DNA of 64,000 bases from Ancylobacter aquaticus. GTDB taxonomy: Bacteria > Pseudomonadota > Alphaproteobacteria > Rhizobiales > Xanthobacteraceae. The stretch lies in the NCBI RefSeq assembly GCF_004339465.1, contig NZ_SMFY01000002.1, forward strand, positions 1,302,001-1,366,000, given 5' to 3'. The position numbers and the translations under genes were made by a program. The notes beneath the pieces are model-generated. The model was not told the DNA's origin. It saw only the letters and a list, made by a program, of their open reading frames with translations, and did no database searches. Positions 1 to 64,000 of the stretch are shown one piece after another. Position 1 is the first letter of the stretch. The number at the start of each line of letters is the position of its first letter.

Positions 1-587
1 TCGCCATAGACCTTCCAGTCGACCGCGCAGTCGCGGTTCTTCGACATGAAATACTGCTGCTGCTCCAGCGGATAATCCGCCGCCATGTCATGGATCGGGC
101 CGAGCCATTCAACGAGGCTCTCGCCGCCGCGCGCGATGCGCAGGAAGACGAGGCCGCGCCATTCCTCGGCATCGATGGCGTAGAGCCCCCAGCCCTGGGG
201 ATCGAAGGTGATGCCCTCGCCAAAATCCACAGCCTTGTTGAGCCTGCCGGAGCGGGTGTAGCTCCAGCTGTGATAGGGGCAGACCACCAGCTTGCCGCAG
301 TGGCCCTCCTCCTTTTCCAGCAACTGCGCACCGCGATGGCGGCAGACATTGTGGAAGGCGCGCACGACGCCGTCATCGTCGCGGATGACGAAGACGGGAT
401 AGCCCGCCAGCGTACCGGAGACATAGTCGCCCGGCTGCTTCAGCCGTTCCGCCCAGGTGAACAGCATCCAGTTGCGGGCGAAGATCTCCTTGCGCTCGCG
501 CTCGTAAAGGGCCGGGTCGCAATAGTCGCTGGCCGGCAGGGTCCAGTCGAACGGGCCGCTGCCGGCGGCACTGGTCTCGGCGTTCAT
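1..587 (-). CDS. Rieske non-heme iron ring-hydroxylating oxygenase, alpha subunit (N-terminal part, cut by window edge)
   Basis: The reading frame opens at an ATG at 587 and runs off the left edge, giving about 195 residues. It contains a full Rieske [2Fe-2S] motif: Cys82-x-His84, then 18 residues, then Cys103-x2-His106 (CRHRG and CPYHSW). This is the electron-accepting domain of RHO terminal oxygenases; the catalytic domain would lie outside the window. It is the last visible gene of a minus-strand operon with an aldolase, an isomerase, a diiron desaturase and a polyamine-type importer. An oxidative step, such as hydroxylation or N-demethylation of the imported substrate, is therefore likely, but the substrate is unknown. 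Its intact ligands contrast with the degenerate homologue at 48467-49558. Confidence 0.9.
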   Translation of the reverse strand, partial: MNAETSAAGSGPFDWTLPASDYCDPALYERERKEIFARNWMLFTWAERLKQPGDYVSGTLAGYPVFVIRDDDGVVRAFHNVCRHRGAQLLEKEEGHCGKLVVCPYHSWSYTRSGRLNKAVDFGEGITFDPQGWGLYAIDAEEWRGLVFLRIARGGESLVEWLGPIHDMAADYPLEQQQYFMSKNRDCAVDWKVYG

Positions 588-631
588 GTGCGTGCTCCCG
601 GGCGTTCGGATCTTGCTGATCCGTTCAGGTT

Positions 632-1393
632 TCAGGTGCGATAGGACGGATCGATCGCGTCGAGCATGCGCAGATGGGCGTCCCATTCGAGCTGGAGGTC
701 GCCGTCGTCGAAATTCATCTGGTCGTACTGCGCGCCGACCCTCTCGCAGACATCCGTGGGCGGCAGCACGATCTCGCGGCCCATGGACAGCGTCGCCACC
801 TGCACCTCGCAGGCGCGTTCCAGATAGAACATCAGGTTGAACGCCTCGGCGACGCTCCGCCCGACGGTGAGCAGGCCGTGATTGCGCAGCAGCAGTCCGC
901 ATGTCGTGCCGAGGTCGGCGATGATGCGTTCGCGCTCGTCGAGGTCGAGCGCGATGCCCTCATAATCATGCAGGCCCAGCCGGCCATAGAACTGCAGCGC
1001 GATCTGGTTGAGCGGCAGCAGCCCCTCCTTCAGCGAAGCGACCGCCATGCCGGCACGGGTATGGGTGTGGATCACGCAGGCGGCGTCGTGCCGCGCCATG
1101 TGCACGGCGGAATGAATGGTGAAGCCGGCGGGGTTCACCCGGGCGGGACTTTCGCCGACCTTGTTGCCGTCGACGTCGATCTTCACCAGCGAGGAGGCGG
1201 TGATCTCCTCCCAACGATACCCATAGGGGTTGATGAGGAACCGCCCCGGCTCGCCCGGCACGCGCACGGTGCAGTGGGTGTAGATAAGGTCCGTCATCCG
1301 GAAATGCGCAAGCAGGCGATAGCAGGCGGCGAGTTCGACCCGCTGCTGCCATTCGGCGGCGCTCATATCGGGGCTCAGGCTGGCGACGGCCAT
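632..1393 (-). CDS. Class II aldolase/adducin family protein
   Basis: The product is 253 residues, normal for the family. Zinc-binding and fold motifs of class II (fuculose-phosphate-type) aldolases are visible: an HTH pair in CVIHTHTRAG near residue 120 and LLLRNHGLLTVG near residue 175. Members cleave or epimerise sugar-phosphate-like hydroxy ketones using a divalent metal. Its start overlaps the end of the upstream TIM-barrel isomerase gene, so the two are translationally coupled. Together they suggest that a carbohydrate-like backbone is broken down in this operon. Exact substrate cannot be read from the sequence. Confidence 0.85.
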   Translation of the reverse strand: MAVASLSPDMSAAEWQQRVELAACYRLLAHFRMTDLIYTHCTVRVPGEPGRFLINPYGYRWEEITASSLVKIDVDGNKVGESPARVNPAGFTIHSAVHMARHDAACVIHTHTRAGMAVASLKEGLLPLNQIALQFYGRLGLHDYEGIALDLDERERIIADLGTTCGLLLRNHGLLTVGRSVAEAFNLMFYLERACEVQVATLSMGREIVLPPTDVCERVGAQYDQMNFDDGDLQLEWDAHLRMLDAIDPSYRT

Positions 1394-2271
1394 GATGGCT
1401 CTCCTTGCATGTCACGGGCGGATCGGGGGATGGGAAGCAGGGCGGCGGCGTCCCATTGCTCGAACGCCCATCGGCGGAGCAGCAACGCTTCCCCCGCGCG
1501 GTCCGACAACTCGTCGCCCTTCGCATCGGTAATGGCGTAGTCACGCGGGCCCAGCTCGCAGAGGAAAAGACAGTCGGCATCGGCGCCGTGGCGCGCCTGC
1601 CAGAACTGGAATCCGCGCCGCCACCAGTCGAGAAAAACGTCGATCCACGGCCGGTGCTGGGGGAAATGCAGCGGCAGTTGAACCTGGCAGCGATTGGCGA
1701 CACGGCCCTGGAAGCTGTCCGAGCGCTCCAGCAGCCGGTCGACCTGCGCCTGATAATCGGCGCTGATCGGCAGCATCATCTCGCGGTCGACGACATAGTG
1801 CGAGAGGTCGGCGGCGAGCCGCATGCCGGGGATCGCGTCCATGAGCAGGAGCGTCGCGAACATGTCGTTGGTGATGCAGTTGCGGTGCGTCTCGAACTGG
1901 AGCGGCACGCCCTCCTCCTGCCCGACCCGCATCCACGCCTCGATCACCGGCACCATCTCCGCAACCGACAGCGGCATCACCTGCCCGATGACGATGACGA
2001 AGGGCGCGCCGATGTCCTTGGCGAGGTGCAGCGCCGGGCGCAGTTCCTCGATCGAGCGCGGGAAGGCCGTCAACAAGCCGCCGAGCCCGGTGCGGGCGAA
2101 GTCCGGCACGGTTCGGCGCGCGGCCTCGATGTCCATCGCGCCGAGATCGATCGCCATCCCGTCGAAGCCTGCCTCCTTCACCGCGTCGAAGCGCTCCGCC
2201 ACGGGCCGTTCCGCCGTGCCGGGATGGCGCAGCTCAGTGGCCCAGAGCGACTGGTAGACCTTGAGCGGCAT
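1375..2271 (-). CDS. Sugar phosphate isomerase/epimerase-like TIM-barrel protein
   Basis: A 298-residue protein of the xylose-isomerase-like TIM-barrel superfamily (AP endonuclease 2 fold). Characteristic signatures include a GFDGMAIDLG strand near residue 35 and an EEGVPLQFETHRN strand near residue 140, whose Glu and His fit the metal site of this family. Members isomerise or dehydrate sugars, inositols or hydroxy acids. ATG at 2271 lies two bases from the end of the desaturase gene, and its 3' end overlaps the aldolase gene. Function beyond the superfamily is not assignable. Confidence 0.75.
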   Translation of the reverse strand: MPLKVYQSLWATELRHPGTAERPVAERFDAVKEAGFDGMAIDLGAMDIEAARRTVPDFARTGLGGLLTAFPRSIEELRPALHLAKDIGAPFVIVIGQVMPLSVAEMVPVIEAWMRVGQEEGVPLQFETHRNCITNDMFATLLLMDAIPGMRLAADLSHYVVDREMMLPISADYQAQVDRLLERSDSFQGRVANRCQVQLPLHFPQHRPWIDVFLDWWRRGFQFWQARHGADADCLFLCELGPRDYAITDAKGDELSDRAGEALLLRRWAFEQWDAAALLPIPRSARDMQGEPSWPSPA

Positions 2272-2273
2272 GG

Positions 2274-3272
2274 TCAGGCCTGCTTCGCGGTGCGCGGGCC
2301 GACCGGCTCAAGGTCGGTGTCGTCCATGATCCAGATCTTGTCGTCGGGATAGTCAGCCTCGGTGCGCCCGTTCCAGAACGCCTTGATCACCGCCAGCTGG
2401 AAGCCGAGATAGGTCATGGAAGGGGGCTTGCGGCCCTTTTCGACGAAGATGCTGCGGTGCAGGTCCGGCAGCCGGTGGAACGGCACGCCGGGGAAAGCGT
2501 GGTGCGCGGTGTGGAACTGCATGTTCCAGCACATCCAGCGCATGATCGCGTTGGTGCGCGTCGTGCGGGTGTTCTCGGTGATCTGGTCGACATGGGGCAG
2601 GCCGAGATGCTCGATGGTGTTCTGCAGCTGGTGCACCGGCTTCATGACAAGCATCGGCAGCAGCCACAGCTTCACCGCGATCCAGCTGCCCGTCGCCACG
2701 GAGAGAACGGCGATCAGCGCATAGCCCGCGAGGTGCCAGCGTGCCTCGCGGATCACCTTGGCGTGCTGGTCGGCGGGAATGTAGTGCTCGCCGACGATGC
2801 CGAGCGCGAAGCGGACGACGCGGCGGATGCGGGTGTACCAATAGGTCGGGCCGAGCACCCAGAGCAGGTAGGACGCCATGGAGTAGCGCTCGCGCCCCAG
2901 CTCGCCGTCGCCTTCCCAGTCCTGCGTATAGCGGTGATGGGCGAAGTGCTGGATCTGGTCGAAATCGCGCGGATAGATCAGCACGAAGCCGAACAGGCGG
3001 CCGAAGATCTCGTTGAGCGCCTTGGTCCTGAAGACCGTCGAATGGCTCATCTCATGCTGGCCGGCATAGAGGAAGTTGATCAGCATGCCATGCGCGATGA
3101 ACGCCGGCACCATCCACCACGTGCCCCATGTGAACCAGAGAGCCGCACCGGTGATCGCCAGCGCGCCGAAATGACTGCCAAGCTGGAGGAAGCCCGAGAC
3201 ATCTGACTTCAGGCTCAGTTCCTTGAGCCGGGACGGACTGATCATGTCCTTGCGGCCGAATACCTCGTCCAT
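2274..3272 (-). CDS. Membrane fatty acid desaturase/hydroxylase family protein (diiron)
   Basis: A 332-residue integral membrane protein with the histidine motifs of membrane diiron desaturases and hydroxylases: HEMSH (73-77), HFAHH (109-113) and HTAHH (254-258). Several hydrophobic spans flank these motifs. The ATG at 3272 is chosen over a TTG at 3287 because a strong GGAGGAG site, which overlaps the end of the upstream permease gene, sits just before it. The family inserts oxygen into, or desaturates, alkyl chains using two iron atoms. In an operon with a Rieske oxygenase and a polyamine-type importer, hydroxylation of an imported small molecule seems likelier than lipid modification; that is inference. 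Confidence 0.85.
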   Translation of the reverse strand: MDEVFGRKDMISPSRLKELSLKSDVSGFLQLGSHFGALAITGAALWFTWGTWWMVPAFIAHGMLINFLYAGQHEMSHSTVFRTKALNEIFGRLFGFVLIYPRDFDQIQHFAHHRYTQDWEGDGELGRERYSMASYLLWVLGPTYWYTRIRRVVRFALGIVGEHYIPADQHAKVIREARWHLAGYALIAVLSVATGSWIAVKLWLLPMLVMKPVHQLQNTIEHLGLPHVDQITENTRTTRTNAIMRWMCWNMQFHTAHHAFPGVPFHRLPDLHRSIFVEKGRKPPSMTYLGFQLAVIKAFWNGRTEADYPDDKIWIMDDTDLEPVGPRTAKQA

Positions 3273-3273
3273 C

Positions 3274-4086
3274 TCACTCCTCCTCAAATTCGGGGCGGCG
3301 CTGGAACGCCATGCGGGCCAGCAGGATCAGCAGGGTGACGACGATCAGCACCACCGAGATGGCGGCGATGGCCGGGTCGACATTGTCGCGAAGCCCCATC
3401 CACATCAGGCGCGGCAGGGTGATCGCGTCGATGCTGGTGATGAACAGCGTCACGCCGATCTCCTCCCAGGACAGGACGAAGACCAGCAGCGCCGCCGTTG
3501 CGACGCCGAAGGCGATGTTGGGCAGGATCACATGGAAGATGCGCTGGACGACGCTCGCGCCCATGCCGCGCGCGGCGAGGTCGATGCGCCGGTCCAGCTG
3601 CGCCAGCGCCACCAGCACCATCACCACCGCGAAGGGAACGGTCATCACCACATGGGCAAGGGTCACGCCGATGACGCTGTCGAAACCGATGGCGTGGGAC
3701 ATCCGCGACATGCCGGTCAGCAGGAAATACAGCGTCATCGCCGAGACCACCGGCGGCACGATCATCGGCAGCAGCACGAACCCGACGAGCCATGATGAGA
3801 AGCGCGGCTGCAGCATCCAGATGCCCAGCGCGAAGCTGGTCGCCAGCACGGTCGACAGGACGCTGGTAAACAGGCCGATGCGTGCACTCAAAAGGATGCT
3901 AGCCAGCCAGTCGGGATTCTCGAACAGCGTGCGGTAATGCGTCAGCGAGAGACTGCCCTTCGGCAGCGTCAGCATCCGGCCGGGCGTGAAGGAAATCGGC
4001 ACCACCGCCAGCAAGGGCAGCAGCAGGAAGGCGCCGACCAATAGGGCCAGCACGAGCGCGACGGGACCGGGGCGCCGGATCCTCAT
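3274..4086 (-). CDS. ABC transporter permease, spermidine/putrescine (PotC) type
   Basis: A 270-residue inner-membrane permease with about six hydrophobic segments and the EAA-loop region (LAARGMGASVVQRIFHVILP) that contacts the ATPase. Sequence and length match the PotC/second permease of polyamine-type importers. It overlaps the preceding permease gene by four bases and ends in GAGGAGGAG-TGA, which doubles as the ribosome site of the desaturase gene. It would form the transport channel with the permease at 4083-4922. Confidence 0.92.
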   Translation of the reverse strand: MRIRRPGPVALVLALLVGAFLLLPLLAVVPISFTPGRMLTLPKGSLSLTHYRTLFENPDWLASILLSARIGLFTSVLSTVLATSFALGIWMLQPRFSSWLVGFVLLPMIVPPVVSAMTLYFLLTGMSRMSHAIGFDSVIGVTLAHVVMTVPFAVVMVLVALAQLDRRIDLAARGMGASVVQRIFHVILPNIAFGVATAALLVFVLSWEEIGVTLFITSIDAITLPRLMWMGLRDNVDPAIAAISVVLIVVTLLILLARMAFQRRPEFEEE

Positions 4087-4922
4087 CGCCCGCCCCCCGT
4101 CAGGCCGAGCCGGGCGAAGCGGGCGAGCAGGCCCATCAGGCCCGCCACTAGGATGACCAGCGCCACGCTGATCGCCGCGCCCAGCCCCCAGTCCGGGCTC
4201 TGGAACATGCGCAGATAGACCAGCTCGGCTACCATGATCGACCTCCCGCCGCCGAGAATGGCCGGGGTGACGAAGAAGCCGAGACTGAACACGAAGACGA
4301 TCAGCGTCGCCCCGATGACGCCGGGCAGCGTCAACGGCAGGAACACCGACCAGAAGATGCGCAGGCGTGAGGCGCCCATGCCGCGCGCGGCCAGCAGCAT
4401 CCGCTCGTCCACCGTCCGCATCGCCGAGGCGAGCGGCAGCACCGCGAATGGGATGAGCACATGCACCATGCCGGCGATCACGCTCGGCTCGTTGCGCACC
4501 AGCGCCAGCGGCCCGTCCGTGAGACCGAGCGCCTGCAGCGACGTATTGACGATGCCGCGCGTGGACAGCAGGGCCAGCCAGCCGAAGGCGCGCGTCAGAA
4601 GCGAAATCCAGAACGGCACGAAAATGCAGATCTCAATCAGGCGTCGCTGCATCCTCGTGCCGCGCACCCAGACATAGGTGACGGCATAGGCGCAGGCGAC
4701 CGCGATCACCGTCACGATGAGGCAGATGCGAAACGTGCGCAGAAACGCCGACTGCACCAGCGGATCGCCCACCAGCCGCTCATACTGGCCTAGGCCGGGC
4801 TCCGGCAGCGTGACGCTCCAGAGCGCGACGCCGAGGAACGGCACCGCATAGGCAAACGCCAGGAACAGCACCAGCGGTGCCATCAGGGCGAGTGCGGGCC
4901 AGAATGCCGAGCGGTTGCGCAT
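4083..4922 (-). CDS. ABC transporter permease, spermidine/putrescine (PotB) type
   Basis: About 279 residues from the ATG at 4922, which places the first transmembrane helix close to the N-terminus as usual. A GTG at 4982, overlapping the end of the binding-protein gene by four bases, would add 20 residues and is a credible alternative. Six hydrophobic helices and the EAA loop (LAARGMGASRLRIFWSVFLP) are visible. First permease of the polyamine-type importer, coupled to the second permease. Confidence 0.9.
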   Translation of the reverse strand: MRNRSAFWPALALMAPLVLFLAFAYAVPFLGVALWSVTLPEPGLGQYERLVGDPLVQSAFLRTFRICLIVTVIAVACAYAVTYVWVRGTRMQRRLIEICIFVPFWISLLTRAFGWLALLSTRGIVNTSLQALGLTDGPLALVRNEPSVIAGMVHVLIPFAVLPLASAMRTVDERMLLAARGMGASRLRIFWSVFLPLTLPGVIGATLIVFVFSLGFFVTPAILGGGRSIMVAELVYLRMFQSPDWGLGAAISVALVILVAGLMGLLARFARLGLTGGGR

Positions 4923-4978
4923 GGGTTCATCCGTCGAGGAGAGCCCTTCCGCACGGGTCGCGCGGAAGGGCGGGCGGA

Positions 4979-6094
4979 TCACGCCGAGATGACCCGGGTG
5001 AACTCGTCCAGCGCGGTGCCGTAATTGTCGGCGTACCAGGGCATGTCGAGCGCGACCTGGCTCTTCATGTTGGCGGGGTCGACCGGGTTGAAGCGTTTCT
5101 GGTCGGCCGGGATCAGCGCGTCGGTCGCCGGGTTGGCCGGACCCTGCCCCAGCATCTCGAACATGACGAGCTGGCGCGCGGGGACGGAGGTCGAGGCGAT
5201 GAACTTCATCGCGTTTTCCGTGCCGCCGGGGTTATTCTTGACCACCGCCAGCGCGCCCGGCGACAGCAGCCCCTGGTCCCAGGTGAACTTGATCTGCCCG
5301 CCGGAATCCTTCTCGATCAGCGAGGCGCGGGTCGACCAGATCAGCCCCATCGAGGCGTCGCCGCTCAGCATCAGCTGCTGGCTCTCGGCGCCGCCACCCC
5401 AATAGGCGGCGACATCCGGCTTCAGCGCGGCGATCTTCGCGTGGGCGCGCGCGAGATCGAGCGGGTAGAGCTTGTCGGGCGCCACGCCGTCGGCCAGCAG
5501 CGCGGCCTCCCACATGCCGGCGCCCCATTTGTACATGGTGCGCTTGCCCGGGAACTTCGCCACATCGAAGAAGTCGGCCATGGTCTTGGGCGGATTGGAA
5601 CCGTATTTCTCTGCGTCATAGGCGAGGACGTAGGAGAAGAAATAGGTCGAGGCGGCGTATTCCCAGTCGAAGCCGGGACGCATCTTGGACTTGTCGACCA
5701 CGCTGTAGTCGATCGGCTCGATCATGCCCTGCTTGCCGAGCGAGATCGCCGAGAAGGGGTCGGCATCGACAATATCCCAGGTCGGCTTGCCGCTTTTGAA
5801 CTGCGCCGCGATAGCGCCCTCGGTCGGGCCGGTGCCGTCCTCCCTGACGACGATGCCGGTCTCCTTCTCGAAGGGCTGGCCATAGGCCTTGTCATAGGCT
5901 TTCAGCGCGTCGCCGCCCCAGTTGACGAGGACGAGCTGGCGCACCTGCGCCAGTGCACCGGGTGAGCGCAGGAGCAGGGGCGTGCCGCCGAAGATCAGGG
6001 CGGCGAGCTGGGTGAAGCGGCGGCGGCTGATGTCCCCCCGGGCGGCCTTCGCCGCGAGGATATCGAGGCAGTCTTTGCGGAATGCGTCGTTCAC
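4979..6094 (-). CDS. Extracellular solute-binding protein, polyamine-type ABC importer, Tat-exported
   Basis: A 371-residue binding protein of the PotD/PotF-like family. The N-terminus has a twin-arginine motif (SRRRFTQLAAL) followed by a hydrophobic stretch ending near ALAQ, so export in folded form is expected. The body shows hallmarks of the family (VNWGGDALKAYDKAYGQPFE; PTWDIVDADPF). It delivers the ligand to the permeases encoded directly downstream. Ligand probably cationic or zwitterionic by family precedent; not proven here. Confidence 0.9.
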   Translation of the reverse strand: MNDAFRKDCLDILAAKAARGDISRRRFTQLAALIFGGTPLLLRSPGALAQVRQLVLVNWGGDALKAYDKAYGQPFEKETGIVVREDGTGPTEGAIAAQFKSGKPTWDIVDADPFSAISLGKQGMIEPIDYSVVDKSKMRPGFDWEYAASTYFFSYVLAYDAEKYGSNPPKTMADFFDVAKFPGKRTMYKWGAGMWEAALLADGVAPDKLYPLDLARAHAKIAALKPDVAAYWGGGAESQQLMLSGDASMGLIWSTRASLIEKDSGGQIKFTWDQGLLSPGALAVVKNNPGGTENAMKFIASTSVPARQLVMFEMLGQGPANPATDALIPADQKRFNPVDPANMKSQVALDMPWYADNYGTALDEFTRVISA

Positions 6095-6112
6095 GGCGTG
6101 CTCCTGCTGTTT

Positions 6113-7195
6113 TCAGCTTTGCTCTGGAAGAAGGAAGCCATTGTCGAAGGACCAGTTGACCCAGAAGTCCGGACCGCGATCGAGGATGTGTCCGGCGGCC
6201 ACGCTCGGCAGGGTGACGGTGAGCGGGGTTCCGCTGCGTGTCGCGAAGGCGAGGCGCATGGCCGAGCCGAGATAGGTGGTGCCGACAAGCCGGGCGGGAA
6301 CGCCATTGCCCTCTGCCGGCGGCTCGGCGCTGACCGACATGTGCTCGGGGCGCACCGCCAGCACGGCGCTTCCGTCGAGATGGTCGTGCCGGGGCGCGGT
6401 CAGGCGCGCATCCTCGAACGTGCCGCTGGTGCCGCGCGCGCAATGGCCGATGCCGCCGACCGGCAGCAGGTTGATCTCGCCGAGGAACTCGGCGACGAAA
6501 CGGCTGGACGGCCGCTCATAGATATCGCGCGGCGCGCCGACCTGAAGCAGCCGGCCATGGTTGAAAATGGCGATGCGCGAGGACAGCGACAGTGCCTCGC
6601 TCTGGTCATGGGTGACGAAGACGAAGGTGGTGCCGAACTCGCCGTGCAGCCGCGCCACTTCCTCCTGCATGCGCCCGCGCAAATGCTTGTCCAGCGCGGA
6701 GAACGGCTCGTCGAGCAGCAGCACGGGCGGCTCGAACACCAGCGCCCGCGCCAGTGCCACGCGCTGCTGCTGGCCGCCCGAAAGCTGGGCGGGGCGCTTG
6801 TTCTCATGCCCGGCGAGCCCGACGCGGGCGATGATGGCGTCGACCCGGCGGGCGATGTCTTCGCGCGCGATACCGCGCACCTGAAGCGGAAAGGCGATGT
6901 TCTGCGCGACGCTCTTGTGCGGGAACAGGGCATAGCCCTGGAACACCATGCCGAAGGAGCGGTCCTCGGCGCGGCTGCCGGTAATGTCGACCCCGTCGCT
7001 GAGCAGCCGGCCCTCGCTCGCGGCCTGAAAGCCGGCGAGCACCATCAGGAACGTGGTCTTTCCGGAGCCGGAGGGCCCGAGCAGGGTCAGGAATTCACCG
7101 GGCGCGATGTCGAGCGTGATGTCCTTCAGCGCGGTGAAGTGGCCGAAGGATTTGCCGATCCCGATCACCTGCAACCCGACAGCCCGTTTGCTCAC
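6113..7195 (-). CDS. ABC transporter ATP-binding protein, PotA type
   Basis: A 360-residue ATPase with Walker A (LGPSGSGKTTF), Q-loop (GMVFQGYALFP), signature (LSGGQQQRVALARAL) and Walker B (VLLLDEPFSALD), then a C-terminal TOBE regulatory region (LAVRPEHMSV). It starts at a GTG at 7195. First gene of the minus-strand operon 7195 to 1, it energises the importer encoded by the next three genes. The likely promoter region upstream holds an inverted repeat (7245-7279). Confidence 0.93.
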   Translation of the reverse strand: MSKRAVGLQVIGIGKSFGHFTALKDITLDIAPGEFLTLLGPSGSGKTTFLMVLAGFQAASEGRLLSDGVDITGSRAEDRSFGMVFQGYALFPHKSVAQNIAFPLQVRGIAREDIARRVDAIIARVGLAGHENKRPAQLSGGQQQRVALARALVFEPPVLLLDEPFSALDKHLRGRMQEEVARLHGEFGTTFVFVTHDQSEALSLSSRIAIFNHGRLLQVGAPRDIYERPSSRFVAEFLGEINLLPVGGIGHCARGTSGTFEDARLTAPRHDHLDGSAVLAVRPEHMSVSAEPPAEGNGVPARLVGTTYLGSAMRLAFATRSGTPLTVTLPSVAAGHILDRGPDFWVNWSFDNGFLLPEQS

Positions 7196-7244
7196 GTCGC
7201 TGCGCGCTCCCTTTGTATGTAGAAATCCTAATCTTGCGATCCGC

Positions 7245-7279
7245 TCACCTCAAATGAATAAAAATCCGCTATGAGGTGA
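7245..7279. promoter_or_regulatory. Candidate LysR-type operator (8-bp inverted repeat)
   Basis: TCACCTCA at 7245-7252 and TGAGGTGA at 7272-7279 are perfect inverted copies around an AT-rich 19-bp centre. The site lies between the start of the transporter operon (7195) and the end of the LysR gene (7341), the only AT-rich gap nearby. Position and symmetry suggest it is the binding site controlling the operon. Confidence 0.45.
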
Positions 7280-7340
7280 AGAATATTCACGTCAATGCCG
7301 TCGCACTGGGCACGAGACACGTCGCCTATGAATGCATCAG

Positions 7341-8243
7341 TCAACTGCGCATCACGGGCGCGGTCTGCACAAGGCGTGACTTCAGCCAGGCCGCGAAGGC
7401 CTGTATCGCCGGATTGCCGGGACGATCGCGGGGGGTGACGAAGTAATAGGCTCGCGAGGCACGGATGGTGAGATCGAACGGCACGACCAGCCGCCCGGTC
7501 TCGACCGCCTGCCGGCAAACGAAATTGTCGCCGATGGCGATCCCCTGCCCCGCCAGCGCCGCTGCCAGCACGAGGTTCATGTCGGAGAAGATCACGCCCT
7601 GGTCGGTGCGCGGCCCCACCACGCCGGCCGCCGCCAGCCAGGTGAGCCAGTCGCCGAGACCATCGAGATGCAGAAGGACCGAACGGAACACGTCGACGGG
7701 TTCGCTCAGGCCGCCCAGCTGATTGAGCAGCACCGGGCTGCACACCGGCATGAAGTCGACAACGCTGAGCAGTTCCACGCTGTGGCGCGGCCAGTCGCCG
7801 TCGCCATAGGCGATGAAGGCGTCGACGCCCGGCGCGTCGACATCCTCCAGTCGCGGGGGCGTGACGATGCGCAGCGTCACGCCGGGATGCAGCTGGCGGA
7901 ACTCGGCGACATGGATGCACAGCCAGAAGGTGGCAAAACCCGGGGTCGAGCTGACCGTGATCGCGCCCTGCAGGCCCCCCCGGTCGCCATAGTGCACTGC
8001 GGCATCGGCGAGCAGGGCGAGCGCGGTGCGGATGTCCGCGGCGTAGCGCTTGCCCTGCGGGGTCAGCATCACGCCCTTTCCGGCGCGCTGGAGCAGCTCG
8101 AAACCCAGATCCCGTTCCAGGAAGCGCAGCTGGTGGCTGACCGCGCTGCGGGTGATGTTCAATTCGGCGGCGGCCTGCCAGACCGTGCCGTGCCGGGCGA
8201 AGGCTTCGAGCGCCCGCAGGGCCTGTGTCGAGGGTAGCCGCAT
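7341..8243 (-). CDS. LysR-family transcriptional regulator (GcvA-like)
   Basis: A 300-residue LysR regulator. The N-terminal winged helix-turn-helix is clear (residues 5-60, with HGTVWQAAAELNITRSAVSHQ), followed by a type 2 periplasmic-binding-fold effector domain (SSTPGFATFWL onward). Sequence style is that of the GcvA/AmpR group. It lies upstream of and in the same direction as the polyamine-type transporter operon and probably controls it; the 145-bp gap carries an inverted repeat. The effector is likely the imported compound. Confidence 0.9.
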   Translation of the reverse strand: MRLPSTQALRALEAFARHGTVWQAAAELNITRSAVSHQLRFLERDLGFELLQRAGKGVMLTPQGKRYAADIRTALALLADAAVHYGDRGGLQGAITVSSTPGFATFWLCIHVAEFRQLHPGVTLRIVTPPRLEDVDAPGVDAFIAYGDGDWPRHSVELLSVVDFMPVCSPVLLNQLGGLSEPVDVFRSVLLHLDGLGDWLTWLAAAGVVGPRTDQGVIFSDMNLVLAAALAGQGIAIGDNFVCRQAVETGRLVVPFDLTIRASRAYYFVTPRDRPGNPAIQAFAAWLKSRLVQTAPVMRS

Positions 8244-8276
8244 GGGTTCTCGTCCTTCGCGCGGCGTGGCGCCCGC

Positions 8277-9446
8277 TCACACCGGCTTCAGATAGGTTTC
8301 GACCAGTTCGGTCCAGAAGGCGGCACCGATGGGCAGGAGATCGTCGTTGAAATTGTAGCCGGGGTGATGCAGCGGACGGTCCGCCTCAGAGGCCCGCCCG
8401 CCAAGGAAGAAATAGCTGCCCGGCCGCTCCTTCAGCATATAGGCGAAATCCTCGCTGCCCATGCTGGGGCGCGCCATCTCCCGCACCTTCTCCGGCCCGG
8501 CAAACCGGGTCGCGAGATCGCGCAGGAACGCGGTCTCTGCGCTGTGGTTGATGGTGGCGTCATAGCTGCGCTGGTAGTCCACCGTGGCGCTCATCCCGTA
8601 GCTTGCCGCCTGCCCCTCGGCGATCAGCCGGATGCGGCGCTCCAGTTCGTCGCGCACGGCGGGGTCGAAGGAACGGATGCCGATCACCAGCTCGGCGCGG
8701 GCGGGGATGACATTGCTCGCCGCCCCGGCGTTGAAGGCGCCGACGGTGATCACGCTCGGGTCCATCGGGTGGATGTTGCGGGCGACGATGGACTGCAAGG
8801 CCATCACGATGGAGGCGCCCGCCACGATAGGATCGGCCGTCGCCTGCGGCTCGGCGCCGTGCCCCCCGACGCCGTTCACGGTGATGCGGCACTCGTCGAC
8901 CGCCGCCATGATCGGCCCGTCGCGAAACACGAATGTACCGAACGGAACGTCCGGGTCGTTGTGCAGGGCGAACACCGCGTCGCAGGGAAAGCGATCGAAC
9001 AGCCCCTCCTCCACCATGATCTTCGCGCCGCCGAAATTCTCCTCGGCCGGCTGGAAGATGAGATGCACCGTGCCGTCGAAATTCCGCCGCTCGGAAATCG
9101 CCCGCGCCGCGCCGATGAGCATGGCGGTGTGCCCGTCATGGCCGCAGGCATGCATCAGCCCCGGCGTCCGGCTGGCGTAGGGCAGGCCCGTTTCCTCGTG
9201 AATCGGCAGCGCGTCGATGTCGGCGCGCACGCCGACCGAGCGGCCGCTTGTGCCGCTGGACAGGGTGGCGACAAGCCCGGTGCGGGCGAGGCCGCGCGTG
9301 ACGCGGTAGCCGAGCGCGGTGAGCTCGCGGGCGATGACATCGGAGGTGCGGACCTCCTCGAGGCCGAGCTCGGGATGGGCATGCAGGTCCCGACGCAGCG
9401 CGACCAGCTCGGGCATCGCATTGGTGAGCATGGCGCGAGCGTTCAT
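8277..9446 (-). CDS. M20 family metallo-amidohydrolase (hippurate/IAA-amino-acid hydrolase-like)
   Basis: A 389-residue M20D-type peptidase/amidohydrolase. Metal ligands are in place: Cys and His in MHACGHDGH (about 100-108), Glu-Glu in PAEEN (about 137), and the C-terminal HHPGYNFND. Such enzymes hydrolyse N-acyl amino acids in the cytoplasm. It starts 3 bases from the end of a permease gene of an amino-acid importer, so the importer probably brings in its substrate. The LysR gene follows after 33 bases. Confidence 0.9.
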   Translation of the reverse strand: MNARAMLTNAMPELVALRRDLHAHPELGLEEVRTSDVIARELTALGYRVTRGLARTGLVATLSSGTSGRSVGVRADIDALPIHEETGLPYASRTPGLMHACGHDGHTAMLIGAARAISERRNFDGTVHLIFQPAEENFGGAKIMVEEGLFDRFPCDAVFALHNDPDVPFGTFVFRDGPIMAAVDECRITVNGVGGHGAEPQATADPIVAGASIVMALQSIVARNIHPMDPSVITVGAFNAGAASNVIPARAELVIGIRSFDPAVRDELERRIRLIAEGQAASYGMSATVDYQRSYDATINHSAETAFLRDLATRFAGPEKVREMARPSMGSEDFAYMLKERPGSYFFLGGRASEADRPLHHPGYNFNDDLLPIGAAFWTELVETYLKPV

Positions 9447-9448
9447 CC

Positions 9449-10318
9449 TCAGGCACTCCAGGTTGGTAGTCTCTTTTCGAAATAGCGGAAACCCGCGACG
9501 AGCAGTGCGGTGAGGATCAGATAGATCAACGCCAGCAGCAACAGCGGCTCATAGGTCAGGAATGTGACCTGCCGCACCTTGGACACGACTGCATAGACGT
9601 CGATCACCGTGATGGTGGCGACCAGCGGCGTGGCCTTCAGTTGCAGCACCATCTCGCCATTGAGCGTGGGCAGCGCGCGGTGCACGGCGCGCGGCAGCCA
9701 GATGCGCCAGAACAGCTTCCAGCGGCTCATGCCATAGGCGCGCGCCGCCTCCAGCTCGCCGCGCGGCACGCCGGCGAAAGCACCACGCATCACCTCGCCC
9801 TCATAGGCCGCGAAAGAGAAGGTCAGCGCCGCCACGCCATAGGGCCAGGCTTCGCGCAGATAAGGCCAGAGGAAGGACTGGCGGATTTCCGGAAACTGCG
9901 GAAACAGCGAACCGAGCCCGAAATAAAGCAGCCAGAGCTGCAGCAGCAGCGGCGTGCCGCGAATGACTGTGCAGAAGCCCCGGGCCGGCACGCACAGCCA
10001 CCACGGGCCTGTCACCTGCGCCAGCCCGAGCGGCACGGCCAGAAAGAAGCCGAGGATCGACGTGCTCGCCAGCATCGCCAGCGTGACGCCGACACCCCAG
10101 ACGATCGCCCCGGCATAGTTCGGCAGCCAGTCCCAGCGCATGAACCAGGCGGCGCAGAACACGATCCCCGCCCCCACTGCCATGAGCGCAATGCGGTGCG
10201 GCTTGAGCAGCGCCCGCCCACTCGGCAGGGCGGTCAGCGCCGTGGCGTCGACCGTGCTTTCCTCCGGCGGCAGCTCGATCCGCGTTTCGGGCGTGGCGGC
10301 CCGTTGCTCGCGGCTCAT
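9449..10318 (-). CDS. Polar amino-acid ABC transporter permease
   Basis: A 289-residue HisM/GlnP-type permease with about five hydrophobic segments and the family loop EAARAYGMSRWKLFWRIWLP. It has a long polar N-terminal extension (first about 45 residues) not usual in the family. It overlaps the preceding permease gene by four bases. Pairs with the permease at 10315-11034 to form a heterodimeric channel for an amino acid or derivative. Confidence 0.9.
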   Translation of the reverse strand: MSREQRAATPETRIELPPEESTVDATALTALPSGRALLKPHRIALMAVGAGIVFCAAWFMRWDWLPNYAGAIVWGVGVTLAMLASTSILGFFLAVPLGLAQVTGPWWLCVPARGFCTVIRGTPLLLQLWLLYFGLGSLFPQFPEIRQSFLWPYLREAWPYGVAALTFSFAAYEGEVMRGAFAGVPRGELEAARAYGMSRWKLFWRIWLPRAVHRALPTLNGEMVLQLKATPLVATITVIDVYAVVSKVRQVTFLTYEPLLLLALIYLILTALLVAGFRYFEKRLPTWSA

Positions 10319-11034
10319 CGCGCCGACCAGCCGCGCCGGGCGCGGGCCTCGATGAGGCGGATGACGAGACTGGAGACCAGCGTCAACAGCAGATAGAGCG
10401 CGCCCGCAGCGCAGAAAAACAGCATGTAGGCTTTCGTGGTGCCCGCCGCCTGCCGTGTCACCAGTGTCAGTTCGCTGAAGCCCACCACCGCGAGCAGCGC
10501 CGTATCCTTGGTGCAGATGAGCCAGAGATTGGAGAGCCCCGGCAGCGCATGCGGCAGCATGGCCGGCATGGTGACGCGCCGCATGATCATCAGCGGCGAC
10601 ATGCCGAAGGCCCGGGCGGCCTCGATCTGGCCGCCCGGCACGGCGAGGATCGCCCCGCGCAGCACTTCGGTCGAATAGGCCCCCTGCACCACGCCGATGA
10701 CGAAGATGCCCGCCGCCAGCCCGCTAATGTCGATCGAGCCAAAGCCCAGCGCGGCGCTGGCGCGGTTGAGCAGGTCCGTGCCGGCGTAATAGAGCAGCAG
10801 GATCAGCACCAGTTCCGGCACGGCGCGCACGAGCGTGGTGTAGACTTCCATGAGGTCCCGCACCACCGGGCCGCCATAGAGCTTGCCAAAGGCGCCGCCC
10901 GTGCCGAGCACGAGGCCGAGCGAATAACCGCCGAGCGCGATCTTGATCGAGTTCATCAGGCCGGCAAGCAGCACGCCGCCCCAGCCGGGCGGCTCAAGTG
11001 CCAGCAGGCCCCAATTGATCATGTCAGCCGCCAT
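10315..11034 (-). CDS. Polar amino-acid ABC transporter permease
   Basis: A 239-residue HisQ-type permease from the ATG at 11034 (MAADMINW); an in-frame start at 11061 would add nine residues without recognisable sequence. The EAA-like loop IEAARAFGMSPLMIMRRVTMP and several membrane helices are present. It is separated from the binding-protein gene by a GC-rich hairpin region, as often seen where the binding protein must be made in excess. Confidence 0.9.
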   Translation of the reverse strand: MAADMINWGLLALEPPGWGGVLLAGLMNSIKIALGGYSLGLVLGTGGAFGKLYGGPVVRDLMEVYTTLVRAVPELVLILLLYYAGTDLLNRASAALGFGSIDISGLAAGIFVIGVVQGAYSTEVLRGAILAVPGGQIEAARAFGMSPLMIMRRVTMPAMLPHALPGLSNLWLICTKDTALLAVVGFSELTLVTRQAAGTTKAYMLFFCAAGALYLLLTLVSSLVIRLIEARARRGWSAR

Positions 11035-11105
11035 GAGCCCCTCTCGGCCTTGGAGAAGCACAGGCCGACGCCAGGCGCCGGCTTAGAGAGTACCGGCCCG
11101 CGTCG

Positions 11106-11135
11106 GGCGCCGGCTTGGGATCACGGGCCGGCGCC
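11106..11135 (-). terminator. GC-rich hairpin between binding-protein and permease genes
   Basis: GGCGCCGGC (11106-11114) pairs perfectly with GCCGGCGCC (11127-11135) around a 12-base loop. It lies downstream of the binding-protein stop at 11161, within the minus-strand operon. No T-run follows, so partial termination or mRNA stabilisation of the upstream gene is more likely than full termination. Confidence 0.45.
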
Positions 11136-11160
11136 GCGCGCCGGCCGGGCCCGCTAGCGC

Positions 11161-11943
11161 TCAGCCGCCATAGACGTCGAAGTCGAAATACTTCTTCGAG
11201 AAGGTGTCATAGGTGCCGTCGGCACGGATCGCCTTGATCGCGGCGTTGATCTTGTCCTTCAGCGCGGTCTCGTCCTTGCGCAGGCCCACCCCCACGCCGG
11301 CGCCGAGGATTTCCGGGTCGTCCTTCACATTGCCCTTCAGGTCGCAGCACTGCTTGCCCTGGTCGGACTTCAGAAAGGCGTCGAGCGCGATGGCGTCGGC
11401 CTGCACCGCGTCCAGCCGGCCGGCGGCGAGGTCGGCATTGGCCTCGTCCTGCGTCTGGTATTCCTTCACGGTCGCGCCGGCGCCGCCGAAATATTTGGTG
11501 GCGTAGTCCTGGTGGATGGTGGCGACCTGGACGCCGATGGTCTTGCCCTTGAGGCCTTCCGGCGTCGCCGCGAATTTCTCGCTCTTCGGGCCGATCACGC
11601 CGGTGGGCGTGTTGTAGTACTTGTCGGAGAAATCGATGGTCTTCAGCCGCTCCGGCGTGATCGACATCGAGCCGACGATCATGTCGATCTTCTTGGATGT
11701 CAGCGCCGGGATGATGCCGTCCCACGCGACCGGGGTGATGACGCATTCGAGCTTGGCCTGCTTGCATATGGCCTGCATGAACTCGACTTCCCAGCCTTCC
11801 CAGTTGCCGCCGGCGTCCGGCGAGGCGAAGGGCGGATAGGGTTCGGCGGCGAAGCCGACCTTGAGCGGCTCGGCGGCCGCGCCACAGACGCCGGCAACGC
11901 CGATGATGGCGGCGGCGATCATCGTCCTGAATGCGTGGTTCAT
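11161..11943 (-). CDS. Amino-acid ABC transporter substrate-binding protein
   Basis: A 260-residue family 3 binding protein with a Sec signal peptide (hydrophobic AAAIIGVAGVCGAAA, cleavage near residue 24). The family motif GWEVEFMQAICKQ and MIVGSMSITPERLKTIDFSDKYY are clear. It captures an amino acid or derivative in the periplasm for the two permeases downstream. The ATPase is encoded just upstream. Confidence 0.92.
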   Translation of the reverse strand: MNHAFRTMIAAAIIGVAGVCGAAAEPLKVGFAAEPYPPFASPDAGGNWEGWEVEFMQAICKQAKLECVITPVAWDGIIPALTSKKIDMIVGSMSITPERLKTIDFSDKYYNTPTGVIGPKSEKFAATPEGLKGKTIGVQVATIHQDYATKYFGGAGATVKEYQTQDEANADLAAGRLDAVQADAIALDAFLKSDQGKQCCDLKGNVKDDPEILGAGVGVGLRKDETALKDKINAAIKAIRADGTYDTFSKKYFDFDVYGG

Positions 11944-11971
11944 GGTCTTCCCCTCTGGTTTTCGGGCTTTT

Positions 11972-12745
11972 TCAGTGGCTGGAACTGATGAATTTCCTCA
12001 GCAGCTCCGACTTCGGGTCGCCGAAGATCTGCTCCGGCGGTCCTTGTTCCTCGATCACGCCATGGGCGAGGAACACGATGTGGCTGGCGACGTTGCGGGC
12101 GAACTTCATCTCGTGCGTCACGAGGATCATCGTCCGCTGCTCCTTCGCCAGATCGCCGATGACGCCCAGAACCTCGCCGACCAGTTCGGGATCGAGGGCG
12201 GAGGTCGGCTCGTCGAACAGCATCGCGTGCGGCTGGATTGCCAAAGCCCGCGCAATGGCCGCGCGCTGCTGCTGGCCGCCGGAAAGGAAGGCCGGGTAGA
12301 CGTCGCGCTTGTCGAACAGCCCGACGCGCCGCAGCAGCGCCTCGCCGCGCGCGACCGCCTCGGCCTTCGGCACGCCGAGCACATGCACCGGCGCCTCGAT
12401 GACGTTTTGGATGATGGTCATGTGCTGCCAGAGGTTGAAGCTCTGGAACACCATGCCGAGGCGCGCGCGCAGGCGCTGCACCTGCCGGCGATCCGACGGG
12501 GCGAGGCCGCCATGGCCGTCGGCGCGCAGGGCGATCTCCTCGCCGTGGATCGCCACCGAGCCGCTGCTCGGCACCTCCAGCATGTTGATGCAGCGCAGGA
12601 AGGTGGACTTGCCGGAACCGGAGCCGCCGATGATGGCGATGACTTCGCCTTCGCGCGCCGTAAGCGAGATGCCCTTGAGGACCTCCAGAGCGCCGAAGCG
12701 CTTGTGCAGGTCGCGAACGGCGATGGCCTCGGCGCGCTCCGTCAT
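11972..12745 (-). CDS. Amino-acid ABC transporter ATP-binding protein
   Basis: A 257-residue HisP/GlnQ-type ATPase from the ATG at 12745. Walker A (IGGSGSGKSTFLRCIN), signature (FLSGGQQQRAAIARALA) and Walker B (AMLFDEPTSALDPE) are intact. First gene of the minus-strand importer operon, which continues through the binding protein, two permeases and the M20 hydrolase. The opposing plus-strand operon begins at 12991. Confidence 0.92.
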   Translation of the reverse strand: MTERAEAIAVRDLHKRFGALEVLKGISLTAREGEVIAIIGGSGSGKSTFLRCINMLEVPSSGSVAIHGEEIALRADGHGGLAPSDRRQVQRLRARLGMVFQSFNLWQHMTIIQNVIEAPVHVLGVPKAEAVARGEALLRRVGLFDKRDVYPAFLSGGQQQRAAIARALAIQPHAMLFDEPTSALDPELVGEVLGVIGDLAKEQRTMILVTHEMKFARNVASHIVFLAHGVIEEQGPPEQIFGDPKSELLRKFISSSH

Positions 12746-12990
12746 CGGATGGGCGCCTCCGGAGGCTGACACCAAGGCGTCTGGCTCATGCCGTCTCCCT
12801 TTCCCGCCTCATCCACCGCCGACCATTTGCCGGAAATCCCGACGCAAATGGCGGGCCGCCGACACGCGCGCCCCTCTCACGGGCTAACGGTGCACTTTCC
12901 CTCACAGTTATTCAAGCGTATAACAAAATCACAGGCGATGTTTTTGTGCAGTGCCAAAATTTCGGCAATTGATGATCAAAGAGGTAGCAG
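12746..12990. promoter_or_regulatory. Divergent promoter region between importer operon and dimethylargininase-like operon
   Basis: This 245-bp gap separates the ATPase start (12745, minus) and the deiminase-like gene (12991, plus). Its right half, from about 12898, is distinctly AT-rich compared with the surroundings, and a GAGG ribosome site precedes 12991. The BetI-type repressor encoded at 13866 may act here, but I could not define a convincing operator. Confidence 0.4.
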
Positions 12991-13869
12991 ATGTCCGCTT
13001 TTGGATCTCAGGATATGTCGGCACCGCTGCAGCGCGTCCTGATGCGCCGCCCGGGCGCCAGCCTGATGAATGCGGACCCGGCGCAGTGGCATTATGGCCC
13101 GACGTTCGACGGCACGAGAGCGGTTCACCAGTACCGTGAGTTCGCTCGTCTCATCGAGCAGTCCGGCACCGAGATCATCTGGCTCGACGACGAGGGCGAC
13201 GGGCTGGCCGACGCGATGTTCACCCATGATCCCTCGCTGATGTCGGACCACGGCGCGATCATCCTGCGCATGGGCAAGCCGCTGCGCGCCGGGGAGCCCG
13301 CGCTGCACGAGAAGGCCTATGCCGAGCGGCAGATTCCGATCCTCGGGCGCATCGAGGCCCCCGGCACGGTCGAGGGCGGCGACTGCGTGTGGCTCGATGC
13401 GCGCACCCTCATCGTCGGGCGCGGGGTGCGCACCAACCAGCAGGGCATCGACCAGCTCGGCGCCCTCCTCGCCCCCCATGGCATTGCCGTGCTCGGCTTC
13501 GACCTGCCGCTCTGGCAGGGGGAAGACGCCTGCCTTCACCTCATGAGCGTCATCAGCCCGCTGGCCGACGACCTCGCGCTCGTCTTCGCGCCGTTGCTGC
13601 CGGCGGCGTTCTACCAGTTGCTCAAGGCGCGCGGCATCCGCCTGGTCGAGGCGCCCGCCGACGAGTTCCACGCCAGCAACGGCCTGTCGCTGAACGTGCT
13701 GCCCACCCGGCCGAGCGAGGTGATCATGGTCGAGGGCTTCCCCGCGACCCGCGCCGCCATGGAAGCCGCCGGCTGCACGGTGTCGACCTTCGCCGCCGAT
13801 GCACTGTGCATCGCCTGCGAGGGCGGCCCGACCTGCCTGACGCGCCCCGTGCTGCGTCGAGCGGCATGA
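12991..13869 (+). CDS. Dimethylargininase / arginine deiminase superfamily hydrolase
   Basis: A 292-residue protein of the guanidino-group-modifying superfamily. Expected catalytic features are visible: MFTHDP near 76-81, the substrate-binding EGGD (128-131), catalytic His183 (CLHLMS) and nucleophile Cys282 (CEGGPTCLTRP). Length fits dimethylarginine dimethylaminohydrolase (DDAH) better than arginine deiminase (about 400). DDAH converts methylated arginines to citrulline and methylamines. A second ATG at 13015 is possible. The stop overlaps the next gene (ATGA). The divergent amino-acid importer may supply the substrate. Confidence 0.82.
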   Translation: MSAFGSQDMSAPLQRVLMRRPGASLMNADPAQWHYGPTFDGTRAVHQYREFARLIEQSGTEIIWLDDEGDGLADAMFTHDPSLMSDHGAIILRMGKPLRAGEPALHEKAYAERQIPILGRIEAPGTVEGGDCVWLDARTLIVGRGVRTNQQGIDQLGALLAPHGIAVLGFDLPLWQGEDACLHLMSVISPLADDLALVFAPLLPAAFYQLLKARGIRLVEAPADEFHASNGLSLNVLPTRPSEVIMVEGFPATRAAMEAAGCTVSTFAADALCIACEGGPTCLTRPVLRRAA

Positions 13870-14537
13870 GCCGCCGGGATTTCCATAGGGCCACCGAGGC
13901 CGAGCGTCGCCACGACCTCATCGAGGCGACGCTGGACTGCATTTCCGAAGCCGGCCTGCAGGGCGCGACCGTACGGCAGATCGCCACCAAGGCGGGCGTG
14001 ACGGCGGGCCTGATCCGGCACTATTTCGCGTCCAAAGATGTCATCCTCCAGGAAGCCTACAAGGTGGTCATCGCCCGGCTGACCGAGAAGGCGAAGAACC
14101 TCGATGGCACGCCGGAGGAACGGCTCTCCAGCTTCATCTTCGTCAATCTGACCGAGCCGGTCGCCAACAGCCGCAGCCTGTCGCTCTGGGCGGCCTTCAT
14201 CAGCCGGGTCAGTGTCGACCCCGCCCTCGCGACGATCCACCGCGAGGGCTATCTGAGCTTCCGCCAGGAACTGGAACAGCTGCTGGCCGACGTCCTCGCC
14301 GCCAAGGGCGAGAGCGTCCACCCCGCGCGCAACCGCGCGCTCGCCATCGCGGTGAACGGCGTCCTCGACGGCCTCTGGCTGGAGGGCTGCCTCGCCGGTG
14401 AACTGTTCGAGGAAAGCGAGCTGGTCTCGATCGCCTTTTCCTCCATCGAGGCGCTGATCGGCCACCCGATCAAGGCGCCGGCCCCAACCGACATGGACCG
14501 GGAGTACCGCGATGCGCTACGCATCCATCACCGATAG
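13866..14537 (+). CDS. TetR-family transcriptional regulator, BetI type
   Basis: A 223-residue regulator from the ATG at 13866, which overlaps the stop of the upstream gene; a much longer frame running back to 13389 is only a shadow. The N-terminal helix-turn-helix (about 31-55: TVRQIATKAGVTAGLIRHYF) and a BetI-like C-terminal ligand domain (NGVLDGLWLEG) are evident. It probably represses this plus-strand operon or the divergent importer. Its 3' end overlaps the aminotransferase gene by 26 bases. Confidence 0.88.
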   Translation: MSRRDFHRATEAERRHDLIEATLDCISEAGLQGATVRQIATKAGVTAGLIRHYFASKDVILQEAYKVVIARLTEKAKNLDGTPEERLSSFIFVNLTEPVANSRSLSLWAAFISRVSVDPALATIHREGYLSFRQELEQLLADVLAAKGESVHPARNRALAIAVNGVLDGLWLEGCLAGELFEESELVSIAFSSIEALIGHPIKAPAPTDMDREYRDALRIHHR

Positions 14538-15702
14538 GCTCGCCCGCCTTGGCTCCGAGAAATGGGCGGTGCATGTCGAGGCGCGCCGTCGCAAGGAACG
14601 AGGCCTGCCGATCATCGAGCTGACGATCGGCGAGCCCGACCTTCCGCCGCATGAGCGGCTGATCGCCGAGGCGACACGCTCCATGGCGGCCGGCCGCCAC
14701 CGCTATTCCAACGGACGCGGGGAACAGGTCGTCGTCGATGCGCTGGTGCGGAAATATTCCCGGCGCCGTCCGGACGTGACCGCCGAGAACGTGCTGTGCT
14801 TCCCCGGGACCCAGACGGCGCTTTTCGCCGTCATGCTCGGCCTTGTCGAGGCGGGCGACGGAGTGCTGGTGGGCGATCCGCTTTACGCCACCTATGAGGG
14901 CGTGGTCCGCGCGACCGGCGCCGACATGATCCCCGTGCCGCTGCGCCCGGAAAAGGGCTTCCACATGCAGGCCGAGGACCTTGAGCGGGCCATCACGCCG
15001 CAGTGCCGCGTGCTGCTGCTCAACACCCCGCACAACCCGACCGGCGCGGTGCTGACCGCCGAGGAGATTGCCGCCATTGGCGAGGTGTGCCGCCGGCACG
15101 ACCTCTGGATCGTCTCCGACGAGGTCTATGAGGAACTGATCTTTGAGGGCGGCTTCGCCTCGCCCTTCGACATTCCCGCGCTGGCCGAGCGCACCATCGC
15201 CTGCTCCTCCATCTCGAAGTCGCACGCCGCGCCGGGCTTCCGCAGCGGCTGGGCGATCGGGCCGGCGGAGCTATGCGGCCGGCTGCTATCGGTCTCGGAG
15301 ACCATGCTGTTCGGGCAGCAGCCCTTCATCGCCGACATGACCGCCTATGCGCTCGACAACCCCGTCGACACGGCGGACATCATGCGGCGTTCCTACCGCC
15401 GGCGCGTCGACATCATCCTCGCCGCCCTGTCGGGCGCGCCGGGGCTGGTGCCCTTCCCGCCCGAGGCCGGCATGTTCATTGTCGTCGATGTGAGCGGCAC
15501 CGGCATGAGTGGCGAGGACTTCGCCTGGGCCCTGCTCGACGAAGAGGAAGTCGCGGTCATGCCGGGCTCCTCCTTCGGCGCCGGCGGCAGCGATTTCGTC
15601 CGCATCAGCCTGACGGTGCCGGACGACAGGATCGAGGAAGCCTGCCGGCGCATGGCGGGGCTGGCCGCGCGTTCGGTGCGGCGGAAGGCCCGGCGGGCCT
15701 AG
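14512..15702 (+). CDS. Pyridoxal-phosphate aminotransferase, class I/II
   Basis: A 396-residue fold-type I aminotransferase. Key residues: NTPHNPTG (171-178), Asp203 in SDEVYEEL, and the PLP Schiff-base Lys236 in SSISKSHAAPGFR. It transfers an amino group between an amino acid and a 2-oxo acid. Co-transcription with a dimethylargininase-like enzyme and BetI-type regulator suggests it handles the amino acid produced by that enzyme. Starts inside the end of the regulator gene. Confidence 0.9.
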   Translation: MRYASITDRLARLGSEKWAVHVEARRRKERGLPIIELTIGEPDLPPHERLIAEATRSMAAGRHRYSNGRGEQVVVDALVRKYSRRRPDVTAENVLCFPGTQTALFAVMLGLVEAGDGVLVGDPLYATYEGVVRATGADMIPVPLRPEKGFHMQAEDLERAITPQCRVLLLNTPHNPTGAVLTAEEIAAIGEVCRRHDLWIVSDEVYEELIFEGGFASPFDIPALAERTIACSSISKSHAAPGFRSGWAIGPAELCGRLLSVSETMLFGQQPFIADMTAYALDNPVDTADIMRRSYRRRVDIILAALSGAPGLVPFPPEAGMFIVVDVSGTGMSGEDFAWALLDEEEVAVMPGSSFGAGGSDFVRISLTVPDDRIEEACRRMAGLAARSVRRKARRA

Positions 15703-15776
15703 AGGATCGACCGGGTTCGCTCCGCCAGTTCAATGTTTTGTGGGCCGACTGCCGGTGGCTCGCGGCCCGAGAACCG

Positions 15777-16493
15777 TCAATCGCCCTCATTCTGCGTCGG
15801 CAGACGTGGCGCAAGGCCAGCAGCCGCATAGGCCTGCATGGCGGCGACTGAGGAGAGCACGGCGATGAACTGCTGCGCGGCATGCAGATGCGGCGACGTG
15901 CCAAGGATCGCGGCGGAGAACCCGGTCACGCAGCCGATCTCGTCCGGCAAGGGCCCGATGAGGTCGATGCCGTCGACCATCATCAGTTCGCTGATCTGCT
16001 GGATAGCGAGATCGGTCTCGCCGCTCACCAGTTTCTCGGCGGTCAGGCCGAAAGGAATGACAACGGCCTTTTCCCGGACGACGTCCGCAATGCCGAGTTG
16101 CTCGATGAGTTTCTCGAAATAGATTCCGCTGGCACCCGCCTTGGAATAGGCAATGGCCCGGCAATCGAGCAACGCCCGGCGGAAGGCGTCGGGGGTGGCG
16201 ATATCCGGCTTCGGCTGCCCGCGTCCGACGGCCAGCCCGAGAATGGCATTGGCAAGGGGGGTGCGCGTGCGCGGCGCGATGAAACCCAGCTCGGCGAGTT
16301 CGTCAATCGCCTCGTCGGCCAGGACGACGACGTCGGACCGCTCGCCCGCCTTCAACGCCTTGACGATCATGGATGTCGGCTCCCAGACAGCGCTGACGCG
16401 CGCGCCGGTTTGCCTTTCAAAGGCCGGGATCAGGATCGGCTCGATCACCCCCTGCAGCGCGTAGCCGCCCCTCATCGTCACGGTCTCGGTCAT
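15777..16493 (-). CDS. ModA-like periplasmic-binding-fold protein lacking a signal peptide
   Basis: A 238-residue protein of the ModA/SBP_bac_11 family (molybdate-binding fold). It begins directly with the first strand of the domain (MTETVTMRGGYALQGVIEPIL) and shows no signal peptide, so it should stay in the cytoplasm. Family segments such as SDVVVLADEAIDEL and YSKAGASGIYFEKLIEQLG are present. It overlaps the FMN dehydrogenase gene by four bases. No ABC permease or ATPase of the molybdate type is nearby. A cytoplasmic ligand-binding or enzymatic role is possible; its function is unknown. Confidence 0.7.
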   Translation of the reverse strand: MTETVTMRGGYALQGVIEPILIPAFERQTGARVSAVWEPTSMIVKALKAGERSDVVVLADEAIDELAELGFIAPRTRTPLANAILGLAVGRGQPKPDIATPDAFRRALLDCRAIAYSKAGASGIYFEKLIEQLGIADVVREKAVVIPFGLTAEKLVSGETDLAIQQISELMMVDGIDLIGPLPDEIGCVTGFSAAILGTSPHLHAAQQFIAVLSSVAAMQAYAAAGLAPRLPTQNEGD

Positions 16494-17755
16494 TGATGGC
16501 CCTCCCCTTCCAGCGGATGACCGCCGTGGCGGCTGGGTACGAGGTAGTCGGCAGAAAGGTCCGCGAGCCTGTTCAAGCCGAGCAGCGCCATGTTTCGATC
16601 AATCTCGCTTTTCAGGATTTCGGAGGCGTGCGCCGCCGCCTCGGCCTGTCCCAGCGCGGCCGCGTAGAGATAGGGCCGCCCGACCAGCACCGCGTCCGCG
16701 CCCAGCGCCATGGCTTTCAGGACGTCGCTGCCGCGTCGGATGCCGCCGTCGATGATGATCGACATCGCGGGGAGCGCCGCGCGTATCCGGGGAAGCACAT
16801 GCAGCGGCGGCACGGCGTAATCGAGCTGACGGCCGCCATGGCTGGAAAGGATGATGCCATCGACCCCCGCCTCCCTGGCGAGGACCGCGTCGTCGAGCGA
16901 GAGCACGCCCTTGAGAACCAGATTGCCCTGCCATTGCTCACGGATCGCCCGGACATGGTCCCAGGAGAAGCGATCGCGATCGCTGAAGTTTCGCCCCAGG
17001 CTTCGCGAGAACATGGGGGGCCCTCTTTCGGCGTCCATATTCTCGAAATGCGGGATGCCACGGTTGAGGAAGGTCCGGATCAAGGTGCCCACCAGCCAGC
17101 GCGGGTGCAGGGCACAGTCGAGCGCGACACGCGGCGTTATGCGGATTGGCATGCTGTAGCCATTGCGCACATTGTTCTCGCGATTTCCGGGCACCGGCGC
17201 ATCAATGGTCACGACCAGCGTCTTGCAGCCGGCACGAGCCACGCGCTCCACCATCCTGCCGATACGGCCCCGGTCGCCGGCGAGATAGGCCTGGAACCAC
17301 ACATGGGGGTGGCGGGACTGAACCTCTTCCAGCGGGATCAGCGACGATGCGCTCATGATCATCGGCTGGTTGAGCCGCGCGCCGGCCTCGGCCAGGGCGA
17401 GGTCGCCGCAATAGGCGGCAATGGCCGACCCGCCCATGGGCGCGATGCCGAAGGGTACATCGTAGCGGTGCCCGAAAAGATCGATGCCCTGGTCGCGCAC
17501 GGCCACGTCGCGCAAGGCGCGCGGCACGAACGCATAATCGGCATAGGCACTGGCGGCGAGGCGCTGGGCCGTGCCGGTTTCTACCGCGCCGGAGATGAAG
17601 CCGTAGATCATTCGCGGCAGGTAGGCGCGCGCCGCCGTCTCGAAGTCGTCGAGCGAGAGCATATGGCGCCAGCGATGGGAGGCGGCACTCGCAGAACCCT
17701 GGCGCAGGGGTGCGTCTACCAACCCCAGTTCCACGTCAATTTCTTCTTGCGACAC
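16490..17755 (-). CDS. FMN-dependent alpha-hydroxy-acid dehydrogenase (LldD/glycolate oxidase family)
   Basis: A 421-residue FMN enzyme with a 30-residue N-terminal extension. Typical motifs: PFGIAPMGGSAIA, WFQAYLAGDR, the catalytic His-containing SSHGGRQLDYAVPPL (family usually SNHGGRQLD) and the FMN-phosphate segment IDGGIRRGSDVLKAMALGADAVLVGRPYLYA. It oxidises 2-hydroxy acids to 2-oxo acids. It sits in an operon after a uronate-dehydrogenase-like gene, so a sugar-derived hydroxy acid is a sensible substrate. Ends overlapping the ModA-like gene. Confidence 0.9.
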   Translation of the reverse strand: MSQEEIDVELGLVDAPLRQGSASAASHRWRHMLSLDDFETAARAYLPRMIYGFISGAVETGTAQRLAASAYADYAFVPRALRDVAVRDQGIDLFGHRYDVPFGIAPMGGSAIAAYCGDLALAEAGARLNQPMIMSASSLIPLEEVQSRHPHVWFQAYLAGDRGRIGRMVERVARAGCKTLVVTIDAPVPGNRENNVRNGYSMPIRITPRVALDCALHPRWLVGTLIRTFLNRGIPHFENMDAERGPPMFSRSLGRNFSDRDRFSWDHVRAIREQWQGNLVLKGVLSLDDAVLAREAGVDGIILSSHGGRQLDYAVPPLHVLPRIRAALPAMSIIIDGGIRRGSDVLKAMALGADAVLVGRPYLYAAALGQAEAAAHASEILKSEIDRNMALLGLNRLADLSADYLVPSRHGGHPLEGEGHQ

Positions 17756-17784
17756 GTTTTTATCCTCAGCGCAAACGCGCCGCG

Positions 17785-18597
17785 TCAGGTGATGCGATCG
17801 ATGGAACCGTCGAATTCGGCGGCACAGAAGGGGCCACCCTGGAACGACGCTTCGACGGACTCTTCCTTCATGGCCTCATCGCCCAGATCCTGCGCATAGT
17901 CCTCGGCACAATCCTGCGGCTCGTAGCCAATTGTCTGGGCGCCGATATTGTCGTACCAGCCGCGCTTGTTAGCCGAAACACCGTAAACAATCTCGAAGTG
18001 CAACGGCCCCTGCCACAGGCAGGACACGGCGAGGCGTGCCATGTCGGCGGGGCTCAGCCAGAGGCTGAGCATCCGGCGATTGGTGGGACGCGGGCGGAAC
18101 TGGCCGATCCGCAGGCTGATCGTCTCGATCCCATGCTTGTCGGCATACAGACGCCCGACCGCCTCGCCGAACACCTTGCTCACGCCATAGCGCGAATCCG
18201 GTCGGGGGGTCTCGTCCTGTCCGACGGTCGTCGAGCGGCGATAGAAGCCCATCGCGTGGTTCGAGCTGGCGAACACCACCCGACTGACGCCGGCAATGCG
18301 GGCCGCCTCGTATATGTTGAACGTTCCGTCGATGTTGACGTCGCGAATGTCCTGCCACGCCCCTTCGATCGGGATGCCCCCGAAATGGTAGACGATATCA
18401 ACGCCCTGCATGGCCTTCGCGGTGGCGGCAGCGTCGCGCAGGTCGAAGGCAAAGGACTGCTCGTGCGGCGCCTCAGGAATGACATCGACGAGATCGCTGC
18501 AGCGCATCAGCTCGCAATGGGGGCGAAGAGCATCGCGCAGCACGTTCCCGATGCCGCCGGCGGCGCCTGTAATCAAGATGTTCCGAAAACGCGTCAT
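17785..18597 (-). CDS. NAD-dependent epimerase/dehydratase, uronate dehydrogenase-like
   Basis: A 270-residue extended short-chain dehydrogenase from ATG 18597; an upstream in-frame start adds 20 unlikely residues. It carries the nucleotide-binding TGAAGGIG (10-17), Ser111/112, Tyr137 and Lys141 (YGVSK). Several segments match bacterial uronate dehydrogenase: FASSNHAMGFY, RIGQFRPRPTNRRMLSLW, and YGVSANKRGWYDN. Udh oxidises hexuronates to aldarolactones, which fits the SMP-30 lactonase at 31903. First gene of the minus-strand operon; a LacI-type operator overlaps its predicted promoter. Confidence 0.8.
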   Translation of the reverse strand: MTRFRNILITGAAGGIGNVLRDALRPHCELMRCSDLVDVIPEAPHEQSFAFDLRDAAATAKAMQGVDIVYHFGGIPIEGAWQDIRDVNIDGTFNIYEAARIAGVSRVVFASSNHAMGFYRRSTTVGQDETPRPDSRYGVSKVFGEAVGRLYADKHGIETISLRIGQFRPRPTNRRMLSLWLSPADMARLAVSCLWQGPLHFEIVYGVSANKRGWYDNIGAQTIGYEPQDCAEDYAQDLGDEAMKEESVEASFQGGPFCAAEFDGSIDRIT

Positions 18598-18666
18598 GGC
18601 GGTCCGTGTCAGGGATCGGCCGGTGGGACAGCACGTCGTCCAGGACACCGAGCCCATTCAAATTGA

Positions 18667-18712
18667 GAAAGCGCTTACAAATGAGCGTAGTGACGGCCCG
18701 TTTGAGTGTCAA
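18667..18712 (-). promoter_or_regulatory. Promoter and LacI-type operator for the uronate-dehydrogenase operon
   Basis: On the minus strand, a TTGACA (18712-18707), a 17-bp spacer and TACGCT (18689-18684) form a sigma70-like promoter. GTAAGCGCTTTC (18678-18667) follows six bases later, overlapping the expected start of transcription. The same 12-mer recurs at 18833-18844 in the opposite orientation, part of a 14-bp shared block. Confidence 0.65.
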
Positions 18713-18803
18713 CCGCCGTCGCGACGAAGCCTGACCGGGCGTCTCTTACGCTCTGGAGAACCACTACAACGACAGGCTCCAGCGAACTTGTCGCGTTGAG
18801 CTG

Positions 18804-18844
18804 TTGACAGCACGGGACAGGTTGCGCAGCATGTAAGCGCTTTC
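18804..18844 (+). promoter_or_regulatory. Promoter and LacI-type operator for the bicupin operon
   Basis: TTGACA (18804-18809), a 17-bp spacer and CAGCAT (18827-18832) are followed at once by GTAAGCGCTTTC (18833-18844). The layout mirrors the divergent promoter at 18667-18712. GAAAGCGCTTAC-like palindromes with a central CG are typical LacI/GntR-family operators; a LacI-type gene lies at 30770. Confidence 0.65.
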
Positions 18845-18893
18845 TAGGCATGTCCATCTATTGGGCTACCTCAAGGTAATCGAAAGGTCGAGG

Positions 18894-19568
18894 ATGGGAA
18901 CCCTTATGCGGCTGGCATCGCTGTCGGCCCCCGCGCAACGCAACGAGAACCATCGCCTCGTCCGCGTCGTGTTCACGAACAACGACCTGGTCAACAGCCG
19001 CATCATGGGCGTCGAGCAGTCGATCTACTTCGCATCCGGCAGTTCGCCGGTGCATGCGGAAAGCCCGACGGAGGAGATCATGTATTTCCGTCGCGGCACT
19101 GGCAAAGTGCTGCTGGGCAACAGCTATGTGGATGTGCGGCCCGGCAGTGCCGTCGCCATCCCGACCGGCATCGAGCACCACGTCGTCAATTCCGGCCGGG
19201 ATGTGCTGGAGCACATACTGATTTCCGCCGAGATTGGCGACCGGAAGGCCGAGGCGTCCTATTCCGCGCAGCCGGGGGACTGCCTGCCCGAAGACCAGTC
19301 GCGGCTCCTCAGCCGGCTGGAGTGTCGCCGCTTCACCGTTGCGGAAGACGGGCAGTCCACACTGTCGGATTTCGCCGGCCACGAAAGCGTCTACTCGCTT
19401 TCCTCAGGCTTCGCGATCGCCCATGTGCAGCTCGCCGGCACCGAATATGAATGGCAGTACGCGCTGGACGCATCCGACTGCATGTGGATCCCTCCGGGAG
19501 TGCCGCATTACTTCCGCAATATCGGCGACACGCCGCTGAACATCGTCCAGTTCCAGTGCCGCAGTTGA
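18894..19568 (+). CDS. Bicupin domain protein
   Basis: About 224 residues from ATG 18894 (TTG at 18861 or ATG at 18906 are alternatives). Two cupin barrels are visible: the first around MYFRRGTGKVLLG...VAIPTGIEHHVVN and the second around the C-terminal WIPPGVPHYFRNIG. Bicupins act as metal-dependent isomerases, hydrolases or ligand binders. It is the first gene after the operator-controlled promoter and precedes a carbamoylase-type hydrolase. A ureidoglycine-type aminohydrolase role is imaginable from the neighbour but not supported by motifs I can confirm. Confidence 0.75.
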   Translation: MGTLMRLASLSAPAQRNENHRLVRVVFTNNDLVNSRIMGVEQSIYFASGSSPVHAESPTEEIMYFRRGTGKVLLGNSYVDVRPGSAVAIPTGIEHHVVNSGRDVLEHILISAEIGDRKAEASYSAQPGDCLPEDQSRLLSRLECRRFTVAEDGQSTLSDFAGHESVYSLSSGFAIAHVQLAGTEYEWQYALDASDCMWIPPGVPHYFRNIGDTPLNIVQFQCRS

Positions 19569-19575
19569 TCGTGAC

Positions 19576-19612
19576 GCGCCGCGCGCCGGGCCCGCCCCCG
19601 GCTGCGCGGCGC
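19576..19612 (+). terminator. GC-rich hairpin downstream of bicupin gene
   Basis: GCGCCGCG (19576-19583) pairs with CGCGGCGC (19605-19612), with an inner CCGGG (19586-19590)/CCCGG (19597-19601) pairing. It follows the bicupin stop by 8 bases, before the carbamoylase-type gene. No U-run follows, so it could be attenuating or stabilising. Confidence 0.45.
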
Positions 19613-19656
19613 TGACGGCGCCCGCCCCCCCAATCGACCTGCTGAAAGGACGCGAC

Positions 19657-20925
<1,269 letters not shown>

Positions 20926-20998
20926 CTTGATTGAAGAATATTTACGCACATTGCTTTAATAATAAGCACGATACGGCCATTTTATTCAGAAGGTTCGA

Positions 20999-21044
20999 TT
21001 GACACACTGAAAAAACTTTGGCAATTTTTTATGAAAGCGTTTTC
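20999..21044 (+). promoter_or_regulatory. Promoter and LacI-type operator for the sugar ABC importer operon
   Basis: The 226-bp gap (20926-21151) is AT-rich. It holds TTGACA at 20999-21004, a 17-bp spacer to a weak CAATTT, and GAAAGCGTTTTC at 21033-21044, a variant of the operator GAAAGCGCTTAC found twice near 18.7-18.8 kb. A short inverted repeat GGTCA-TTTAT-TGACC follows at 21075-21089. Control by the LacI-type regulator encoded at 30770 is inferred. Confidence 0.55.
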
Positions 21045-21151
21045 GGCGAAATAATAAAAGATAGAACGTCTTTGGGTCATTTATTGACCGCGCGTATCAA
21101 TGCGTAAACGCCGCTGCGTGACCTGTTGTACTAGCAACGTCAGAGGGTTCT

Positions 21152-22087
21152 ATGAGAGTGAAATCGTTTATTCTGGGGCTGGGTGCGGCGTCCGCGCTGG
21201 TCCTGGCGACGATGCCGCCCGCCGCCGCCCAGCAGAAGCGTATCGCGCTGGTTCAGGCGCACCAGGAATCGCGCTTCCGCATCGACCTGAACAAGGGCGC
21301 GGAGGACAAGGCGAAGGAGCTCGGCTACACGCTGACCATCTATAACGCCAACAACAACCCCGCTTTGCAGAACGATGCGGTCGAAACCTATGTCAATGAC
21401 AAGGTCGACATCATTCTCGTTCTGGCCATCGACGCCAACGCGATCAAGCCCTCGATCGAGGATGCGGTGGCCGCCGGCATTCCGGTGCTCGCGGTCGACA
21501 CGGTGGTCGACGGCAAGAACATCTCCAATATCGGCGTCGACAACAAGGACGCCGGTCGCGATATCGGGCGGCGTGTCGGCGAATATCTGAAGTCGACCGG
21601 CAAGACGGAAGTCGGCACCGTCGGGGCGTTGAATTCCTTCATCCAGAACCTTCGGATGGACGGGTTCAAGGAAGGCCTGGCAGAAGTCGCCCCCGAGGCG
21701 AAGATCGTCGGCGGCGTCGACGGACAGAATGTCCAGAACATCGCGCAGAACGCCGCCGAGGCGCTCGTCGCGGCCCATCCCGACCTGTCCGTCATCTATG
21801 CCAGCGGCGAACCGGCACTTGTCGGCGCCATGGCGGCCATCAGGTCGCGGGACGCCACCGATCGTATCAAGCTGTTCGGGTGGGATCTCAATGCCCAGGC
21901 GATTCAGGCGATCGACGAGGGCTGGCTCGACACGGTGGTCCAGCAGGAAGCCTACCGCATGGGCGCCGCCGCCGTCTCCACCGCCGCCGACGTGCTGAAC
22001 GGCAAGGACGTTCCCGCGACCGTCGGCGTTCCCGTTACCTTTGTCGGCAAAAGCAACGTGGACCAGTTTCGCGGTCGCTTCAAGTAG
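21152..22087 (+). CDS. Sugar ABC transporter substrate-binding protein (RbsB/FrcB type)
   Basis: A 311-residue periplasmic binding protein with a Sec signal peptide (LGLGAASALVLATMPPAAAQ, cleavage near residue 27). The mature part belongs to Peripla_BP_4: KGAEDKAKELGYTL, VDIILVLAIDANAI, GIPVLAVDTVVDG. It binds a sugar or sugar derivative and delivers it to the permease at 22906. First gene of an operon under a LacI-type operator. Confidence 0.92.
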   Translation: MRVKSFILGLGAASALVLATMPPAAAQQKRIALVQAHQESRFRIDLNKGAEDKAKELGYTLTIYNANNNPALQNDAVETYVNDKVDIILVLAIDANAIKPSIEDAVAAGIPVLAVDTVVDGKNISNIGVDNKDAGRDIGRRVGEYLKSTGKTEVGTVGALNSFIQNLRMDGFKEGLAEVAPEAKIVGGVDGQNVQNIAQNAAEALVAAHPDLSVIYASGEPALVGAMAAIRSRDATDRIKLFGWDLNAQAIQAIDEGWLDTVVQQEAYRMGAAAVSTAADVLNGKDVPATVGVPVTFVGKSNVDQFRGRFK

Positions 22088-22099
22088 AGGGAGGCAGTG

Positions 22100-22891
22100 A
22101 TGCTGCGCGAGAACAACGGCGCCCTGGCGCCTCGCCCACGCGTGGATATGCGGGGCATCACGAAGACCTACGGTCCGATCCGCTCGCTCCGGGGTGTCGA
22201 TCTCTCCCTCGCGCCGGGCGAGGTGCTGGGTCTCGTCGGCGACAACGGCGCCGGAAAGTCGACCCTTACCAAGGTCCTGTCGGGAGCGGTCACTCCCGAC
22301 GGCGGAACCATCTCCATCGACGGGGAAGAGGTTCGCTTCAACAACCCTGCCGATGCGCGCCGCAAGCGGATCGAGATGGTCTATCAGGACCTCTCCCTGT
22401 GCGACACGGTGGACGTCGCCGGCAACCTGTTCATGGGCCGGGAACTCACCCGGTCGTTCGCGGGCATTCCCCTGCTCGCTCACGATGCCATGCATGAGCG
22501 GGCGCGGATCATGCTTCAGGGGCTAGGCATTCGCATCCCCGACACGCACGCTTTGGTCGGCAATCTCTCCGGCGGCCAGCGGCAGGCCATCGCCATCTCG
22601 CGGGCGATCTCGTTCGAGCCCCTCGTGCTCATCATGGACGAGCCCACCGCCGCGCTGGCGGTCGCGGAAGTCGAGGCAGTGCTGGAGATCATCCGCAATG
22701 TCAGCAAGATGGGCGTCAGCGTCATCCTTGTGACCCATCGCCTGCAGGACCTCTTCCTCGTCTGCAACCGCATAATGGTCATGTACGAGGGCACCAACGT
22801 CGCCACGCCCGAGGTCGCCAGCACGAGCCTCTCCGAAATCGTCGAGTTGATCGTCGGCCACAAATTCGAGGCCGCATCGGCCCGCGCCTAG
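22100..22891 (+). CDS. Sugar ABC transporter ATP-binding protein, single-domain (FrcA-like)
   Basis: A 263-residue ATPase from ATG 22100, preceded by a GAGGGAGG site. Walker A GDNGAGKSTLTKVL, signature NLSGGQRQAIAISRAI and Walker B LVLIMDEPTAAL are intact. Most ribose-type ATPases have two fused domains of about 500 residues; this one has a single domain like the fructose FrcA protein, so a homodimer is expected. Lies 12 bases after the binding-protein gene. Confidence 0.9.
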   Translation: MLRENNGALAPRPRVDMRGITKTYGPIRSLRGVDLSLAPGEVLGLVGDNGAGKSTLTKVLSGAVTPDGGTISIDGEEVRFNNPADARRKRIEMVYQDLSLCDTVDVAGNLFMGRELTRSFAGIPLLAHDAMHERARIMLQGLGIRIPDTHALVGNLSGGQRQAIAISRAISFEPLVLIMDEPTAALAVAEVEAVLEIIRNVSKMGVSVILVTHRLQDLFLVCNRIMVMYEGTNVATPEVASTSLSEIVELIVGHKFEAASARA

Positions 22892-22905
22892 TAAGGGAAG
22901 TGAGC

Positions 22906-23922
22906 ATGCCCCGCGTCTCCGCGACCGAAGCCGCCAGTTTGCGCTACGTGAAGCAGTCCTTCTGGAAGGACGCCCTGACGAACCACCCCGGCGTGATCAG
23001 CATCGCCGTGTTCGTGCTCGTCGTTGCCACCACCTTTTCGATCATCACCGACAATTTCCTGACCGTTCACAATCTGCTCGCCGTGCTTCGGCAGGCCGCG
23101 CCGCTCTGCATCGCGGCGGCGGCGATGACCTTTGTCATCACCACCGGGGGCATCGACCTGTCGGTGGGGTCGGTGGGTGCCGTCGCCGGCGTGCTCGCCT
23201 CGACGGCGATGCACGGCTGGGGCGTGCCGGTGCTGCCGGCGATCATGCTGGCGCTTCTGGTGGGCGCGTGCATCGGCTCCGTCCACGGCTATCTGATCGC
23301 CTTTCAGGGAATCCCGCCCTTCATCGTCACGCTGACATCGCTGTTCATCTATCGCGGCGTGGCGCTGCTGCTGACCGAGGGCTACTCGATCCCCATTCCC
23401 TCCGACAGCATCCTCGCGTTCCTCGGCCGTGGGTGGGTGCTGGGCATTCCGATGCCGGTGCTGCTCGCCGGCGCCACGCTGGTGGCCGCCTATATCGCGC
23501 TCAACCACACGCGCTTCGGCCGTTATGTTGTCGGCGTCGGCTCGAATGCGGAAGGTGTCCGCCGCTCCGGCGTCAGCATTCGCAAGGTCCGCACGCTCGT
23601 CTACATCTGGAGCAGCGTCGCGGCGGCGGCCGCCGGCCTGATCCTCACCGCCCGGCTGGGCAGTGGGTCGGCCAATCAGGGCGTGATGTTTGAACTCGAC
23701 GTCATCGCCGCCGTCGTTCTCGGCAGCACCAGCCTGTTCGGCGGGCGCGGCTCCATCGTCGGGACCATCCTCGGCGTGCTGGCGATCTCGATGATCGTCA
23801 ATGGCCTGATCCTCGCGCATGTCTCGCCCTACTACACCCAGATAGCGACCGGCCTGATCATCATCCTGGCGATCTGGTTCAACACCTGGCTGCTCGACCG
23901 CCCCGCGCGGCGGGTGGGCTGA
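22906..23922 (+). CDS. Sugar ABC transporter permease (RbsC/FrcC type)
   Basis: A 338-residue inner-membrane permease from ATG 22906; a GTG two codons earlier is possible. The family motif TTGGIDLSVGSVGAVAGV and LFGGRGSIVGTILG are present, with about eight to ten hydrophobic helices. Homodimeric channel for the sugar importer, tightly linked to the ATPase gene upstream and the phosphotriesterase-family gene 7 bases downstream. Confidence 0.92.
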   Translation: MPRVSATEAASLRYVKQSFWKDALTNHPGVISIAVFVLVVATTFSIITDNFLTVHNLLAVLRQAAPLCIAAAAMTFVITTGGIDLSVGSVGAVAGVLASTAMHGWGVPVLPAIMLALLVGACIGSVHGYLIAFQGIPPFIVTLTSLFIYRGVALLLTEGYSIPIPSDSILAFLGRGWVLGIPMPVLLAGATLVAAYIALNHTRFGRYVVGVGSNAEGVRRSGVSIRKVRTLVYIWSSVAAAAAGLILTARLGSGSANQGVMFELDVIAAVVLGSTSLFGGRGSIVGTILGVLAISMIVNGLILAHVSPYYTQIATGLIIILAIWFNTWLLDRPARRVG

Positions 23923-23929
23923 GGTCGAG

Positions 23930-25030
23930 ATGTCCGCGGGATCGATCTTCCGTCACCCGAACCCGCTGCCGGTTGGCGTCGACAGCGGGCACGCGATGAC
24001 GGTTCTCGGGCCCGTTCCCGTCGCGAAACTGGGCGTTACCCTCACCCATGAGCACATTCTGCTCGACGCCTCGAAGAAATGGCGACCGCCCTGCACCTGC
24101 TCGCAGATGGGCTTTGCCGAGCGGCCGGTCTCCCAGGACATGCTCGGGGAACTCCGGCTGAACCCGATCGGCAATCGCGACAATTGCATGCTTCTGGATG
24201 TCGCTCTCGCCATCGACGAGCTAATGATGTTCCGGGAACTGGGCGGCGAGAGCCTGGTCGACGCCACCAATGTCGGCGTGGGTCGCGATCCGGCAGCGCT
24301 TCAGCGTATTTCGCGCCGCACCGGACTGAACATCATCATGGGCTCGGGCTTCTACCTCGAACCCTCGCATCCGGACTATGTCCGCGAGGCGTCCGTCGAA
24401 CAGCTTGCCGAGAAGATCATCCACGATGTCGGCGGCGGACCGGAGCAGCCCGCCGTCATCGCCGGCCTCATCGGCGAGATCGGCGTGTCGCCCGAGTTCA
24501 CCGCCGAGGAGGAGAAGTGCCTGCGGGCGGGTGCGCGCGCCGCCGCGCGCACGGGCGTGCCTCTCTCGGTGCATCTGCCGGGATGGCTGCGCCTGGGTGA
24601 GCGCGTCCTCGACATCACGGAGGCGGAAGGCGCCGATCCCCGCCACACCATCCTCTGCCACATGAATCCGAGCGGGGAGGATACCGACTATCAGCATCGC
24701 CTGGCACGCCGGGGCGTGTTTCTCGGCTACGACATGATCGGCATTGATTTCTTCTTCGCCGAGAAGAACACGCAGGCACCCTCGGACGAGCAGAACGCGA
24801 TCGCCATACGCCGGCTGATCGATGCCGGCTTTCTCCAGCAGATACTCATCTCCCACGACGTCTTCCTGAAGATGATGCTCGTCCGATATGGCGGGCATGG
24901 ATACGGGCACATCCTGCGCAATTTCGTTCCTCGCCTTCGCCGGCATGGCGTGAACGACGAGCAACTCGAAACATTACTGATCGAGAATCCGAGATACGTC
25001 TTCTCACGCAGAGAGACGGCCGCGGCGTGA
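23930..25030 (+). CDS. Phosphotriesterase-family metal-dependent hydrolase/lactonase
   Basis: A 366-residue amidohydrolase-fold enzyme. Metal ligands of the PTE/PHP family can be followed: His40-x-His42 (THEHILL), a bridging Glu in LIGEIGVSPE (where PTE itself has a carboxylated Lys), His in PLSVHLPGW, His in TILCHMNPSG and Asp in LISHDVFLKM. Such homologues often hydrolyse lactones or small phosphoesters. Position at the end of a sugar-importer operon suggests hydrolysis of an imported sugar derivative. N-terminal about 20 residues are extra. Confidence 0.82.
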   Translation: MSAGSIFRHPNPLPVGVDSGHAMTVLGPVPVAKLGVTLTHEHILLDASKKWRPPCTCSQMGFAERPVSQDMLGELRLNPIGNRDNCMLLDVALAIDELMMFRELGGESLVDATNVGVGRDPAALQRISRRTGLNIIMGSGFYLEPSHPDYVREASVEQLAEKIIHDVGGGPEQPAVIAGLIGEIGVSPEFTAEEEKCLRAGARAAARTGVPLSVHLPGWLRLGERVLDITEAEGADPRHTILCHMNPSGEDTDYQHRLARRGVFLGYDMIGIDFFFAEKNTQAPSDEQNAIAIRRLIDAGFLQQILISHDVFLKMMLVRYGGHGYGHILRNFVPRLRRHGVNDEQLETLLIENPRYVFSRRETAAA

Positions 25031-25137
25031 CTGCAACAAGCCGGTGTCCAGCGATGATGACGTCATAAGAAGGTCGAGCAACTCAAGCGGACCACGATCA
25101 AACCTCCAGAAATCACGCTCTTTCAAAGGGGAACTAC

Positions 25138-26232
25138 ATGAACACGACACGGATTAACGGAATTGCGGTAGGTGCCGCATGTCTGCTCATGGTCGGAGCC
25201 TCCGGCGCTGTTCGCGCGCAATCGGCCGAGCCGGCCGCCTGCCCGTCGCCGACGGAGGTGCAGGGCTTCCTCACCTGCGCCGATGTCGACGCCGCCAAAA
25301 AGGAAGGCGCCGTCGTCCTTTACGCTCCTGCCGGGCAGGAGCAGCAGCTTGCCGTCCTCAACGAGTTCAACAAGCTCTTTCCCGACATTCGCGTCCAGTC
25401 CATCTGGGCACAGACCGGCGCGCTCTTTGCCAAGGTCGAGCAGGAAGTGAAGACCGACAACACGCTGGTCGACGTGCTCGTGCTGTCGGACCCCACGCTG
25501 CTGCAGACGATGCAGAAGAACGACATTCTGTCGCCCTATGTCTCGCCCTCGCTGCAAGACATCGCCGACGTGAATGTGCAGAGCAAGCCGAAGGGCTATT
25601 GGACGTCGTGGGGCCTGGTGGCGACCACGCTCGTCTACAACACCGATACGATCGGCGAGAACCCGCCCAAGACCTGGAAGGACCTGATCGGCGACAAACG
25701 CTTCGCCGGCCGCAAGGCGAGCCTGAAGAACGCCACATCCGGCCTCCAGTTCGCGCAATGGGCCACGCTGGTCGATCTCTATGGCCGTGACTTCTGGGTC
25801 GAGGGAGTTGCCGGGCTCAATCCGATCGCCTTCGATTCCTTCACGCAGCAGTTCGACCGGCTCGTCGGTGGCGCGGATATGATGGCGATCAACGGCCAGA
25901 TTTCGGGCGCCATGCAGTACATCGAGAAGGGCGCCCCGCTGGAAATCCTCTATCCCGAGGACGGTGTGCCGGCGACCCTCGAAGGTGTCGGCGTGGTCAG
26001 GACAGCCCCGCACCCGCAGGCCGCGCGCCTTCTGGTCGACTACCTCCTCTCCAAGAAGGGGCAGGAAGTCATCGTCGAGAAGATGCAGTATTTCTCGCCG
26101 CGAAAGGACGTTGCCGCGCCTCCCGCCGCTCGCGCGCCCGAGAACGTGAAGTTCCTCGTTCCCGACTGGGACGCCATGGCCGACCGTCGCAAGACCTTTG
26201 AAGCCGACTGGCGCAAGGTCCTCGGTCAATAA
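25138..26232 (+). CDS. ABC transporter extracellular substrate-binding protein (FbpA/Fe-type family)
   Basis: A 364-residue binding protein with a Sec signal peptide (LLMVGASGAVRAQSAEPA, cleavage near residue 30). The body starts with VVLYAPAGQEQQLAVLNEFNKLFPDI and contains GLVATTLVYNTDTIGENPPKTWKDLIG, typical of the iron/phosphonate-like SBP family. Many members carry organic anions rather than iron. The upstream 107-bp gap contains a perfect palindrome ATGACGTCAT (25057-25066). Works with the permease and ATPase that follow. Confidence 0.88.
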   Translation: MNTTRINGIAVGAACLLMVGASGAVRAQSAEPAACPSPTEVQGFLTCADVDAAKKEGAVVLYAPAGQEQQLAVLNEFNKLFPDIRVQSIWAQTGALFAKVEQEVKTDNTLVDVLVLSDPTLLQTMQKNDILSPYVSPSLQDIADVNVQSKPKGYWTSWGLVATTLVYNTDTIGENPPKTWKDLIGDKRFAGRKASLKNATSGLQFAQWATLVDLYGRDFWVEGVAGLNPIAFDSFTQQFDRLVGGADMMAINGQISGAMQYIEKGAPLEILYPEDGVPATLEGVGVVRTAPHPQAARLLVDYLLSKKGQEVIVEKMQYFSPRKDVAAPPAARAPENVKFLVPDWDAMADRRKTFEADWRKVLGQ

Positions 26233-26257
26233 CTCCCCCTGACGGCGAAGGGTTGTG

Positions 26258-27958
26258 ATGAACGTGTCGTTGGTGAATCGCCTCAAGGGCGGCTTGTCGT
26301 TCCAGCAGATCGTCGCCTATGCCGCGCTTCTGGTCGTGGTCCTGTTGGTCGCCTACCCCATGGCCTTCCTCGTGGAAGTGGCCTTGCGGGTCAGCGAACC
26401 GAACGCGGAAGCACGCTACGGGCTGGATAATTTCGCCCTCATCTTCACTTCGCGAAATCTCGACACGATCTTCAACACGATCTTTCTCGCCGTCGTCTCC
26501 ACCGCCATCGCCATTCCATGCGGCTTCCTCGCCGCATGGATCGTCTATCGCACCGACATTCCCGGAAAGCGCTTTTTCGAGCGCCTCATGGTCATTCCCT
26601 ACTATGTCACGCCGCTGGTGCCGGCACTGGCATGGCTGGCCCTCGCCGCTCCGCAATCGGGACTGATCAACCAGATCGCCACCCGGCTTGGCCATGAGGG
26701 GCCGCTCATCAACATAACGAGCCTGGTCGGCATCGCCGTGGTGATGGCGTTCACCGGGGCTGCGGTCGCCTTCGCGATCATGGGCGCCGCAATGCAGCTG
26801 CTCAATCCGGCGCTGGAGGAATGCTCGCAGGTCTTCGGTGCCTCGAAACGACAAACTCTCTGGCGGATCACGATCCCGCTCATGCGGCCGGCCATCCTCA
26901 GCGCCACGATCTTCGTGCTGGCGGAGGGACTGGGCGCCTTTGCCGAACCGCTCATCCTGGGCGCGACCGAGAATGTCCAGACGATCAGTACCCGGATCTA
27001 TCTGCTGGCCGGCTCCTATCCGCCGGCCTACGGGGAGGCTGCGGCGCTCGGCATTTCGCTTCTGCTCATCGTCATCCCTCTGATGTTTGTGTATTTCCGC
27101 CTGCTCGACAATCGCGACTTCGCCACCGTCACCGGCAAGGCCTACCGCATGGCCAGGATCGAAACCGGGCGCTCGCGGATGGGGCTCTTCAGCCTCGTGA
27201 TGCTCTACGTTTTTGTTGCCGTTATTCTTCCGGTGCTGATGCTGGTCGTCAATTCGCTCCAGCGCCTGTCGACGGTCTACTTCTCCACCTCGGTCTGGAC
27301 CTTCGACAATTACGTCAAGGTGCTTTCCTCGGCGGACCATTGGGGCAGCATCGTCAACAGCCTGATCCTCGGCGTCTCCACCGCGACCACGGGCCTCCTG
27401 CTCATGGGCTTCGTTGTCTGGGTGATCTACCGATCGCCACTGCCCCCGCGCATCGGCCGCTTCGTCGAATATGCGGTGATGGTGCCGGTAGCCATTCCGC
27501 GACTGGTCTTCGCCTTCGGGCTGCTGTGGGCCTGGCTTCAGTTCCCCGGCAAGATGTACGGAACGCTCTGGCTGTTGTGGCTCGCCTATCTCACCGTCTT
27601 CCTGCCACTGGGGGTGCGCGCCATCGCCAGCGTCGTCTTCCAGCTCGACAAGAGCCTTGAGGAGGCGGCCCGGGTCACGGGAGCTTCGCGGTTCTATTTC
27701 CTGCGGACGGTGACAATCCCGCTGCTCAAGCCAGGCCTGATCGCGACATGGACGCTGCTCTTCATCGTCAGCGTGCGCGAGTTGGGCGCCTCCGTCCTGC
27801 TGGTGGGGCCGAACTCCAAGGTGATCTCGCCCTCGATCGTTGAAGCGTACCAGGTCATCGGGCGGGAGCAGGCCGCCACACTGGCCGTGATCCAGCTCGT
27901 GGTGCTGCTCCTCGCTCTCATGGTGATGCTGCGTTTCACGCGGACGGAAGTCCGATGA
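26258..27958 (+). CDS. ABC transporter permease with two fused membrane domains (FbpB/ThiP type)
   Basis: A 566-residue permease carrying two transmembrane domains in tandem, each with an EAA loop: EECSQVFGASKRQTLWRITIP (about 190) and EEAARVTGASRFYFLRTVTIP (about 470). About twelve hydrophobic helices. The gene begins at ATG 26258, one codon after a GTG. Fused permeases are normal for ferric/thiamine-type importers. It overlaps a 28-codon ORF by four bases and precedes the ATPase. Confidence 0.92.
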   Translation: MNVSLVNRLKGGLSFQQIVAYAALLVVVLLVAYPMAFLVEVALRVSEPNAEARYGLDNFALIFTSRNLDTIFNTIFLAVVSTAIAIPCGFLAAWIVYRTDIPGKRFFERLMVIPYYVTPLVPALAWLALAAPQSGLINQIATRLGHEGPLINITSLVGIAVVMAFTGAAVAFAIMGAAMQLLNPALEECSQVFGASKRQTLWRITIPLMRPAILSATIFVLAEGLGAFAEPLILGATENVQTISTRIYLLAGSYPPAYGEAAALGISLLLIVIPLMFVYFRLLDNRDFATVTGKAYRMARIETGRSRMGLFSLVMLYVFVAVILPVLMLVVNSLQRLSTVYFSTSVWTFDNYVKVLSSADHWGSIVNSLILGVSTATTGLLLMGFVVWVIYRSPLPPRIGRFVEYAVMVPVAIPRLVFAFGLLWAWLQFPGKMYGTLWLLWLAYLTVFLPLGVRAIASVVFQLDKSLEEAARVTGASRFYFLRTVTIPLLKPGLIATWTLLFIVSVRELGASVLLVGPNSKVISPSIVEAYQVIGREQAATLAVIQLVVLLLALMVMLRFTRTEVR

Positions 27959-28041
27959 GCACGGGCAATGTCGCGCTTTCGCGGCGAGCACCGTCTGTCG
28001 CGAGGCCGCCGGCCCCGCTCGCAGATCGTCTCAATCCATAA
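27955..28041 (+). CDS. Possible tiny ORF (28 codons) between permease and ATPase genes
   Basis: ATG at 27955 overlaps the permease stop in an ATGA junction and the frame ends with TAA at 28039-28041, 11 bases before the ATPase start. The predicted peptide is short, Ala/Pro/Arg-rich and has no recognised motif. It may only serve translational coupling, or may be chance; I saw no separate ribosome site. Confidence 0.2.
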   Translation: MSTGNVALSRRAPSVARPPAPLADRLNP

Positions 28042-28052
28042 GGACCGGCCAC

Positions 28053-29174
28053 ATGGCGACACCCACCACCGCCGTTGCGGACAGCGATGTCCTCGTTGAG
28101 GTCACCGATCTCGTCATCCGCTATGGCAGCTACACCGCCGTCCACGGTGTCAGCTTCCAGATTCGCCGGGGCGAGTTCCTCACCCTGCTCGGGCCGTCCG
28201 GTTGCGGAAAAACCACCATCCTGCGCTCCATCGCGGGGCTGGAGCGGCCGAGTTCCGGCGAGATCCGCATCGACGGCAACATCGTCTATTCCTCGAAGCT
28301 GGGCATCGAGGTGCCGGCGGAAAAGCGCAACCTGTCGATGGTGTTCCAGTCCTACGCCATCTGGCCTCACCTCACCGCCTTCGAGAATGCCGTCTACGGC
28401 CTGCGGGTGCGCAAGCGCCCCAAGGAGGAGATCAAGCGCCAGGGTGACTGGGCGCTGGATGTGGTGCGCATGAAACAGTTCGGCGAACGCCGGGCCTCGG
28501 CCCTGTCCGGCGGCCAGCAGCAGCGCATCGCGCTGGCGCGCGCCGTCGCTTTTTCGCCCAAGGTCATTCTCTTCGACGAGCCGCTGTCCAATCTCGATGC
28601 CAATCTGCGGGTGCAGATGCGCCACGAAATCAAGGACCTCCAGCGCAAGCTCGGCGTGACGTCGATCTATGTCACGCATGATCAGGAAGAAGCGCTGACG
28701 ATGTCGGACCGCATCATCGTCATGTCGAGCGGCCAGATACAGCAGGTGTCGGCGCCGGAGCATCTCTATAATTTCCCCGCCAACAGCTTCGTCGCCAATT
28801 TCATCGGCTCGGCCAATCTGGTCGAAGGTCGGGTCGATGACGCCACCCGAGCGGGGGATCGTGTGGATTTCGTCACCGCGTCGGGCACCCGCGTCCACGC
28901 GACCGACAGCCGCCCCCCCGGATATGACGGCGAGGCGCTGCTCGCGCTGCGGACGGTCTACCCGCAGCTCGCCGCCGGAGCCCAGACCGTGAGCCCGAAC
29001 AGCTGGGCCTGCCGGATCACGCAGGCGACGTTCAGCGGTGACTTCATCGAGTACACGGTCGCCGCCCCCTGGGGGCCCGTCGTGGTGCGGCGTCCGCCAT
29101 CCGAACGCTTCGCGCTCGAAGACCCGGTGGTCCTGAGCGTTGCGCCGGCCAACTGCGTCATCATCGCGCGATAG
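28053..29174 (+). CDS. ABC transporter ATP-binding protein (FbpC/UgpC type)
   Basis: A 373-residue ATPase: Walker A LGPSGCGKTTILRS, Q-loop SMVFQSYAIWPH, signature LSGGQQQRIALARAV, Walker B VILFDEPLSNLD, switch His in VTHDQEEAL, and a C-terminal TOBE-like domain. Energises the importer with the binding protein at 25138 and fused permease at 26258. Eleven bases precede the amidase gene. Confidence 0.92.
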   Translation: MATPTTAVADSDVLVEVTDLVIRYGSYTAVHGVSFQIRRGEFLTLLGPSGCGKTTILRSIAGLERPSSGEIRIDGNIVYSSKLGIEVPAEKRNLSMVFQSYAIWPHLTAFENAVYGLRVRKRPKEEIKRQGDWALDVVRMKQFGERRASALSGGQQQRIALARAVAFSPKVILFDEPLSNLDANLRVQMRHEIKDLQRKLGVTSIYVTHDQEEALTMSDRIIVMSSGQIQQVSAPEHLYNFPANSFVANFIGSANLVEGRVDDATRAGDRVDFVTASGTRVHATDSRPPGYDGEALLALRTVYPQLAAGAQTVSPNSWACRITQATFSGDFIEYTVAAPWGPVVVRRPPSERFALEDPVVLSVAPANCVIIAR

Positions 29175-29185
29175 GAGACGGCTGA

Positions 29186-30673
29186 ATGAGCACCCATGAG
29201 GAAATTGCCTATTTCAGCATTGCCGAGCTGCACCGGCATTATCGCGCCGGCACGTTGTCGCCGGTCGACGTGGTCGATGCCTGCCTGGCCATGATCGAGA
29301 CCCGCGACAAGGCCATCAACGCCTTCGTCACCGTCACCGCAGAACTCGCCTATGAGACCGCCCGGCGGCAGGAGGCGCAACTCTCGAAGCACGAAGGCGC
29401 GTTGCCCCGTCTGTTCGGCGTCCCCATCGGGCTGAAGGATCTGTCGGATTCGATTGCCGGGGTCCGCAACACCTATGGCTCGCGTGCCTTTGCGGATTTC
29501 ATAGCACCCCGGACAGCCGATCACGTGACGCGGCTGCTCGATGCCGGCGCCATTCCCATAGGCAAGACCAACACATCCGAATTCGGCCACAAGAACACGA
29601 CCGACAATTACGTGGTCGGCCCCACCAGTACGCCGTTCTCGATCGGCCACAATGCCGGCGGCTCGTCCGGCGGGAGTGCGGCAGCGGCGGCGGCGGGCAT
29701 GGTGTCGATCGGGCTGGGCTCGGACGGCGGAGGATCAATCCGCGTTCCCGCCGCAGCGTGCGGGGTCTACGGGTTCAAGCCGACCTTCGGCCAGATTCCC
29801 TGGGTGAACCGCCCCAACGCCATGGGTACGCTGGCGCCGTTTACCCATAAGGGGCCGCTCGCCCGCAGCGTTGCGGACGCCATTGCCATGGTCGATGTCA
29901 TGGGCCAGCCTATGGCCCGAGACCCTTTCGGTCCGGCAGCCGCGAAACCGAGCTATATCGCTGCCCTCGATGGAAGCCTGAAAGGGCTGAAAGTCGGCTT
30001 TGCTCCGACGCTCTGCGAACTCGTTCCCCATCCCGATGTCGATCGGAGAGTGCGGACAGGTGCGGCCGCCTTTGCCGAGGCCGGGGCAGAGGTCGAGGAC
30101 ATAGGCACTGCGATTGCCTATCATTACGCCGACATCGAGCGCATATGGGCCGGGCTTTACGATGTCTTCGCGGCCGACACGGCGCGAGGGCTGCGCGGGC
30201 TGGACTTCGACATCGATTCACCCCAGCGCGAGTTGCTGAGCCCGAGTCTGCTGACGCTCATCGAGCGTGGGATGTCCATGTCAGCCATGGACTTCCAGAG
30301 CTACAATCATGAGCGAAGCGGGGTCATGGATGCCGTCGAGGCGCTGTTTGATCGCTATGACCTGATCCTCGCCCCGACCAACCTTGTGGCGGCGATCCCC
30401 AACGTGGAAGCCTTCGGCGAGACATTCGGCCCCCCGCGCATCGGCGACCTCGCGGTCAATCCGACCATCGGCTGGAGCCTTACCTATCTGTTCAATCTCA
30501 CCGGCAACCCTATCGCCTCGGTGCCGGTGGGGTTCTCGCCCGAGGGCGTCCCGGTGGGCATGCAGATCATCGGCCCCCGCCACGGCGATGCTGCCGTGCT
30601 TGCGGCGAGCGCAGCCTTCGAGCGGCACATGCCCTGGCATGATTCCTACGCCAGACTTGGGCATTCGCGGTGA
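29186..30673 (+). CDS. Amidase signature (AS) family amidohydrolase
   Basis: A 495-residue AS-family enzyme. The Ser-cisSer-Lys triad is intact: Lys84 (GLKDL), the Gly/Ser loop GGSSGGS (158-164) and nucleophile Ser184 (GSDGGGSIR). It hydrolyses a carboxamide to acid and ammonia or amine in the cytoplasm. Direct linkage to the Fbp-type importer suggests the importer brings in the amide. Substrate unknown; GatA is unlikely because no GatB or GatC neighbours are present. Confidence 0.9.
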   Translation: MSTHEEIAYFSIAELHRHYRAGTLSPVDVVDACLAMIETRDKAINAFVTVTAELAYETARRQEAQLSKHEGALPRLFGVPIGLKDLSDSIAGVRNTYGSRAFADFIAPRTADHVTRLLDAGAIPIGKTNTSEFGHKNTTDNYVVGPTSTPFSIGHNAGGSSGGSAAAAAAGMVSIGLGSDGGGSIRVPAAACGVYGFKPTFGQIPWVNRPNAMGTLAPFTHKGPLARSVADAIAMVDVMGQPMARDPFGPAAAKPSYIAALDGSLKGLKVGFAPTLCELVPHPDVDRRVRTGAAAFAEAGAEVEDIGTAIAYHYADIERIWAGLYDVFAADTARGLRGLDFDIDSPQRELLSPSLLTLIERGMSMSAMDFQSYNHERSGVMDAVEALFDRYDLILAPTNLVAAIPNVEAFGETFGPPRIGDLAVNPTIGWSLTYLFNLTGNPIASVPVGFSPEGVPVGMQIIGPRHGDAAVLAASAAFERHMPWHDSYARLGHSR

Positions 30674-30769
30674 GCGCGGTCCGGTTCGTAGCGGCCTGCA
30701 AGCGGTTTTCCGGTACGGCTGTAGCGCGGTAATGCACTATGATGACTATTATTGTTCAAGGATAAGCGC

Positions 30770-31858
30770 ATGGCGAAATCCGTACCCCGCAGCCCGCGGA
30801 GCCTGCGCGACCGAACCGTCGGCCTGGAGGATGTCGCCCGGGCGGCCGACGTGTCCATGGCCAGCGTATCGCGGGTCCTCAACGGTTCGGCCAAAGTCAG
30901 CGATGCCATTCGCGCGCGGATCGAACGAGCCTGTGCGGAACTCGGCTACGTGCCAAACGGCGCCGCTCGCGCCCTGTCGTCGCGTCGCACGCGGGCGATC
31001 GGCGCTGTGGTGCCGGCAATAGAGAATAGCGGCTTCGCCATCGCGGTCGCCGCCCTCCAGAAGCGCATCGAGCAGGCCGGCTATACGCTGCTGCTCGCCA
31101 GCAGCGGCTACGACCCCGAGGTGGAACTGCGCGAGGTGACGGCGCTGCTCACCCACGGCGTGGATGGGCTCGTCCTTGTCGGGGACCAGCATCACCCCAG
31201 CCTGATGCCGATGCTGAAACGCATGGGAACGATCTTCGTCGAGACATGGACGCTGTCGCCCAACAGTCCCTGCGTCGGGTTCGACAATGAGAAGGCGGCC
31301 GGCCAGGTCATCGATTATCTCGTGGGCCTGGGGCACACGGCGATCAGCACCATCATGGGCCGCCCGCAGATGAACGACCGCGCCGCCGCCCGCGTGGCCG
31401 GCGTCGAGGCAAGCCTGCGACGCCGGGGGCTATCGCTGTGTTCGCAGTTCGTGGTGGAGCACCCCTTCAGAATTCTCGATGGGCGCCTTGCCATGAGAGC
31501 CCTGCTGTCGTCGGACCCCTGCCCGACCGCCGTGGTCTGCGGAAACGATCAACTCGCCTTTGGCGCCCTGATCGAAGCCGCTTCGCTGAACGTGTCGGTG
31601 CCCAACGACATCTCGATCACCGGCTTCAACGATCTCGATTATGCGGCGCACCTTGTCCCGCCCTTGACCACGTTGCGCATCCCCGTCGAGCAGATTGGTG
31701 CCATGGCCGGCGACTATATCGTGCGCCGGCTGCAGAACGAGCCCATCTTGCCCATGGCCGAGGTCGAGGTCAGCCTCATCGTACGCGGAAGCACGGCCCC
31801 CCCGCCCGGCAAGGCGGCAGCCTCGCGCCGCAAAAGCCGCATCCCTCTCGCCGACTGA
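30770..31858 (+). CDS. LacI/GntR-family transcriptional repressor
   Basis: A 362-residue LacI-type regulator from ATG 30770 (a TTG at 30752 is the alternative). The N-terminal helix-turn-helix and hinge are clear (about 18-60: LEDVARAADVSMASVSRVLNG), then a sugar-binding-protein-like effector domain ending in LTTLRIPVEQIGAMAGDYI. It is the only LacI-type gene in the window and the best candidate to bind the three GAAAGCG-type operators at 18667, 18833 and 21033. The effector is presumably the sugar acid or amide handled by this island. Confidence 0.92.
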   Translation: MAKSVPRSPRSLRDRTVGLEDVARAADVSMASVSRVLNGSAKVSDAIRARIERACAELGYVPNGAARALSSRRTRAIGAVVPAIENSGFAIAVAALQKRIEQAGYTLLLASSGYDPEVELREVTALLTHGVDGLVLVGDQHHPSLMPMLKRMGTIFVETWTLSPNSPCVGFDNEKAAGQVIDYLVGLGHTAISTIMGRPQMNDRAAARVAGVEASLRRRGLSLCSQFVVEHPFRILDGRLAMRALLSSDPCPTAVVCGNDQLAFGALIEAASLNVSVPNDISITGFNDLDYAAHLVPPLTTLRIPVEQIGAMAGDYIVRRLQNEPILPMAEVEVSLIVRGSTAPPPGKAAASRRKSRIPLAD

Positions 31859-31902
31859 CCGCACGAATTCGTCCCGCGCCGCCGGTCCCAGCAGGAGACA
31901 CC

Positions 31903-32847
31903 ATGTTTGCTCCACCGCCCTCCATTGTCGCGGAAACATTCGCCCGCCTGCCGGACGATCTACGCCTTTCCGGCCGGCGGTCGGCCTGGCTCGACACGCA
32001 TTTGCGCGGCGCGTCGCGCCATTCACTGCTCGAAGGCCCCTCCTTCGACCGTGAAGGGCGGCTCTATCTGGTGGATGTCGCCTTTGGCCGTGTGTTCCGC
32101 GTGTCAACGGAGGGCATGTTCACGGTCGTCGCCGAATATGACGGGCAGCCCAACGGACTCAAGATAAACGCCGACGGGCAGATTTACATCGCGGATCACA
32201 AAAACGGTCTGGTGTTGCTCGATCCGGATTCCGGACGTGTTTCAACTGTCTTGGGTGAATCACATGACGGGCCTTTCAAAGGGCTGAACGATCTGTTCTT
32301 TGCCTCGAACGGCGATCTCTATTTCACCGATCAGGGCCAGAGCGGCCAGCAGGACAGGTCAGGGCGCGTTTTCCGTTGGCGGGCGTCGGGTCATCTCCAT
32401 TTGGTCATGGATGGGATACCAAGCCCGAACGGGATCGTGATGAACCGCGACGAGACGTGCCTCTATGTCTGCGTGACGCGCGACAACGCTGTCTGGCGGC
32501 TGCCCCTGCTGTCGAATGGAGACGTGTCGAAGGTCGGCGCCTTCATCCGGATGAGCGGCGGCATCGGCCCGGACGGGCTTGCCTCGGACATTGCCGACGG
32601 CCTGGCGGTGGCCCACATCGGCCTCGGCGCGGTCTGGATATTCAATGCGCGCGGCGAGCCGACGCTTCGCATCGACATGCCCGAAGGCCTGTCCCCGACC
32701 AATGTCGCCTTCGGTGGCGCCGACGGCCGCACGCTCTACATCACGGAGGCCGACAGCGGCTCCATCGTGACCGCCCGGGTTTCGGCGCCGGGACGGCCGA
32801 TGCACGGAGGACCGACGCGGTTTACGGACACAGAATCGGCGACATGA
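31903..32847 (+). CDS. SMP-30/gluconolactonase family lactonase
   Basis: A 314-residue six-bladed propeller of the SMP-30/LRE family from ATG 31903 with a CAGGAGA ribosome site; a longer frame back to 31438 lies inside the repressor gene and is rejected. Characteristic stretches: LLEGPSFDREGRLYLVD (metal Glu), GLNDLFFASNGDLYFTD (metal Asn), and SPNGIVMNRDETCLYV. It would open a sugar lactone, such as that formed by the uronate-dehydrogenase-like enzyme at 17785. Last gene of the plus-strand island; the next genes converge on it. Confidence 0.87.
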   Translation: MFAPPPSIVAETFARLPDDLRLSGRRSAWLDTHLRGASRHSLLEGPSFDREGRLYLVDVAFGRVFRVSTEGMFTVVAEYDGQPNGLKINADGQIYIADHKNGLVLLDPDSGRVSTVLGESHDGPFKGLNDLFFASNGDLYFTDQGQSGQQDRSGRVFRWRASGHLHLVMDGIPSPNGIVMNRDETCLYVCVTRDNAVWRLPLLSNGDVSKVGAFIRMSGGIGPDGLASDIADGLAVAHIGLGAVWIFNARGEPTLRIDMPEGLSPTNVAFGGADGRTLYITEADSGSIVTARVSAPGRPMHGGPTRFTDTESAT

Positions 32848-32892
32848 ACCGGCATCCCCGGCCTCGCGGCGCGCGCGGCCGCCCGGTTGCGG

Positions 32893-33831
32893 TCAGAGCC
32901 ATCTGAGCCAGGCATTCCAGTCGGGATGGTGAAACTGGTTCCGCGCCCGCATGTACTTCCACATTCCGTATTTGTGGAAGTCGAAGTCGAGGCTGGAAAC
33001 GGCTTCCTGGATCATCGCCCAGGTCGACCATTTGAGGTCCGCGAGACCCTTCAGCACATTGATCCGCGCCTCGACTTGCCGGCTGACATGACCGAAATAG
33101 GCTTCGGTCATCTCCCGCTCGATGTCGCGGGGAAACGCCATTTCATCGAACCAGCCGGCGAGTTCATAGGCGCGCTCATTGTTCGAGGCGTACTCAAAAT
33201 CGACGATCACCACCTCGTCGGCCTCGTCGATCATGAAATTGCCGGCCAGCGTGTCGTTCATGCAGGGCACGAGGTCCATGCCGGAGGCAAGGAACGCCGC
33301 CTTGGCCTCGGCGCAGCGCTGCATCAGGAAGGGCTGGTCGGCCGGCAGGCGGCCGCCGACCTCGCCTGCCTGGGCCGCGTGCTCCTCGATCATGTCGAAG
33401 ATCGTCTTGGTGAGCCCGAGCGGGGTGCTGTCATTGAAGGCGTGCAGCGCGCGCACCGCGTTGCGGCGAACCGTGGGCCGCAGGAAGTCGAGGGTGGACG
33501 AGGCGCGGAAACCCTCGACGAAGACGAAGATCTCGACGCCGGCCTCGGGAAGGAAATCGACGACTTCCACGCCGAAGCCGCTGGCATGCGCCCTGCGGCT
33601 CGCCTCATGCGCCGCCATCCGGTCGATGAACATCTCGGTGCCGCGCCCCGGCGCCTTGAGGAAGAAATCGCGCGGGCCCCCCTCGTCGATCCGCCAGTTG
33701 GTGTTGCTGATGCCACCGGCAACCGGCCGGTAGCGCAGCGTCCGCCCGTGCCAGCGCGGCGCCCGGGCGAGAATGGCTTCCAGTTCGTGCTCGGCGGCGG
33801 TTTCCGCCGCGCCAAGGGTCTTCCAGGACAT
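32893..33831 (-). CDS. Choline/ethanolamine kinase-like phosphotransferase (APH superfamily), copy 2
   Basis: A 312-residue kinase of the aminoglycoside/choline phosphotransferase fold from ATG 33831. It begins its domain with GGISNTNWRI. The catalytic loop reads PCMNDTLAGNFMID, where the usual His of CHND is Met while the Asp and downstream Asn are kept; the metal Asp is in VIVDFEYASNNERAYEL. The C-terminal FHKYGMW...WLRWL pattern is shared with its neighbour at 33855, so the two arose by tandem duplication. It is the last gene of the carbamoylase operon. Likely phosphorylates a small amino alcohol; substrate unknown. Confidence 0.82.
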   Translation of the reverse strand: MSWKTLGAAETAAEHELEAILARAPRWHGRTLRYRPVAGGISNTNWRIDEGGPRDFFLKAPGRGTEMFIDRMAAHEASRRAHASGFGVEVVDFLPEAGVEIFVFVEGFRASSTLDFLRPTVRRNAVRALHAFNDSTPLGLTKTIFDMIEEHAAQAGEVGGRLPADQPFLMQRCAEAKAAFLASGMDLVPCMNDTLAGNFMIDEADEVVIVDFEYASNNERAYELAGWFDEMAFPRDIEREMTEAYFGHVSRQVEARINVLKGLADLKWSTWAMIQEAVSSLDFDFHKYGMWKYMRARNQFHHPDWNAWLRWL

Positions 33832-33854
33832 CGCGGCCTTCTCCCTCGCCCCGG

Positions 33855-34823
33855 CTACAGCCGGCGGAGCCATGTCTCGAAACCGCGCGTGGCGACCTTT
33901 GAGTGCGCGTGCGACAGACGCCAGGTTCCATATTTGTGGAATTCGATGCCGCGCCGGGGCGTCGATGCCGCGCGGGCGAGGCCCCACAGGCCCCACATCG
34001 TGTCGTCCACGATGCCGTAGAGCCGGCACCTGTTCAGCACGCGCTCGTCGCACGCGCCGGCATAAGCCTCGATCGCCTCGCGCTCGTCCGCCTCGAAACG
34101 GCAAGCCTCGTTGATCAGGGCGCCGACGTCGAACCAGCGGTCATTGTCGCCGGCGAGGTCGAAATCGACGAGAAGGGCATCCCCGGTTTCGTCCTGCAGC
34201 ATGATGTTCGAGGCGACGCCGTCATTGTGGCAGAAGGTGAGGTCGATTCCGCTCGCCTCGATCGCCTGCTGGATCAGCGCGCAACTGGCGACGAGGCGCT
34301 CCGTGTCGTCGGGCAGGAGGGCGCCGGAGGCGGCAACCTCGGCAAAAAGCGAGGCGAGCCGCTCGAACGGATCGAAGCGCACGCCGGTCGGCCCGCCGTC
34401 GTGCAGGGCCTGCTTCGCCGTGAGAACCCTGCCGAGGACCGCCGGGTCCTGCAGATCGCCGACACGGGCATAGCGCCACGGCGTGTCGAGGAAGGCGAGC
34501 GCAAGGACACCCTCCGCCTCGGCGACGACATCAGGGGCAATGCCCAGCCCCGCCGCGTGCCGTGCCGCCTGCGCCGCATGGGGGACGATATCGGCGGCGC
34601 AGTCGGCGTGCCGGATCTTCAGGAAGAGACGGGACCCGTCGTCGAGGTCGAGACGAACGCCATCGGAGGCGACGCCGCGATGCATCGGCGATGCCACCGG
34701 GGCGGCGGCGAGGGCATGGGAGCGGACCCGGCCGGCAAGGTCGGGCAGGAGCACGAGCGCGGCCTCAACACGGACCTCAAAGGGGAGAGTGGAAGCGATC
34801 ACCGCACTGATACCCCGTTCCAT
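33855..34823 (-). CDS. Choline/ethanolamine kinase-like phosphotransferase (APH superfamily), copy 1
   Basis: A 322-residue paralogue of the next gene, from ATG 34823; the open frame back to 35123 lies within the carbamoylase gene. The catalytic loop is canonical, CHNDGVASNIML, with metal Asp in LLVDFDLAGDNDRWFD. The N-terminal lobe is divergent. It overlaps the end of the carbamoylase gene by 25 bases. Both kinases would act in the cytoplasm on related small molecules, perhaps products of the amide-degrading enzymes nearby. Confidence 0.82.
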   Translation of the reverse strand: MERGISAVIASTLPFEVRVEAALVLLPDLAGRVRSHALAAAPVASPMHRGVASDGVRLDLDDGSRLFLKIRHADCAADIVPHAAQAARHAAGLGIAPDVVAEAEGVLALAFLDTPWRYARVGDLQDPAVLGRVLTAKQALHDGGPTGVRFDPFERLASLFAEVAASGALLPDDTERLVASCALIQQAIEASGIDLTFCHNDGVASNIMLQDETGDALLVDFDLAGDNDRWFDVGALINEACRFEADEREAIEAYAGACDERVLNRCRLYGIVDDTMWGLWGLARAASTPRRGIEFHKYGTWRLSHAHSKVATRGFETWLRRL

Positions 34824-36103
34824 TGCGCTGCCCGCTCCGCCACTCCGTCCGATCGGCACAGGCGCAGCGCCGCTTCCAGAAGGACGCAGAAACCCGCCTC
34901 CATAGCGTCCGGTGCGGTGTATTCGCGCTCGCTGTGAGCGATGCCGCCAGCGCTGGGCACAAACACCAGGCCGGTGGGGCACAGGCCCAGCAGGCTGAGA
35001 GCGTCGTGGCCGGACACTGTGTCCAGTTCGATATGCGGCAGGCCGAGCGCGTTGGCGCAGGCCACCACGAGGTCGCGCACCTCGCCCGGCAGCGGCCGGC
35101 CCGGTCGATCGGCCCGCTCGCACCTGCCGATGGCCACCCCCGCGCGCGCCGCCGCGTCCCGTACGGCCTGGGCGGCCAGCGCGCCGGCCTCCCGCAGGAT
35201 GCCGTCCTCAACCGCGCGGATCTCGGCTGACAGGCTCACCTCGCTCGGCACGACATTGGACGAGTTCGGCCGCACGATGAGGCGACCCACCGAGGAATGC
35301 ACGGCGCCGGGCCATCGGTCGGCGACCGCCCGTATCTCCGCGATGAGATAGGCCGCCGCCAGCAGGGCATCCCGCCGGCGCGGCATGGGGGTCGGGCCGG
35401 TATGGGCCGGCTCGCCGTCAAATCGTATGTCGAACTTGGCAGCGCCCCAGTTGCGGCGGACGATGCCAAGTGGGACCCCCGCCTGCTCCAGCGTCACGCC
35501 CTGCTCGACATGGAGTTCGAGGTAGCAGGCCGGCATCTTCGGTGGCGCGTCGCTGCCGCTCTGGCCGATCGCGGCGAGCGCCTCACCGAGCGAGACATCG
35601 TCATCATCGGTGCGGGCGAGAGCATAGGCGGCATCGTGCCGGCCGGCGAAGAAACCGCTTCCCAGCAGGCTCGGCCGAAACCGCGCCCCCTCTTCGTTGG
35701 TCCAGTTTACCGCGCAGAAATCGGCCGAGAAATCCGCCCCTGCCCGCTTATCGGCGATGAGGGCTTCGCCGACGGCGAGGGCTGCCGCCACGCCCAGCGC
35801 ACCATCGAACCGCCCGCCATTGGGTTGGCTGTCGAGATGAGAGCCGAACATGACAAGCGGCGCGTCGTCCTGCGGCGCCAGCGAAAACACGCCATACTGG
35901 TTGCCAACGGCGTCAATGCACACCGTCCCCCCCGCCTGCCGCACGGCGAGATCGAACACGGCGCGCGCCTCCCCGTCGGCCGGGCTGCCGCACAGCCGGT
36001 GGACGCCACCGGCCGGCGTCGCGCCGCAGGCGGCGAAGGCGATGAACAGTTCATGGAAGCGATCGCTCGCGGGATCGCGCGGAAGCAGAGGGGGGACACT
36101 CAC
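34799..36103 (-). CDS. M20 family N-carbamoyl-amino-acid hydrolase (hydantoinase/carbamoylase family amidase)
   Basis: A 434-residue metal-dependent amidohydrolase paralogous to 19657-20925. Shared motifs: FGSHLDSQPNGGRFDGALG and NWTNEEGARFRPSLLGSGFF. The enzyme releases CO2 and ammonia from N-carbamoyl (ureido) compounds. It is the first gene of a minus-strand operon with two choline-kinase-like genes. Its promoter region carries a GTCTAG/CTAGAC inverted repeat (36153-36177) related to boxes before the amide importer and DMFase operons, so it probably belongs to the same regulon. Confidence 0.88.
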   Translation of the reverse strand: MSVPPLLPRDPASDRFHELFIAFAACGATPAGGVHRLCGSPADGEARAVFDLAVRQAGGTVCIDAVGNQYGVFSLAPQDDAPLVMFGSHLDSQPNGGRFDGALGVAAALAVGEALIADKRAGADFSADFCAVNWTNEEGARFRPSLLGSGFFAGRHDAAYALARTDDDDVSLGEALAAIGQSGSDAPPKMPACYLELHVEQGVTLEQAGVPLGIVRRNWGAAKFDIRFDGEPAHTGPTPMPRRRDALLAAAYLIAEIRAVADRWPGAVHSSVGRLIVRPNSSNVVPSEVSLSAEIRAVEDGILREAGALAAQAVRDAAARAGVAIGRCERADRPGRPLPGEVRDLVVACANALGLPHIELDTVSGHDALSLLGLCPTGLVFVPSAGGIAHSEREYTAPDAMEAGFCVLLEAALRLCRSDGVAERAAQWNGVSVR

Positions 36104-36274
36104 GGTATCGACGTTGGCTGTTCTGGAAGGGGCGTGCGACTGGCACCGGGACGTCTAGTTGAAACACATATCTAGACATTTGCAACAGTCATTACCCCGT
36201 CCCGGCCTCGGATCGGGGCGGCTCGCCGACAGGCGGGGTCTGCAACCGGAACTGTACGATGCGACGCGGCGGAT
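36104..36274 (-). promoter_or_regulatory. Promoter region of the carbamoylase-kinase operon with CTAG dyad
   Basis: GTCTAG (36153-36158) and CTAGAC (36172-36177) form an inverted repeat with a 13-bp centre, 50-74 bases upstream of the carbamoylase start. The sequence between them contains TTGAAACACAT. CTAG-containing boxes are otherwise concentrated before the importer (39.9-40.3 kb) and DMFase (45.2-45.3 kb) genes. Confidence 0.5.
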
Positions 36275-37549
36275 TCAGAGACCGACGAGACCACGCGGAT
36301 TGGACGACGCCACCGGCCTGGCCGCCGACACCCGGCTGCTCATCCAGGGCGGATAGACGAAGCGTTCGGTATTGTAGGGCTCCGGCGCGATCATGGAGAG
36401 CGACTTCCGGAAGTCCTGGATCTGATAGAAGATGTGCGGCATCCCAAGCGAGGGATCGTGCGTCACCACGGGATAGGGAACCACCGCCTGCCAGTCGGGA
36501 TGATAGCGGATTGTGCCGTGGACGCTGCGGTAGATCATGCCCTTGAGGGCAAAGGCGACCTTCCGGTTCTGCTCGAAATCGCCCGGCGGGCCGGAGCCAC
36601 CCGCCATGGCGGCGGCGACGGCGTAATGATGCATGTTGCTGTAGGACTGGCACCCGATCGTGGCCGTCGACCCCTCGCCGAAGCGCGCATTGTAGCGGGC
36701 CTCGAAACGCTTGCCCATTTCATCGCGAAGAAGGCCGATCACCGAGGAAACGATGACGCCGTCGCTGGCCTCCTGGGCAATGTCGTTGAAGGTGCGGTGC
36801 ATGGCGCCGTATTGCAGATAGACGATGCAATCCATGGGGTTGGCGCGGAACTGCCGCTGGAAATGCGCGAGGTCGACCGCATAGAAATGGGTATTCGCAA
36901 TCACGGCAGGATTGGTGGAGCGCACTTCCTCAATCACATCGCGCCAGTGATGCGTCGGCGTCTGGACGATCCTCGGCCCGAACGCCACCTCCCAGCCGAA
37001 ATCGGCCGCTGCCTTCGCCATGGAGTTGGCAATGACGATACTGTAGGGCTTCGAGCCCGAGATGATGGCGATCCGGTTGGAGTGGGGCGTCCACTGGCCG
37101 GAATCGCGCAGCCAGGAAATGAACTTAATGAATCCGGGCCCGTACCAGTAATCGGCCGGATCCGCCATGAAGCAGCCGAAATAACGCGCGGGATCGCTCA
37201 TCACGGTGTCGTGGTGCTGCAGCAGCGTATTCGAATGAACGTAGATGATGCCGGCGTCCGCGATAGGCTCGTACTCGGAGTTCTGGGGCCCGATATTATA
37301 GCCGTTGATGATCGCGTGGACGTTGTGCTTCTCGATAAGCCAGCGCGCGGCACTGACGACCTCCTCTGCCGTCTGGCGGCAGGTGTCGGCGAAGATCGGC
37401 TGAATCGGCCGCCCGAACAGCCCGCCGCGGGCATTGAGTTCCTCAACGGCGAGGATCATGCCCTTGCGGAACTCCGCGCCATCCGCCGCCGAAGGACCGG
37501 TGAGCGGCACCATGCTGCCAATGGGCACAGGCTGGTTATGCGCAGTCAC
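36275..37549 (-). CDS. AmiC/FmdD/UrtA-like amide-binding protein without signal peptide (probable cytoplasmic sensor)
   Basis: A 424-residue protein of the Peripla_BP_6 family, closest in style to AmiC and the amide/urea-binding proteins FmdD and UrtA. It starts directly with the first strand (PVPIGSMVPLTGPSAADGAEFRKGM, residues 6 on) and has no signal peptide. The start overlaps the histidine kinase stop by four bases (ATGA), so it is co-translated with a two-component system rather than with a transporter. By analogy to Pseudomonas AmiC, a cytoplasmic amide receptor that controls AmiR, I infer it senses the amide inside the cell and modulates the kinase. No export evidence was seen. Confidence 0.82.
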   Translation of the reverse strand: MTAHNQPVPIGSMVPLTGPSAADGAEFRKGMILAVEELNARGGLFGRPIQPIFADTCRQTAEEVVSAARWLIEKHNVHAIINGYNIGPQNSEYEPIADAGIIYVHSNTLLQHHDTVMSDPARYFGCFMADPADYWYGPGFIKFISWLRDSGQWTPHSNRIAIISGSKPYSIVIANSMAKAAADFGWEVAFGPRIVQTPTHHWRDVIEEVRSTNPAVIANTHFYAVDLAHFQRQFRANPMDCIVYLQYGAMHRTFNDIAQEASDGVIVSSVIGLLRDEMGKRFEARYNARFGEGSTATIGCQSYSNMHHYAVAAAMAGGSGPPGDFEQNRKVAFALKGMIYRSVHGTIRYHPDWQAVVPYPVVTHDPSLGMPHIFYQIQDFRKSLSMIAPEPYNTERFVYPPWMSSRVSAARPVASSNPRGLVGL

Positions 37550-39138
37550 GTGAGGCTTCTCCTGGGCTGGACCGCCGCCGGCTCGCCGACATTCACCAGC
37601 GAGGGCTCGAACAGCAGATTGTGCATCAGCACGCGCAGCCGCGGCGGGCTGACCGGCTTGACCAGCACCGGCAGGCCGGCATTGCGGATGATCTCGATGA
37701 CGCGTGGCTCGGCATCCGCCGTCACGATCATCGCCGGCACCTTGGCCCCGATGGCGGCGCGCAGCCTCTCCACCACGTCGACGCCCATGCGCGCCTTGAG
37801 GTTATAGTCGGCGACGATGAGGCGCGGCGACACCCCGCTTTCGATGAGCCTGATGGCGTCCGCCTCGTCCGCCGCCGGGTGCACCTCCATGCCCCAGCGC
37901 TGCAGCAACTGGGTCATGGTGTGCCGCAGGATGTCGTCATCCTCGACCAGAATGACCGGCGTTCCGACGAACTCGCCGGCGACCGTCTCGCTAATCTCGA
38001 TCTCGTTCGCCTCGCTGTGCCAGATGTTTCCGAGCGGCACTGTGACGGAGAATATCGAGCCGCGCCCGACGTGGGAGCGGAGGCGAATGGGAAGCTCCAA
38101 GAGGTCGGCCAGGCGCTTGACGATATTGAGCCCGAGGCCAAGGCCACTCTTCTGCGCGCGCTGGTCTTCCGCGCGGAAGAACTCGTCGAACACGCGTTCC
38201 CGGTCCTCTTCGCGGACGCCACGCCCCGTATCCACAACCTCGATCCGCAGGCCGTTGGCCTCGCGCCGGCAGCCGACGACGATGCCGCCCACTTCGGTGA
38301 AACGCACGGCATTGGCGACAAAATTGCTCAGGATGCGCTCCAGCAGGGCGCGGTCGGTGGCGATCGTGCCACGCGGTGGGACGAAGACGAGGCGCAGCCC
38401 CTTCTCGCGCGCCTGATGGCGAAACTGCACATCGAGGCGCTCGAACAATTGCGAGAGCTGGAACGAGGTGATGCGCGGCTCGACGCGGCCAGCGTCGAGC
38501 TGGCCGATCTGGAGGAGAGCGCCGAGCAGATCCTCCATGATGGAGGTCGCGATGCCCATGGCGTGCAGCATGTCGGAGCGGTGCTCGGCATCCTCTTCGC
38601 GCAGGCAGTTGTAGACAAGGATCTTGAGCGAGGCGAGCGGCTGGCGCAGATCATGGTTCGCCGCCCGCAGGAAGCGCGACTTGGCCTCATCCGTCGCCTC
38701 GGCGGTTTCCTTGGCGAGTTGCAGCGCACGCTCATTGCTCTTGATAGCGGTGACGTCCGAGAACGACATGGTCATGCCGCCAGAGGCGGTCGGCGCCTGA
38801 GTCAGGTTCAGCACGCTGCCGGTGGCGAACAGGTAATCCTCGCTGCGCTCGGTTGCGAATGCCGCAATCTGCTGGCGCTCCCATGCGTCGGGCTCGACCG
38901 GCAGCACGCATTCGCTCGCATGCGCCATGGTGGCGACGAACGCCTCGAAATCCATGCCGAGGGAGACCGGCAGGTCCCAGCTGCGCCGGAAGCGCTCATT
39001 GGCATAGAGCAGCCGCCGCTCGCGGGACCAGACGAGGATGCCGAAGGGGGCGACGTCCAATCCGGCGAAAATCTCGCCTGGTTGCTCCGATCCGGCAGAA
39101 CCAGGCACATCGGCCACGTCAGACGGACTCCCCCGCAT
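37546..39138 (-). CDS. Soluble PAS hybrid sensor histidine kinase with C-terminal receiver domain
   Basis: About 530 residues from ATG 39138. Order: PAS-like domain (about 25-135), HisKA with phospho-acceptor His162 (ANHDLRQPL), HATPase with N-box (NFVANAVRFTEVG), DTGRGV and GLGLGLNIVKRL, then a receiver domain with phospho-acceptor Asp444 (LIVADYNL) and VLVKPVS. No transmembrane segment is present, so it senses a cytoplasmic signal. It is sandwiched between the response regulator (20-base overlap) and the AmiC-like protein (4-base overlap), which is its probable ligand-sensing partner. Confidence 0.9.
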   Translation of the reverse strand: MRGSPSDVADVPGSAGSEQPGEIFAGLDVAPFGILVWSRERRLLYANERFRRSWDLPVSLGMDFEAFVATMAHASECVLPVEPDAWERQQIAAFATERSEDYLFATGSVLNLTQAPTASGGMTMSFSDVTAIKSNERALQLAKETAEATDEAKSRFLRAANHDLRQPLASLKILVYNCLREEDAEHRSDMLHAMGIATSIMEDLLGALLQIGQLDAGRVEPRITSFQLSQLFERLDVQFRHQAREKGLRLVFVPPRGTIATDRALLERILSNFVANAVRFTEVGGIVVGCRREANGLRIEVVDTGRGVREEDRERVFDEFFRAEDQRAQKSGLGLGLNIVKRLADLLELPIRLRSHVGRGSIFSVTVPLGNIWHSEANEIEISETVAGEFVGTPVILVEDDDILRHTMTQLLQRWGMEVHPAADEADAIRLIESGVSPRLIVADYNLKARMGVDVVERLRAAIGAKVPAMIVTADAEPRVIEIIRNAGLPVLVKPVSPPRLRVLMHNLLFEPSLVNVGEPAAVQPRRSLT

Positions 39139-39817
39139 TGAACCGGCCGATGGCATAATGCACGGCGGCGGAGCGGTCCCGGATGTTGAGCTTGCGCATG
39201 GCATTGCCCAGGTGAACGCGCACGGTCTGGCTGCTGAGTTCGTATTCCTCGGCGATCCGCTTCACCGAATAGCCGCGCCCGAGCAGGCCGAGCACATCGC
39301 GCTCGCGCGGGGTCAGAAGGTCGAGTTCGTCGCGGAGCTCATCAGCAGGCGGGGCCGGCACCGCGCTCACCGGCGCCGCCGGAATCCTCGCGACGGGCCG
39401 CGACAGGCTGCTGCCGGCAGAGCGCTCGATGATCCGGCGCGGGAAACTCACCTCCCCGGCCAGCACCCGTTCGAGCGCGCGCTCGATCTCCGAGCCGCCG
39501 GCGGACTTCGGCACATAGCCGATGACGCCGTGTTCCACGGAGCGCAGCACGTGATCGACATCCTCATGGACGGAAACCACCACCACCGGCACATCGGGAA
39601 AATTCGTCCGCAGCTTGTGCAGACCGTCGAAGGCATCGAAGCCGGGCATGACCAGATCAATCAGCACGAGGTCGATGTCGGGGTGCGCAAGCAGCAGCGC
39701 CGACGTCTCGTCGAAGGTCTCCGCCTCGAAGATTTCGAGCTTCTGACGCAGGCGACGCATGACCTGCTTCAGCGATTGGCGGACCACCCAATGGTCATCG
39801 GCGATGAGAATCTTCAT
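39119..39817 (-). CDS. NarL/FixJ-family response regulator
   Basis: A 232-residue regulator from ATG 39817; an upstream in-frame start would add 20 unlikely residues. Receiver domain with Asp54 (VLIDLVMPGFD) and KSA segment; a Pro/Ala-rich linker (about 140-160); then a LuxR-type helix-turn-helix (LTPRERDVLGLLGRGYSVKRIAEEYELSSQTVRVHLGNAM, about 167-208, in several pieces). First gene of the RR-kinase-AmiC-like operon and divergent from the amide importer. It is the obvious candidate to bind the CTAG boxes in the 530-bp gap and at 36.15 and 45.28 kb. Confidence 0.92.
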   Translation of the reverse strand: MKILIADDHWVVRQSLKQVMRRLRQKLEIFEAETFDETSALLLAHPDIDLVLIDLVMPGFDAFDGLHKLRTNFPDVPVVVVSVHEDVDHVLRSVEHGVIGYVPKSAGGSEIERALERVLAGEVSFPRRIIERSAGSSLSRPVARIPAAPVSAVPAPPADELRDELDLLTPRERDVLGLLGRGYSVKRIAEEYELSSQTVRVHLGNAMRKLNIRDRSAAVHYAIGRFNAGESV

Positions 39818-40350
39818 ATGCCAGCAATCGCTGCTTCCGACGGTCGTCCATGCCCTTGGGACGCGAAACGGCGTCAATCGAGCGTGCTTGGTCTCAATCC
39901 TAGATACGCACCTTCTGTCACGATTGCGACACTATTTAAAGGGGGCCGACGAAAAAGCGCTAGCGATCCGCGTCCCGTCGCCTCCTCTTCTCGACGCTCT
40001 AGCGATTGACGAAACGTCTAGCCCATCCGCCAGACAAAAATGATGGCCGATCGACACGCCCGTCGCTCCCGCCACCGAGGCGAGAGGATGGAGCGACGGC
40101 CGCGGACAGCGGTGAGGCATGCAAAAAACGCTTATTATCAAGGCATTTGGTCACATATTGGTCGACACTGTGACGCGAGCGCATGCAGTTTTTAATCGCC
40201 ACAAGAAACTTTGATAACCCAGACGAAAAGGCGTTGACGCCGCCTTCGCACTCAACTTATCATCTAGATGATTAGTCTAGTGACGAATAAACACGTCCGG
40301 ACGAGCAGTTGAGTTGCCAGTCAACACGGGATGTCCGAAGGGTCGCAGAC
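39818..40350. promoter_or_regulatory. 530-bp divergent control region with clustered CTAG boxes and importer promoter
   Basis: No convincing gene lies here. It holds six CTAG tetramers (39900, 39960, 39999, 40018, 40264, 40277), unusually dense for such a GC-rich window. GACGAAAAAGCGCTAG (39948-39963) and GACGAAACGTCTAG (40008-40021) resemble each other; the 17 bases at 40005-40021 recur exactly at 45279-45295. A sigma70-like promoter for the importer is TTGACG (40234-40239), an 18-bp spacer, TATCAT (40258-40263), with the palindrome ATCTAGAT (40262-40269) and GTCTAG (40275-40280) at the expected start. Confidence 0.65.
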
Positions 40351-41658
40351 ATGAAACTCACACGCCGTAACATACTCAAGTCGACCGTCGCGGCATCGGC
40401 CGCTCTTACTTTGCCTCATCTTTGGCTGCCTAAATCCAGCGAGGCCTGGGGAGCGACGCTGAAGAAGGGTGAGCCGATCAAGGTGGGCCTGCTGTTCTCG
40501 CTCACCGGCTCGCTGGCCGTGCCCGAGGAAGATTCCACCCTCGTGATGCAGTACGCCATCGACGAGATCAACAAGGCCGGCGGCGTGGCCGGCGTGCCGA
40601 TTGAACCGGTGATTGTCGACGCCAAGTCAGACTTCGCCGTGTATTCCGAAAAGGCCAAGGAACTCATCCTGCGGGACAAGGTCATCGCCCTGTTCGGCTG
40701 CTACACCTCGGCCAGCCGCAAGGCGATCCTGCCGACCGTCATGCAGCGCGATCATCTGCTGTACTACCCCACCTGCTACGAGGGTGCCGAATGCACCCAG
40801 AACACCATCTGCACCGGGCCGCTCGCGAACCAGCATTCGCAGGACCTTATTCCCTACATGGTGCAGAACTTCGGCAAGCGGGTGTTCTTCGTCGGCTCCA
40901 ACTATGTATGGCCGAAGGAATCCAACAAGAACGCCAAGGTCTGGCTTGAGAAGGCCGGCGGCGAGCTGCTGGGTGAAGAATACATCCCGCTCGGCAGCTC
41001 CGAGTTCGGCCCGGTGCTGAACAAGATTCGCGAGGCCAACCCGGACTTCATCTTCTCCACCGTCGTCGGCGCCTCCGACATCGCCTTCCACAAGCAGTTC
41101 AAGCAGGAAGGGTTCAAGGTCGACAAGATGCCGATCGCCTCGCTGACCACCGGCGAGATCGAGACCCGCGCCATGGGTGCGGAATTCGGCGCCGGCCACT
41201 TCCTGTCCGCCCCTTACTTCCAGTCTCTGGACACCCCGACCAACAACAAGTTCGTCGAGAGCTTCCTCGCGAGCAAGTACGGCAAGAACGGCACGACCCA
41301 CTACAACATGGAGGAGACCTATACCTCCGCCTATGTGTTCAAGGCCGGCTTCGAGAAGGCCGTCGCCGCCGTGGGCGTCGAGAACGTCACCCCCCGCATC
41401 ATCCGCGACCATTCCGGTGGCATCCGCGTCGAGGACGATGTGTCGCCGGAAGGCCTGATCTGGATCGACGAGAACAACTTCAACACCTGGCTGAAGCCCA
41501 AGATCGGCCAGTGCCAGGCCGATGGCACCTTCAAGATCGTCAAGGCCGCCGAGAACCACGTCGCGCCCGACCCGTACTCGATCTACCCGGACGCCGGCAT
41601 CTGCACCAAGGACGGCCTGAAGGCCCCGGACGGCAAGATCCGCAAGAGCGTCATCTGA
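40351..41658 (+). CDS. urtA: Urea/short-chain-amide ABC transporter substrate-binding protein (UrtA/FmdD type), Tat-exported
   Basis: A 435-residue binding protein from ATG 40351. The N-terminus has a twin-arginine signal (TRRNILKSTVAASAALTLP). The mature protein shows UrtA/FmdD hallmarks: GCYTSASRKAILPTVMQ, LLYYPTCYEGAE, RVFFVGSNYVWPKE. It captures urea or a small amide in the periplasm. It is homologous to the signal-less protein at 36275, which suggests paired transport and sensing of the same ligand. A stable hairpin follows the stop. The symbol is by family; amide rather than urea specificity is quite possible. Confidence 0.88.
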   Translation: MKLTRRNILKSTVAASAALTLPHLWLPKSSEAWGATLKKGEPIKVGLLFSLTGSLAVPEEDSTLVMQYAIDEINKAGGVAGVPIEPVIVDAKSDFAVYSEKAKELILRDKVIALFGCYTSASRKAILPTVMQRDHLLYYPTCYEGAECTQNTICTGPLANQHSQDLIPYMVQNFGKRVFFVGSNYVWPKESNKNAKVWLEKAGGELLGEEYIPLGSSEFGPVLNKIREANPDFIFSTVVGASDIAFHKQFKQEGFKVDKMPIASLTTGEIETRAMGAEFGAGHFLSAPYFQSLDTPTNNKFVESFLASKYGKNGTTHYNMEETYTSAYVFKAGFEKAVAAVGVENVTPRIIRDHSGGIRVEDDVSPEGLIWIDENNFNTWLKPKIGQCQADGTFKIVKAAENHVAPDPYSIYPDAGICTKDGLKAPDGKIRKSVI

Positions 41659-41666
41659 CACGCAAA

Positions 41667-41694
41667 GGGCCCGGCGGCACGCGTCGCCGGGCCC
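41667..41694 (+). terminator. Strong hairpin after the binding-protein gene
   Basis: GGGCCCGGCG (41667-41676) pairs perfectly with CGCCGGGCCC (41685-41694) around an 8-base loop, nine bases after the urtA-like stop. No U-tract follows. It likely protects or partly terminates the transcript so that the binding protein outnumbers the membrane components. Confidence 0.6.
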
Positions 41695-41765
41695 CTGCCG
41701 CATTCCACGCCTGTACGCGCCACGGCCGCGCAGAGGCCCCGCAAGGGCTCAACGGATAAGGTTCT

Positions 41766-42641
41766 ATGGATCTGAGTTCGCTCCTGAATGCGCTCATCCT
41801 CGGCGTCAGCATCGCCAGCATCTGGCTGATCGCCGCTCTCGGCCTGACGATCATCTATGGGACGGCGGGCGTCATCAACATGGCGCATGGCGAACTGATC
41901 ATGCTCGGCGCCTATAGCTCCTACATGCTCCAGTTCCATCTGGGCCTGCCCTATCTGCTGTGCCTGCCGGCCTCCTTCGTCATCGTTGCGCTGGTGGGGC
42001 TGGCGCTGGAGCGCGGCTTGATCCGTTATCTCTACAACCGTCCATTGGACACATTGCTGGCCACCTACGGCGTCTCGCTGGTGCTGATGCAGGGGGTGCG
42101 TCTGATCTTCGGCAGCGATCCGAAATATCTCGCGGTGCCGGAAATCTTCCAGAGCAACGTGATGCTCGGCTCGGTGTCGCTTTCCGCGTTCCGCATCGTG
42201 GTCGTCGCGGTCACGGCGCTGCTGGTGATCGGGCTGTGGCTGCTGTTCTACAAGACGCGCTACGGGGTCCAGGTGCGTGCCGTCATGCAGAACAAGGAGA
42301 TGGCGGCGTCGTTCGGCATTAATGCCGGTCGCATCTACATGCTCACCTTCGCGCTTGGAGCCGGGCTTGCCGGCGTGGCGGGCGCGCTGTTCGGCGTGCT
42401 GGCGATCGTCCTGCCCACCATGGGAGCGAGCTATGTCGTTCAGGCTTTCCTCATGGTGGTCGTCGGCGGTGGCTCGCTGGCCGGCAGCGTGGTGGCGAGC
42501 GGCGTGACGGGCGAGCTTCAGTCGGTGTTCGCCTTCTTCACCAACGACACCTTCGCCCGATTCATCATTTTCGTGCTGATCGTGATCTTCCTGCGGTTCC
42601 GTCCGCAGGGCCTGTTTGCACAGGCGGGAGCCCGGCGATGA
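41766..42641 (+). CDS. urtB: Urea/amide ABC transporter permease (UrtB/LivH type)
   Basis: A 291-residue branched-chain-type permease with eight or so hydrophobic helices. Family segments: LGLTIIYGTAGVINMAHGELIMLGAY and LGAGLAGVAGALFGV. Typical urea UrtB proteins are much longer because of an N-terminal extension; this one is the short LivH/FmdE form. First membrane component after the binding-protein gene. Confidence 0.88.
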   Translation: MDLSSLLNALILGVSIASIWLIAALGLTIIYGTAGVINMAHGELIMLGAYSSYMLQFHLGLPYLLCLPASFVIVALVGLALERGLIRYLYNRPLDTLLATYGVSLVLMQGVRLIFGSDPKYLAVPEIFQSNVMLGSVSLSAFRIVVVAVTALLVIGLWLLFYKTRYGVQVRAVMQNKEMAASFGINAGRIYMLTFALGAGLAGVAGALFGVLAIVLPTMGASYVVQAFLMVVVGGGSLAGSVVASGVTGELQSVFAFFTNDTFARFIIFVLIVIFLRFRPQGLFAQAGARR

Positions 42642-42685
42642 ACGCCGCCGCCGTCAGCCACGCAGCGTCAGGACGGTTCTGAAAT

Positions 42686-43786
42686 ATGGGCAACCTCTAC
42701 TACAACAAGACCGCGCAGTGGGCTGTGTATGTCGTGTTCTTCGCGGCGCTGGGGGTCGTGCCGCTGATGGTCAGCGACAGCTTCCTGTTGAACCAGTTCG
42801 CCACCTATGGCGTCTACGGCATGCTGGCGCTGTCGCTCAGCCTGTGCTGGGGGTTCGGCGGAATCCTCAATCTCGGGCAGGGCATTGCGTTCGGCCTGGG
42901 CGCCTACGGCATGGCGATGACCATGCAGATGCAGAGCCAGACGGAATCCAACCCGATCCCGCCTTTCATGCTGAACAACAGCCTCGAATCCCTGCCCATG
43001 CTCTGGCAGCCCTTCCAGAGCACCACGCTGGGCCTCATTCTGGCGGTCGCAGCGCCGACGCTGTTCTGCGCGGTGTTCGGCGGCATCATGTTCCGCGCCC
43101 GCGTCTCCGGCCCGTTCTTCGCCATCATGACGCTGGCGATGCTCTCGGCCTTCTACACCATCATCCTCGACCGGCAGGCCTATACCGGCGGCGTCAACGG
43201 GCTGACCCCGCCCGGCTCCTTCCAGTTCGGCGATTTCGAGATCGACCCCTACAGCCCCGCCGCCTATTGGGTAGTGTTCGGCTTCCTGATGGGCGCCACC
43301 TTCCTCACCAAGCTCATCACCCAGAGCTCGTTCGGCCTCGTCACCCAGGCGATCCGCGACGATGCCGAGCGCGTGCGCTTCCTAGGCTACAGCGTCGCCG
43401 GTTATGAGACGGTGATCTACACCATTTCCGGTCTCATCGCGGCGGTGGCAGGCTGTTGCTGGGTGATGCTGGTGCAGTATGTCTCGCCAGCGCAGATGGA
43501 TGTCAGCTTCAGCCTCTCCATCGTCATCTGGGCGGCCATTGGCGGGCGCCACTCCCTGCTCGGCTCCATCCTCGGCGCCTTCATCATCCAGGGCGCGCAG
43601 AGCTATCTCGGCGACACCTTCCTCGCCACCTGGCTGCTCATTCTCGGCGGTTTCTTCATCGTGGTGGTGCGGTTCCTGCCGAACGGCCTCGCCAGCCTCG
43701 TGGAGAAGGCGTTCGGGCTGTTCGAGCGCCGGGACCCGACCTCCTCGCCTGCGCCGGACGGCGGCAGGCCCCTGCCAGCCGAGTGA
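42686..43786 (+). CDS. urtC: Urea/amide ABC transporter permease (UrtC/LivM type)
   Basis: A 366-residue permease with about nine to ten hydrophobic helices. The family motif SLCWGFGGILNLGQGIAFGLGAY and AIRDDAERVRFLGYSV are present. It pairs with the permease at 41766 to form the channel. The C-terminus is an Arg/Pro-rich tail after the last helix. Eight bases precede the ATPase gene. Confidence 0.9.
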   Translation: MGNLYYNKTAQWAVYVVFFAALGVVPLMVSDSFLLNQFATYGVYGMLALSLSLCWGFGGILNLGQGIAFGLGAYGMAMTMQMQSQTESNPIPPFMLNNSLESLPMLWQPFQSTTLGLILAVAAPTLFCAVFGGIMFRARVSGPFFAIMTLAMLSAFYTIILDRQAYTGGVNGLTPPGSFQFGDFEIDPYSPAAYWVVFGFLMGATFLTKLITQSSFGLVTQAIRDDAERVRFLGYSVAGYETVIYTISGLIAAVAGCCWVMLVQYVSPAQMDVSFSLSIVIWAAIGGRHSLLGSILGAFIIQGAQSYLGDTFLATWLLILGGFFIVVVRFLPNGLASLVEKAFGLFERRDPTSSPAPDGGRPLPAE

Positions 43787-43794
43787 GCGCCTGC

Positions 43795-44541
43795 ATGTCC
43801 GGTCTTCTCGAAATCCGCAATCTTTCAAAGAGCTTCGACGCGACGAAGGTGATCAACGACTTCAGCATGGAGGTTGTCGAGGGAACCATTTGCTGCCTGG
43901 TCGGACCCAATGGCGCCGGCAAGACGACGACGATGGACCTCATCACCGGACGCATCAAGCCGACCTCCGGCAAGGTGTTCTTTGCCAATGACGACATCAC
44001 CGCCAAGCACGAGCACCTGATCGCCCGCGCCGGAATCGGCCGCAAGTTCCAGGTGCCGGCGGTGCTGCGCGACATGAGCGTGCAGCAGAATCTCGAAGTC
44101 GCCTTCAGCCGGCAGACCAACCCGTTCCGCAACCTGTTCAAGTTCCGCAAGGCGGGGCTGAAGGACAAGCTCGACGAGGTCGCGACCCTTGCCGGGCTGA
44201 CCGGGCGGCTGAAGGAGCGGGCCGGCATCCTCTCCCATGGTGAGACCCAGTGGCTGGAGATCGGCATGGTGCTGATGCAGGAGCCGCGGCTGCTGCTGAT
44301 GGACGAGCCAATCGCCGGCATGACTGAGGGCGAGGCCGAGAAGACCGCGCAGATTTTCAAGGACCTGCGCAAGTCCGCGACACTGCTGGTGGTGGAGCAT
44401 GACATGGGCTTCGTGCGCGAAATCGCGGACGTCGTTGTCGTGATGCATATGGGATCGCTGCTCGCCCAGGGCACGATCCAGCAGATCGAGGCGGACCGGC
44501 GCGTGCGGGACGTCTATCTCGGTGAGCAGGAGGCGGCATGA
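43795..44541 (+). CDS. urtD: Urea/amide ABC transporter ATP-binding protein (UrtD/LivG type)
   Basis: A 248-residue ATPase from ATG 43795. Walker A GPNGAGKTTTMDLITG, signature-like ILSHGETQWLEIGMVLM (the UrtD-specific LSHGxxQWLEIG form) and Walker B RLLLMDEPIAGM. The LSHG signature instead of LSGG is usual for UrtD and supports urea/amide-type rather than amino-acid transport. It overlaps the next ATPase by four bases. Confidence 0.9.
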   Translation: MSGLLEIRNLSKSFDATKVINDFSMEVVEGTICCLVGPNGAGKTTTMDLITGRIKPTSGKVFFANDDITAKHEHLIARAGIGRKFQVPAVLRDMSVQQNLEVAFSRQTNPFRNLFKFRKAGLKDKLDEVATLAGLTGRLKERAGILSHGETQWLEIGMVLMQEPRLLLMDEPIAGMTEGEAEKTAQIFKDLRKSATLLVVEHDMGFVREIADVVVVMHMGSLLAQGTIQQIEADRRVRDVYLGEQEAA

Positions 44542-45242
44542 GCGCGCTGCTGAGTTTCGACAACGTCACCTCCTATTACGGCGCCACGCGCATCCTGAAG
44601 GACTTCTCCTTCGAAGTCGAAAAGGGGCAGTGCCTGTGCGTGCTGGGCCGCAACGGCGTGGGCAAGACCACGCTGATGCGCACCATCATGGGGCTGACGG
44701 ACCGCTCGGTCGGCGCCATCCGCATCAATGGCAGCGAGATGAGCGGCGAGCCGACGCATGTGCGCGCCACCCACGGGCTTGGCTATGTGCCGCAAGGGCG
44801 TGGAATCCTGTCCAATTTCACCGTGCGGGAGAACATCCTGCTGGGAACTTTCGCGCGCGCCGACAAGGCCAGCGAGATTCCCGAGCTCTGCCTGCGCATA
44901 TTCCCCTATCTGAAGGAAAATCTGGATCGACGCGCCGGGCTTCTCTCCGGCGGGCAGAAGCAGCAGCTCGCCATCGCCCGCGCTCTGGCGGTCGATCCGC
45001 AGATCCTGCTGCTCGACGAGCCGACCGAGGGCATCCAGCCCAACATCGTGGTCGAGATCGGCGAGATCCTGAAGATGCTGAACCGCGAACTGGGCATCAC
45101 CCTGATCGTGACCGAGCAGCACATCAAGGTGGCCCGGAAGCTCGGAGACGCCTTCCTGATGGTCGACAATGGCCGCGTGGTCGCGCAAGGCCCCATGGGT
45201 GAGATGACCGACCAACTGGTCGAGCGGCACATGACCATCTAG
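44538..45242 (+). CDS. urtE: Urea/amide ABC transporter ATP-binding protein (UrtE/LivF type)
   Basis: A 234-residue ATPase with Walker A GRNGVGKTTLMRT, signature LLSGGQKQQLAIARALA and Walker B ILLLDEPTEGIQPNIV; the EGIQP segment is typical of UrtE. Last gene of the importer operon. Its stop codon lies in an ATCTAGAC sequence (45237-45244), the same octamer as in the carbamoylase promoter. Confidence 0.9.
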   Translation: MSALLSFDNVTSYYGATRILKDFSFEVEKGQCLCVLGRNGVGKTTLMRTIMGLTDRSVGAIRINGSEMSGEPTHVRATHGLGYVPQGRGILSNFTVRENILLGTFARADKASEIPELCLRIFPYLKENLDRRAGLLSGGQKQQLAIARALAVDPQILLLDEPTEGIQPNIVVEIGEILKMLNRELGITLIVTEQHIKVARKLGDAFLMVDNGRVVAQGPMGEMTDQLVERHMTI

Positions 45243-45423
45243 ACAAAACGATAAACCTGCGAGCTTTCGTCGAATGTTATTGACGAAACGTCTAGTATCG
45301 GTCAAATTCTAAACTACGGTTTCGGCCGATCTGGCGCCACGAATACCAAGCTCCTGCGTCGCCCGTCAGGACAATACAGACGTATGGCGACGCTTCTTCG
45401 AGCAAAACGGAGAAAAATTGGCA
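45243..45423 (+). promoter_or_regulatory. Promoter region of the DMFase operon with 17-bp repeat box
   Basis: ATTGACGAAACGTCTAG at 45279-45295 is identical to 40005-40021 in the importer control region. ATCTAGAC (45237-45244) lies 35 bases before it. TTGACG inside the box could also serve as a -35 element, with a weak CAAATT 17 bases on. A GGAG ribosome site precedes the small-subunit gene. Confidence 0.6.
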
Positions 45424-45864
45424 ATGATACCGATTCCCCGGAAGGGCACGCCCGAGCGCGAGGCCATGATCAAGGAGCACAAGGAATGCGTCGACTCCAT
45501 GAAGGGGGTCGCCGGCTTCTCGGTGCTTAAATGCGAAACGCCCGGCGACACCACGGTCGTCTCCGGCGGCGTGCACGAAAACCCGGACCTGCGCCGCGTG
45601 CTTCTGCGCATGCGGGGCGAGTCGCCGAAGGGCAAGCTCATCGTCATCTGCACCAAGGTCGATGCCGAATGGCGCATTGGCCGCCTGTCCGGCATTCGCG
45701 GGGTGCCGCCGGAATTCGTCAACGACAAGGTCTATGACAGCGAGCAGGAAATCCAGCACGACATCTTCCTGATGCGGCTGGACGAGTTGCCCGAGACCGC
45801 CGGCATGCCCGAACATTTCGAGGAAGGCTGGAAGCATCGGGACGACAACTGGCCCGTTACCTGA
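45424..45864 (+). CDS. dmfA1: N,N-dimethylformamidase-type small (alpha) subunit
   Basis: A 146-residue protein from ATG 45424 (TTG 45418 is the alternative). Known DMFases pair a small subunit of about 130 residues with a large one of about 760; this gene is directly upstream of a clear large-subunit gene, has the right size, and begins with a compact charged region (RKGTPEREAMIKEHKECVDS). Recognition rests on context plus size more than on motifs. It would stabilise the large subunit in a heterotetramer. Located right after the amide importer and a CTAG-box promoter. Confidence 0.7.
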   Translation: MIPIPRKGTPEREAMIKEHKECVDSMKGVAGFSVLKCETPGDTTVVSGGVHENPDLRRVLLRMRGESPKGKLIVICTKVDAEWRIGRLSGIRGVPPEFVNDKVYDSEQEIQHDIFLMRLDELPETAGMPEHFEEGWKHRDDNWPVT

Positions 45865-45997
45865 TCATCCGGCCTCACGCGCTCCGCGCCGAGCCGCTTT
45901 AGCTTCGCCTCAGCACAGGCCCCGTTCGCGCAGCCCTCCCGGGCCGCGATTGGGAGCGGCTTGTCTGGCGTCCGCTTCATTGTTGGAGAAACGATAC

Positions 45998-48394
45998 ATG
46001 TGCGCCATGCGGCTGACCGGCTACGCCGACAAGTTTGGTGTCCATCCCGGCGACACGATCAAGTTCTACGTGAATTGCGACGGGCCGGCGGAATTCAACG
46101 CCGAAGTCGTTCACATGATCAATGGCGACACCAACCCGCGTGGTCCGGGCTTCATCGAGAAGTCGATCGCAGCGGACGCCAACGGAACCTATAAGGGACG
46201 CAAGCAGATCATCCATGGCGGGTCCTACGGCTATGTCGAGGACGCGCCACAGTTCCATGTCGACAGCTTCACCCTGCAGTGCCACATCTGGCCGACCACG
46301 CCGAAGACCCATCCGCGCTACTGGAAGCACGGGGCGCAGGGACTGGTCACGAAGTGGATGGACGGCAAGGGCTACGGCTTGTTCATCAATGAAGCCGGCT
46401 TTCTTGAGTTGCGCATCAACGAGCACAAGATCACCACCGGCGTGCCGATCCGCGATCATGCCTGGCACTTCGTCGCCGCCAGCTTCGACGCCGCCACCGG
46501 CGAGGTGGTGCTCTATCACGAGCCGCTCATCGTCTATGCCCTCGATCCCGTTATTGAGCCGGTGAAGACCACGCTCGCCACCAAGATCATCCATACGGCC
46601 GCGCCGGTGGCGCTGGGCGCCTATGTCGAGACGATCAGCGACGATCCGCTCGGGGCGTCGTCGCTTCCCGCCGGGGTCTGGTTCGCCGGCAAGTATAACG
46701 GCAAGATCGACAGCCCGCGCATCGTCAAGAAGGCGCTGAGCCGCTTCGAGATCGAGCAGATGAAGGGCGGCGCGCAGCCCGGCCTGACCGAGCGCCGCAA
46801 TTCCGGGCCGACCGGCGAGCTCTCCGCGCTGATCGTCGCCGCCTGGGATTTCTGGGACGGCATCGACACCATCACCGCCAAGGACAACGGCCCCTACCGC
46901 TTCGACGCGACGCTGGTGGGCTGCCCGACGCGCGCGCTCACCGGGTATAATTGGGCGGGCGAAAATTTCGACTGGAAGCATGCCAGGAAAGAATATGGCG
47001 CGATCCATTTCCACGACGACGACGTCGACAATGCCCGCTGGGAGGTCGATGTCGAATGGACCGTGCCGGAGCTGATCAAGAGCCGCTTCTACGCCCTGAA
47101 GCTGACGACGGCGGAAGGCGACGAAGACTATATCCCGTTCTGGATCGTGCCGAAGATCGGCAAGGAGCAGTCGAAGATTGCGGTCATGGTGCCGACGATC
47201 AGCTATATGGCCTATGCCAATGAGCATGTGGCCTGCAATGCTGGCGGCGCCGAGCTGTTCATCTATCGCGTGCCGATCATGCAGCACCAGAACATGTTTC
47301 TGGCCGAGCACCGCGAATATGGCGGCTCGATCTACGACACCCACACCGACGGTTCCGGCATCTGCCTGTCGTCGCGGCTGCGCCCGATCCTGTCGATCCG
47401 TCCGAAATACGACCACTTCCTCGCGCAGGCGCCGTGGCAGTACCCGGCCGATCTCCATCTCATCTACTGGCTGGAGACGATGGGCTACGAATATGACGTG
47501 ATCACCGACGAAGACGTCACCTATGACGGCCTCGCCCGGCTGGAGAACTACAACGTCATCATCACCGGCTCGCATCCCGAGCACAATTCGGGCACCCAGC
47601 TCGACGCCCTGCACAACTACTCGCAGCGCGGCGGGCGGCTGATGTATATGGGTGCCGACGCTTGGTACTGGGTGCATTCGTTCCATCCGGCCTATGACCA
47701 CCTTGGCCGGGGCGTCGTCACCGAAATGCGCCGCTGTGAATCCGGCATCCGCACCTGGCGCGCCGAGCCGGGCGAATATTACCATCAGGGCACCGGCGAA
47801 CTTGGCGGCATGTGGCGCTTCCGCGGTCGCTCGCTCTATTCGGTTGCCGGTGTCGGCATGACGAACGAAGGCTTCGACATCTCGACCTATTACAGCCGGA
47901 CCCCGGACAGCCTCGATCCGCGCGTGGCGTGGGCGTTCGAGGGCATCTCCTATGACGAACCGATCGGCAATTTCGGCCTGGTCGGCGGCGGCTGCGCCGG
48001 CCTGGAACTCGACATCGTCGACGTCACGCTCGGCTCGCCGCCGCACACGCTGGCGGTGGCGACCTCGGCCGGCCGGCACACCGAGGCCTATCTCCTCGTC
48101 ATGGAGGATTTCGGCTTCAACCAGCAGGGGCTCGACGGCACCACCCATCCGCGCGTGCGCGGCGACATCGCCTTCCACGAGACCCCGAATGGCGGCGGGT
48201 GCTTCGCCTTCTCGTCCATCGCCTTCTGCGGCTCGCTGCCGTGGAATGAATGCCAGAACAACGTCTCCACGCTGGTGAAGAACGTGCTCGACCGTTTCTC
48301 GGCGGACGGCCCGCTGCCGCCCGCTCCGGCCGAGGCGATCAAGCATCGCGGCCGCGCCGATTACGAATCGCCCGCGCTCGCCACCACGGCCTGA
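45998..48394 (+). CDS. dmfA2: N,N-dimethylformamidase-type large (beta) subunit, iron amidohydrolase
   Basis: A 798-residue protein from ATG 45998, close to the length of Paracoccus DMFase large subunits. It has an N-terminal beta-rich region with a concanavalin-like part (residues about 1-260) and a C-terminal catalytic domain. As I recall, the Paracoccus enzyme binds one iron through two tyrosines and a glutamate (Tyr399, Tyr440, Glu521) with His519 nearby; here Tyr406 (SYMAYANEH), Tyr446 (GGSIYDTH), and His526/Glu528 (GSHPEHNSG) fall at a constant offset of about seven. The reaction is amide hydrolysis, classically DMF to dimethylamine and formate. Actual substrate may differ given the urease next door. 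Confidence 0.87.
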   Translation: MCAMRLTGYADKFGVHPGDTIKFYVNCDGPAEFNAEVVHMINGDTNPRGPGFIEKSIAADANGTYKGRKQIIHGGSYGYVEDAPQFHVDSFTLQCHIWPTTPKTHPRYWKHGAQGLVTKWMDGKGYGLFINEAGFLELRINEHKITTGVPIRDHAWHFVAASFDAATGEVVLYHEPLIVYALDPVIEPVKTTLATKIIHTAAPVALGAYVETISDDPLGASSLPAGVWFAGKYNGKIDSPRIVKKALSRFEIEQMKGGAQPGLTERRNSGPTGELSALIVAAWDFWDGIDTITAKDNGPYRFDATLVGCPTRALTGYNWAGENFDWKHARKEYGAIHFHDDDVDNARWEVDVEWTVPELIKSRFYALKLTTAEGDEDYIPFWIVPKIGKEQSKIAVMVPTISYMAYANEHVACNAGGAELFIYRVPIMQHQNMFLAEHREYGGSIYDTHTDGSGICLSSRLRPILSIRPKYDHFLAQAPWQYPADLHLIYWLETMGYEYDVITDEDVTYDGLARLENYNVIITGSHPEHNSGTQLDALHNYSQRGGRLMYMGADAWYWVHSFHPAYDHLGRGVVTEMRRCESGIRTWRAEPGEYYHQGTGELGGMWRFRGRSLYSVAGVGMTNEGFDISTYYSRTPDSLDPRVAWAFEGISYDEPIGNFGLVGGGCAGLELDIVDVTLGSPPHTLAVATSAGRHTEAYLLVMEDFGFNQQGLDGTTHPRVRGDIAFHETPNGGGCFAFSSIAFCGSLPWNECQNNVSTLVKNVLDRFSADGPLPPAPAEAIKHRGRADYESPALATTA

Positions 48395-48411
48395 CCCCTC
48401 GGGCGAAACTG

Positions 48412-48443
48412 CCGGCACGCGCGTCCCCCCGCGTGCGTGCCGG
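48412..48443 (+). terminator. GC-rich hairpin after DMFase large-subunit gene
   Basis: CCGGCACGC (48412-48420) pairs with GCGTGCCGG (48435-48443), with further inner GCG/CGC pairing, followed by GGCCTTTC. It lies 17 bases after the DMFase stop and before the Rieske-like gene, so downstream genes may be expressed at a lower level. Confidence 0.5.
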
Positions 48444-48466
48444 GCCTTTCTCGCAGGACGCCGGAC

Positions 48467-49558
48467 ATGACCCATAGACGCGATCTCGGTTACTGGGATG
48501 AGGGCCGCAATCTCGCGGAGGCGTCCTTCTATGCCGAAGCGCTCGGCCCGGACCCGCGCGTGCTCTCTCCCCTCGCCTTCCGCTCGCTGCGGTTCAGCCA
48601 GCTTGAGGACGAGGCGGTCTGGACGCGCGACTGGGTCTGTGTCGGCTCTCATGAAGCCATCCCGGAAAAGGGCGACCTGCTTCCTTTCACCGTTGGCACG
48701 CACGGCGTGCATGTGCAGCGCACGGAGGGCGGAATCGTCGCCCGGTTCAACAAGGCGCAGCATGGCGGCTGCCGCGCGGTGCCGCTGCAGTGCCAGACCG
48801 GCGCCAAGACCAAGTGCTCCTTCACTTCCTGCGGCTACAGCCGCGACCGGGGCGCGATCCCGGCCAGCGAGCTTGGCGACGGCACGCCGGAGATGCACCA
48901 ATATCTTGGCCTGCGCCCGGAGCGCCTGTTGACCGCGCAGGCCCGCAGCTGGGGCCCGCTGATCTTCGTCAATCTCGACATCGCCCCCGCCTGGCCCGAC
49001 GCGGAGCTTGCCGTGCTTGGCCGAACGGGGGCGTTCTTCGGCCCTCACAAGCCCCGTCGCTCGCCCGAGACCTGGCTCGAATACGCCGCGAACTGGAAGC
49101 TGATGGGCCAGTCCCTGGCCGCCGGCGAGCGGGTGATGTCCGACAGCGATACCTGGATGCTCGCCGAGACAACCCTGACCGACGGCACGGCGGCGCGCGC
49201 GGCCTGGCTGTTTCCCAACCTTGTCCTGATCGCCACGCCGGCGAGCACCGCCGTGGTAACGCTGCAACCGACCTCCATGGGGCAAACCCTGTGCCGGCTC
49301 TCGACCTACGGGGCTGACCCGCATCGCGACCTGCCATTCTGGCGCGCGCAGATCGGGCACCGTGCCGCGCAGGCCGAGGCCGAGCATGACGATCTGGCCC
49401 GCTGGGGCACCCAACACCGCCCGCAGACCATCGGCGCCGCGCTGCCGCGCCAGAGCGAGGCGGCGGGAGGCTGGATGCAGCGCGCCCTGGCGGCACGCCT
49501 GGCGCGACTGCCGCACGACGAATTCCCGCAACCGCTTTACCAGAACCCGAGAGGCTGA
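48467..49558 (+). CDS. Rieske-oxygenase-like protein with lost cluster and catalytic ligands (pseudoenzyme)
   Basis: A 363-residue protein from ATG 48467, organised like a ring-hydroxylating oxygenase alpha subunit. The Rieske motif aligns with canonical spacing, CxH-x17-CxxH, but reads Ala97-x-His99 then Cys117-x2-Thr120, so one Cys and one His ligand are gone. In the C-terminal half, NWKL (209-212) is followed by GQSLAAGE, without the His pair that binds catalytic iron in this family, although LFPNLVLIATP is recognisable. It cannot be a normal oxygenase. Extra cysteines (Cys102, 109, 122) are nearby. Sits between DMFase and Sel1 genes; role unknown, perhaps structural or metal-chaperone-like. 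Confidence 0.8.
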   Translation: MTHRRDLGYWDEGRNLAEASFYAEALGPDPRVLSPLAFRSLRFSQLEDEAVWTRDWVCVGSHEAIPEKGDLLPFTVGTHGVHVQRTEGGIVARFNKAQHGGCRAVPLQCQTGAKTKCSFTSCGYSRDRGAIPASELGDGTPEMHQYLGLRPERLLTAQARSWGPLIFVNLDIAPAWPDAELAVLGRTGAFFGPHKPRRSPETWLEYAANWKLMGQSLAAGERVMSDSDTWMLAETTLTDGTAARAAWLFPNLVLIATPASTAVVTLQPTSMGQTLCRLSTYGADPHRDLPFWRAQIGHRAAQAEAEHDDLARWGTQHRPQTIGAALPRQSEAAGGWMQRALAARLARLPHDEFPQPLYQNPRG

Positions 49559-49562
49559 GGAC

Positions 49563-50261
49563 ATGCTGTCGCTGGATCTCTCGACCACCAACGCAACCCC
49601 GCTCGATGCCGGCATCGCGCTGTATGAGCGCGGCGATTACCCCGAGGCGCTGCGCCTGTTCTCGCGGCTGGCCGGAGAGGGTGATGCGGACGCCAAGACA
49701 TGGCTCGGCGCCATGCACGCCAATGGCGAGGGGATCGACGCCTCTCTGGCCCGCGCCTTCGCGCTCTATCTGGAGGCGGCGCAGGCTGGCATCGTGCTGG
49801 CCCAGACCAATGTCGGGGCGATGCTGGCGATGGGGCACGGCGTGCCCCGCGACATTCCGGCCGGCGTGCTCTGGCTGGAAAAGGCGGCCGGGAGCGGCGA
49901 CCTTTTCGCCCAGTACAATCTGGCCACGCTGCTGTCGAAGGGCGAAGGACTCCCCCCAGACTATGCGGCCGCCGCGCATTGGTACAGGTCGGCGGCGGAG
50001 CGCGGCCACTACCCGTCGCAGGCGCGCCTCGGCTTCCTGTATGCGAACGGCCTGGGCGTGACGAAGGACCGCGTCGAAGCGTTCACCTGGCTGTCGCTGG
50101 CGGCCCAGCATGGCGTAGGAACCGCCCTGACGGCACTTGAGGCGATCGTGGCGCAGATGTCGTCCGATGAGAAGCAGGCCGGGAACGCCGCCGTTGGGCG
50201 CTGGCGCGGCCGCACGCCCGACGCCTCGCGCCATGCGCGCCTCAATCCCGTTCACGGGTGA
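49563..50261 (+). CDS. Sel1-like (tetratricopeptide-type) repeat protein
   Basis: A 232-residue soluble protein from ATG 49563, four bases after the Rieske-like stop. About four 36-residue Sel1 units can be laid out from residue 37 to 180, each with a W/N-LG-x-hydrophobic start, a G-x-G turn and an A-hydrophobic-W/Y-x2-A-A end (for example WYRSAAERG, WLSLAAQHG). No signal peptide. Sel1 proteins scaffold protein complexes, so it may assemble the DMFase, Rieske-like protein or urease. Specific role unknown. Confidence 0.8.
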   Translation: MLSLDLSTTNATPLDAGIALYERGDYPEALRLFSRLAGEGDADAKTWLGAMHANGEGIDASLARAFALYLEAAQAGIVLAQTNVGAMLAMGHGVPRDIPAGVLWLEKAAGSGDLFAQYNLATLLSKGEGLPPDYAAAAHWYRSAAERGHYPSQARLGFLYANGLGVTKDRVEAFTWLSLAAQHGVGTALTALEAIVAQMSSDEKQAGNAAVGRWRGRTPDASRHARLNPVHG

Positions 50262-50265
50262 CGGC

Positions 50266-50589
50266 ATGGTGTTCAGCCCGCAGCAGGTCAAGTTTGAATT
50301 CCTGAGCTACATCAAGGAATTCGGCGGCAAGCCGGCGGAATGGTGCGTCGGCTGCGCCGACGATGCCGCGCTGGCGCTGTTCGACCGCCATGGCGTCGAT
50401 CCCGCACGCGACATCTGGCTGTGGAAGCCGACCTTGTCGAAGGCGGCGGCGCGCATCGTATTTCGCTATCTGACCGAGCAGCTCCACATGCCCGCCGCCG
50501 ACGAGGGTGCGGGACGTTGCATCTATCTGTTCAGGCGCGGTCTGGTGGAGAACGGCGTGCCGATGCCCGCGCGACCGGGAGACGCCTGA
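50266..50589 (+). CDS. Small conserved-looking protein of unknown function
   Basis: A 107-residue protein from ATG 50266, four bases after the Sel1 gene stop. I do not recognise a family. Visible features are a WCVGC pair of cysteines near residue 25-29, an aromatic-rich centre (DIWLWKPTLSKAAARIVFRYL) and a basic C-terminus. No signal peptide or membrane span. The tight placement suggests it works with the Rieske-like and Sel1 proteins between DMFase and urease. Confidence 0.6.
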   Translation: MVFSPQQVKFEFLSYIKEFGGKPAEWCVGCADDAALALFDRHGVDPARDIWLWKPTLSKAAARIVFRYLTEQLHMPAADEGAGRCIYLFRRGLVENGVPMPARPGDA

Positions 50590-50719
50590 TGCAGCAGATG
50601 ACCCGCCCGGCACGGCTTATCCACCCCTGTCCTTGCCTCACTCCCCGGCATGGCTGGCCATCGCGCCAATGCGCACTAGGATGCCGGACCGGCACCTCTT
50701 CGTTCTCGGAAAGCTGACC

Positions 50720-51187
50720 ATGTTGCTTGTCAATCGCGTACTGGGCCATCGACTGGATGACGGCTTCGCGGAACAGCTTCATCATCTGGAGCACCATGGC
50801 GAGGTCGAGTGGCTACTTCTCCCCGCTGCTGAACTGGCGCGGCGGCGGTTCCGCGCTGTGACGAGCCGGGGTGCCGAGGTGGCGGTCGCCCTGCCGCGAG
50901 ACGAGCCGTTGACCGACGGCGCGGTGCTGCTGTTCGAGCCGAACCGGGCGATCGTGGTGAAGGTGGATGCCGAGCGCTGGCTGCGGATCACGCCGCACGA
51001 TCTCGCGACCGCACTGGAGCTCGGCTATCACGTCGGCAACCTGCACTGGCGGGTGCGTTTCGCGGCAGGCTCCATCGACGTCGCGCTTGAGGGGCCGGAA
51101 GAGGCCTATCTGGCGCGCCTCGCCTCGCTCGGTCTCGACAGCCGGGTCGAGGCGCATGCCCACCCGGCCGACGAGGCGCCATGCTGA
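50720..51187 (+). CDS. ureE: Urease accessory protein UreE (nickel metallochaperone)
   Basis: A 155-residue UreE from ATG 50720; the open frame extends further upstream without UreE sequence. N-terminal and C-terminal domains of UreE are recognisable (LAYELGNLHW-like motif appears as ATALELGYHVGNLHWRV near residue 94-110). The nickel-binding His tail is short (EAHAHP at about 146). It delivers Ni to the apo-urease. First gene of the urease cluster and overlapping ureF by seven bases. Confidence 0.85.
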   Translation: MLLVNRVLGHRLDDGFAEQLHHLEHHGEVEWLLLPAAELARRRFRAVTSRGAEVAVALPRDEPLTDGAVLLFEPNRAIVVKVDAERWLRITPHDLATALELGYHVGNLHWRVRFAAGSIDVALEGPEEAYLARLASLGLDSRVEAHAHPADEAPC

Positions 51188-51864
51188 GCCTTTTCGCAAC
51201 GCTGTGGCAGGCGGATTCGGCGTTCCCAAACGGGGGATTTGCCTTTTCCAACGGTATCGAAGGACTGGCCGACCTTGGCCAGAGGCTGGATCGCGAGGGG
51301 CTGACCAACGTCCTCGCCATGGCGCTCACCCATCGCTGGATGGGCATGGACCGCATCGCCGTGTCGCTGGCGTTCGCGGCCGCCGACGACATGGACCGCC
51401 TCGCCGAGATTGATCTTCGGTTCGACGCGGCGACCATCCCCGCCCTGCAGCGGGCGGGATCGCGGCGAAACGGGCTGGGCCTGCTCACCGCCCATGCCCG
51501 GCTTGGCACAGGTGCGGCTGCGGAAATGAAGCGACAGGTCGAGACCGGCCGGATGCGCGGGCACCTTCCCGTAATCCAGGGCGCGGTCTGGCGGGCCTGC
51601 GGCATGGACGAAACCTCCGTGCTCGCCGCCTCCGCCTATACCGCTGTCACCGGCATGACCAGCGCCGCCGTCCGTCTCAGCCTAATCGGCGCGGTGGAGG
51701 CGCAAAGCTGCCTGCGCGCGACACTGCCGCTGATGGCGCGACTGGTGGACGACGCAGGGCGCGCCGGCCCTCTCACATGCGACGATTTCGAGAGCCTGAC
51801 CCCGATGCTCGACATTGCCACCATGCGGCATGCGACATCGGAGGTCCGGCTGTTCTCGAACTGA
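51181..51864 (+). CDS. ureF: Urease accessory protein UreF
   Basis: A 227-residue UreF. The family N-terminus is clear ([22 protein letters not shown]; usual SDSALPVGxFxHSxGLE). UreF bridges UreD and UreG during nickel insertion. The C-terminus ([23 protein letters not shown]) matches the usual family end. Overlaps ureE; the fused ureAB gene follows after 28 bases. Confidence 0.87.
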
Positions 51865-51892
51865 TGACGCTCCCCTCCGCAGGAAGAAACTC

Positions 51893-52576
51893 ATGCTCCT
51901 GACCCCGACGGAACTTGAACGTCTGACGATCTTCACGGCGGCGGAACTGGCCCGCAAGCGCCGGGCGCGCGGGCTGAAGCTCAACCATCCCGAGGCGGTC
52001 GCGCTGATCACCGACGAGATATTGGAGGGCGCGCGCGACGGGCGCAGCGTGGCGGAGATGATGGGCTTCGGCTCGACGATCCTGAGCACGGACGATGTCA
52101 TGCCCGGCGTGGCGTCGCTGATCCCCATCCTCCAGGTCGAGTGCGGCTTCCGCGACGGCACCAAGCTTGTCACCATCCACGAGCCCATCCGTCCGCGCGA
52201 GGGGGCGGATGCGGACACGCTGGAGCCGGGCGCGCTGCTGCCGCTGGACGGCGAGATCGAGCTCAATGCCGGACGCGAACGCACCGAAATCACCGCCGTC
52301 AACACCGGCGACCGGGCGATCCAGATCGGCTCCCACTTCCACTTCTTCGAGGTGAACAAGGCGCTCGAATTCGACCGGGCGAAAGCCTATGGCAAGCGGC
52401 TCGACATACCCGCCGGCACGGCCGTGCGCTTCGAGCCCGGCCAGAGCAAGACGCTGGTGCTGGTGGCTTTCGGCGGCGATCGCAAGATCAGCGGTTTCAA
52501 CAATCTCAGCGACGGCACCGATGATCGCGACGCCGCGCTGCGCCGGGCCCGCGACGGCGGTTTCAAGGGAGCCTGA
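51893..52576 (+). CDS. ureAB: Urease gamma-beta fusion subunit
   Basis: A 227-residue protein from ATG 51893 joining a gamma subunit (residues 1-100: [27 protein letters not shown] in pieces, [28 protein letters not shown]) and a beta subunit (about 115-227: [41 protein letters not shown]). Separate ureA and ureB are commoner in proteobacteria; the fusion resembles Helicobacter and some actinobacterial second ureases. It forms the structural platform for UreC. Confidence 0.93.
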
Positions 52577-52578
52577 CC

Positions 52579-54291
52579 ATGGTCACGATGCTGCGCAGGG
52601 ACTATGCCCACATGTATGGGCCGACGGTCGGCGACGGGATAAGGCTGGGTGACACCTCGCTGGTGGCCGTGGTCGAGAAGGACCACACGGTCTATGGCGA
52701 CGAGTGCCTGCACGGCGGCGGCAAGACGCTGCGCGACGGCGCGGGCCTCGCCGCCGGCGTGACCTCCAAGGAGGGCGCGCTCGACATGCTGCTGTGCAAT
52801 GTCGTGGTGATCGACGCCGTGCTCGGCGTGGTAAAGGGCGACCTCGGCATCAAGGACGGCAAGATCGTCGGCCTCGGCAAGGCCGGCAATCCGGCAATCA
52901 TGGACGGCGTCGATCCCCGCCTCATCGTCTCGCAGGGAACCACCGTCCGCGATTGCGAGGGGCTGATCGCCACCGCCGGGGCGATCGACGTGCATGTGCA
53001 TTTCGACAGTGCCGGTCTTGTCGAGCACGCCATATCGAGCGGCATCACCACCATGATCGGCGGCTCGCTAGGCCCCATCACCGTGGGAATCGATTCCGGC
53101 GGGCCCTTCAACACCGGCAAGATGCTGCAGGCCGCCGAGCAGTGGCCGATGAACTTCGGCTTTCTCGGCCGAGGCAACAGCCATAAGCCGGCTTCACTGG
53201 TCGAACAGATGCGCACCGGCTGCCTCGGCCTGAAACTGCATGAGGACTGGGGCTCGATGCCGGCGCCCATCGACACCTGCCTGCGCGTGGCCGACGAGCT
53301 CGACTTCCAAGTGCAGATCCATACCGACACGCTGAACGAGAGCGGGTTTCTGGAGGACACGCTGGCGGCCATCGGCGGGCGCACCATCCACATGTACCAC
53401 ACCGAGGGTGCCGGCGGCGGCCATGCGCCCGATATCATCCGGGTGGCGGGCATCAGCAACTGCCTGCCCTCGTCGACCAACCCGACAAACCCCTACACGG
53501 TCAACACCTTCGACGAGCACCTCGACATGACGATGGTGTGCCACCACCTCAACCCGGCCATCCCCGAAGATGTGGCCTTCGCTGAAAGCCGCATCCGCCC
53601 GCAGACCATCGCGGCCGAGGACGTGCTGCACGATCTCGGGGCGATCTCGATGCTGGGCTCCGACAGCCAGGGAATGGGACGCATCCACGAGGTGATCTGC
53701 CGGACATGGCAGCTCGCCTCGAAGATGAAGGACCAGCGCGGGCTGCTGCCGGAGGACCAACCGGGCCTCGGCGACAATGCCCGCATCCGGCGCTATATCG
53801 CCAAATACACCATCAACGCCGCCCGCAGTTTCGGCATCGCCGCGCATATCGGCTCGCTCGAAGACGGCAAGATGGCGGATATCGTCATCTGGCGACCGGG
53901 CTTCTTCGGCATCAAGCCGGAGCTGGTCGTGAAGGGCGGCTTCATCGCCTGGGGCGCCATGGGCGACAGCGCCGCCTCGCTGATGACCTGCGAGCCGATC
54001 ATGATGCGCCCGCAATGGGGCGCCTTCGGCCGCGCCGCGCCGGCGCTTTCCGCCTGCTTCGTGCATCCTCTGGCGATCGAGGACGGGATCGGCCGGACGC
54101 TCGGCCTTTCCAAGGCGCTGCTGCCGGCCAGCGGCACCCGCACGCTGACCAAGCAGGACATGCTCCACAATGCCGCGTGCCCGGATATCCGCGTCGATCC
54201 GCAAACCTTCGAGGTGTTCGTCGACGGCACGCTGGCGACCTGCGAGCCCTATGACACGCTTCCTCTCGCACAGCGGTACATGCTGCGATGA
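52579..54291 (+). CDS. ureC: Urease alpha (catalytic) subunit, divergent type
   Basis: A 570-residue UreC, two bases after ureAB. All nickel ligands map onto Klebsiella urease: His139/His141 (134/136), carbamylated Lys219 (217), His248 (246), His274 (272), Asp362 (360), with flap Cys321-His322 (319/320) and general features like LPSSTNPT. However, the segment between His141 and Lys219 is three residues shorter, and the near-invariant ICPQQ and ATTCTPG stretches are replaced by FDSAG and VGIDSGG. This region borders the urea pocket. Metal chemistry should work; substrate range may differ from plain urea. Confidence 0.92.
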
Positions 54292-54938
54292 ACATGATCG
54301 ACAATCAGCGGGCCAAAGAGGCGACGGGACACGCGGTGGCGGCGCGGGTCGGGATCGGCGGGCCGGTCGGTTCCGGCAAAACGGCCCTGATCGAAGCCCT
54401 CATCCCCGTCCTGCACGCACGCGGCGTCGACCTCGCGGTGGTGACGAACGATCTCGTCACCAAGGAGGACGCCGAACGCCTTCGACGCTCCGGGCTCATC
54501 GATCCGCAGCGCGTGGCAGCCGTCGAGGCGGGCGCGTGCCCGCATACGGTGATCCGCGAAGACCCGACCTTGAACATTGCGGCGGGCGACGAATTGGAGG
54601 CGCGTTTTCCTGGCGTCGAGCTCATTCTGTTCGAGTCCGGGGGCGACAATCTCGCTTCCACCTTTTCGCTCGATCTGGTGGACTGGTGGATCTTCGTCAT
54701 CGATGTCGCGGGAGGCGACGACATTCCGCGCAAGAAGGGGCCCGGAACGCTGCGCTGCGATCTCCTGGTCATTAACAAGCAGGATCTCGCCCCACATGTC
54801 GGCGTCGACCTGCCGCGCATGCTGGAAGAGGCGCGGTCCGTTCGCGCGCAACGGCCGGTGATCCTGACCGACGCCCGGCGCGGTGACGGGGTGGGCGATG
54901 TCGCCGACCAGATCATGAAGGCGGTGCTGTTTCGATGA
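54288..54938 (+). CDS. ureG: Urease accessory GTPase UreG
   Basis: A 216-residue SIMIBI GTPase overlapping ureC by four bases. P-loop [15 protein letters not shown] (about 23-37), the metal-binding CPHT ([12 protein letters not shown]) and GTP-binding [11 protein letters not shown] are intact. No His-rich N-terminal extension. It powers nickel insertion together with UreE, UreF and UreD. Confidence 0.93.
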
Positions 54939-55816
54939 ACGTCGCGCTCGACCGATCCGACTTCTTGTCACCCGCGGGGACGGATCCAATGCCGGGCGCC
55001 TGTCGCGACGTGACGGCAGCGCTCGACTTTGCGCGCGGTGGGGGACGCACCGTGCTGACGCGCCAGCACGTGCCTTATCCCTTCCACATCACCCGGCCGT
55101 TTGCGCTCGATCGCACCCTGCCGGAACTGGCCACACTCTATCTCCAATCTTCCTCCGGCGGGCTGTACCGTGGCGACCGGCTGCGGCTCGACCTACGGGC
55201 CGGCGCCGGCGCCATGGCGCACCTCACAAGCCAGGCGGCGACCGTCATTCACCGCACGCCGGCGGCTCCCGCTCGGCTTTCGACCTCGATCACCGCCGGC
55301 GCGCGCTCGTTCCTGGCATTGACCAACGATCCCTTCATTCTGTTTCCCGAGGCGGGCTTCGTCTCGTCCATGGAGATAACGGTGGCGCCGGATGCCCGCG
55401 TCATCGTCTCCGATGGCTTTGCCTCACACGACCCGGAAGCGCGGAGCCGCCCCTTTGAGCGACTTGAGACACGCACGCGCATTTGCGGTCCGGACGGAGG
55501 CCTGATCGCGACGGATCGCGGAAGCCTGAGCGGCTTGGACTTCGCCGGAGGCGGTTCGCCTCTGGGGCCGTATCGCGCCATGGGCAGCATGCTGGTACTC
55601 GGCCCACGCCTCGGCGAGATCGACCCGCATCGTCTGACGACCGAGATGGAGGCGCTCGGTTGTTGCGCCGGCATAAGCGAATTGCCGAATGGCGGCGGAT
55701 TGATCTTACGCTGCCTCGCCCTCACCGGGGGGCATCTGGCCCAGGGCATGGATTACCTGTTCGTCCTCACCTTCATGGCACTGATGGGCGAAAGGCCAGC
55801 CCGGAGACGGAAGTAA
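54935..55816 (+). CDS. ureD: Urease accessory protein UreD/UreH
   Basis: A 293-residue UreD scaffold protein, overlapping ureG by four bases. Family segments: [38 protein letters not shown] in pieces, and [13 protein letters not shown]. It binds apo-urease and recruits UreF/UreG. Last gene of the urease cluster; no dedicated nickel or urea channel gene follows, in keeping with the importer upstream supplying substrate. Confidence 0.88.
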
Positions 55817-56109
55817 GTGCCACCATCGTTACCCCCTCCGCCTGATCCAGCTTGACGTTCTGGCCCGACGTGAGGACCAGGACGCGGGCCGATCACTCCA
55901 TCCCGGTCTCCGAGGTCGACCGCGCGCCGCGAGGGCCTGATGCACAAATCGGTGGAGGCCGGCGATGCCTCGGAAGTGGTGGCGGACACCGTCGCTGAGG
56001 CCGCGACAACTCGGAAGCGGAGGCTGCGCTGTTTCGCGGGGAAGCAGTCGCGCCGTGTGCGCTCCCTGCGCCGCTACTTGCGGAGGGCAAGCCTGCCGCC
56101 GTGGCCCCG

Positions 56110-56535
56110 CGATGACGATCAGGCCGCTGAGGTCCGTCGGCTGAAGCGCGAGTTGCAGCGCGTGACGGAGGAGCGCGACATCCTAAAAAAAAGCGGCCGC
56201 GTACTTCGCCAAGGATGCAAAGTGAAGTACGCGTTCATCGCCGAGCATCGCCTGCTGTTTTCGATCCGCGCCATGTGTCGGTGCCTGCGTGTCCAGCCCA
56301 GCGGCTTCTGTGCCTGGCTGAAGGACCCGCTGAGCAAGCGCGCTCAGGAAGACCAACGACAGACCGAGATGATCCGCGCGGCATGGAGCCAGAGCGGCAA
56401 GGTCTATGGCTATCCATTGGCCGACAACAGGTGATTGCTTGCAATCACCGTAGCGCGCAGGCTTCACGATGACCTAGCGGACATGGGCGAGAGCTGCTGT
56501 CCAAACCGGGTTGCGCGGCTGACGCGGCAACTGTC
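56110..56535 (+). pseudogene. IS3-family transposase remnant (orfA tail, orfB head), broken
   Basis: The tail of OrfA is visible (EVRRLKRELQRVTEERDILKK) and runs into the head of OrfB (VKYAFIAEHRLLFSIRAMCRCLRVQPSGFCAWLKDPL). They are fused in one frame because the slippery A-run has eight A (56185-56192); with seven A, OrfA would end normally in KKAAAYFAKDAK-stop. After KVYGY a stretch of about 40 bases interrupts the gene, then RRLHDDLADMGESCCPNRVARLTR resumes in another frame. No terminal repeats were found, so it is an immobile fragment. Confidence 0.8.
56430..56449 (+). repeat. Hairpin inside the insertion that interrupts the transposase remnant
   Basis: GGTGATTG and CAATCACC are perfect inverted copies separated by CTTG, within the 40-base segment that breaks the OrfB frame near 56430-56449. 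It is not part of known IS3 OrfB coding sequence and may be a small inserted palindrome. Confidence 0.5.
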
Positions 56536-56707
56536 ACAACAACGCCGTCCCCAGCCAGAACCGCTGCAGGTCAGTTCGCCCAGCGGCTGGCGGCCGTCCC
56601 GGCGAGGGCAATGGCGCCCGTCCGGAACGGTGTGAACGTCGCCTTTGAATGCCCATCGCAACCTCCCTCGTTCGAGTGTTGCGACGACCGCTTGTATCCG
56701 CCCCGTT

Positions 56708-58234
56708 TTATACCTCGGATGCTTTTCCCTTCCGGCGAAGCGGGCCGAAGAGCATACCAAAAGCATGACGAACAATCCTGCTGCGCCCAAAGAGAGAGTA
56801 GAGGATAAGTGCCATAAAGACGAGTGCGAGGGGCCGCTCGAAGAACGAGAAGACATCCCCATGCGCTGAGAGCAACGCGCGGCGAAGACCGATGTCTGCC
56901 ATCTGCCCGAGAATGAGCCCGATCACCAGCGGCGCGACCGGATATTCCATCTCCTCCAGCACGAAGGCCAGCAATCCAAAACCGAACATCAGATAGACGT
57001 TGAAGATGTTCAGGCCGAGAGAGTACGAGCCGAGGATCGAGATCATGGCGACCATCGGCAGGACGATGGACGGCGAGAGGCGCAGGACGAGCACCGAGAG
57101 CCGCGCCATTGCGAGCCCGCAGATCGCCATGGCGATGGCCGACCAGAACAGGAATGCCGCAATCTGGGGAATGACCTCAGGCGATTCGATCGCCAGCATC
57201 GGCCCCGGGCGCAGCCCGTGCAGCCACATCGCACCCAGCAGCATGGCTGCGGGCGGCGAGCCCGGCACGGCGAGTGTCAGCACCGGCACGATGGCCCCGC
57301 CTATGCAGGCATTGGCGGCAACTTCCGGGGCGATCACCCCACGCATATTGCCTCGTCCAAAGGTCTCCGGGTCCTTTGCCGAGCGCTTGGTCGCGTCATA
57401 GGCGCTCCAGGCGGCGACGTCCTCGCCAACGCCGGGAATGGCGCCCACGCCGACACCGATGAGGCCGGAGCGCGCGATCAGCATCTTGCATCGACCTAGG
57501 AACTTGAAATCCGGCCACACCTTCGACAGCACCGTGCTGCGCTCCAGGCGACCATCCGAGTCACGTAGGCCGCGGATGATCTGGGGGATTGCAAAAGCAC
57601 CGAGAATGACCGGAACGAATTCGATACCGCCGGCCAGCTCGGGCACTCCGAATGTGAACCGGCTGTAGCCCTGGATGGTCTCGATACCGACCGTCGAAAT
57701 GGCAAGTCCCAGAATGCCCGCGATCCAGCCCTTGGCGGGAAGATCGTCCGAGGTCAGCGAACCGCAGATGAGCACCCCGAAGACGGCGAGCAGGAAGAAC
57801 TCGATCGAGGTGAACTGCAGTGCCAGCGCGACCATCACCGGCATGACGAGCAGCATCATGGTGAGTCCGAAGATGGTCCCGAGAGCGGACCCCATCGTCG
57901 CATTGGCGATGGTCTCGCCGGCGCGGCCCTGTTTCGCCAGTTGATGACCATCGCGCACGCTCGCTGCCCCGGCGGACGTGCCGGGAATGCCGATCAGAAT
58001 GGCGGATTGGCAGCCGCCATAGACCGCGCCGACATAAGCGCCGATCAGCGCGATGATCGCGACATCGGTCGGAAGGTTGAAGGTCACGGTGCTCAGCAGG
58101 GCGACGGCAAGCGTCGCCGTGAGACCGGGAAGGGCACCGAAGATGATGCCCAGCATCACGCCTCCGAACAGCACACTCATCTTGATGGGCGTGACTGTCG
58201 CGACGACCTGATGGAGGAATTCGATGAAGTACAT
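56708..58234 (-). CDS. tctA: Tripartite tricarboxylate transporter large membrane subunit TctA
   Basis: A 508-residue protein with about ten to twelve hydrophobic helices. Family segments: GALPGLTATLAVALL, GGCQSAILIGIPGTSAGAA, GVGVGAIPGVGEDVAAW, LTLAVPGSPPAAMLLGA. TctA forms the transport channel for a carboxylate using an ion gradient and a periplasmic binding protein (TctC at 58862). Last gene of the tctCBA operon; convergent with the IS remnant region. Confidence 0.93.
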   Translation of the reverse strand: MYFIEFLHQVVATVTPIKMSVLFGGVMLGIIFGALPGLTATLAVALLSTVTFNLPTDVAIIALIGAYVGAVYGGCQSAILIGIPGTSAGAASVRDGHQLAKQGRAGETIANATMGSALGTIFGLTMMLLVMPVMVALALQFTSIEFFLLAVFGVLICGSLTSDDLPAKGWIAGILGLAISTVGIETIQGYSRFTFGVPELAGGIEFVPVILGAFAIPQIIRGLRDSDGRLERSTVLSKVWPDFKFLGRCKMLIARSGLIGVGVGAIPGVGEDVAAWSAYDATKRSAKDPETFGRGNMRGVIAPEVAANACIGGAIVPVLTLAVPGSPPAAMLLGAMWLHGLRPGPMLAIESPEVIPQIAAFLFWSAIAMAICGLAMARLSVLVLRLSPSIVLPMVAMISILGSYSLGLNIFNVYLMFGFGLLAFVLEEMEYPVAPLVIGLILGQMADIGLRRALLSAHGDVFSFFERPLALVFMALILYSLFGRSRIVRHAFGMLFGPLRRKGKASEV

Positions 58235-58262
58235 GGCTATTCTCCCTCGACGGGTCGTCGGC

Positions 58263-58790
58263 TCAAGGCATCGGGACCTGGAAGAATTCGGTGAAGATGT
58301 ATCCGATCACCAGCGGCGCCAGCACAGCAATCAGCGCCAGCTTGAGCACCGCCCGGACGGTGAAGGGGCGATCCGGCGCGCGATGAAAGACGAGCATGGT
58401 GACGAAGAGAAACACGCTCGACGCGATGTGATACTCGACCCTGCCGATGCCGACGAAGACATACAGACCGACCAGCGCCGCCGCCATGGCCATGCGGTGG
58501 AGATCGTGGTTGCTGCCAACCGACCGGAGACCATGGGCCGCCGCACGGCCCAGCCCCCGATAGCCCCCACCCCGCACGGCGTGCATCAGCACGTTTGAGC
58601 TGAAGATGATGAGCAGAACGCCGAGTACGGTAGGGAATAGCCCGGGAGACAAGTACCAGTCCTGCTGCAATCCGCCGGACTGAACGATCCAGGGCATGCG
58701 GCTGGCAGCGACGATCATGACGATGCCGAGGAGCATGAAGACAATGGACGTGACGAAGTCAGCTTTTCTGAGCGGCTTTTCGGAAGACAT
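58263..58790 (-). CDS. tctB: Tripartite tricarboxylate transporter small membrane subunit TctB
   Basis: A 175-residue membrane protein from ATG 58790 (GTG 58799 is possible). Four hydrophobic helices, including FVTSIVFMLLGIVMIVAAS and the C-terminal LALIAVLAPLVIGYIFTEFFQVPMP, match the TctB family. It sits between TctC and TctA genes as usual. Confidence 0.88.
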   Translation of the reverse strand: MSSEKPLRKADFVTSIVFMLLGIVMIVAASRMPWIVQSGGLQQDWYLSPGLFPTVLGVLLIIFSSNVLMHAVRGGGYRGLGRAAAHGLRSVGSNHDLHRMAMAAALVGLYVFVGIGRVEYHIASSVFLFVTMLVFHRAPDRPFTVRAVLKLALIAVLAPLVIGYIFTEFFQVPMP

Positions 58791-58861
58791 GTCGTCCACT
58801 CCGGAGATCCTGCAAAGCTAGACGCCGGGACGAAACGCTTCGTCCCGGCGTGATCGCCCCC

Positions 58862-59872
58862 TCAGGGGCGCGCGATGTCGAGAGTGGCCGGGTCGACCTT
58901 ACCGACCTTCAAATCCCACAGCGTCCAGCTCAGTGCGCTTTCCATCTCCTGCAGTTCCTTCATCGAGGCGTCGCCGCGCGTGCCGAAGATGGTGAGCAGC
59001 TTGTCATCGGCGATCTTCTTGAGTTCCGGATCCTTCACGGCGAGGTCGAAGGCGGCATCGATCTTCGTGACAACGTCTGCCGGCACATCGCCCGGAACGG
59101 CAAAACCAACCCATTGACGTGCCGGAATATCCTTCAATTTCGGATAGGCTTTTCCTATGCCGGAAAGCTTGCCGAGTCCGGGGAACTCCTGATCCGTCAT
59201 CTCGACCAGGCCGAGCGAGCGAAGGCGACCACCCTTGATGTATTCGGCCTGCTCGGAAACGCTGGAGATGACAGCCGCGGTTTCGCCCGACATCGCCGCA
59301 ACCATGGCGGGCGCGCTGCCCTCATAGGGAATGAGATTGAGCTGAGTGCCGGTCGCGTTGGCAAGTGCCACGCCCTTCAGATGCCAGACCGAACCGAGGG
59401 CACTGTGCGAGACGTTGACCTTGCCGGGGCTCGCCTTTGCTGCAGCGAGAAAGTCATCCACCGTCTTGAAGGGAGAGTTCACCGGAACCGCGAGGCTGCC
59501 GGGAGCACCCGCAACCATGTACCAGCGCCAATCCTTGGTCTTCGTCGTGTGGAAACCCATTACCGCCGTGGTTTGCATCCCCTCTGAGGCGCCAAGCCAG
59601 TAATTGCCGTTATGCGGTTGCGACCAAACATAGTTCATCGCCACCGCGCCGCCGCCGCCCGTGCGGTTGACGACGTTCACCTTGACGCCGAGATGCGGCT
59701 CCAGCGCCTTGGCCATCAGGCGATTGACCAGATCCGTCGCGCCGCCGGCCGACGACCAGACCGAATCCTCGATTGGCCGAGTCGGCCAGTCCTGCGCATG
59801 GACAGGCGCGACCAGCGAGAAAGCGATGACGGTGCCCGCGAGCGCGCGAGCCCAGGAAGGACGTGAGATCAT
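58862..59872 (-). CDS. tctC: Tripartite tricarboxylate transporter substrate-binding protein TctC (Bug family)
   Basis: A 336-residue binding protein with a Sec signal (ALAGTVIAFSLVAPVHAQDWP, cleavage near residue 26). Bug-family features: GGATDLVNRLMAKALEPHLG and VVNRTGGGGAVAMNYV, SHSALGSVWHLKGVALA. It is somewhat diverged from the usual PF-xGGxxD start (here SVWSSAGGATD). Carries a carboxylate to TctAB. First gene of the operon; upstream 224 bp hold a candidate operator. Confidence 0.9.
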   Translation of the reverse strand: MISRPSWARALAGTVIAFSLVAPVHAQDWPTRPIEDSVWSSAGGATDLVNRLMAKALEPHLGVKVNVVNRTGGGGAVAMNYVWSQPHNGNYWLGASEGMQTTAVMGFHTTKTKDWRWYMVAGAPGSLAVPVNSPFKTVDDFLAAAKASPGKVNVSHSALGSVWHLKGVALANATGTQLNLIPYEGSAPAMVAAMSGETAAVISSVSEQAEYIKGGRLRSLGLVEMTDQEFPGLGKLSGIGKAYPKLKDIPARQWVGFAVPGDVPADVVTKIDAAFDLAVKDPELKKIADDKLLTIFGTRGDASMKELQEMESALSWTLWDLKVGKVDPATLDIARP

Positions 59873-60004
59873 GGCGTTTCCTCCTCTCCGTTCGCGGACG
59901 GGCCGTTCCGGCGCCCGCGATACGGAATTCCCAGATTGTCCGGCTCTGCGGCCGCTTCAGCGAGCGCGCCTCTTACGGGGCCCGTTCTCGCCTAAAGTTG
60001 AAGG

Positions 60005-60047
60005 CTATTTCTGATATTATCGCAAGTCAATTCATAACAAGAAATAG
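60005..60047. promoter_or_regulatory. Candidate IclR-type operator upstream of tctC
   Basis: CTATTTCT (60005-60012) and AGAAATAG (60040-60047) form a perfect 8-bp inverted repeat spanning an AT-rich centre. The surrounding gap (59873-60096) contains no gene. It is placed 130-175 bases upstream of the tctC start and just after the end of the IclR gene. Confidence 0.4.
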
Positions 60048-60096
60048 ACGGCCGATTTGATCGACTCTTTTCCGACCTTGGAAGGCCGCGCGAGCA

Positions 60097-60933
60097 CTAC
60101 CCTGCAGTCAGCTTCGTTGAATCGGGGACGTGGCCGAGTTGGGCCGACAAGTCGCGTCCCGCCTGCTGGACCAGCGCCGAAATCTCGCCGATACGGCTCA
60201 GGCTCAGCCGCCAGACCGGGGCCGAAATGCCGACGGCAGCAATCATCCTGTTGCGAAAATCGAACACGGGCGCCGCTAGGCAGCGCACGTCGGGATCAAA
60301 TTCACCGTCGTCGAAGGCAATGGCGTTCTGCCCCGCTTCGCGGATGGCGGCCCGCAGCAGATCCCCATCGACAATGGTTTTCGGCGTGATGGGCGTAAGC
60401 GATATCGACCTCAGGAAGGCGTCAAGTTGCGGATCCGGCAGCGCGGAAAGCAGTATCTTGCCGATTGCCGTCGCATGGGGAGGGCGTGCGGCACCGATAC
60501 GCTCGGCCAGGCGGATGGAGGCCGTTCCGTCGCATTTGCCGATGATGACCACCTCCCGGCCCGCGCGCACCGCGATATGGCTGTTCTCGCCCGTTTCGCC
60601 CGCAAGCGCGGTCAGGTAGGGCGTCGCGGCATTCAGCAATTCCAGCTCGTCCAGCGCGCCGGATGCGAGGCTGAAGAGCCTCGGACCGACCCGATATCGT
60701 TTGCTGTCAGGCTCTTGCCGCATGAGGCCGAGCGTGACCAGCGTCTTGGCGAGATGAAAGGTGGTGCTGCTGTGAAGCCCCACTTCCTTGCTCAGTTCGG
60801 CGAGCCCGATGCCCTGCCGGGCGCGTGCCACCGATTGAAGGATGGCCATCGCCCGATGAAGCGACTGCACGCCGCCGGTGGCGCCGACGATCGCGGCGTC
60901 GGCCTCGGCTTCAGCGGATTTGACCTTGGGCAT
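60097..60933 (-). CDS. IclR-family transcriptional regulator
   Basis: A 278-residue IclR regulator. Winged helix-turn-helix at about 20-85 (GVQSLHRAMAILQSVARARQGIGLAELSKEVGLHSSTTFHLAKTLVTLG in pieces) and a C-terminal effector domain (ALAGETGENSHIAVRAGREVVIIGK; AAPVFDFRNRMIAAVGISAP). Same strand and directly upstream of tctCBA; likely controls that transporter and maybe the cupin-epimerase-dehydrogenase genes. Confidence 0.92.
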   Translation of the reverse strand: MPKVKSAEAEADAAIVGATGGVQSLHRAMAILQSVARARQGIGLAELSKEVGLHSSTTFHLAKTLVTLGLMRQEPDSKRYRVGPRLFSLASGALDELELLNAATPYLTALAGETGENSHIAVRAGREVVIIGKCDGTASIRLAERIGAARPPHATAIGKILLSALPDPQLDAFLRSISLTPITPKTIVDGDLLRAAIREAGQNAIAFDDGEFDPDVRCLAAPVFDFRNRMIAAVGISAPVWRLSLSRIGEISALVQQAGRDLSAQLGHVPDSTKLTAG

Positions 60934-61012
60934 CCGTCACCTCATTTACGACAATATGGGAAGACCTCTCAGTTCAACATACAGGTCACGGTTCTCACCG
61001 CAAAGCCGCCTC

Positions 61013-61390
61013 TCACTCCGGGGCCGTATCGTCGGGCGGTGTCGTCACCACCACGAATTTTAGGTCGACCATGCCGGTATTGTAGATCGCGTGCTCGACA
61101 CCGGGCGGCAGGAAGATGACCGTCCATGGCTGCACCACCGTCCGCTCTCCATCGATCTCCATGAGGCCTTCGCCTTCGAGGATGTAGTAGATCTGCTCCT
61201 GGACGACATGCTTGTGCGGCCCGACGAAGCCCTTGGGCTGGTAGCTGGAGATGCGGAAGTCGATCAGTCGCGTGTCGGCATTCTCCGGCCGCACCAGCAT
61301 CTTGGAATAGGCGCCAAAATGGGCCGGCGGCTCCTCCCAGAAGACTTCCGCGCCCCGCCTGATCGTCGCCTTCCGCTTTTCCGTGCTCAT
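61013..61390 (-). CDS. Small single-domain cupin protein
   Basis: A 125-residue cupin. The metal-binding His residues are in GPHKHVVQEQIYYILEGEG and PPGVEHAIYN. Small cupins act as isomerases, dioxygenases or ligand binders. It overlaps the epimerase gene by four bases, so it belongs to the minus-strand operon with epimerase, aldehyde dehydrogenase and TPP enzyme. Confidence 0.85.
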   Translation of the reverse strand: MSTEKRKATIRRGAEVFWEEPPAHFGAYSKMLVRPENADTRLIDFRISSYQPKGFVGPHKHVVQEQIYYILEGEGLMEIDGERTVVQPWTVIFLPPGVEHAIYNTGMVDLKFVVVTTPPDDTAPE

Positions 61391-62343
61391 GCTGCCGCTT
61401 CCTGGCTGGGGGTGTGTCGCGTGCGAAGCTCGGCTACGTAGGCGGCCAGCCCGCGCTCGATGTCGAAACGGGGAGAATATCCGAGGCTTTCCCGGGCGCG
61501 GTCGACGGCAAGTGCGCCTTTGCGGACCACCGGAATGTCATCGCGGTGATGCAGCGGCCCCGGGCCTATCGAGATGTCCGCTCCGGGAACCAGCGCCCGG
61601 ACGATCTCGACGATGCGCCCGACGGTAGGCGCACTGTCGCTCGCGATGTTATAGGTGTCGAATTCGAGCCGAGGCTGGTCGAGAGCCGCCAGAACCCCGT
61701 CCACGAGGTCGTCTATGTAGGTGTGGTCGATGGCCGAATCCGCTCCGCGGGGCAGGTGCAGGCTTCGTCCATCGAGCGCCGCGTCGATGAAATTCTTCGG
61801 CACGCGCGAACGCGGCAGTCCGGGCCCGTAGACCCAGGAGGTGCGCAGGTTGATGCACGCGATTCCATGCGTCGCGCGGTAGGTTCGGCCCAGCCCTTCG
61901 ACCGCCAGCTTGCTCACGCCATAGGCCATCACCGGCCGCGTCGGATGGCCCTCGTCGACCCGGTCGGCGAGGAAATGCCCGAGCGTTTCCTCCGAACTCA
62001 GATGCAGCACCCGGCGGATATCGCGGCGGGCCATCGCCTCAAACAGGTTGACGCTGCCGCCGATGTTCACCCGCAGCATTTCGGCCTGCGAGAGCGAGGC
62101 GAGTACGCCCACCATCGCCGCGCAGTGGATCACCGCGTCGGGCTGATGCGCGTCGAGCGCCGACAGGACGCTGAAGGCATCGGTGATGTCGCCGGGAACA
62201 GTCGTAATCCCGGCGTCCGTCGCTTCTTCGAGGTCGGGCGCGAAGCTGCGGTCGAAGGCGATGGCGACATCGCCGCGCTGCGCCAGCCGCCGCACCAGCG
62301 CCGCCCCGACAAATCCACCGCCACCTGTCACCAGAACGCGCAT
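61387..62343 (-). CDS. NAD-dependent epimerase/dehydratase family protein
   Basis: A 318-residue extended short-chain dehydrogenase from ATG 62343; an upstream in-frame start lies inside the aldehyde dehydrogenase gene. Cofactor motif TGGGGFVGAALV (5-16), catalytic Ser in LHLSSEET and Tyr/Lys in MAYGVSKLAVEGL. It interconverts or oxidises a sugar- or hydroxy-acid-like substrate. Coupled to the small cupin; seven bases after aldehyde dehydrogenase. Confidence 0.87.
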   Translation of the reverse strand: MRVLVTGGGGFVGAALVRRLAQRGDVAIAFDRSFAPDLEEATDAGITTVPGDITDAFSVLSALDAHQPDAVIHCAAMVGVLASLSQAEMLRVNIGGSVNLFEAMARRDIRRVLHLSSEETLGHFLADRVDEGHPTRPVMAYGVSKLAVEGLGRTYRATHGIACINLRTSWVYGPGLPRSRVPKNFIDAALDGRSLHLPRGADSAIDHTYIDDLVDGVLAALDQPRLEFDTYNIASDSAPTVGRIVEIVRALVPGADISIGPGPLHHRDDIPVVRKGALAVDRARESLGYSPRFDIERGLAAYVAELRTRHTPSQEAAA

Positions 62344-62350
62344 GGCGGCC

Positions 62351-63820
62351 TCACATGTTGAACAGAACGAGGCGCTCATCCGTCATGTCGCGGATGGCAT
62401 AGCGAGGACCCTCGCGCCCGATGCCGCTGTTCTTGACACCGCCATAGGCGAGCTGGTCGGTGCGCCAGGTCGATGAGCCGTTGATGATGACACCTCCCGT
62501 GCGAAGGGTCCGCACGGCGCGCATCGTCACCTCGTTGGAGCGGGTGAAGATACCGGTCTGAAGGCCGAACTGGCCGGCGTTGACGAGAGCAAAGGCCGCG
62601 TCGAGATCGTCATAGGCAAGGATGCTGATCGCCGGGCCGAAGACCTCGTCGCAGAACATCTTCATGTCCGGGCGCACATCGGTCAGAACCGCCGGGGTCA
62701 GCTGGGCGCCATTGCGCGTGCCGCCTACATGGAGCGTTGCCCCGCCCTGCACCGCCTCTCCGATCCAGGCTTCGACGCGCTTTGCTGCCGCCTCGTCGAT
62801 CAGCGTGCCGAGATCGGTCGCCGGATCGAGTGGATCCCCGCACTTGATCTGGCGGACCTCGGCGACCACTCCGCTAACGAACGCGTCGTATCGCGACCGA
62901 TGCACCAGCACCGACTGGACCGAGATGCAGCTCTGGCCGGCAATGCGCATGGCATTGCGCGCGCAGACCTTGGCGGCCGCGTCGATGTCCGCGTCCTCGT
63001 GCACGATGGTCTGGCCATTACCGCCGAGTTCAAGCGCCACCCGGCGCAGGCCGGTCGTCGCCTTGATTTCCGCACCGGCAGGGGTCGAGCCGGTGAAAGT
63101 GACGAAATCGACGCGCGGATTGCGCACCAGCGCCTGTCCGGCCTCGCGTCCGCCATGCACGACATTTAGTGCGCCGGCCGGGATGCCGGCATCCACCATG
63201 ATCTCCGCAAGAAGATGCACCACGCCTGCCGCTTGAGGCGGCGCCTTCAGCACCGTCGCATTGCCTGCCGCGAAAGAGGGCCCCACCTTGTGGCAAGCCA
63301 GGTTGAACGGCGCATTGAACGGTGTGATGGCGCCCACGACGCCGACCGGAAAGCGGAGCATGAAGGCAATCTTGCCTGCCCCCATCTCGCTGCTGTCCAG
63401 CGGAATATGGGCGCCCTCGATGCGGACGGCCTCCTGCGCCGAGAGGGTCATCGTATCCTGCGAGCGGCGGACCTCGCCGATGGCGTCCTTTACTGCCTTG
63501 CCGGTTTCGCGCGACATCAAGCGGCCGATGTCGTCGGCTCGCTCGACGATCAGTTCGGCCGCGCGCTGGAGGATGGCCGCGCGCTTGTAGGCCGGCATCG
63601 CCGCTACGCGCGGCGCCGCCTCAACGGCGGATGCCACGGCCTCGTCGACAGAAGCTGCGGTTCCCTGCGGCACGCGCGTGACGACTTCGCCGCGATAGGG
63701 GTCCCGAACCTCGGCATGCGTGTCGGAGTCGCGCCATTCACCGCCGATGAGATGACGAATGGCGAGCACCGGCTCGCCGGCCGATGACGAGATGCGGTCT
63801 GGATGAGGGGCGTTGGTCAT
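62351..63820 (-). CDS. NAD(P)-dependent aldehyde dehydrogenase (benzaldehyde/salicylaldehyde dehydrogenase-like)
   Basis: A 489-residue aldehyde dehydrogenase with all catalytic residues: Asn169 (ITPFNAPFN), Glu264 (LELGGNGQ) and nucleophile Cys298 (GQSCIS). The PFNAPFNL and GGVIINGSSTWRTDQLAYGGVKNSGIGREGP segments resemble aromatic-aldehyde dehydrogenases. It oxidises an aldehyde, plausibly one made by the TPP enzyme encoded immediately upstream. Confidence 0.92.
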   Translation of the reverse strand: MTNAPHPDRISSSAGEPVLAIRHLIGGEWRDSDTHAEVRDPYRGEVVTRVPQGTAASVDEAVASAVEAAPRVAAMPAYKRAAILQRAAELIVERADDIGRLMSRETGKAVKDAIGEVRRSQDTMTLSAQEAVRIEGAHIPLDSSEMGAGKIAFMLRFPVGVVGAITPFNAPFNLACHKVGPSFAAGNATVLKAPPQAAGVVHLLAEIMVDAGIPAGALNVVHGGREAGQALVRNPRVDFVTFTGSTPAGAEIKATTGLRRVALELGGNGQTIVHEDADIDAAAKVCARNAMRIAGQSCISVQSVLVHRSRYDAFVSGVVAEVRQIKCGDPLDPATDLGTLIDEAAAKRVEAWIGEAVQGGATLHVGGTRNGAQLTPAVLTDVRPDMKMFCDEVFGPAISILAYDDLDAAFALVNAGQFGLQTGIFTRSNEVTMRAVRTLRTGGVIINGSSTWRTDQLAYGGVKNSGIGREGPRYAIRDMTDERLVLFNM

Positions 63821-63836
63821 GATCGGCTCCCTGCGA

Positions 63837-64000
63837 CTATGGACGCCACGGCTGGCCGAAGGCCGGCTCGGGATGGGGCAGCGGGGGCAATTGCCAGGTG
63901 CCGACGGAAGTCGGCCTCACATTGGCATCGACTTCGGCGTCGATGACGAAAGGCCTGTTGCTGGCGATGGCGTGTTTCAACGCATCGGCAAATTCATCCG
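63837..64000 (-). CDS. Thiamine-diphosphate-dependent enzyme, C-terminal end (partial)
   Basis: Reading leftward from the window edge, 54 codons end at TAG (63839-63837). The peptide ends FVIDAEVDANVRPTSVGTW followed by QLPPLP, a pattern typical of the C-terminus of acetolactate synthase/benzoylformate decarboxylase-type enzymes. The stop is 17 bases from the aldehyde dehydrogenase start, so the two are probably one operon: decarboxylation of a 2-oxo acid to an aldehyde, then oxidation. Family call rests on a short tail. Confidence 0.65.
   Translation of the reverse strand, partial: DEFADALKHAIASNRPFVIDAEVDANVRPTSVGTWQLPPLPHPEPAFGQPWRP

Follow-up and report, generated by a model that had tools for sequence, protein, structure and literature searches.

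An island of two divergent gene blocks, on the minus strand at 32893-39817 and on the plus strand at 40351-55816 of the window (the whole 64,000-nucleotide stretch of Ancylobacter aquaticus DNA that was analysed), is on balance best read as a regulated catabolic unit for one or few small amides, in which the ‘DMFase’ and the ‘urease’ probably both have altered substrates. A sense-import-hydrolyse system had been proposed in the first-pass annotation, and for a small amide it is well supported by the conserved gene set, an operator-like site and the amide-operon context seen elsewhere. An open frame was found for every named gene, backed in each case by coding-like GC3, by a match to a family or by its conservation elsewhere, and no riboswitch or other known RNA was detected at Rfam gathering thresholds between 30000 and 58000 of the window. 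The features of the island are as follows.

32893..33831, minus strand: kin1, APH/choline-kinase-like kinase (Pfam PF01633/PF01636)
33855..34823, minus strand: kin2, APH/choline-kinase-like kinase (Pfam)
34799..36103, minus strand: M20 hydrolase, hydantoinase/carbamoylase family (Pfam PF01546; NCBIfam TIGR01879, NF006772)
36275..37549, minus strand: periplasmic-binding-protein homologue without signal, presumed sensor (PF13458)
37546..39204, minus strand: PAS-HisKA-HATPase-receiver hybrid kinase, soluble (Pfam, hydropathy)
39119..39817, minus strand: LuxR-type response regulator (Pfam PF00072 and PF00196)
40006..40020, plus strand: operator-like 15-mer TTGACGAAACGTCTA, between the blocks
40351..41658, plus strand: importer binding protein (PF13433)
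41766..42641, plus strand: permease 1 (UrtB model, over cut-off)
42686..43786, plus strand: permease 2 (UrtC model, over cut-off)
43795..44541, plus strand: ATPase 1 (UrtD model, just over cut-off)
44538..45242, plus strand: ATPase 2 (UrtE model, just over cut-off)
45280..45294, plus strand: second copy of the operator-like 15-mer, about 144 bp upstream of dmfS
45424..45864, plus strand: dmfS, DMFase small-subunit-like (conservation; 63% to the pAMI5 small subunit)
45998..48394, plus strand: dmfL, DMFase large-subunit-like iron hydrolase (match to PDB 6lvb)
48467..49558, plus strand: Rieske-fold protein, Rieske ligands lost (fold; own invariant His and four Cys)
49563..50261, plus strand: Sel1-repeat protein (Pfam PF08238, 117 bits, cut-off 30.7)
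50266..50589, plus strand: M.YSVQQIKFEF family protein, about 100-107 aa (conservation across loci)
50669..51187, plus strand: ureE (Pfam)
51181..51864, plus strand: ureF (Pfam)
51893..52576, plus strand: ureAB, fused gamma/beta subunits (Pfam, NCBIfam NF009671)
52579..54291, plus strand: ureC, nickel urease-type alpha subunit with an altered substrate pocket (Pfam, alignment, tree)
54288..54938, plus strand: ureG (Pfam; TIGR00101, over cut-off)
54935..55816, plus strand: ureD (Pfam)

The dmfS and dmfL genes are predicted to form an iron amide hydrolase of the DMFase type with its iron site intact. The dmfL product can be aligned over its length with the large subunit of Paracoccus DmfA1A2 (PDB 6lvb; pAMI2; E 5.7e-151) and keeps the iron ligands Y399, Y440 and E521 plus H519 and F693; as in DmfA1A2, the small-subunit gene (dmfS, without a Pfam match) lies upstream of the large. 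It differs from the pAMI2 enzyme, to which it is 37% identical, in having D at N547 and in being accompanied by the Rieske-like, Sel1 and M.YSVQQIKFEF genes. Among ortholog frames of at least 70% identity, taken without selection by any motif overlapping the active site, the iron ligands and H519 were kept in 78/78 and N547 was replaced by D in 78/78. N547 is called essential for N,N-dimethylformamidase in a figure legend of PMC7686228, and the class-wide N547D beside an intact iron site points to a likely substrate other than DMF. A further match, to an N-acetyl-(R)-beta-phenylalanine acylase (PDB 8i5a; E 7e-111), is to an enzyme set apart by its name, which denotes a bulky N-acyl beta-amino acid.

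Ordinary degradation of DMF or N-methylformamide with a hitch-hiking urease would suit the conserved iron ligands and the substrates given for DMFase in an excerpt of PMC7686228 (DMF, NMF, NEF and formamide). It is nevertheless very improbable given the class-wide N547D, a linkage of dmfL with the altered urease that is far from random (see below), and an excerpt of PMC4543880 that reports no link of the Paracoccus aminophilus pAMI5 ortholog (70%) to DMF use and has the strain without pAMI2 unable to use DMF. The last report also favours the earlier suggestion that plain DMF is not the substrate.

The gene set around dmfL proved to be conserved beyond close relatives, and the lack of such conservation, which the first pass had named as a refutation, was not observed. 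The best 80 of 95 loci were taken with the Rieske-like gene as anchor; in these, dmfL (80/80), the Sel1 gene (80/80), dmfS (78/80) and the M.YSVQQIKFEF gene (79/80) were nearly always present, and the missing cases of dmfS and M.YSVQQIKFEF fall at contig ends. The five cassette genes stood in one of two orders in 73/80 of these loci by a first pattern, a count made before the M.YSVQQIKFEF protein was raised to 79/80. The Rieske-fold protein shares its fold with the alpha subunits of Rieske oxygenases (CntA; Foldseek E 1.2e-15, TM 0.62), from which it differs by the absence of the [2Fe-2S] ligands (C-x-H...C-x2-H in 0/120 relatives) and by a different invariant set of one His and four Cys. The description of this protein as a dead Rieske protein thus holds for the lost [2Fe-2S] ligands but not for a merely dead scaffold; it is an oxygenase scaffold with a new invariant Cys/His set. 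Because FN.AQHGG and CSFT.CG.S, parts of the Rieske-like motif, were among the patterns used to fetch the 80 loci, conservation of those letters there is partly due to selection; the full motif recurred in 110/120 database relatives found without these patterns. For the M.YSVQQIKFEF protein, no fold relative turned up in the PDB at E ≤ 0.001. Since they travel with dmfSL, the Rieske-fold, Sel1 and YSVQQIKFEF proteins may be dedicated helpers of the enzyme, in assembly or metal handling.

Downstream of the cassette, the urease operon encodes, by its sequence, a urease-type nickel enzyme whose metal site is intact and whose urea-binding positions are changed. In UreC, the nickel ligands H134, H136, K217, H246, H272 and D360 (K. 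aerogenes numbers) were kept, the loop at A167 was three residues shorter with V aligned at 167, and A363 was replaced by G, each in 120/120 of the closest database relatives (of 8,000 scored) and in 24/24 frames from the loci, two sets that overlap. H219, D221, C319, H320 and R336 were also kept, with C319-H321 in the 24 loci retained by selection because these were chosen by the CHHL motif. The altered UreC formed a clade separate from 18 canonical-type rows with support of 100/99 in a tree that includes the pocket columns, and from which a HEDW filter had removed 10 of the 40 UreC fetched: seven altered paralogs (L109, L110, L113, L116, L118-L120) and three never read in the right frame (L112, L115, L117). 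An excerpt of PMC7433671 has the NH2 groups of urea bound by Ala170/Ala366 (A167/A363 in K. aerogenes). An N-alkylurea or a simple amide, in place of urea, would suit the changed pocket, and the enzyme may act on a small amide or an N-substituted urea, with urea not its main substrate. Urea is contacted by the backbone carbonyls of these Ala residues, and such contacts need not be lost with V or G in their place; the protein also passes the NCBIfam urease alpha equivalog TIGR01792 (808 vs 680 bits) and has retained all the catalytic residues checked, so urea may still be among its substrates.

A survey of 397 genomes from the order found dmfL orthologs in 22 and the altered type of UreC in 29, with both in 20 (Fisher p 9e-25; p 4e-11 when collapsed to genera), and the two genes lay at most 23 kb apart in 16/20 of the genomes with both. 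The Rieske-like gene stood beside dmfL in 22/22 dmfL genomes and in 0/9 genomes with altered UreC alone. As altered UreC occurred without dmfL in 9/29 genomes and dmfL without altered UreC in 2/22, the two are not strictly dependent; in a sample of the class, 4/8 UreC genomes carried dmfL. At the level of the loci, urease genes fell within the fetched flank in only 30/80, one of them (L013) being another paralog. In six of the nine dmfL-less genomes the altered urease had AmiR-like genes and importer genes as neighbours, in a seventh importer genes and AmiE, and in two only weak importer pieces lay near it; AmiR (Pfam AmiR_N and ANTAR, PDB 1qo0) and AmiE were present in related loci. Such company for the altered urease, mostly AmiR-like and importer genes and in many cases AmiE, suggests short amides as a general class.

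A predicted Urt/Fmd-type importer, by family and context, would take the amide into the cell. Its UrtB-E models all exceed their cut-offs (305/250, 320/296, 311/304 and 290/286, score/cut-off), and its binding protein, whose start looks twin-arginine-like by eye, falls below the UrtA cut-off (340 vs 493 bits) whereas the UrtA of the genome’s canonical system passes (559 bits). That importer adjoins the genome’s canonical urease (C1:1958000-1977900), whose UreC is 57% identical to the island protein; nickel ligands, catalytic residues and ureEFGD are common to both, and the island operon differs in the shorter A167 loop, A363G, its amide-type genes and the UrtA-failing binding protein. A broader scavenging system, in which short amides and urea are both imported, dmfSL or AmiE splits the amides and the altered urease serves as a second, amide-induced urease for urea, would agree with the urease-alpha score, the retained nickel and catalytic residues and a title cited in PMC10781810 (Mills 1998), which has an Fmd system carrying short-chain amides and urea. 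This is considered rather unlikely, as both urea-binding positions are changed in all of the closest UreC relatives, the binding protein fails the UrtA cut-off that its counterpart passes, and a canonical urease gene is also present in 27/29 carriers of the altered type (one of the 27 broken; in G421 and G461 the altered urease was the sole urease found).

Control of the small-amide unit would lie in the minus-strand block, where a cytosolic binding-protein homologue may report its ligand to the soluble kinase and the LuxR-type regulator, the latter acting at TTGACG-N3-CGTCTA sites before both blocks. For the signal-less amide-binding protein with a soluble two-component system described at first pass, the missing signal (no hydrophobic N-terminal segment) and the soluble kinase (no membrane-like stretch) were upheld by hydropathy, but the match to AmiC was not. 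The nearest solved structure is 3h5l and AmiC (1pea) is absent from the protein’s 11 structure matches, so an identity as AmiC was rejected; 1pea matches the importer binding protein instead. The logic resembles that of a P. aeruginosa-type AmiC/AmiR/AmiE operon (ligand sensor, regulator, importer or channel, amidase), with another binding-protein family, a kinase and a LuxR-type regulator in the window. The CTAG boxes said to join the blocks do include an identical 15-mer before both, with the same letters at 40006 and 45280, that recurs elsewhere. Counted at no fewer than 11 of 12 specified positions, TWGACG-N3-CGTCWA gave 15 sites in 434 kb (the window and 18 loci that carry the sensor kinase or the sensor binding protein) and five in 1.14 Mb of the remaining 62 loci, two of the five in L010 and L011, which were placed among the kinase-lacking loci yet both carry the regulator. 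The site lay at the same place before dmfS in 12/20 other regulator-bearing loci, seven of the 12 from Methylobacterium. A palindrome with spacing 4 gave no dmfS promoter signal and was rejected; spacing 3 gave one.

The carbamoylase and the two kinases belong to the island more loosely. Though the M20 protein is predicted to belong to the hydantoinase/carbamoylase family (TIGR01879, 272 bits, cut-off 204; NF006772, 442 bits, cut-off 424), among the best 80 of 95 loci kin1 was near the cassette in seven and M20 in four, all among those seven, with a fifth just under threshold. An N-substituted urea is a possible substrate of the island, and one such compound, or a ureido-amide, could be degraded stepwise by dmfSL, the urease and the carbamoylase. 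A363G may give room beside the urea amino groups, urease action on N-methylurea is in print (by the title of Dixon 1980, cited in PMC7433671), kin1 and M20 do accompany some cassettes, and a formaldehyde-activating enzyme gene, present in 15/22 dmfL genomes and 8/58 controls, would suit a methylated substrate. This stepwise scheme is nonetheless unlikely, in that in most loci neither M20 nor the kinases turned up near the cassette, the altered urease elsewhere pairs with AmiE and lacks dmfL, and the methylotroph enrichment is confounded by phylogeny, the 58 controls being an unmatched part of the order sample.

A bolder version of the small-amide reading, offered tentatively, is that the altered urease may be a nickel amidohydrolase class of its own, for which urea is not a substrate. 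Its partner would be a DMFase-type iron hydrolase with an iron site built or guarded by the re-ligated Rieske protein (His and four Cys) with its Sel1 and YSVQQIKFEF partners. Together they would give a two-metal pathway for a naturally occurring N-substituted urea or amide, common among methylotrophs and also present in marine MAGs.

Urease, a textbook case of a nickel enzyme, is mostly annotated by homology, and what is known of the DMFase family comes mainly from the degradation of pollutants. In open-licence PubMed Central, no paper was found with both ‘dimethylformamidase’ and ‘urease’, and no description of the gene set among the papers listed or, by title or abstract start, of the altered urease clade; methylurea with urease and methylotroph returned a single fungal paper, and a table of PMC2680597 contains the entry ‘urease-like operon’. 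The gene set seems to be widely conserved and, within that literature, unstudied. Because proteins that pass the urease model have changed urea-binding positions, keep company with amide genes and mostly occur alongside a canonical urease, some of the ‘second ureases’ may carry the wrong name, and the dmfL clade suggests a natural, widespread role for the DMFase family, with three unexplained companion proteins.

The island is organized as two divergent blocks flanking 39818–40350 of the window, and all of the parts listed for both blocks in the first-pass annotation were found:

Minus block, − strand: two kinases, an M20 hydrolase (hydantoinase/carbamoylase family), a binding protein lacking a signal, a hybrid kinase, and a regulator of the LuxR type
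Plus block, + strand: a Urt/Fmd-type importer, the DMFase-type subunits (dmfS, small; dmfL, large), a Rieske-fold protein (rsk), Sel1 (sel1), a 107-aa unknown protein (unk) and a full urease set

Because the genes from dmfS to ureD overlap or lie no more than about 140 bp apart, a single dmfS-ureD transcript is plausible. Judged by sequence, the parts fall in named families, but two of the enzymes lack a residue feature that is tied to substrate or catalysis in their family; three companion proteins are without a known role. Upstream of the island, 19657–30673 holds ABC genes together with genes for a further M20 hydrolase, a phosphotriesterase-family protein and an amidase-signature enzyme, and just after ureD (55940–56434) is an open frame that by eye resembles a piece of an IS3-type transposase, for which Pfam gives no match at 1e-10. 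A 15-mer at 40006 is identical to that at 45280 and, at ≤1 mismatch, occurs 142–168 bp before the dmfS match in 12 of the 20 other loci holding the regulator; with seven of the 12 from Methylobacterium and two from Methylopila, they cannot be counted as independent of one another, and an operator role is putative. In Methyloversatilis (L065), an AmiR divergent to dmfS takes the place of the island's regulator arrangement.

Using the Rieske-like protein as the anchor, a search across the genomes of 84,980 species identified 95 stretches encoding a relative, the best 80 of which became loci. Of the genes whose co-occurrence the first-pass annotation proposed to check, dmfL (≥70%) and Sel1 were each present in 80 of these best 80 loci; dmfS was present in 78, its two absences falling at contig starts, and unk in 75 by pattern (four of the five misses later recovered; the last locus stops at a contig end). 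With the first pattern, gene order was dmfS-dmfL-rsk-sel1-unk in 61 of the 80 loci and dmfS-dmfL-rsk-unk-sel1 in 12. Counts of neighbouring genes over the 80 loci are lower bounds because contig ends cut many flanks: the importer binding protein (≥55%) in 53, urease genes in 30 (of which L013 holds another paralog), the sensor's kinase or binding protein in 18, an AmiR-like gene in 13, and AmiE in 9. The carbamoylase and kinases, originally described as part of the island, do occur near the cassette, though in few loci (kin1, one of the two APH/choline-kinase-like kinases, at least 7/80; M20, at least 4/80, plus a fifth, L066, at about 39%). A CbbQ/NirQ/NorQ-type AAA ATPase (five loci, e.g., L014:1572-2408; Pfam) and a 578-aa protein with no NCBIfam match (six loci, e.g., L076:11872-13608) also recur nearby. 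Going by record title, carriers among the 80 loci include Xanthobacter, Ancylobacter, Methylopila, Hansschlegelia, Hyphomicrobium, Methylobacterium, Methylorubrum, Methylocella, Roseovarius, Methyloversatilis, Caballeronia, Pseudomonas, Stutzerimonas, Salinisphaera, marine MAGs, and a single MAG with the label Acidobacteria. The most conserved enzymes were dmfL (median, 81%) and UreC (median, 80%; 24 loci), with median identities of 47–55% for the Rieske-like, Sel1 and unknown proteins.

Among 397 genomes of the order, a UreC of the island's altered type (≥75%) occurred in 29, dmfL (≥75%) in 22, and both in 20 (Fisher p = 9e-25; at genus level, 11 of the 13 genera with dmfL also have this UreC, p = 4e-11). 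The two genes shared a contig in 16 of these 20 genomes, 4.2–22.5 kb apart, and were on separate contigs in four (G769, G401, G461, and G739); G459, from the same genus as the window, has neither. The link was weaker in a class-level sample, which was drawn more sparsely (385 genomes; UreC [≥75%], 8, one partial; dmfL [≥74%], 5; both, 4).

The altered UreC retains the six Ni ligands plus H219, D221, C319, H320, and R336. Its loop at A167 (K. aerogenes numbering) has lost three residues (GPITVGID), which leaves V in the aligned position 167, and G replaces A363 (GSDSQGMGR), in 120/120 closest relatives and 24/24 frames from the loci. In urease, the backbone carbonyls of Ala at 167 and 363 hold the amino groups of urea (PMC7433671). 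The long loop and A363 are kept in the 18 canonical-type rows of the UreC tree (altered/canonical split support, 100/99). A canonical UreC gene also occurs in 27 of the 29 altered-UreC genomes (in G755 it is just a partial match containing two stops) and was not found in G421 and G461 at E 1e-120; in the window's own genome, the canonical urease set adjoins an importer passing the UrtA model. Of the nine altered-UreC genomes without dmfL, six (L087, L091–L095) carry importer genes and an AmiR-like gene ahead of the urease set, with an AmiC-like binding protein beyond AmiR in four, L088 has importer genes and AmiE, and L089 and L090 have weak importer pieces only. AmiE lies immediately ahead of ureE in L087, L091, and L095; in L088 it sits about 2.6 kb upstream, and in L093 it is found past ureD. 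Family checks agreed for AmiE (L062 copy; NCBIfam 688, cut-off 427) and AmiR (L065 copy; Pfam AmiR_N and ANTAR domains, matching AmiR of 1qo0). From this gene context, the altered urease follows amide systems and not one particular amidase. The own genome's amiC-like, amiR-like and amiE genes (L147, G000:C6:117500-137400) lie far from the island, with no urease in the 20 kb fetched. A further urease-like paralog (L107, G649:C2:297142-298845; L108) has another altered pocket (HPHFDSVQQ, GPKT---VGIECPG, GSDSQGVGR), its G649 copy about 11 kb from dmfL. Paralogs L103, L111, L109, L110, L113, L116, and L118–L120 keep the Ni ligands with G at 363 and shorter loops (flap Cys319 is missing from L109 and L110), and appear to form an unnamed radiation beside canonical urease.

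In its model, the Rieske-like protein shares its fold with quaternary-ammonium Rieske oxygenases. Its description as 'dead' holds for the [2Fe-2S] ligands (C-x-H...C-x2-H in 0/120 relatives) but overlooks H100, C103, C110, C118, and C123, invariant in 82/82 rows (80 loci, window, and pAMI5 of Paracoccus aminophilus), in part by selection, as the fetching patterns included part of this motif. Residues 99–127, the His/Cys loop, combine low model confidence with the highest conservation, which would fit a metal missing from the model. As rsk adjoins dmfL in 22/22 dmfL genomes and was not found in 9/9 altered-UreC genomes without dmfL, the protein is probably a helper of dmfSL.

The dmfL product matches the DMFase large subunit and, compared using residue roles from PMC7686228, retains Y399, Y440, E521, H519, and F693, with N547 replaced by D in 78/78 ortholog frames. 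The pAMI5 ortholog (70% identity) lies in a locus of the island's kind, in which a regulator, kinase and binding protein (48% identity to that of the island importer) diverge from genes for the small subunit, the large subunit, the Rieske-like protein and the unknown protein; an AmiS/UreI channel follows, and the 32 kb fetched carry no urease annotation. The DMFase label is not justified for dmfSL, because the published analysis found no link between the pAMI5 locus and DMF use, and the strain without pAMI2 was unable to use DMF (PMC4543880). DMFA2-type large subunits of about 35–42% identity are on many Agrobacterium/Rhizobium plasmids and in one haloarchaeon (among 40 of 77 records); in the gene context covered for one Rhodococcus and two Paracoccus plasmids, the Rhodococcus subunit occurs with AmiS/UreI.

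Together, the pAMI5 ortholog and N547D argue against DMF, upholding the earlier expectation of another substrate. A formaldehyde-activating enzyme gene occurs in 15/22 dmfL genomes vs 8/58 controls (p = 5e-6, confounded by phylogeny) and, with glutamate-synthase-like neighbours, argues for a methylated substrate. Glutamine-amidotransferase and glutamate-synthase-like genes lie beside the cassette in L057, L059, L079, and L083, in sets presumably resembling N-methylglutamate synthase; L057 also has glutamine-synthetase-family and ammonium-transporter genes. The gene set described in the first-pass annotation is confirmed and its reading is supported in part; the N-substituted urea that it favoured is an improbable substrate. 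AmiE, AmiR and AmiS/UreI neighbours and an importer binding protein that fails the UrtA model point to a small amide, and Urt-like transporters adjoining AmiE/FmdA have been inferred by others to carry amides (PMC3098086 and PMC13209695).
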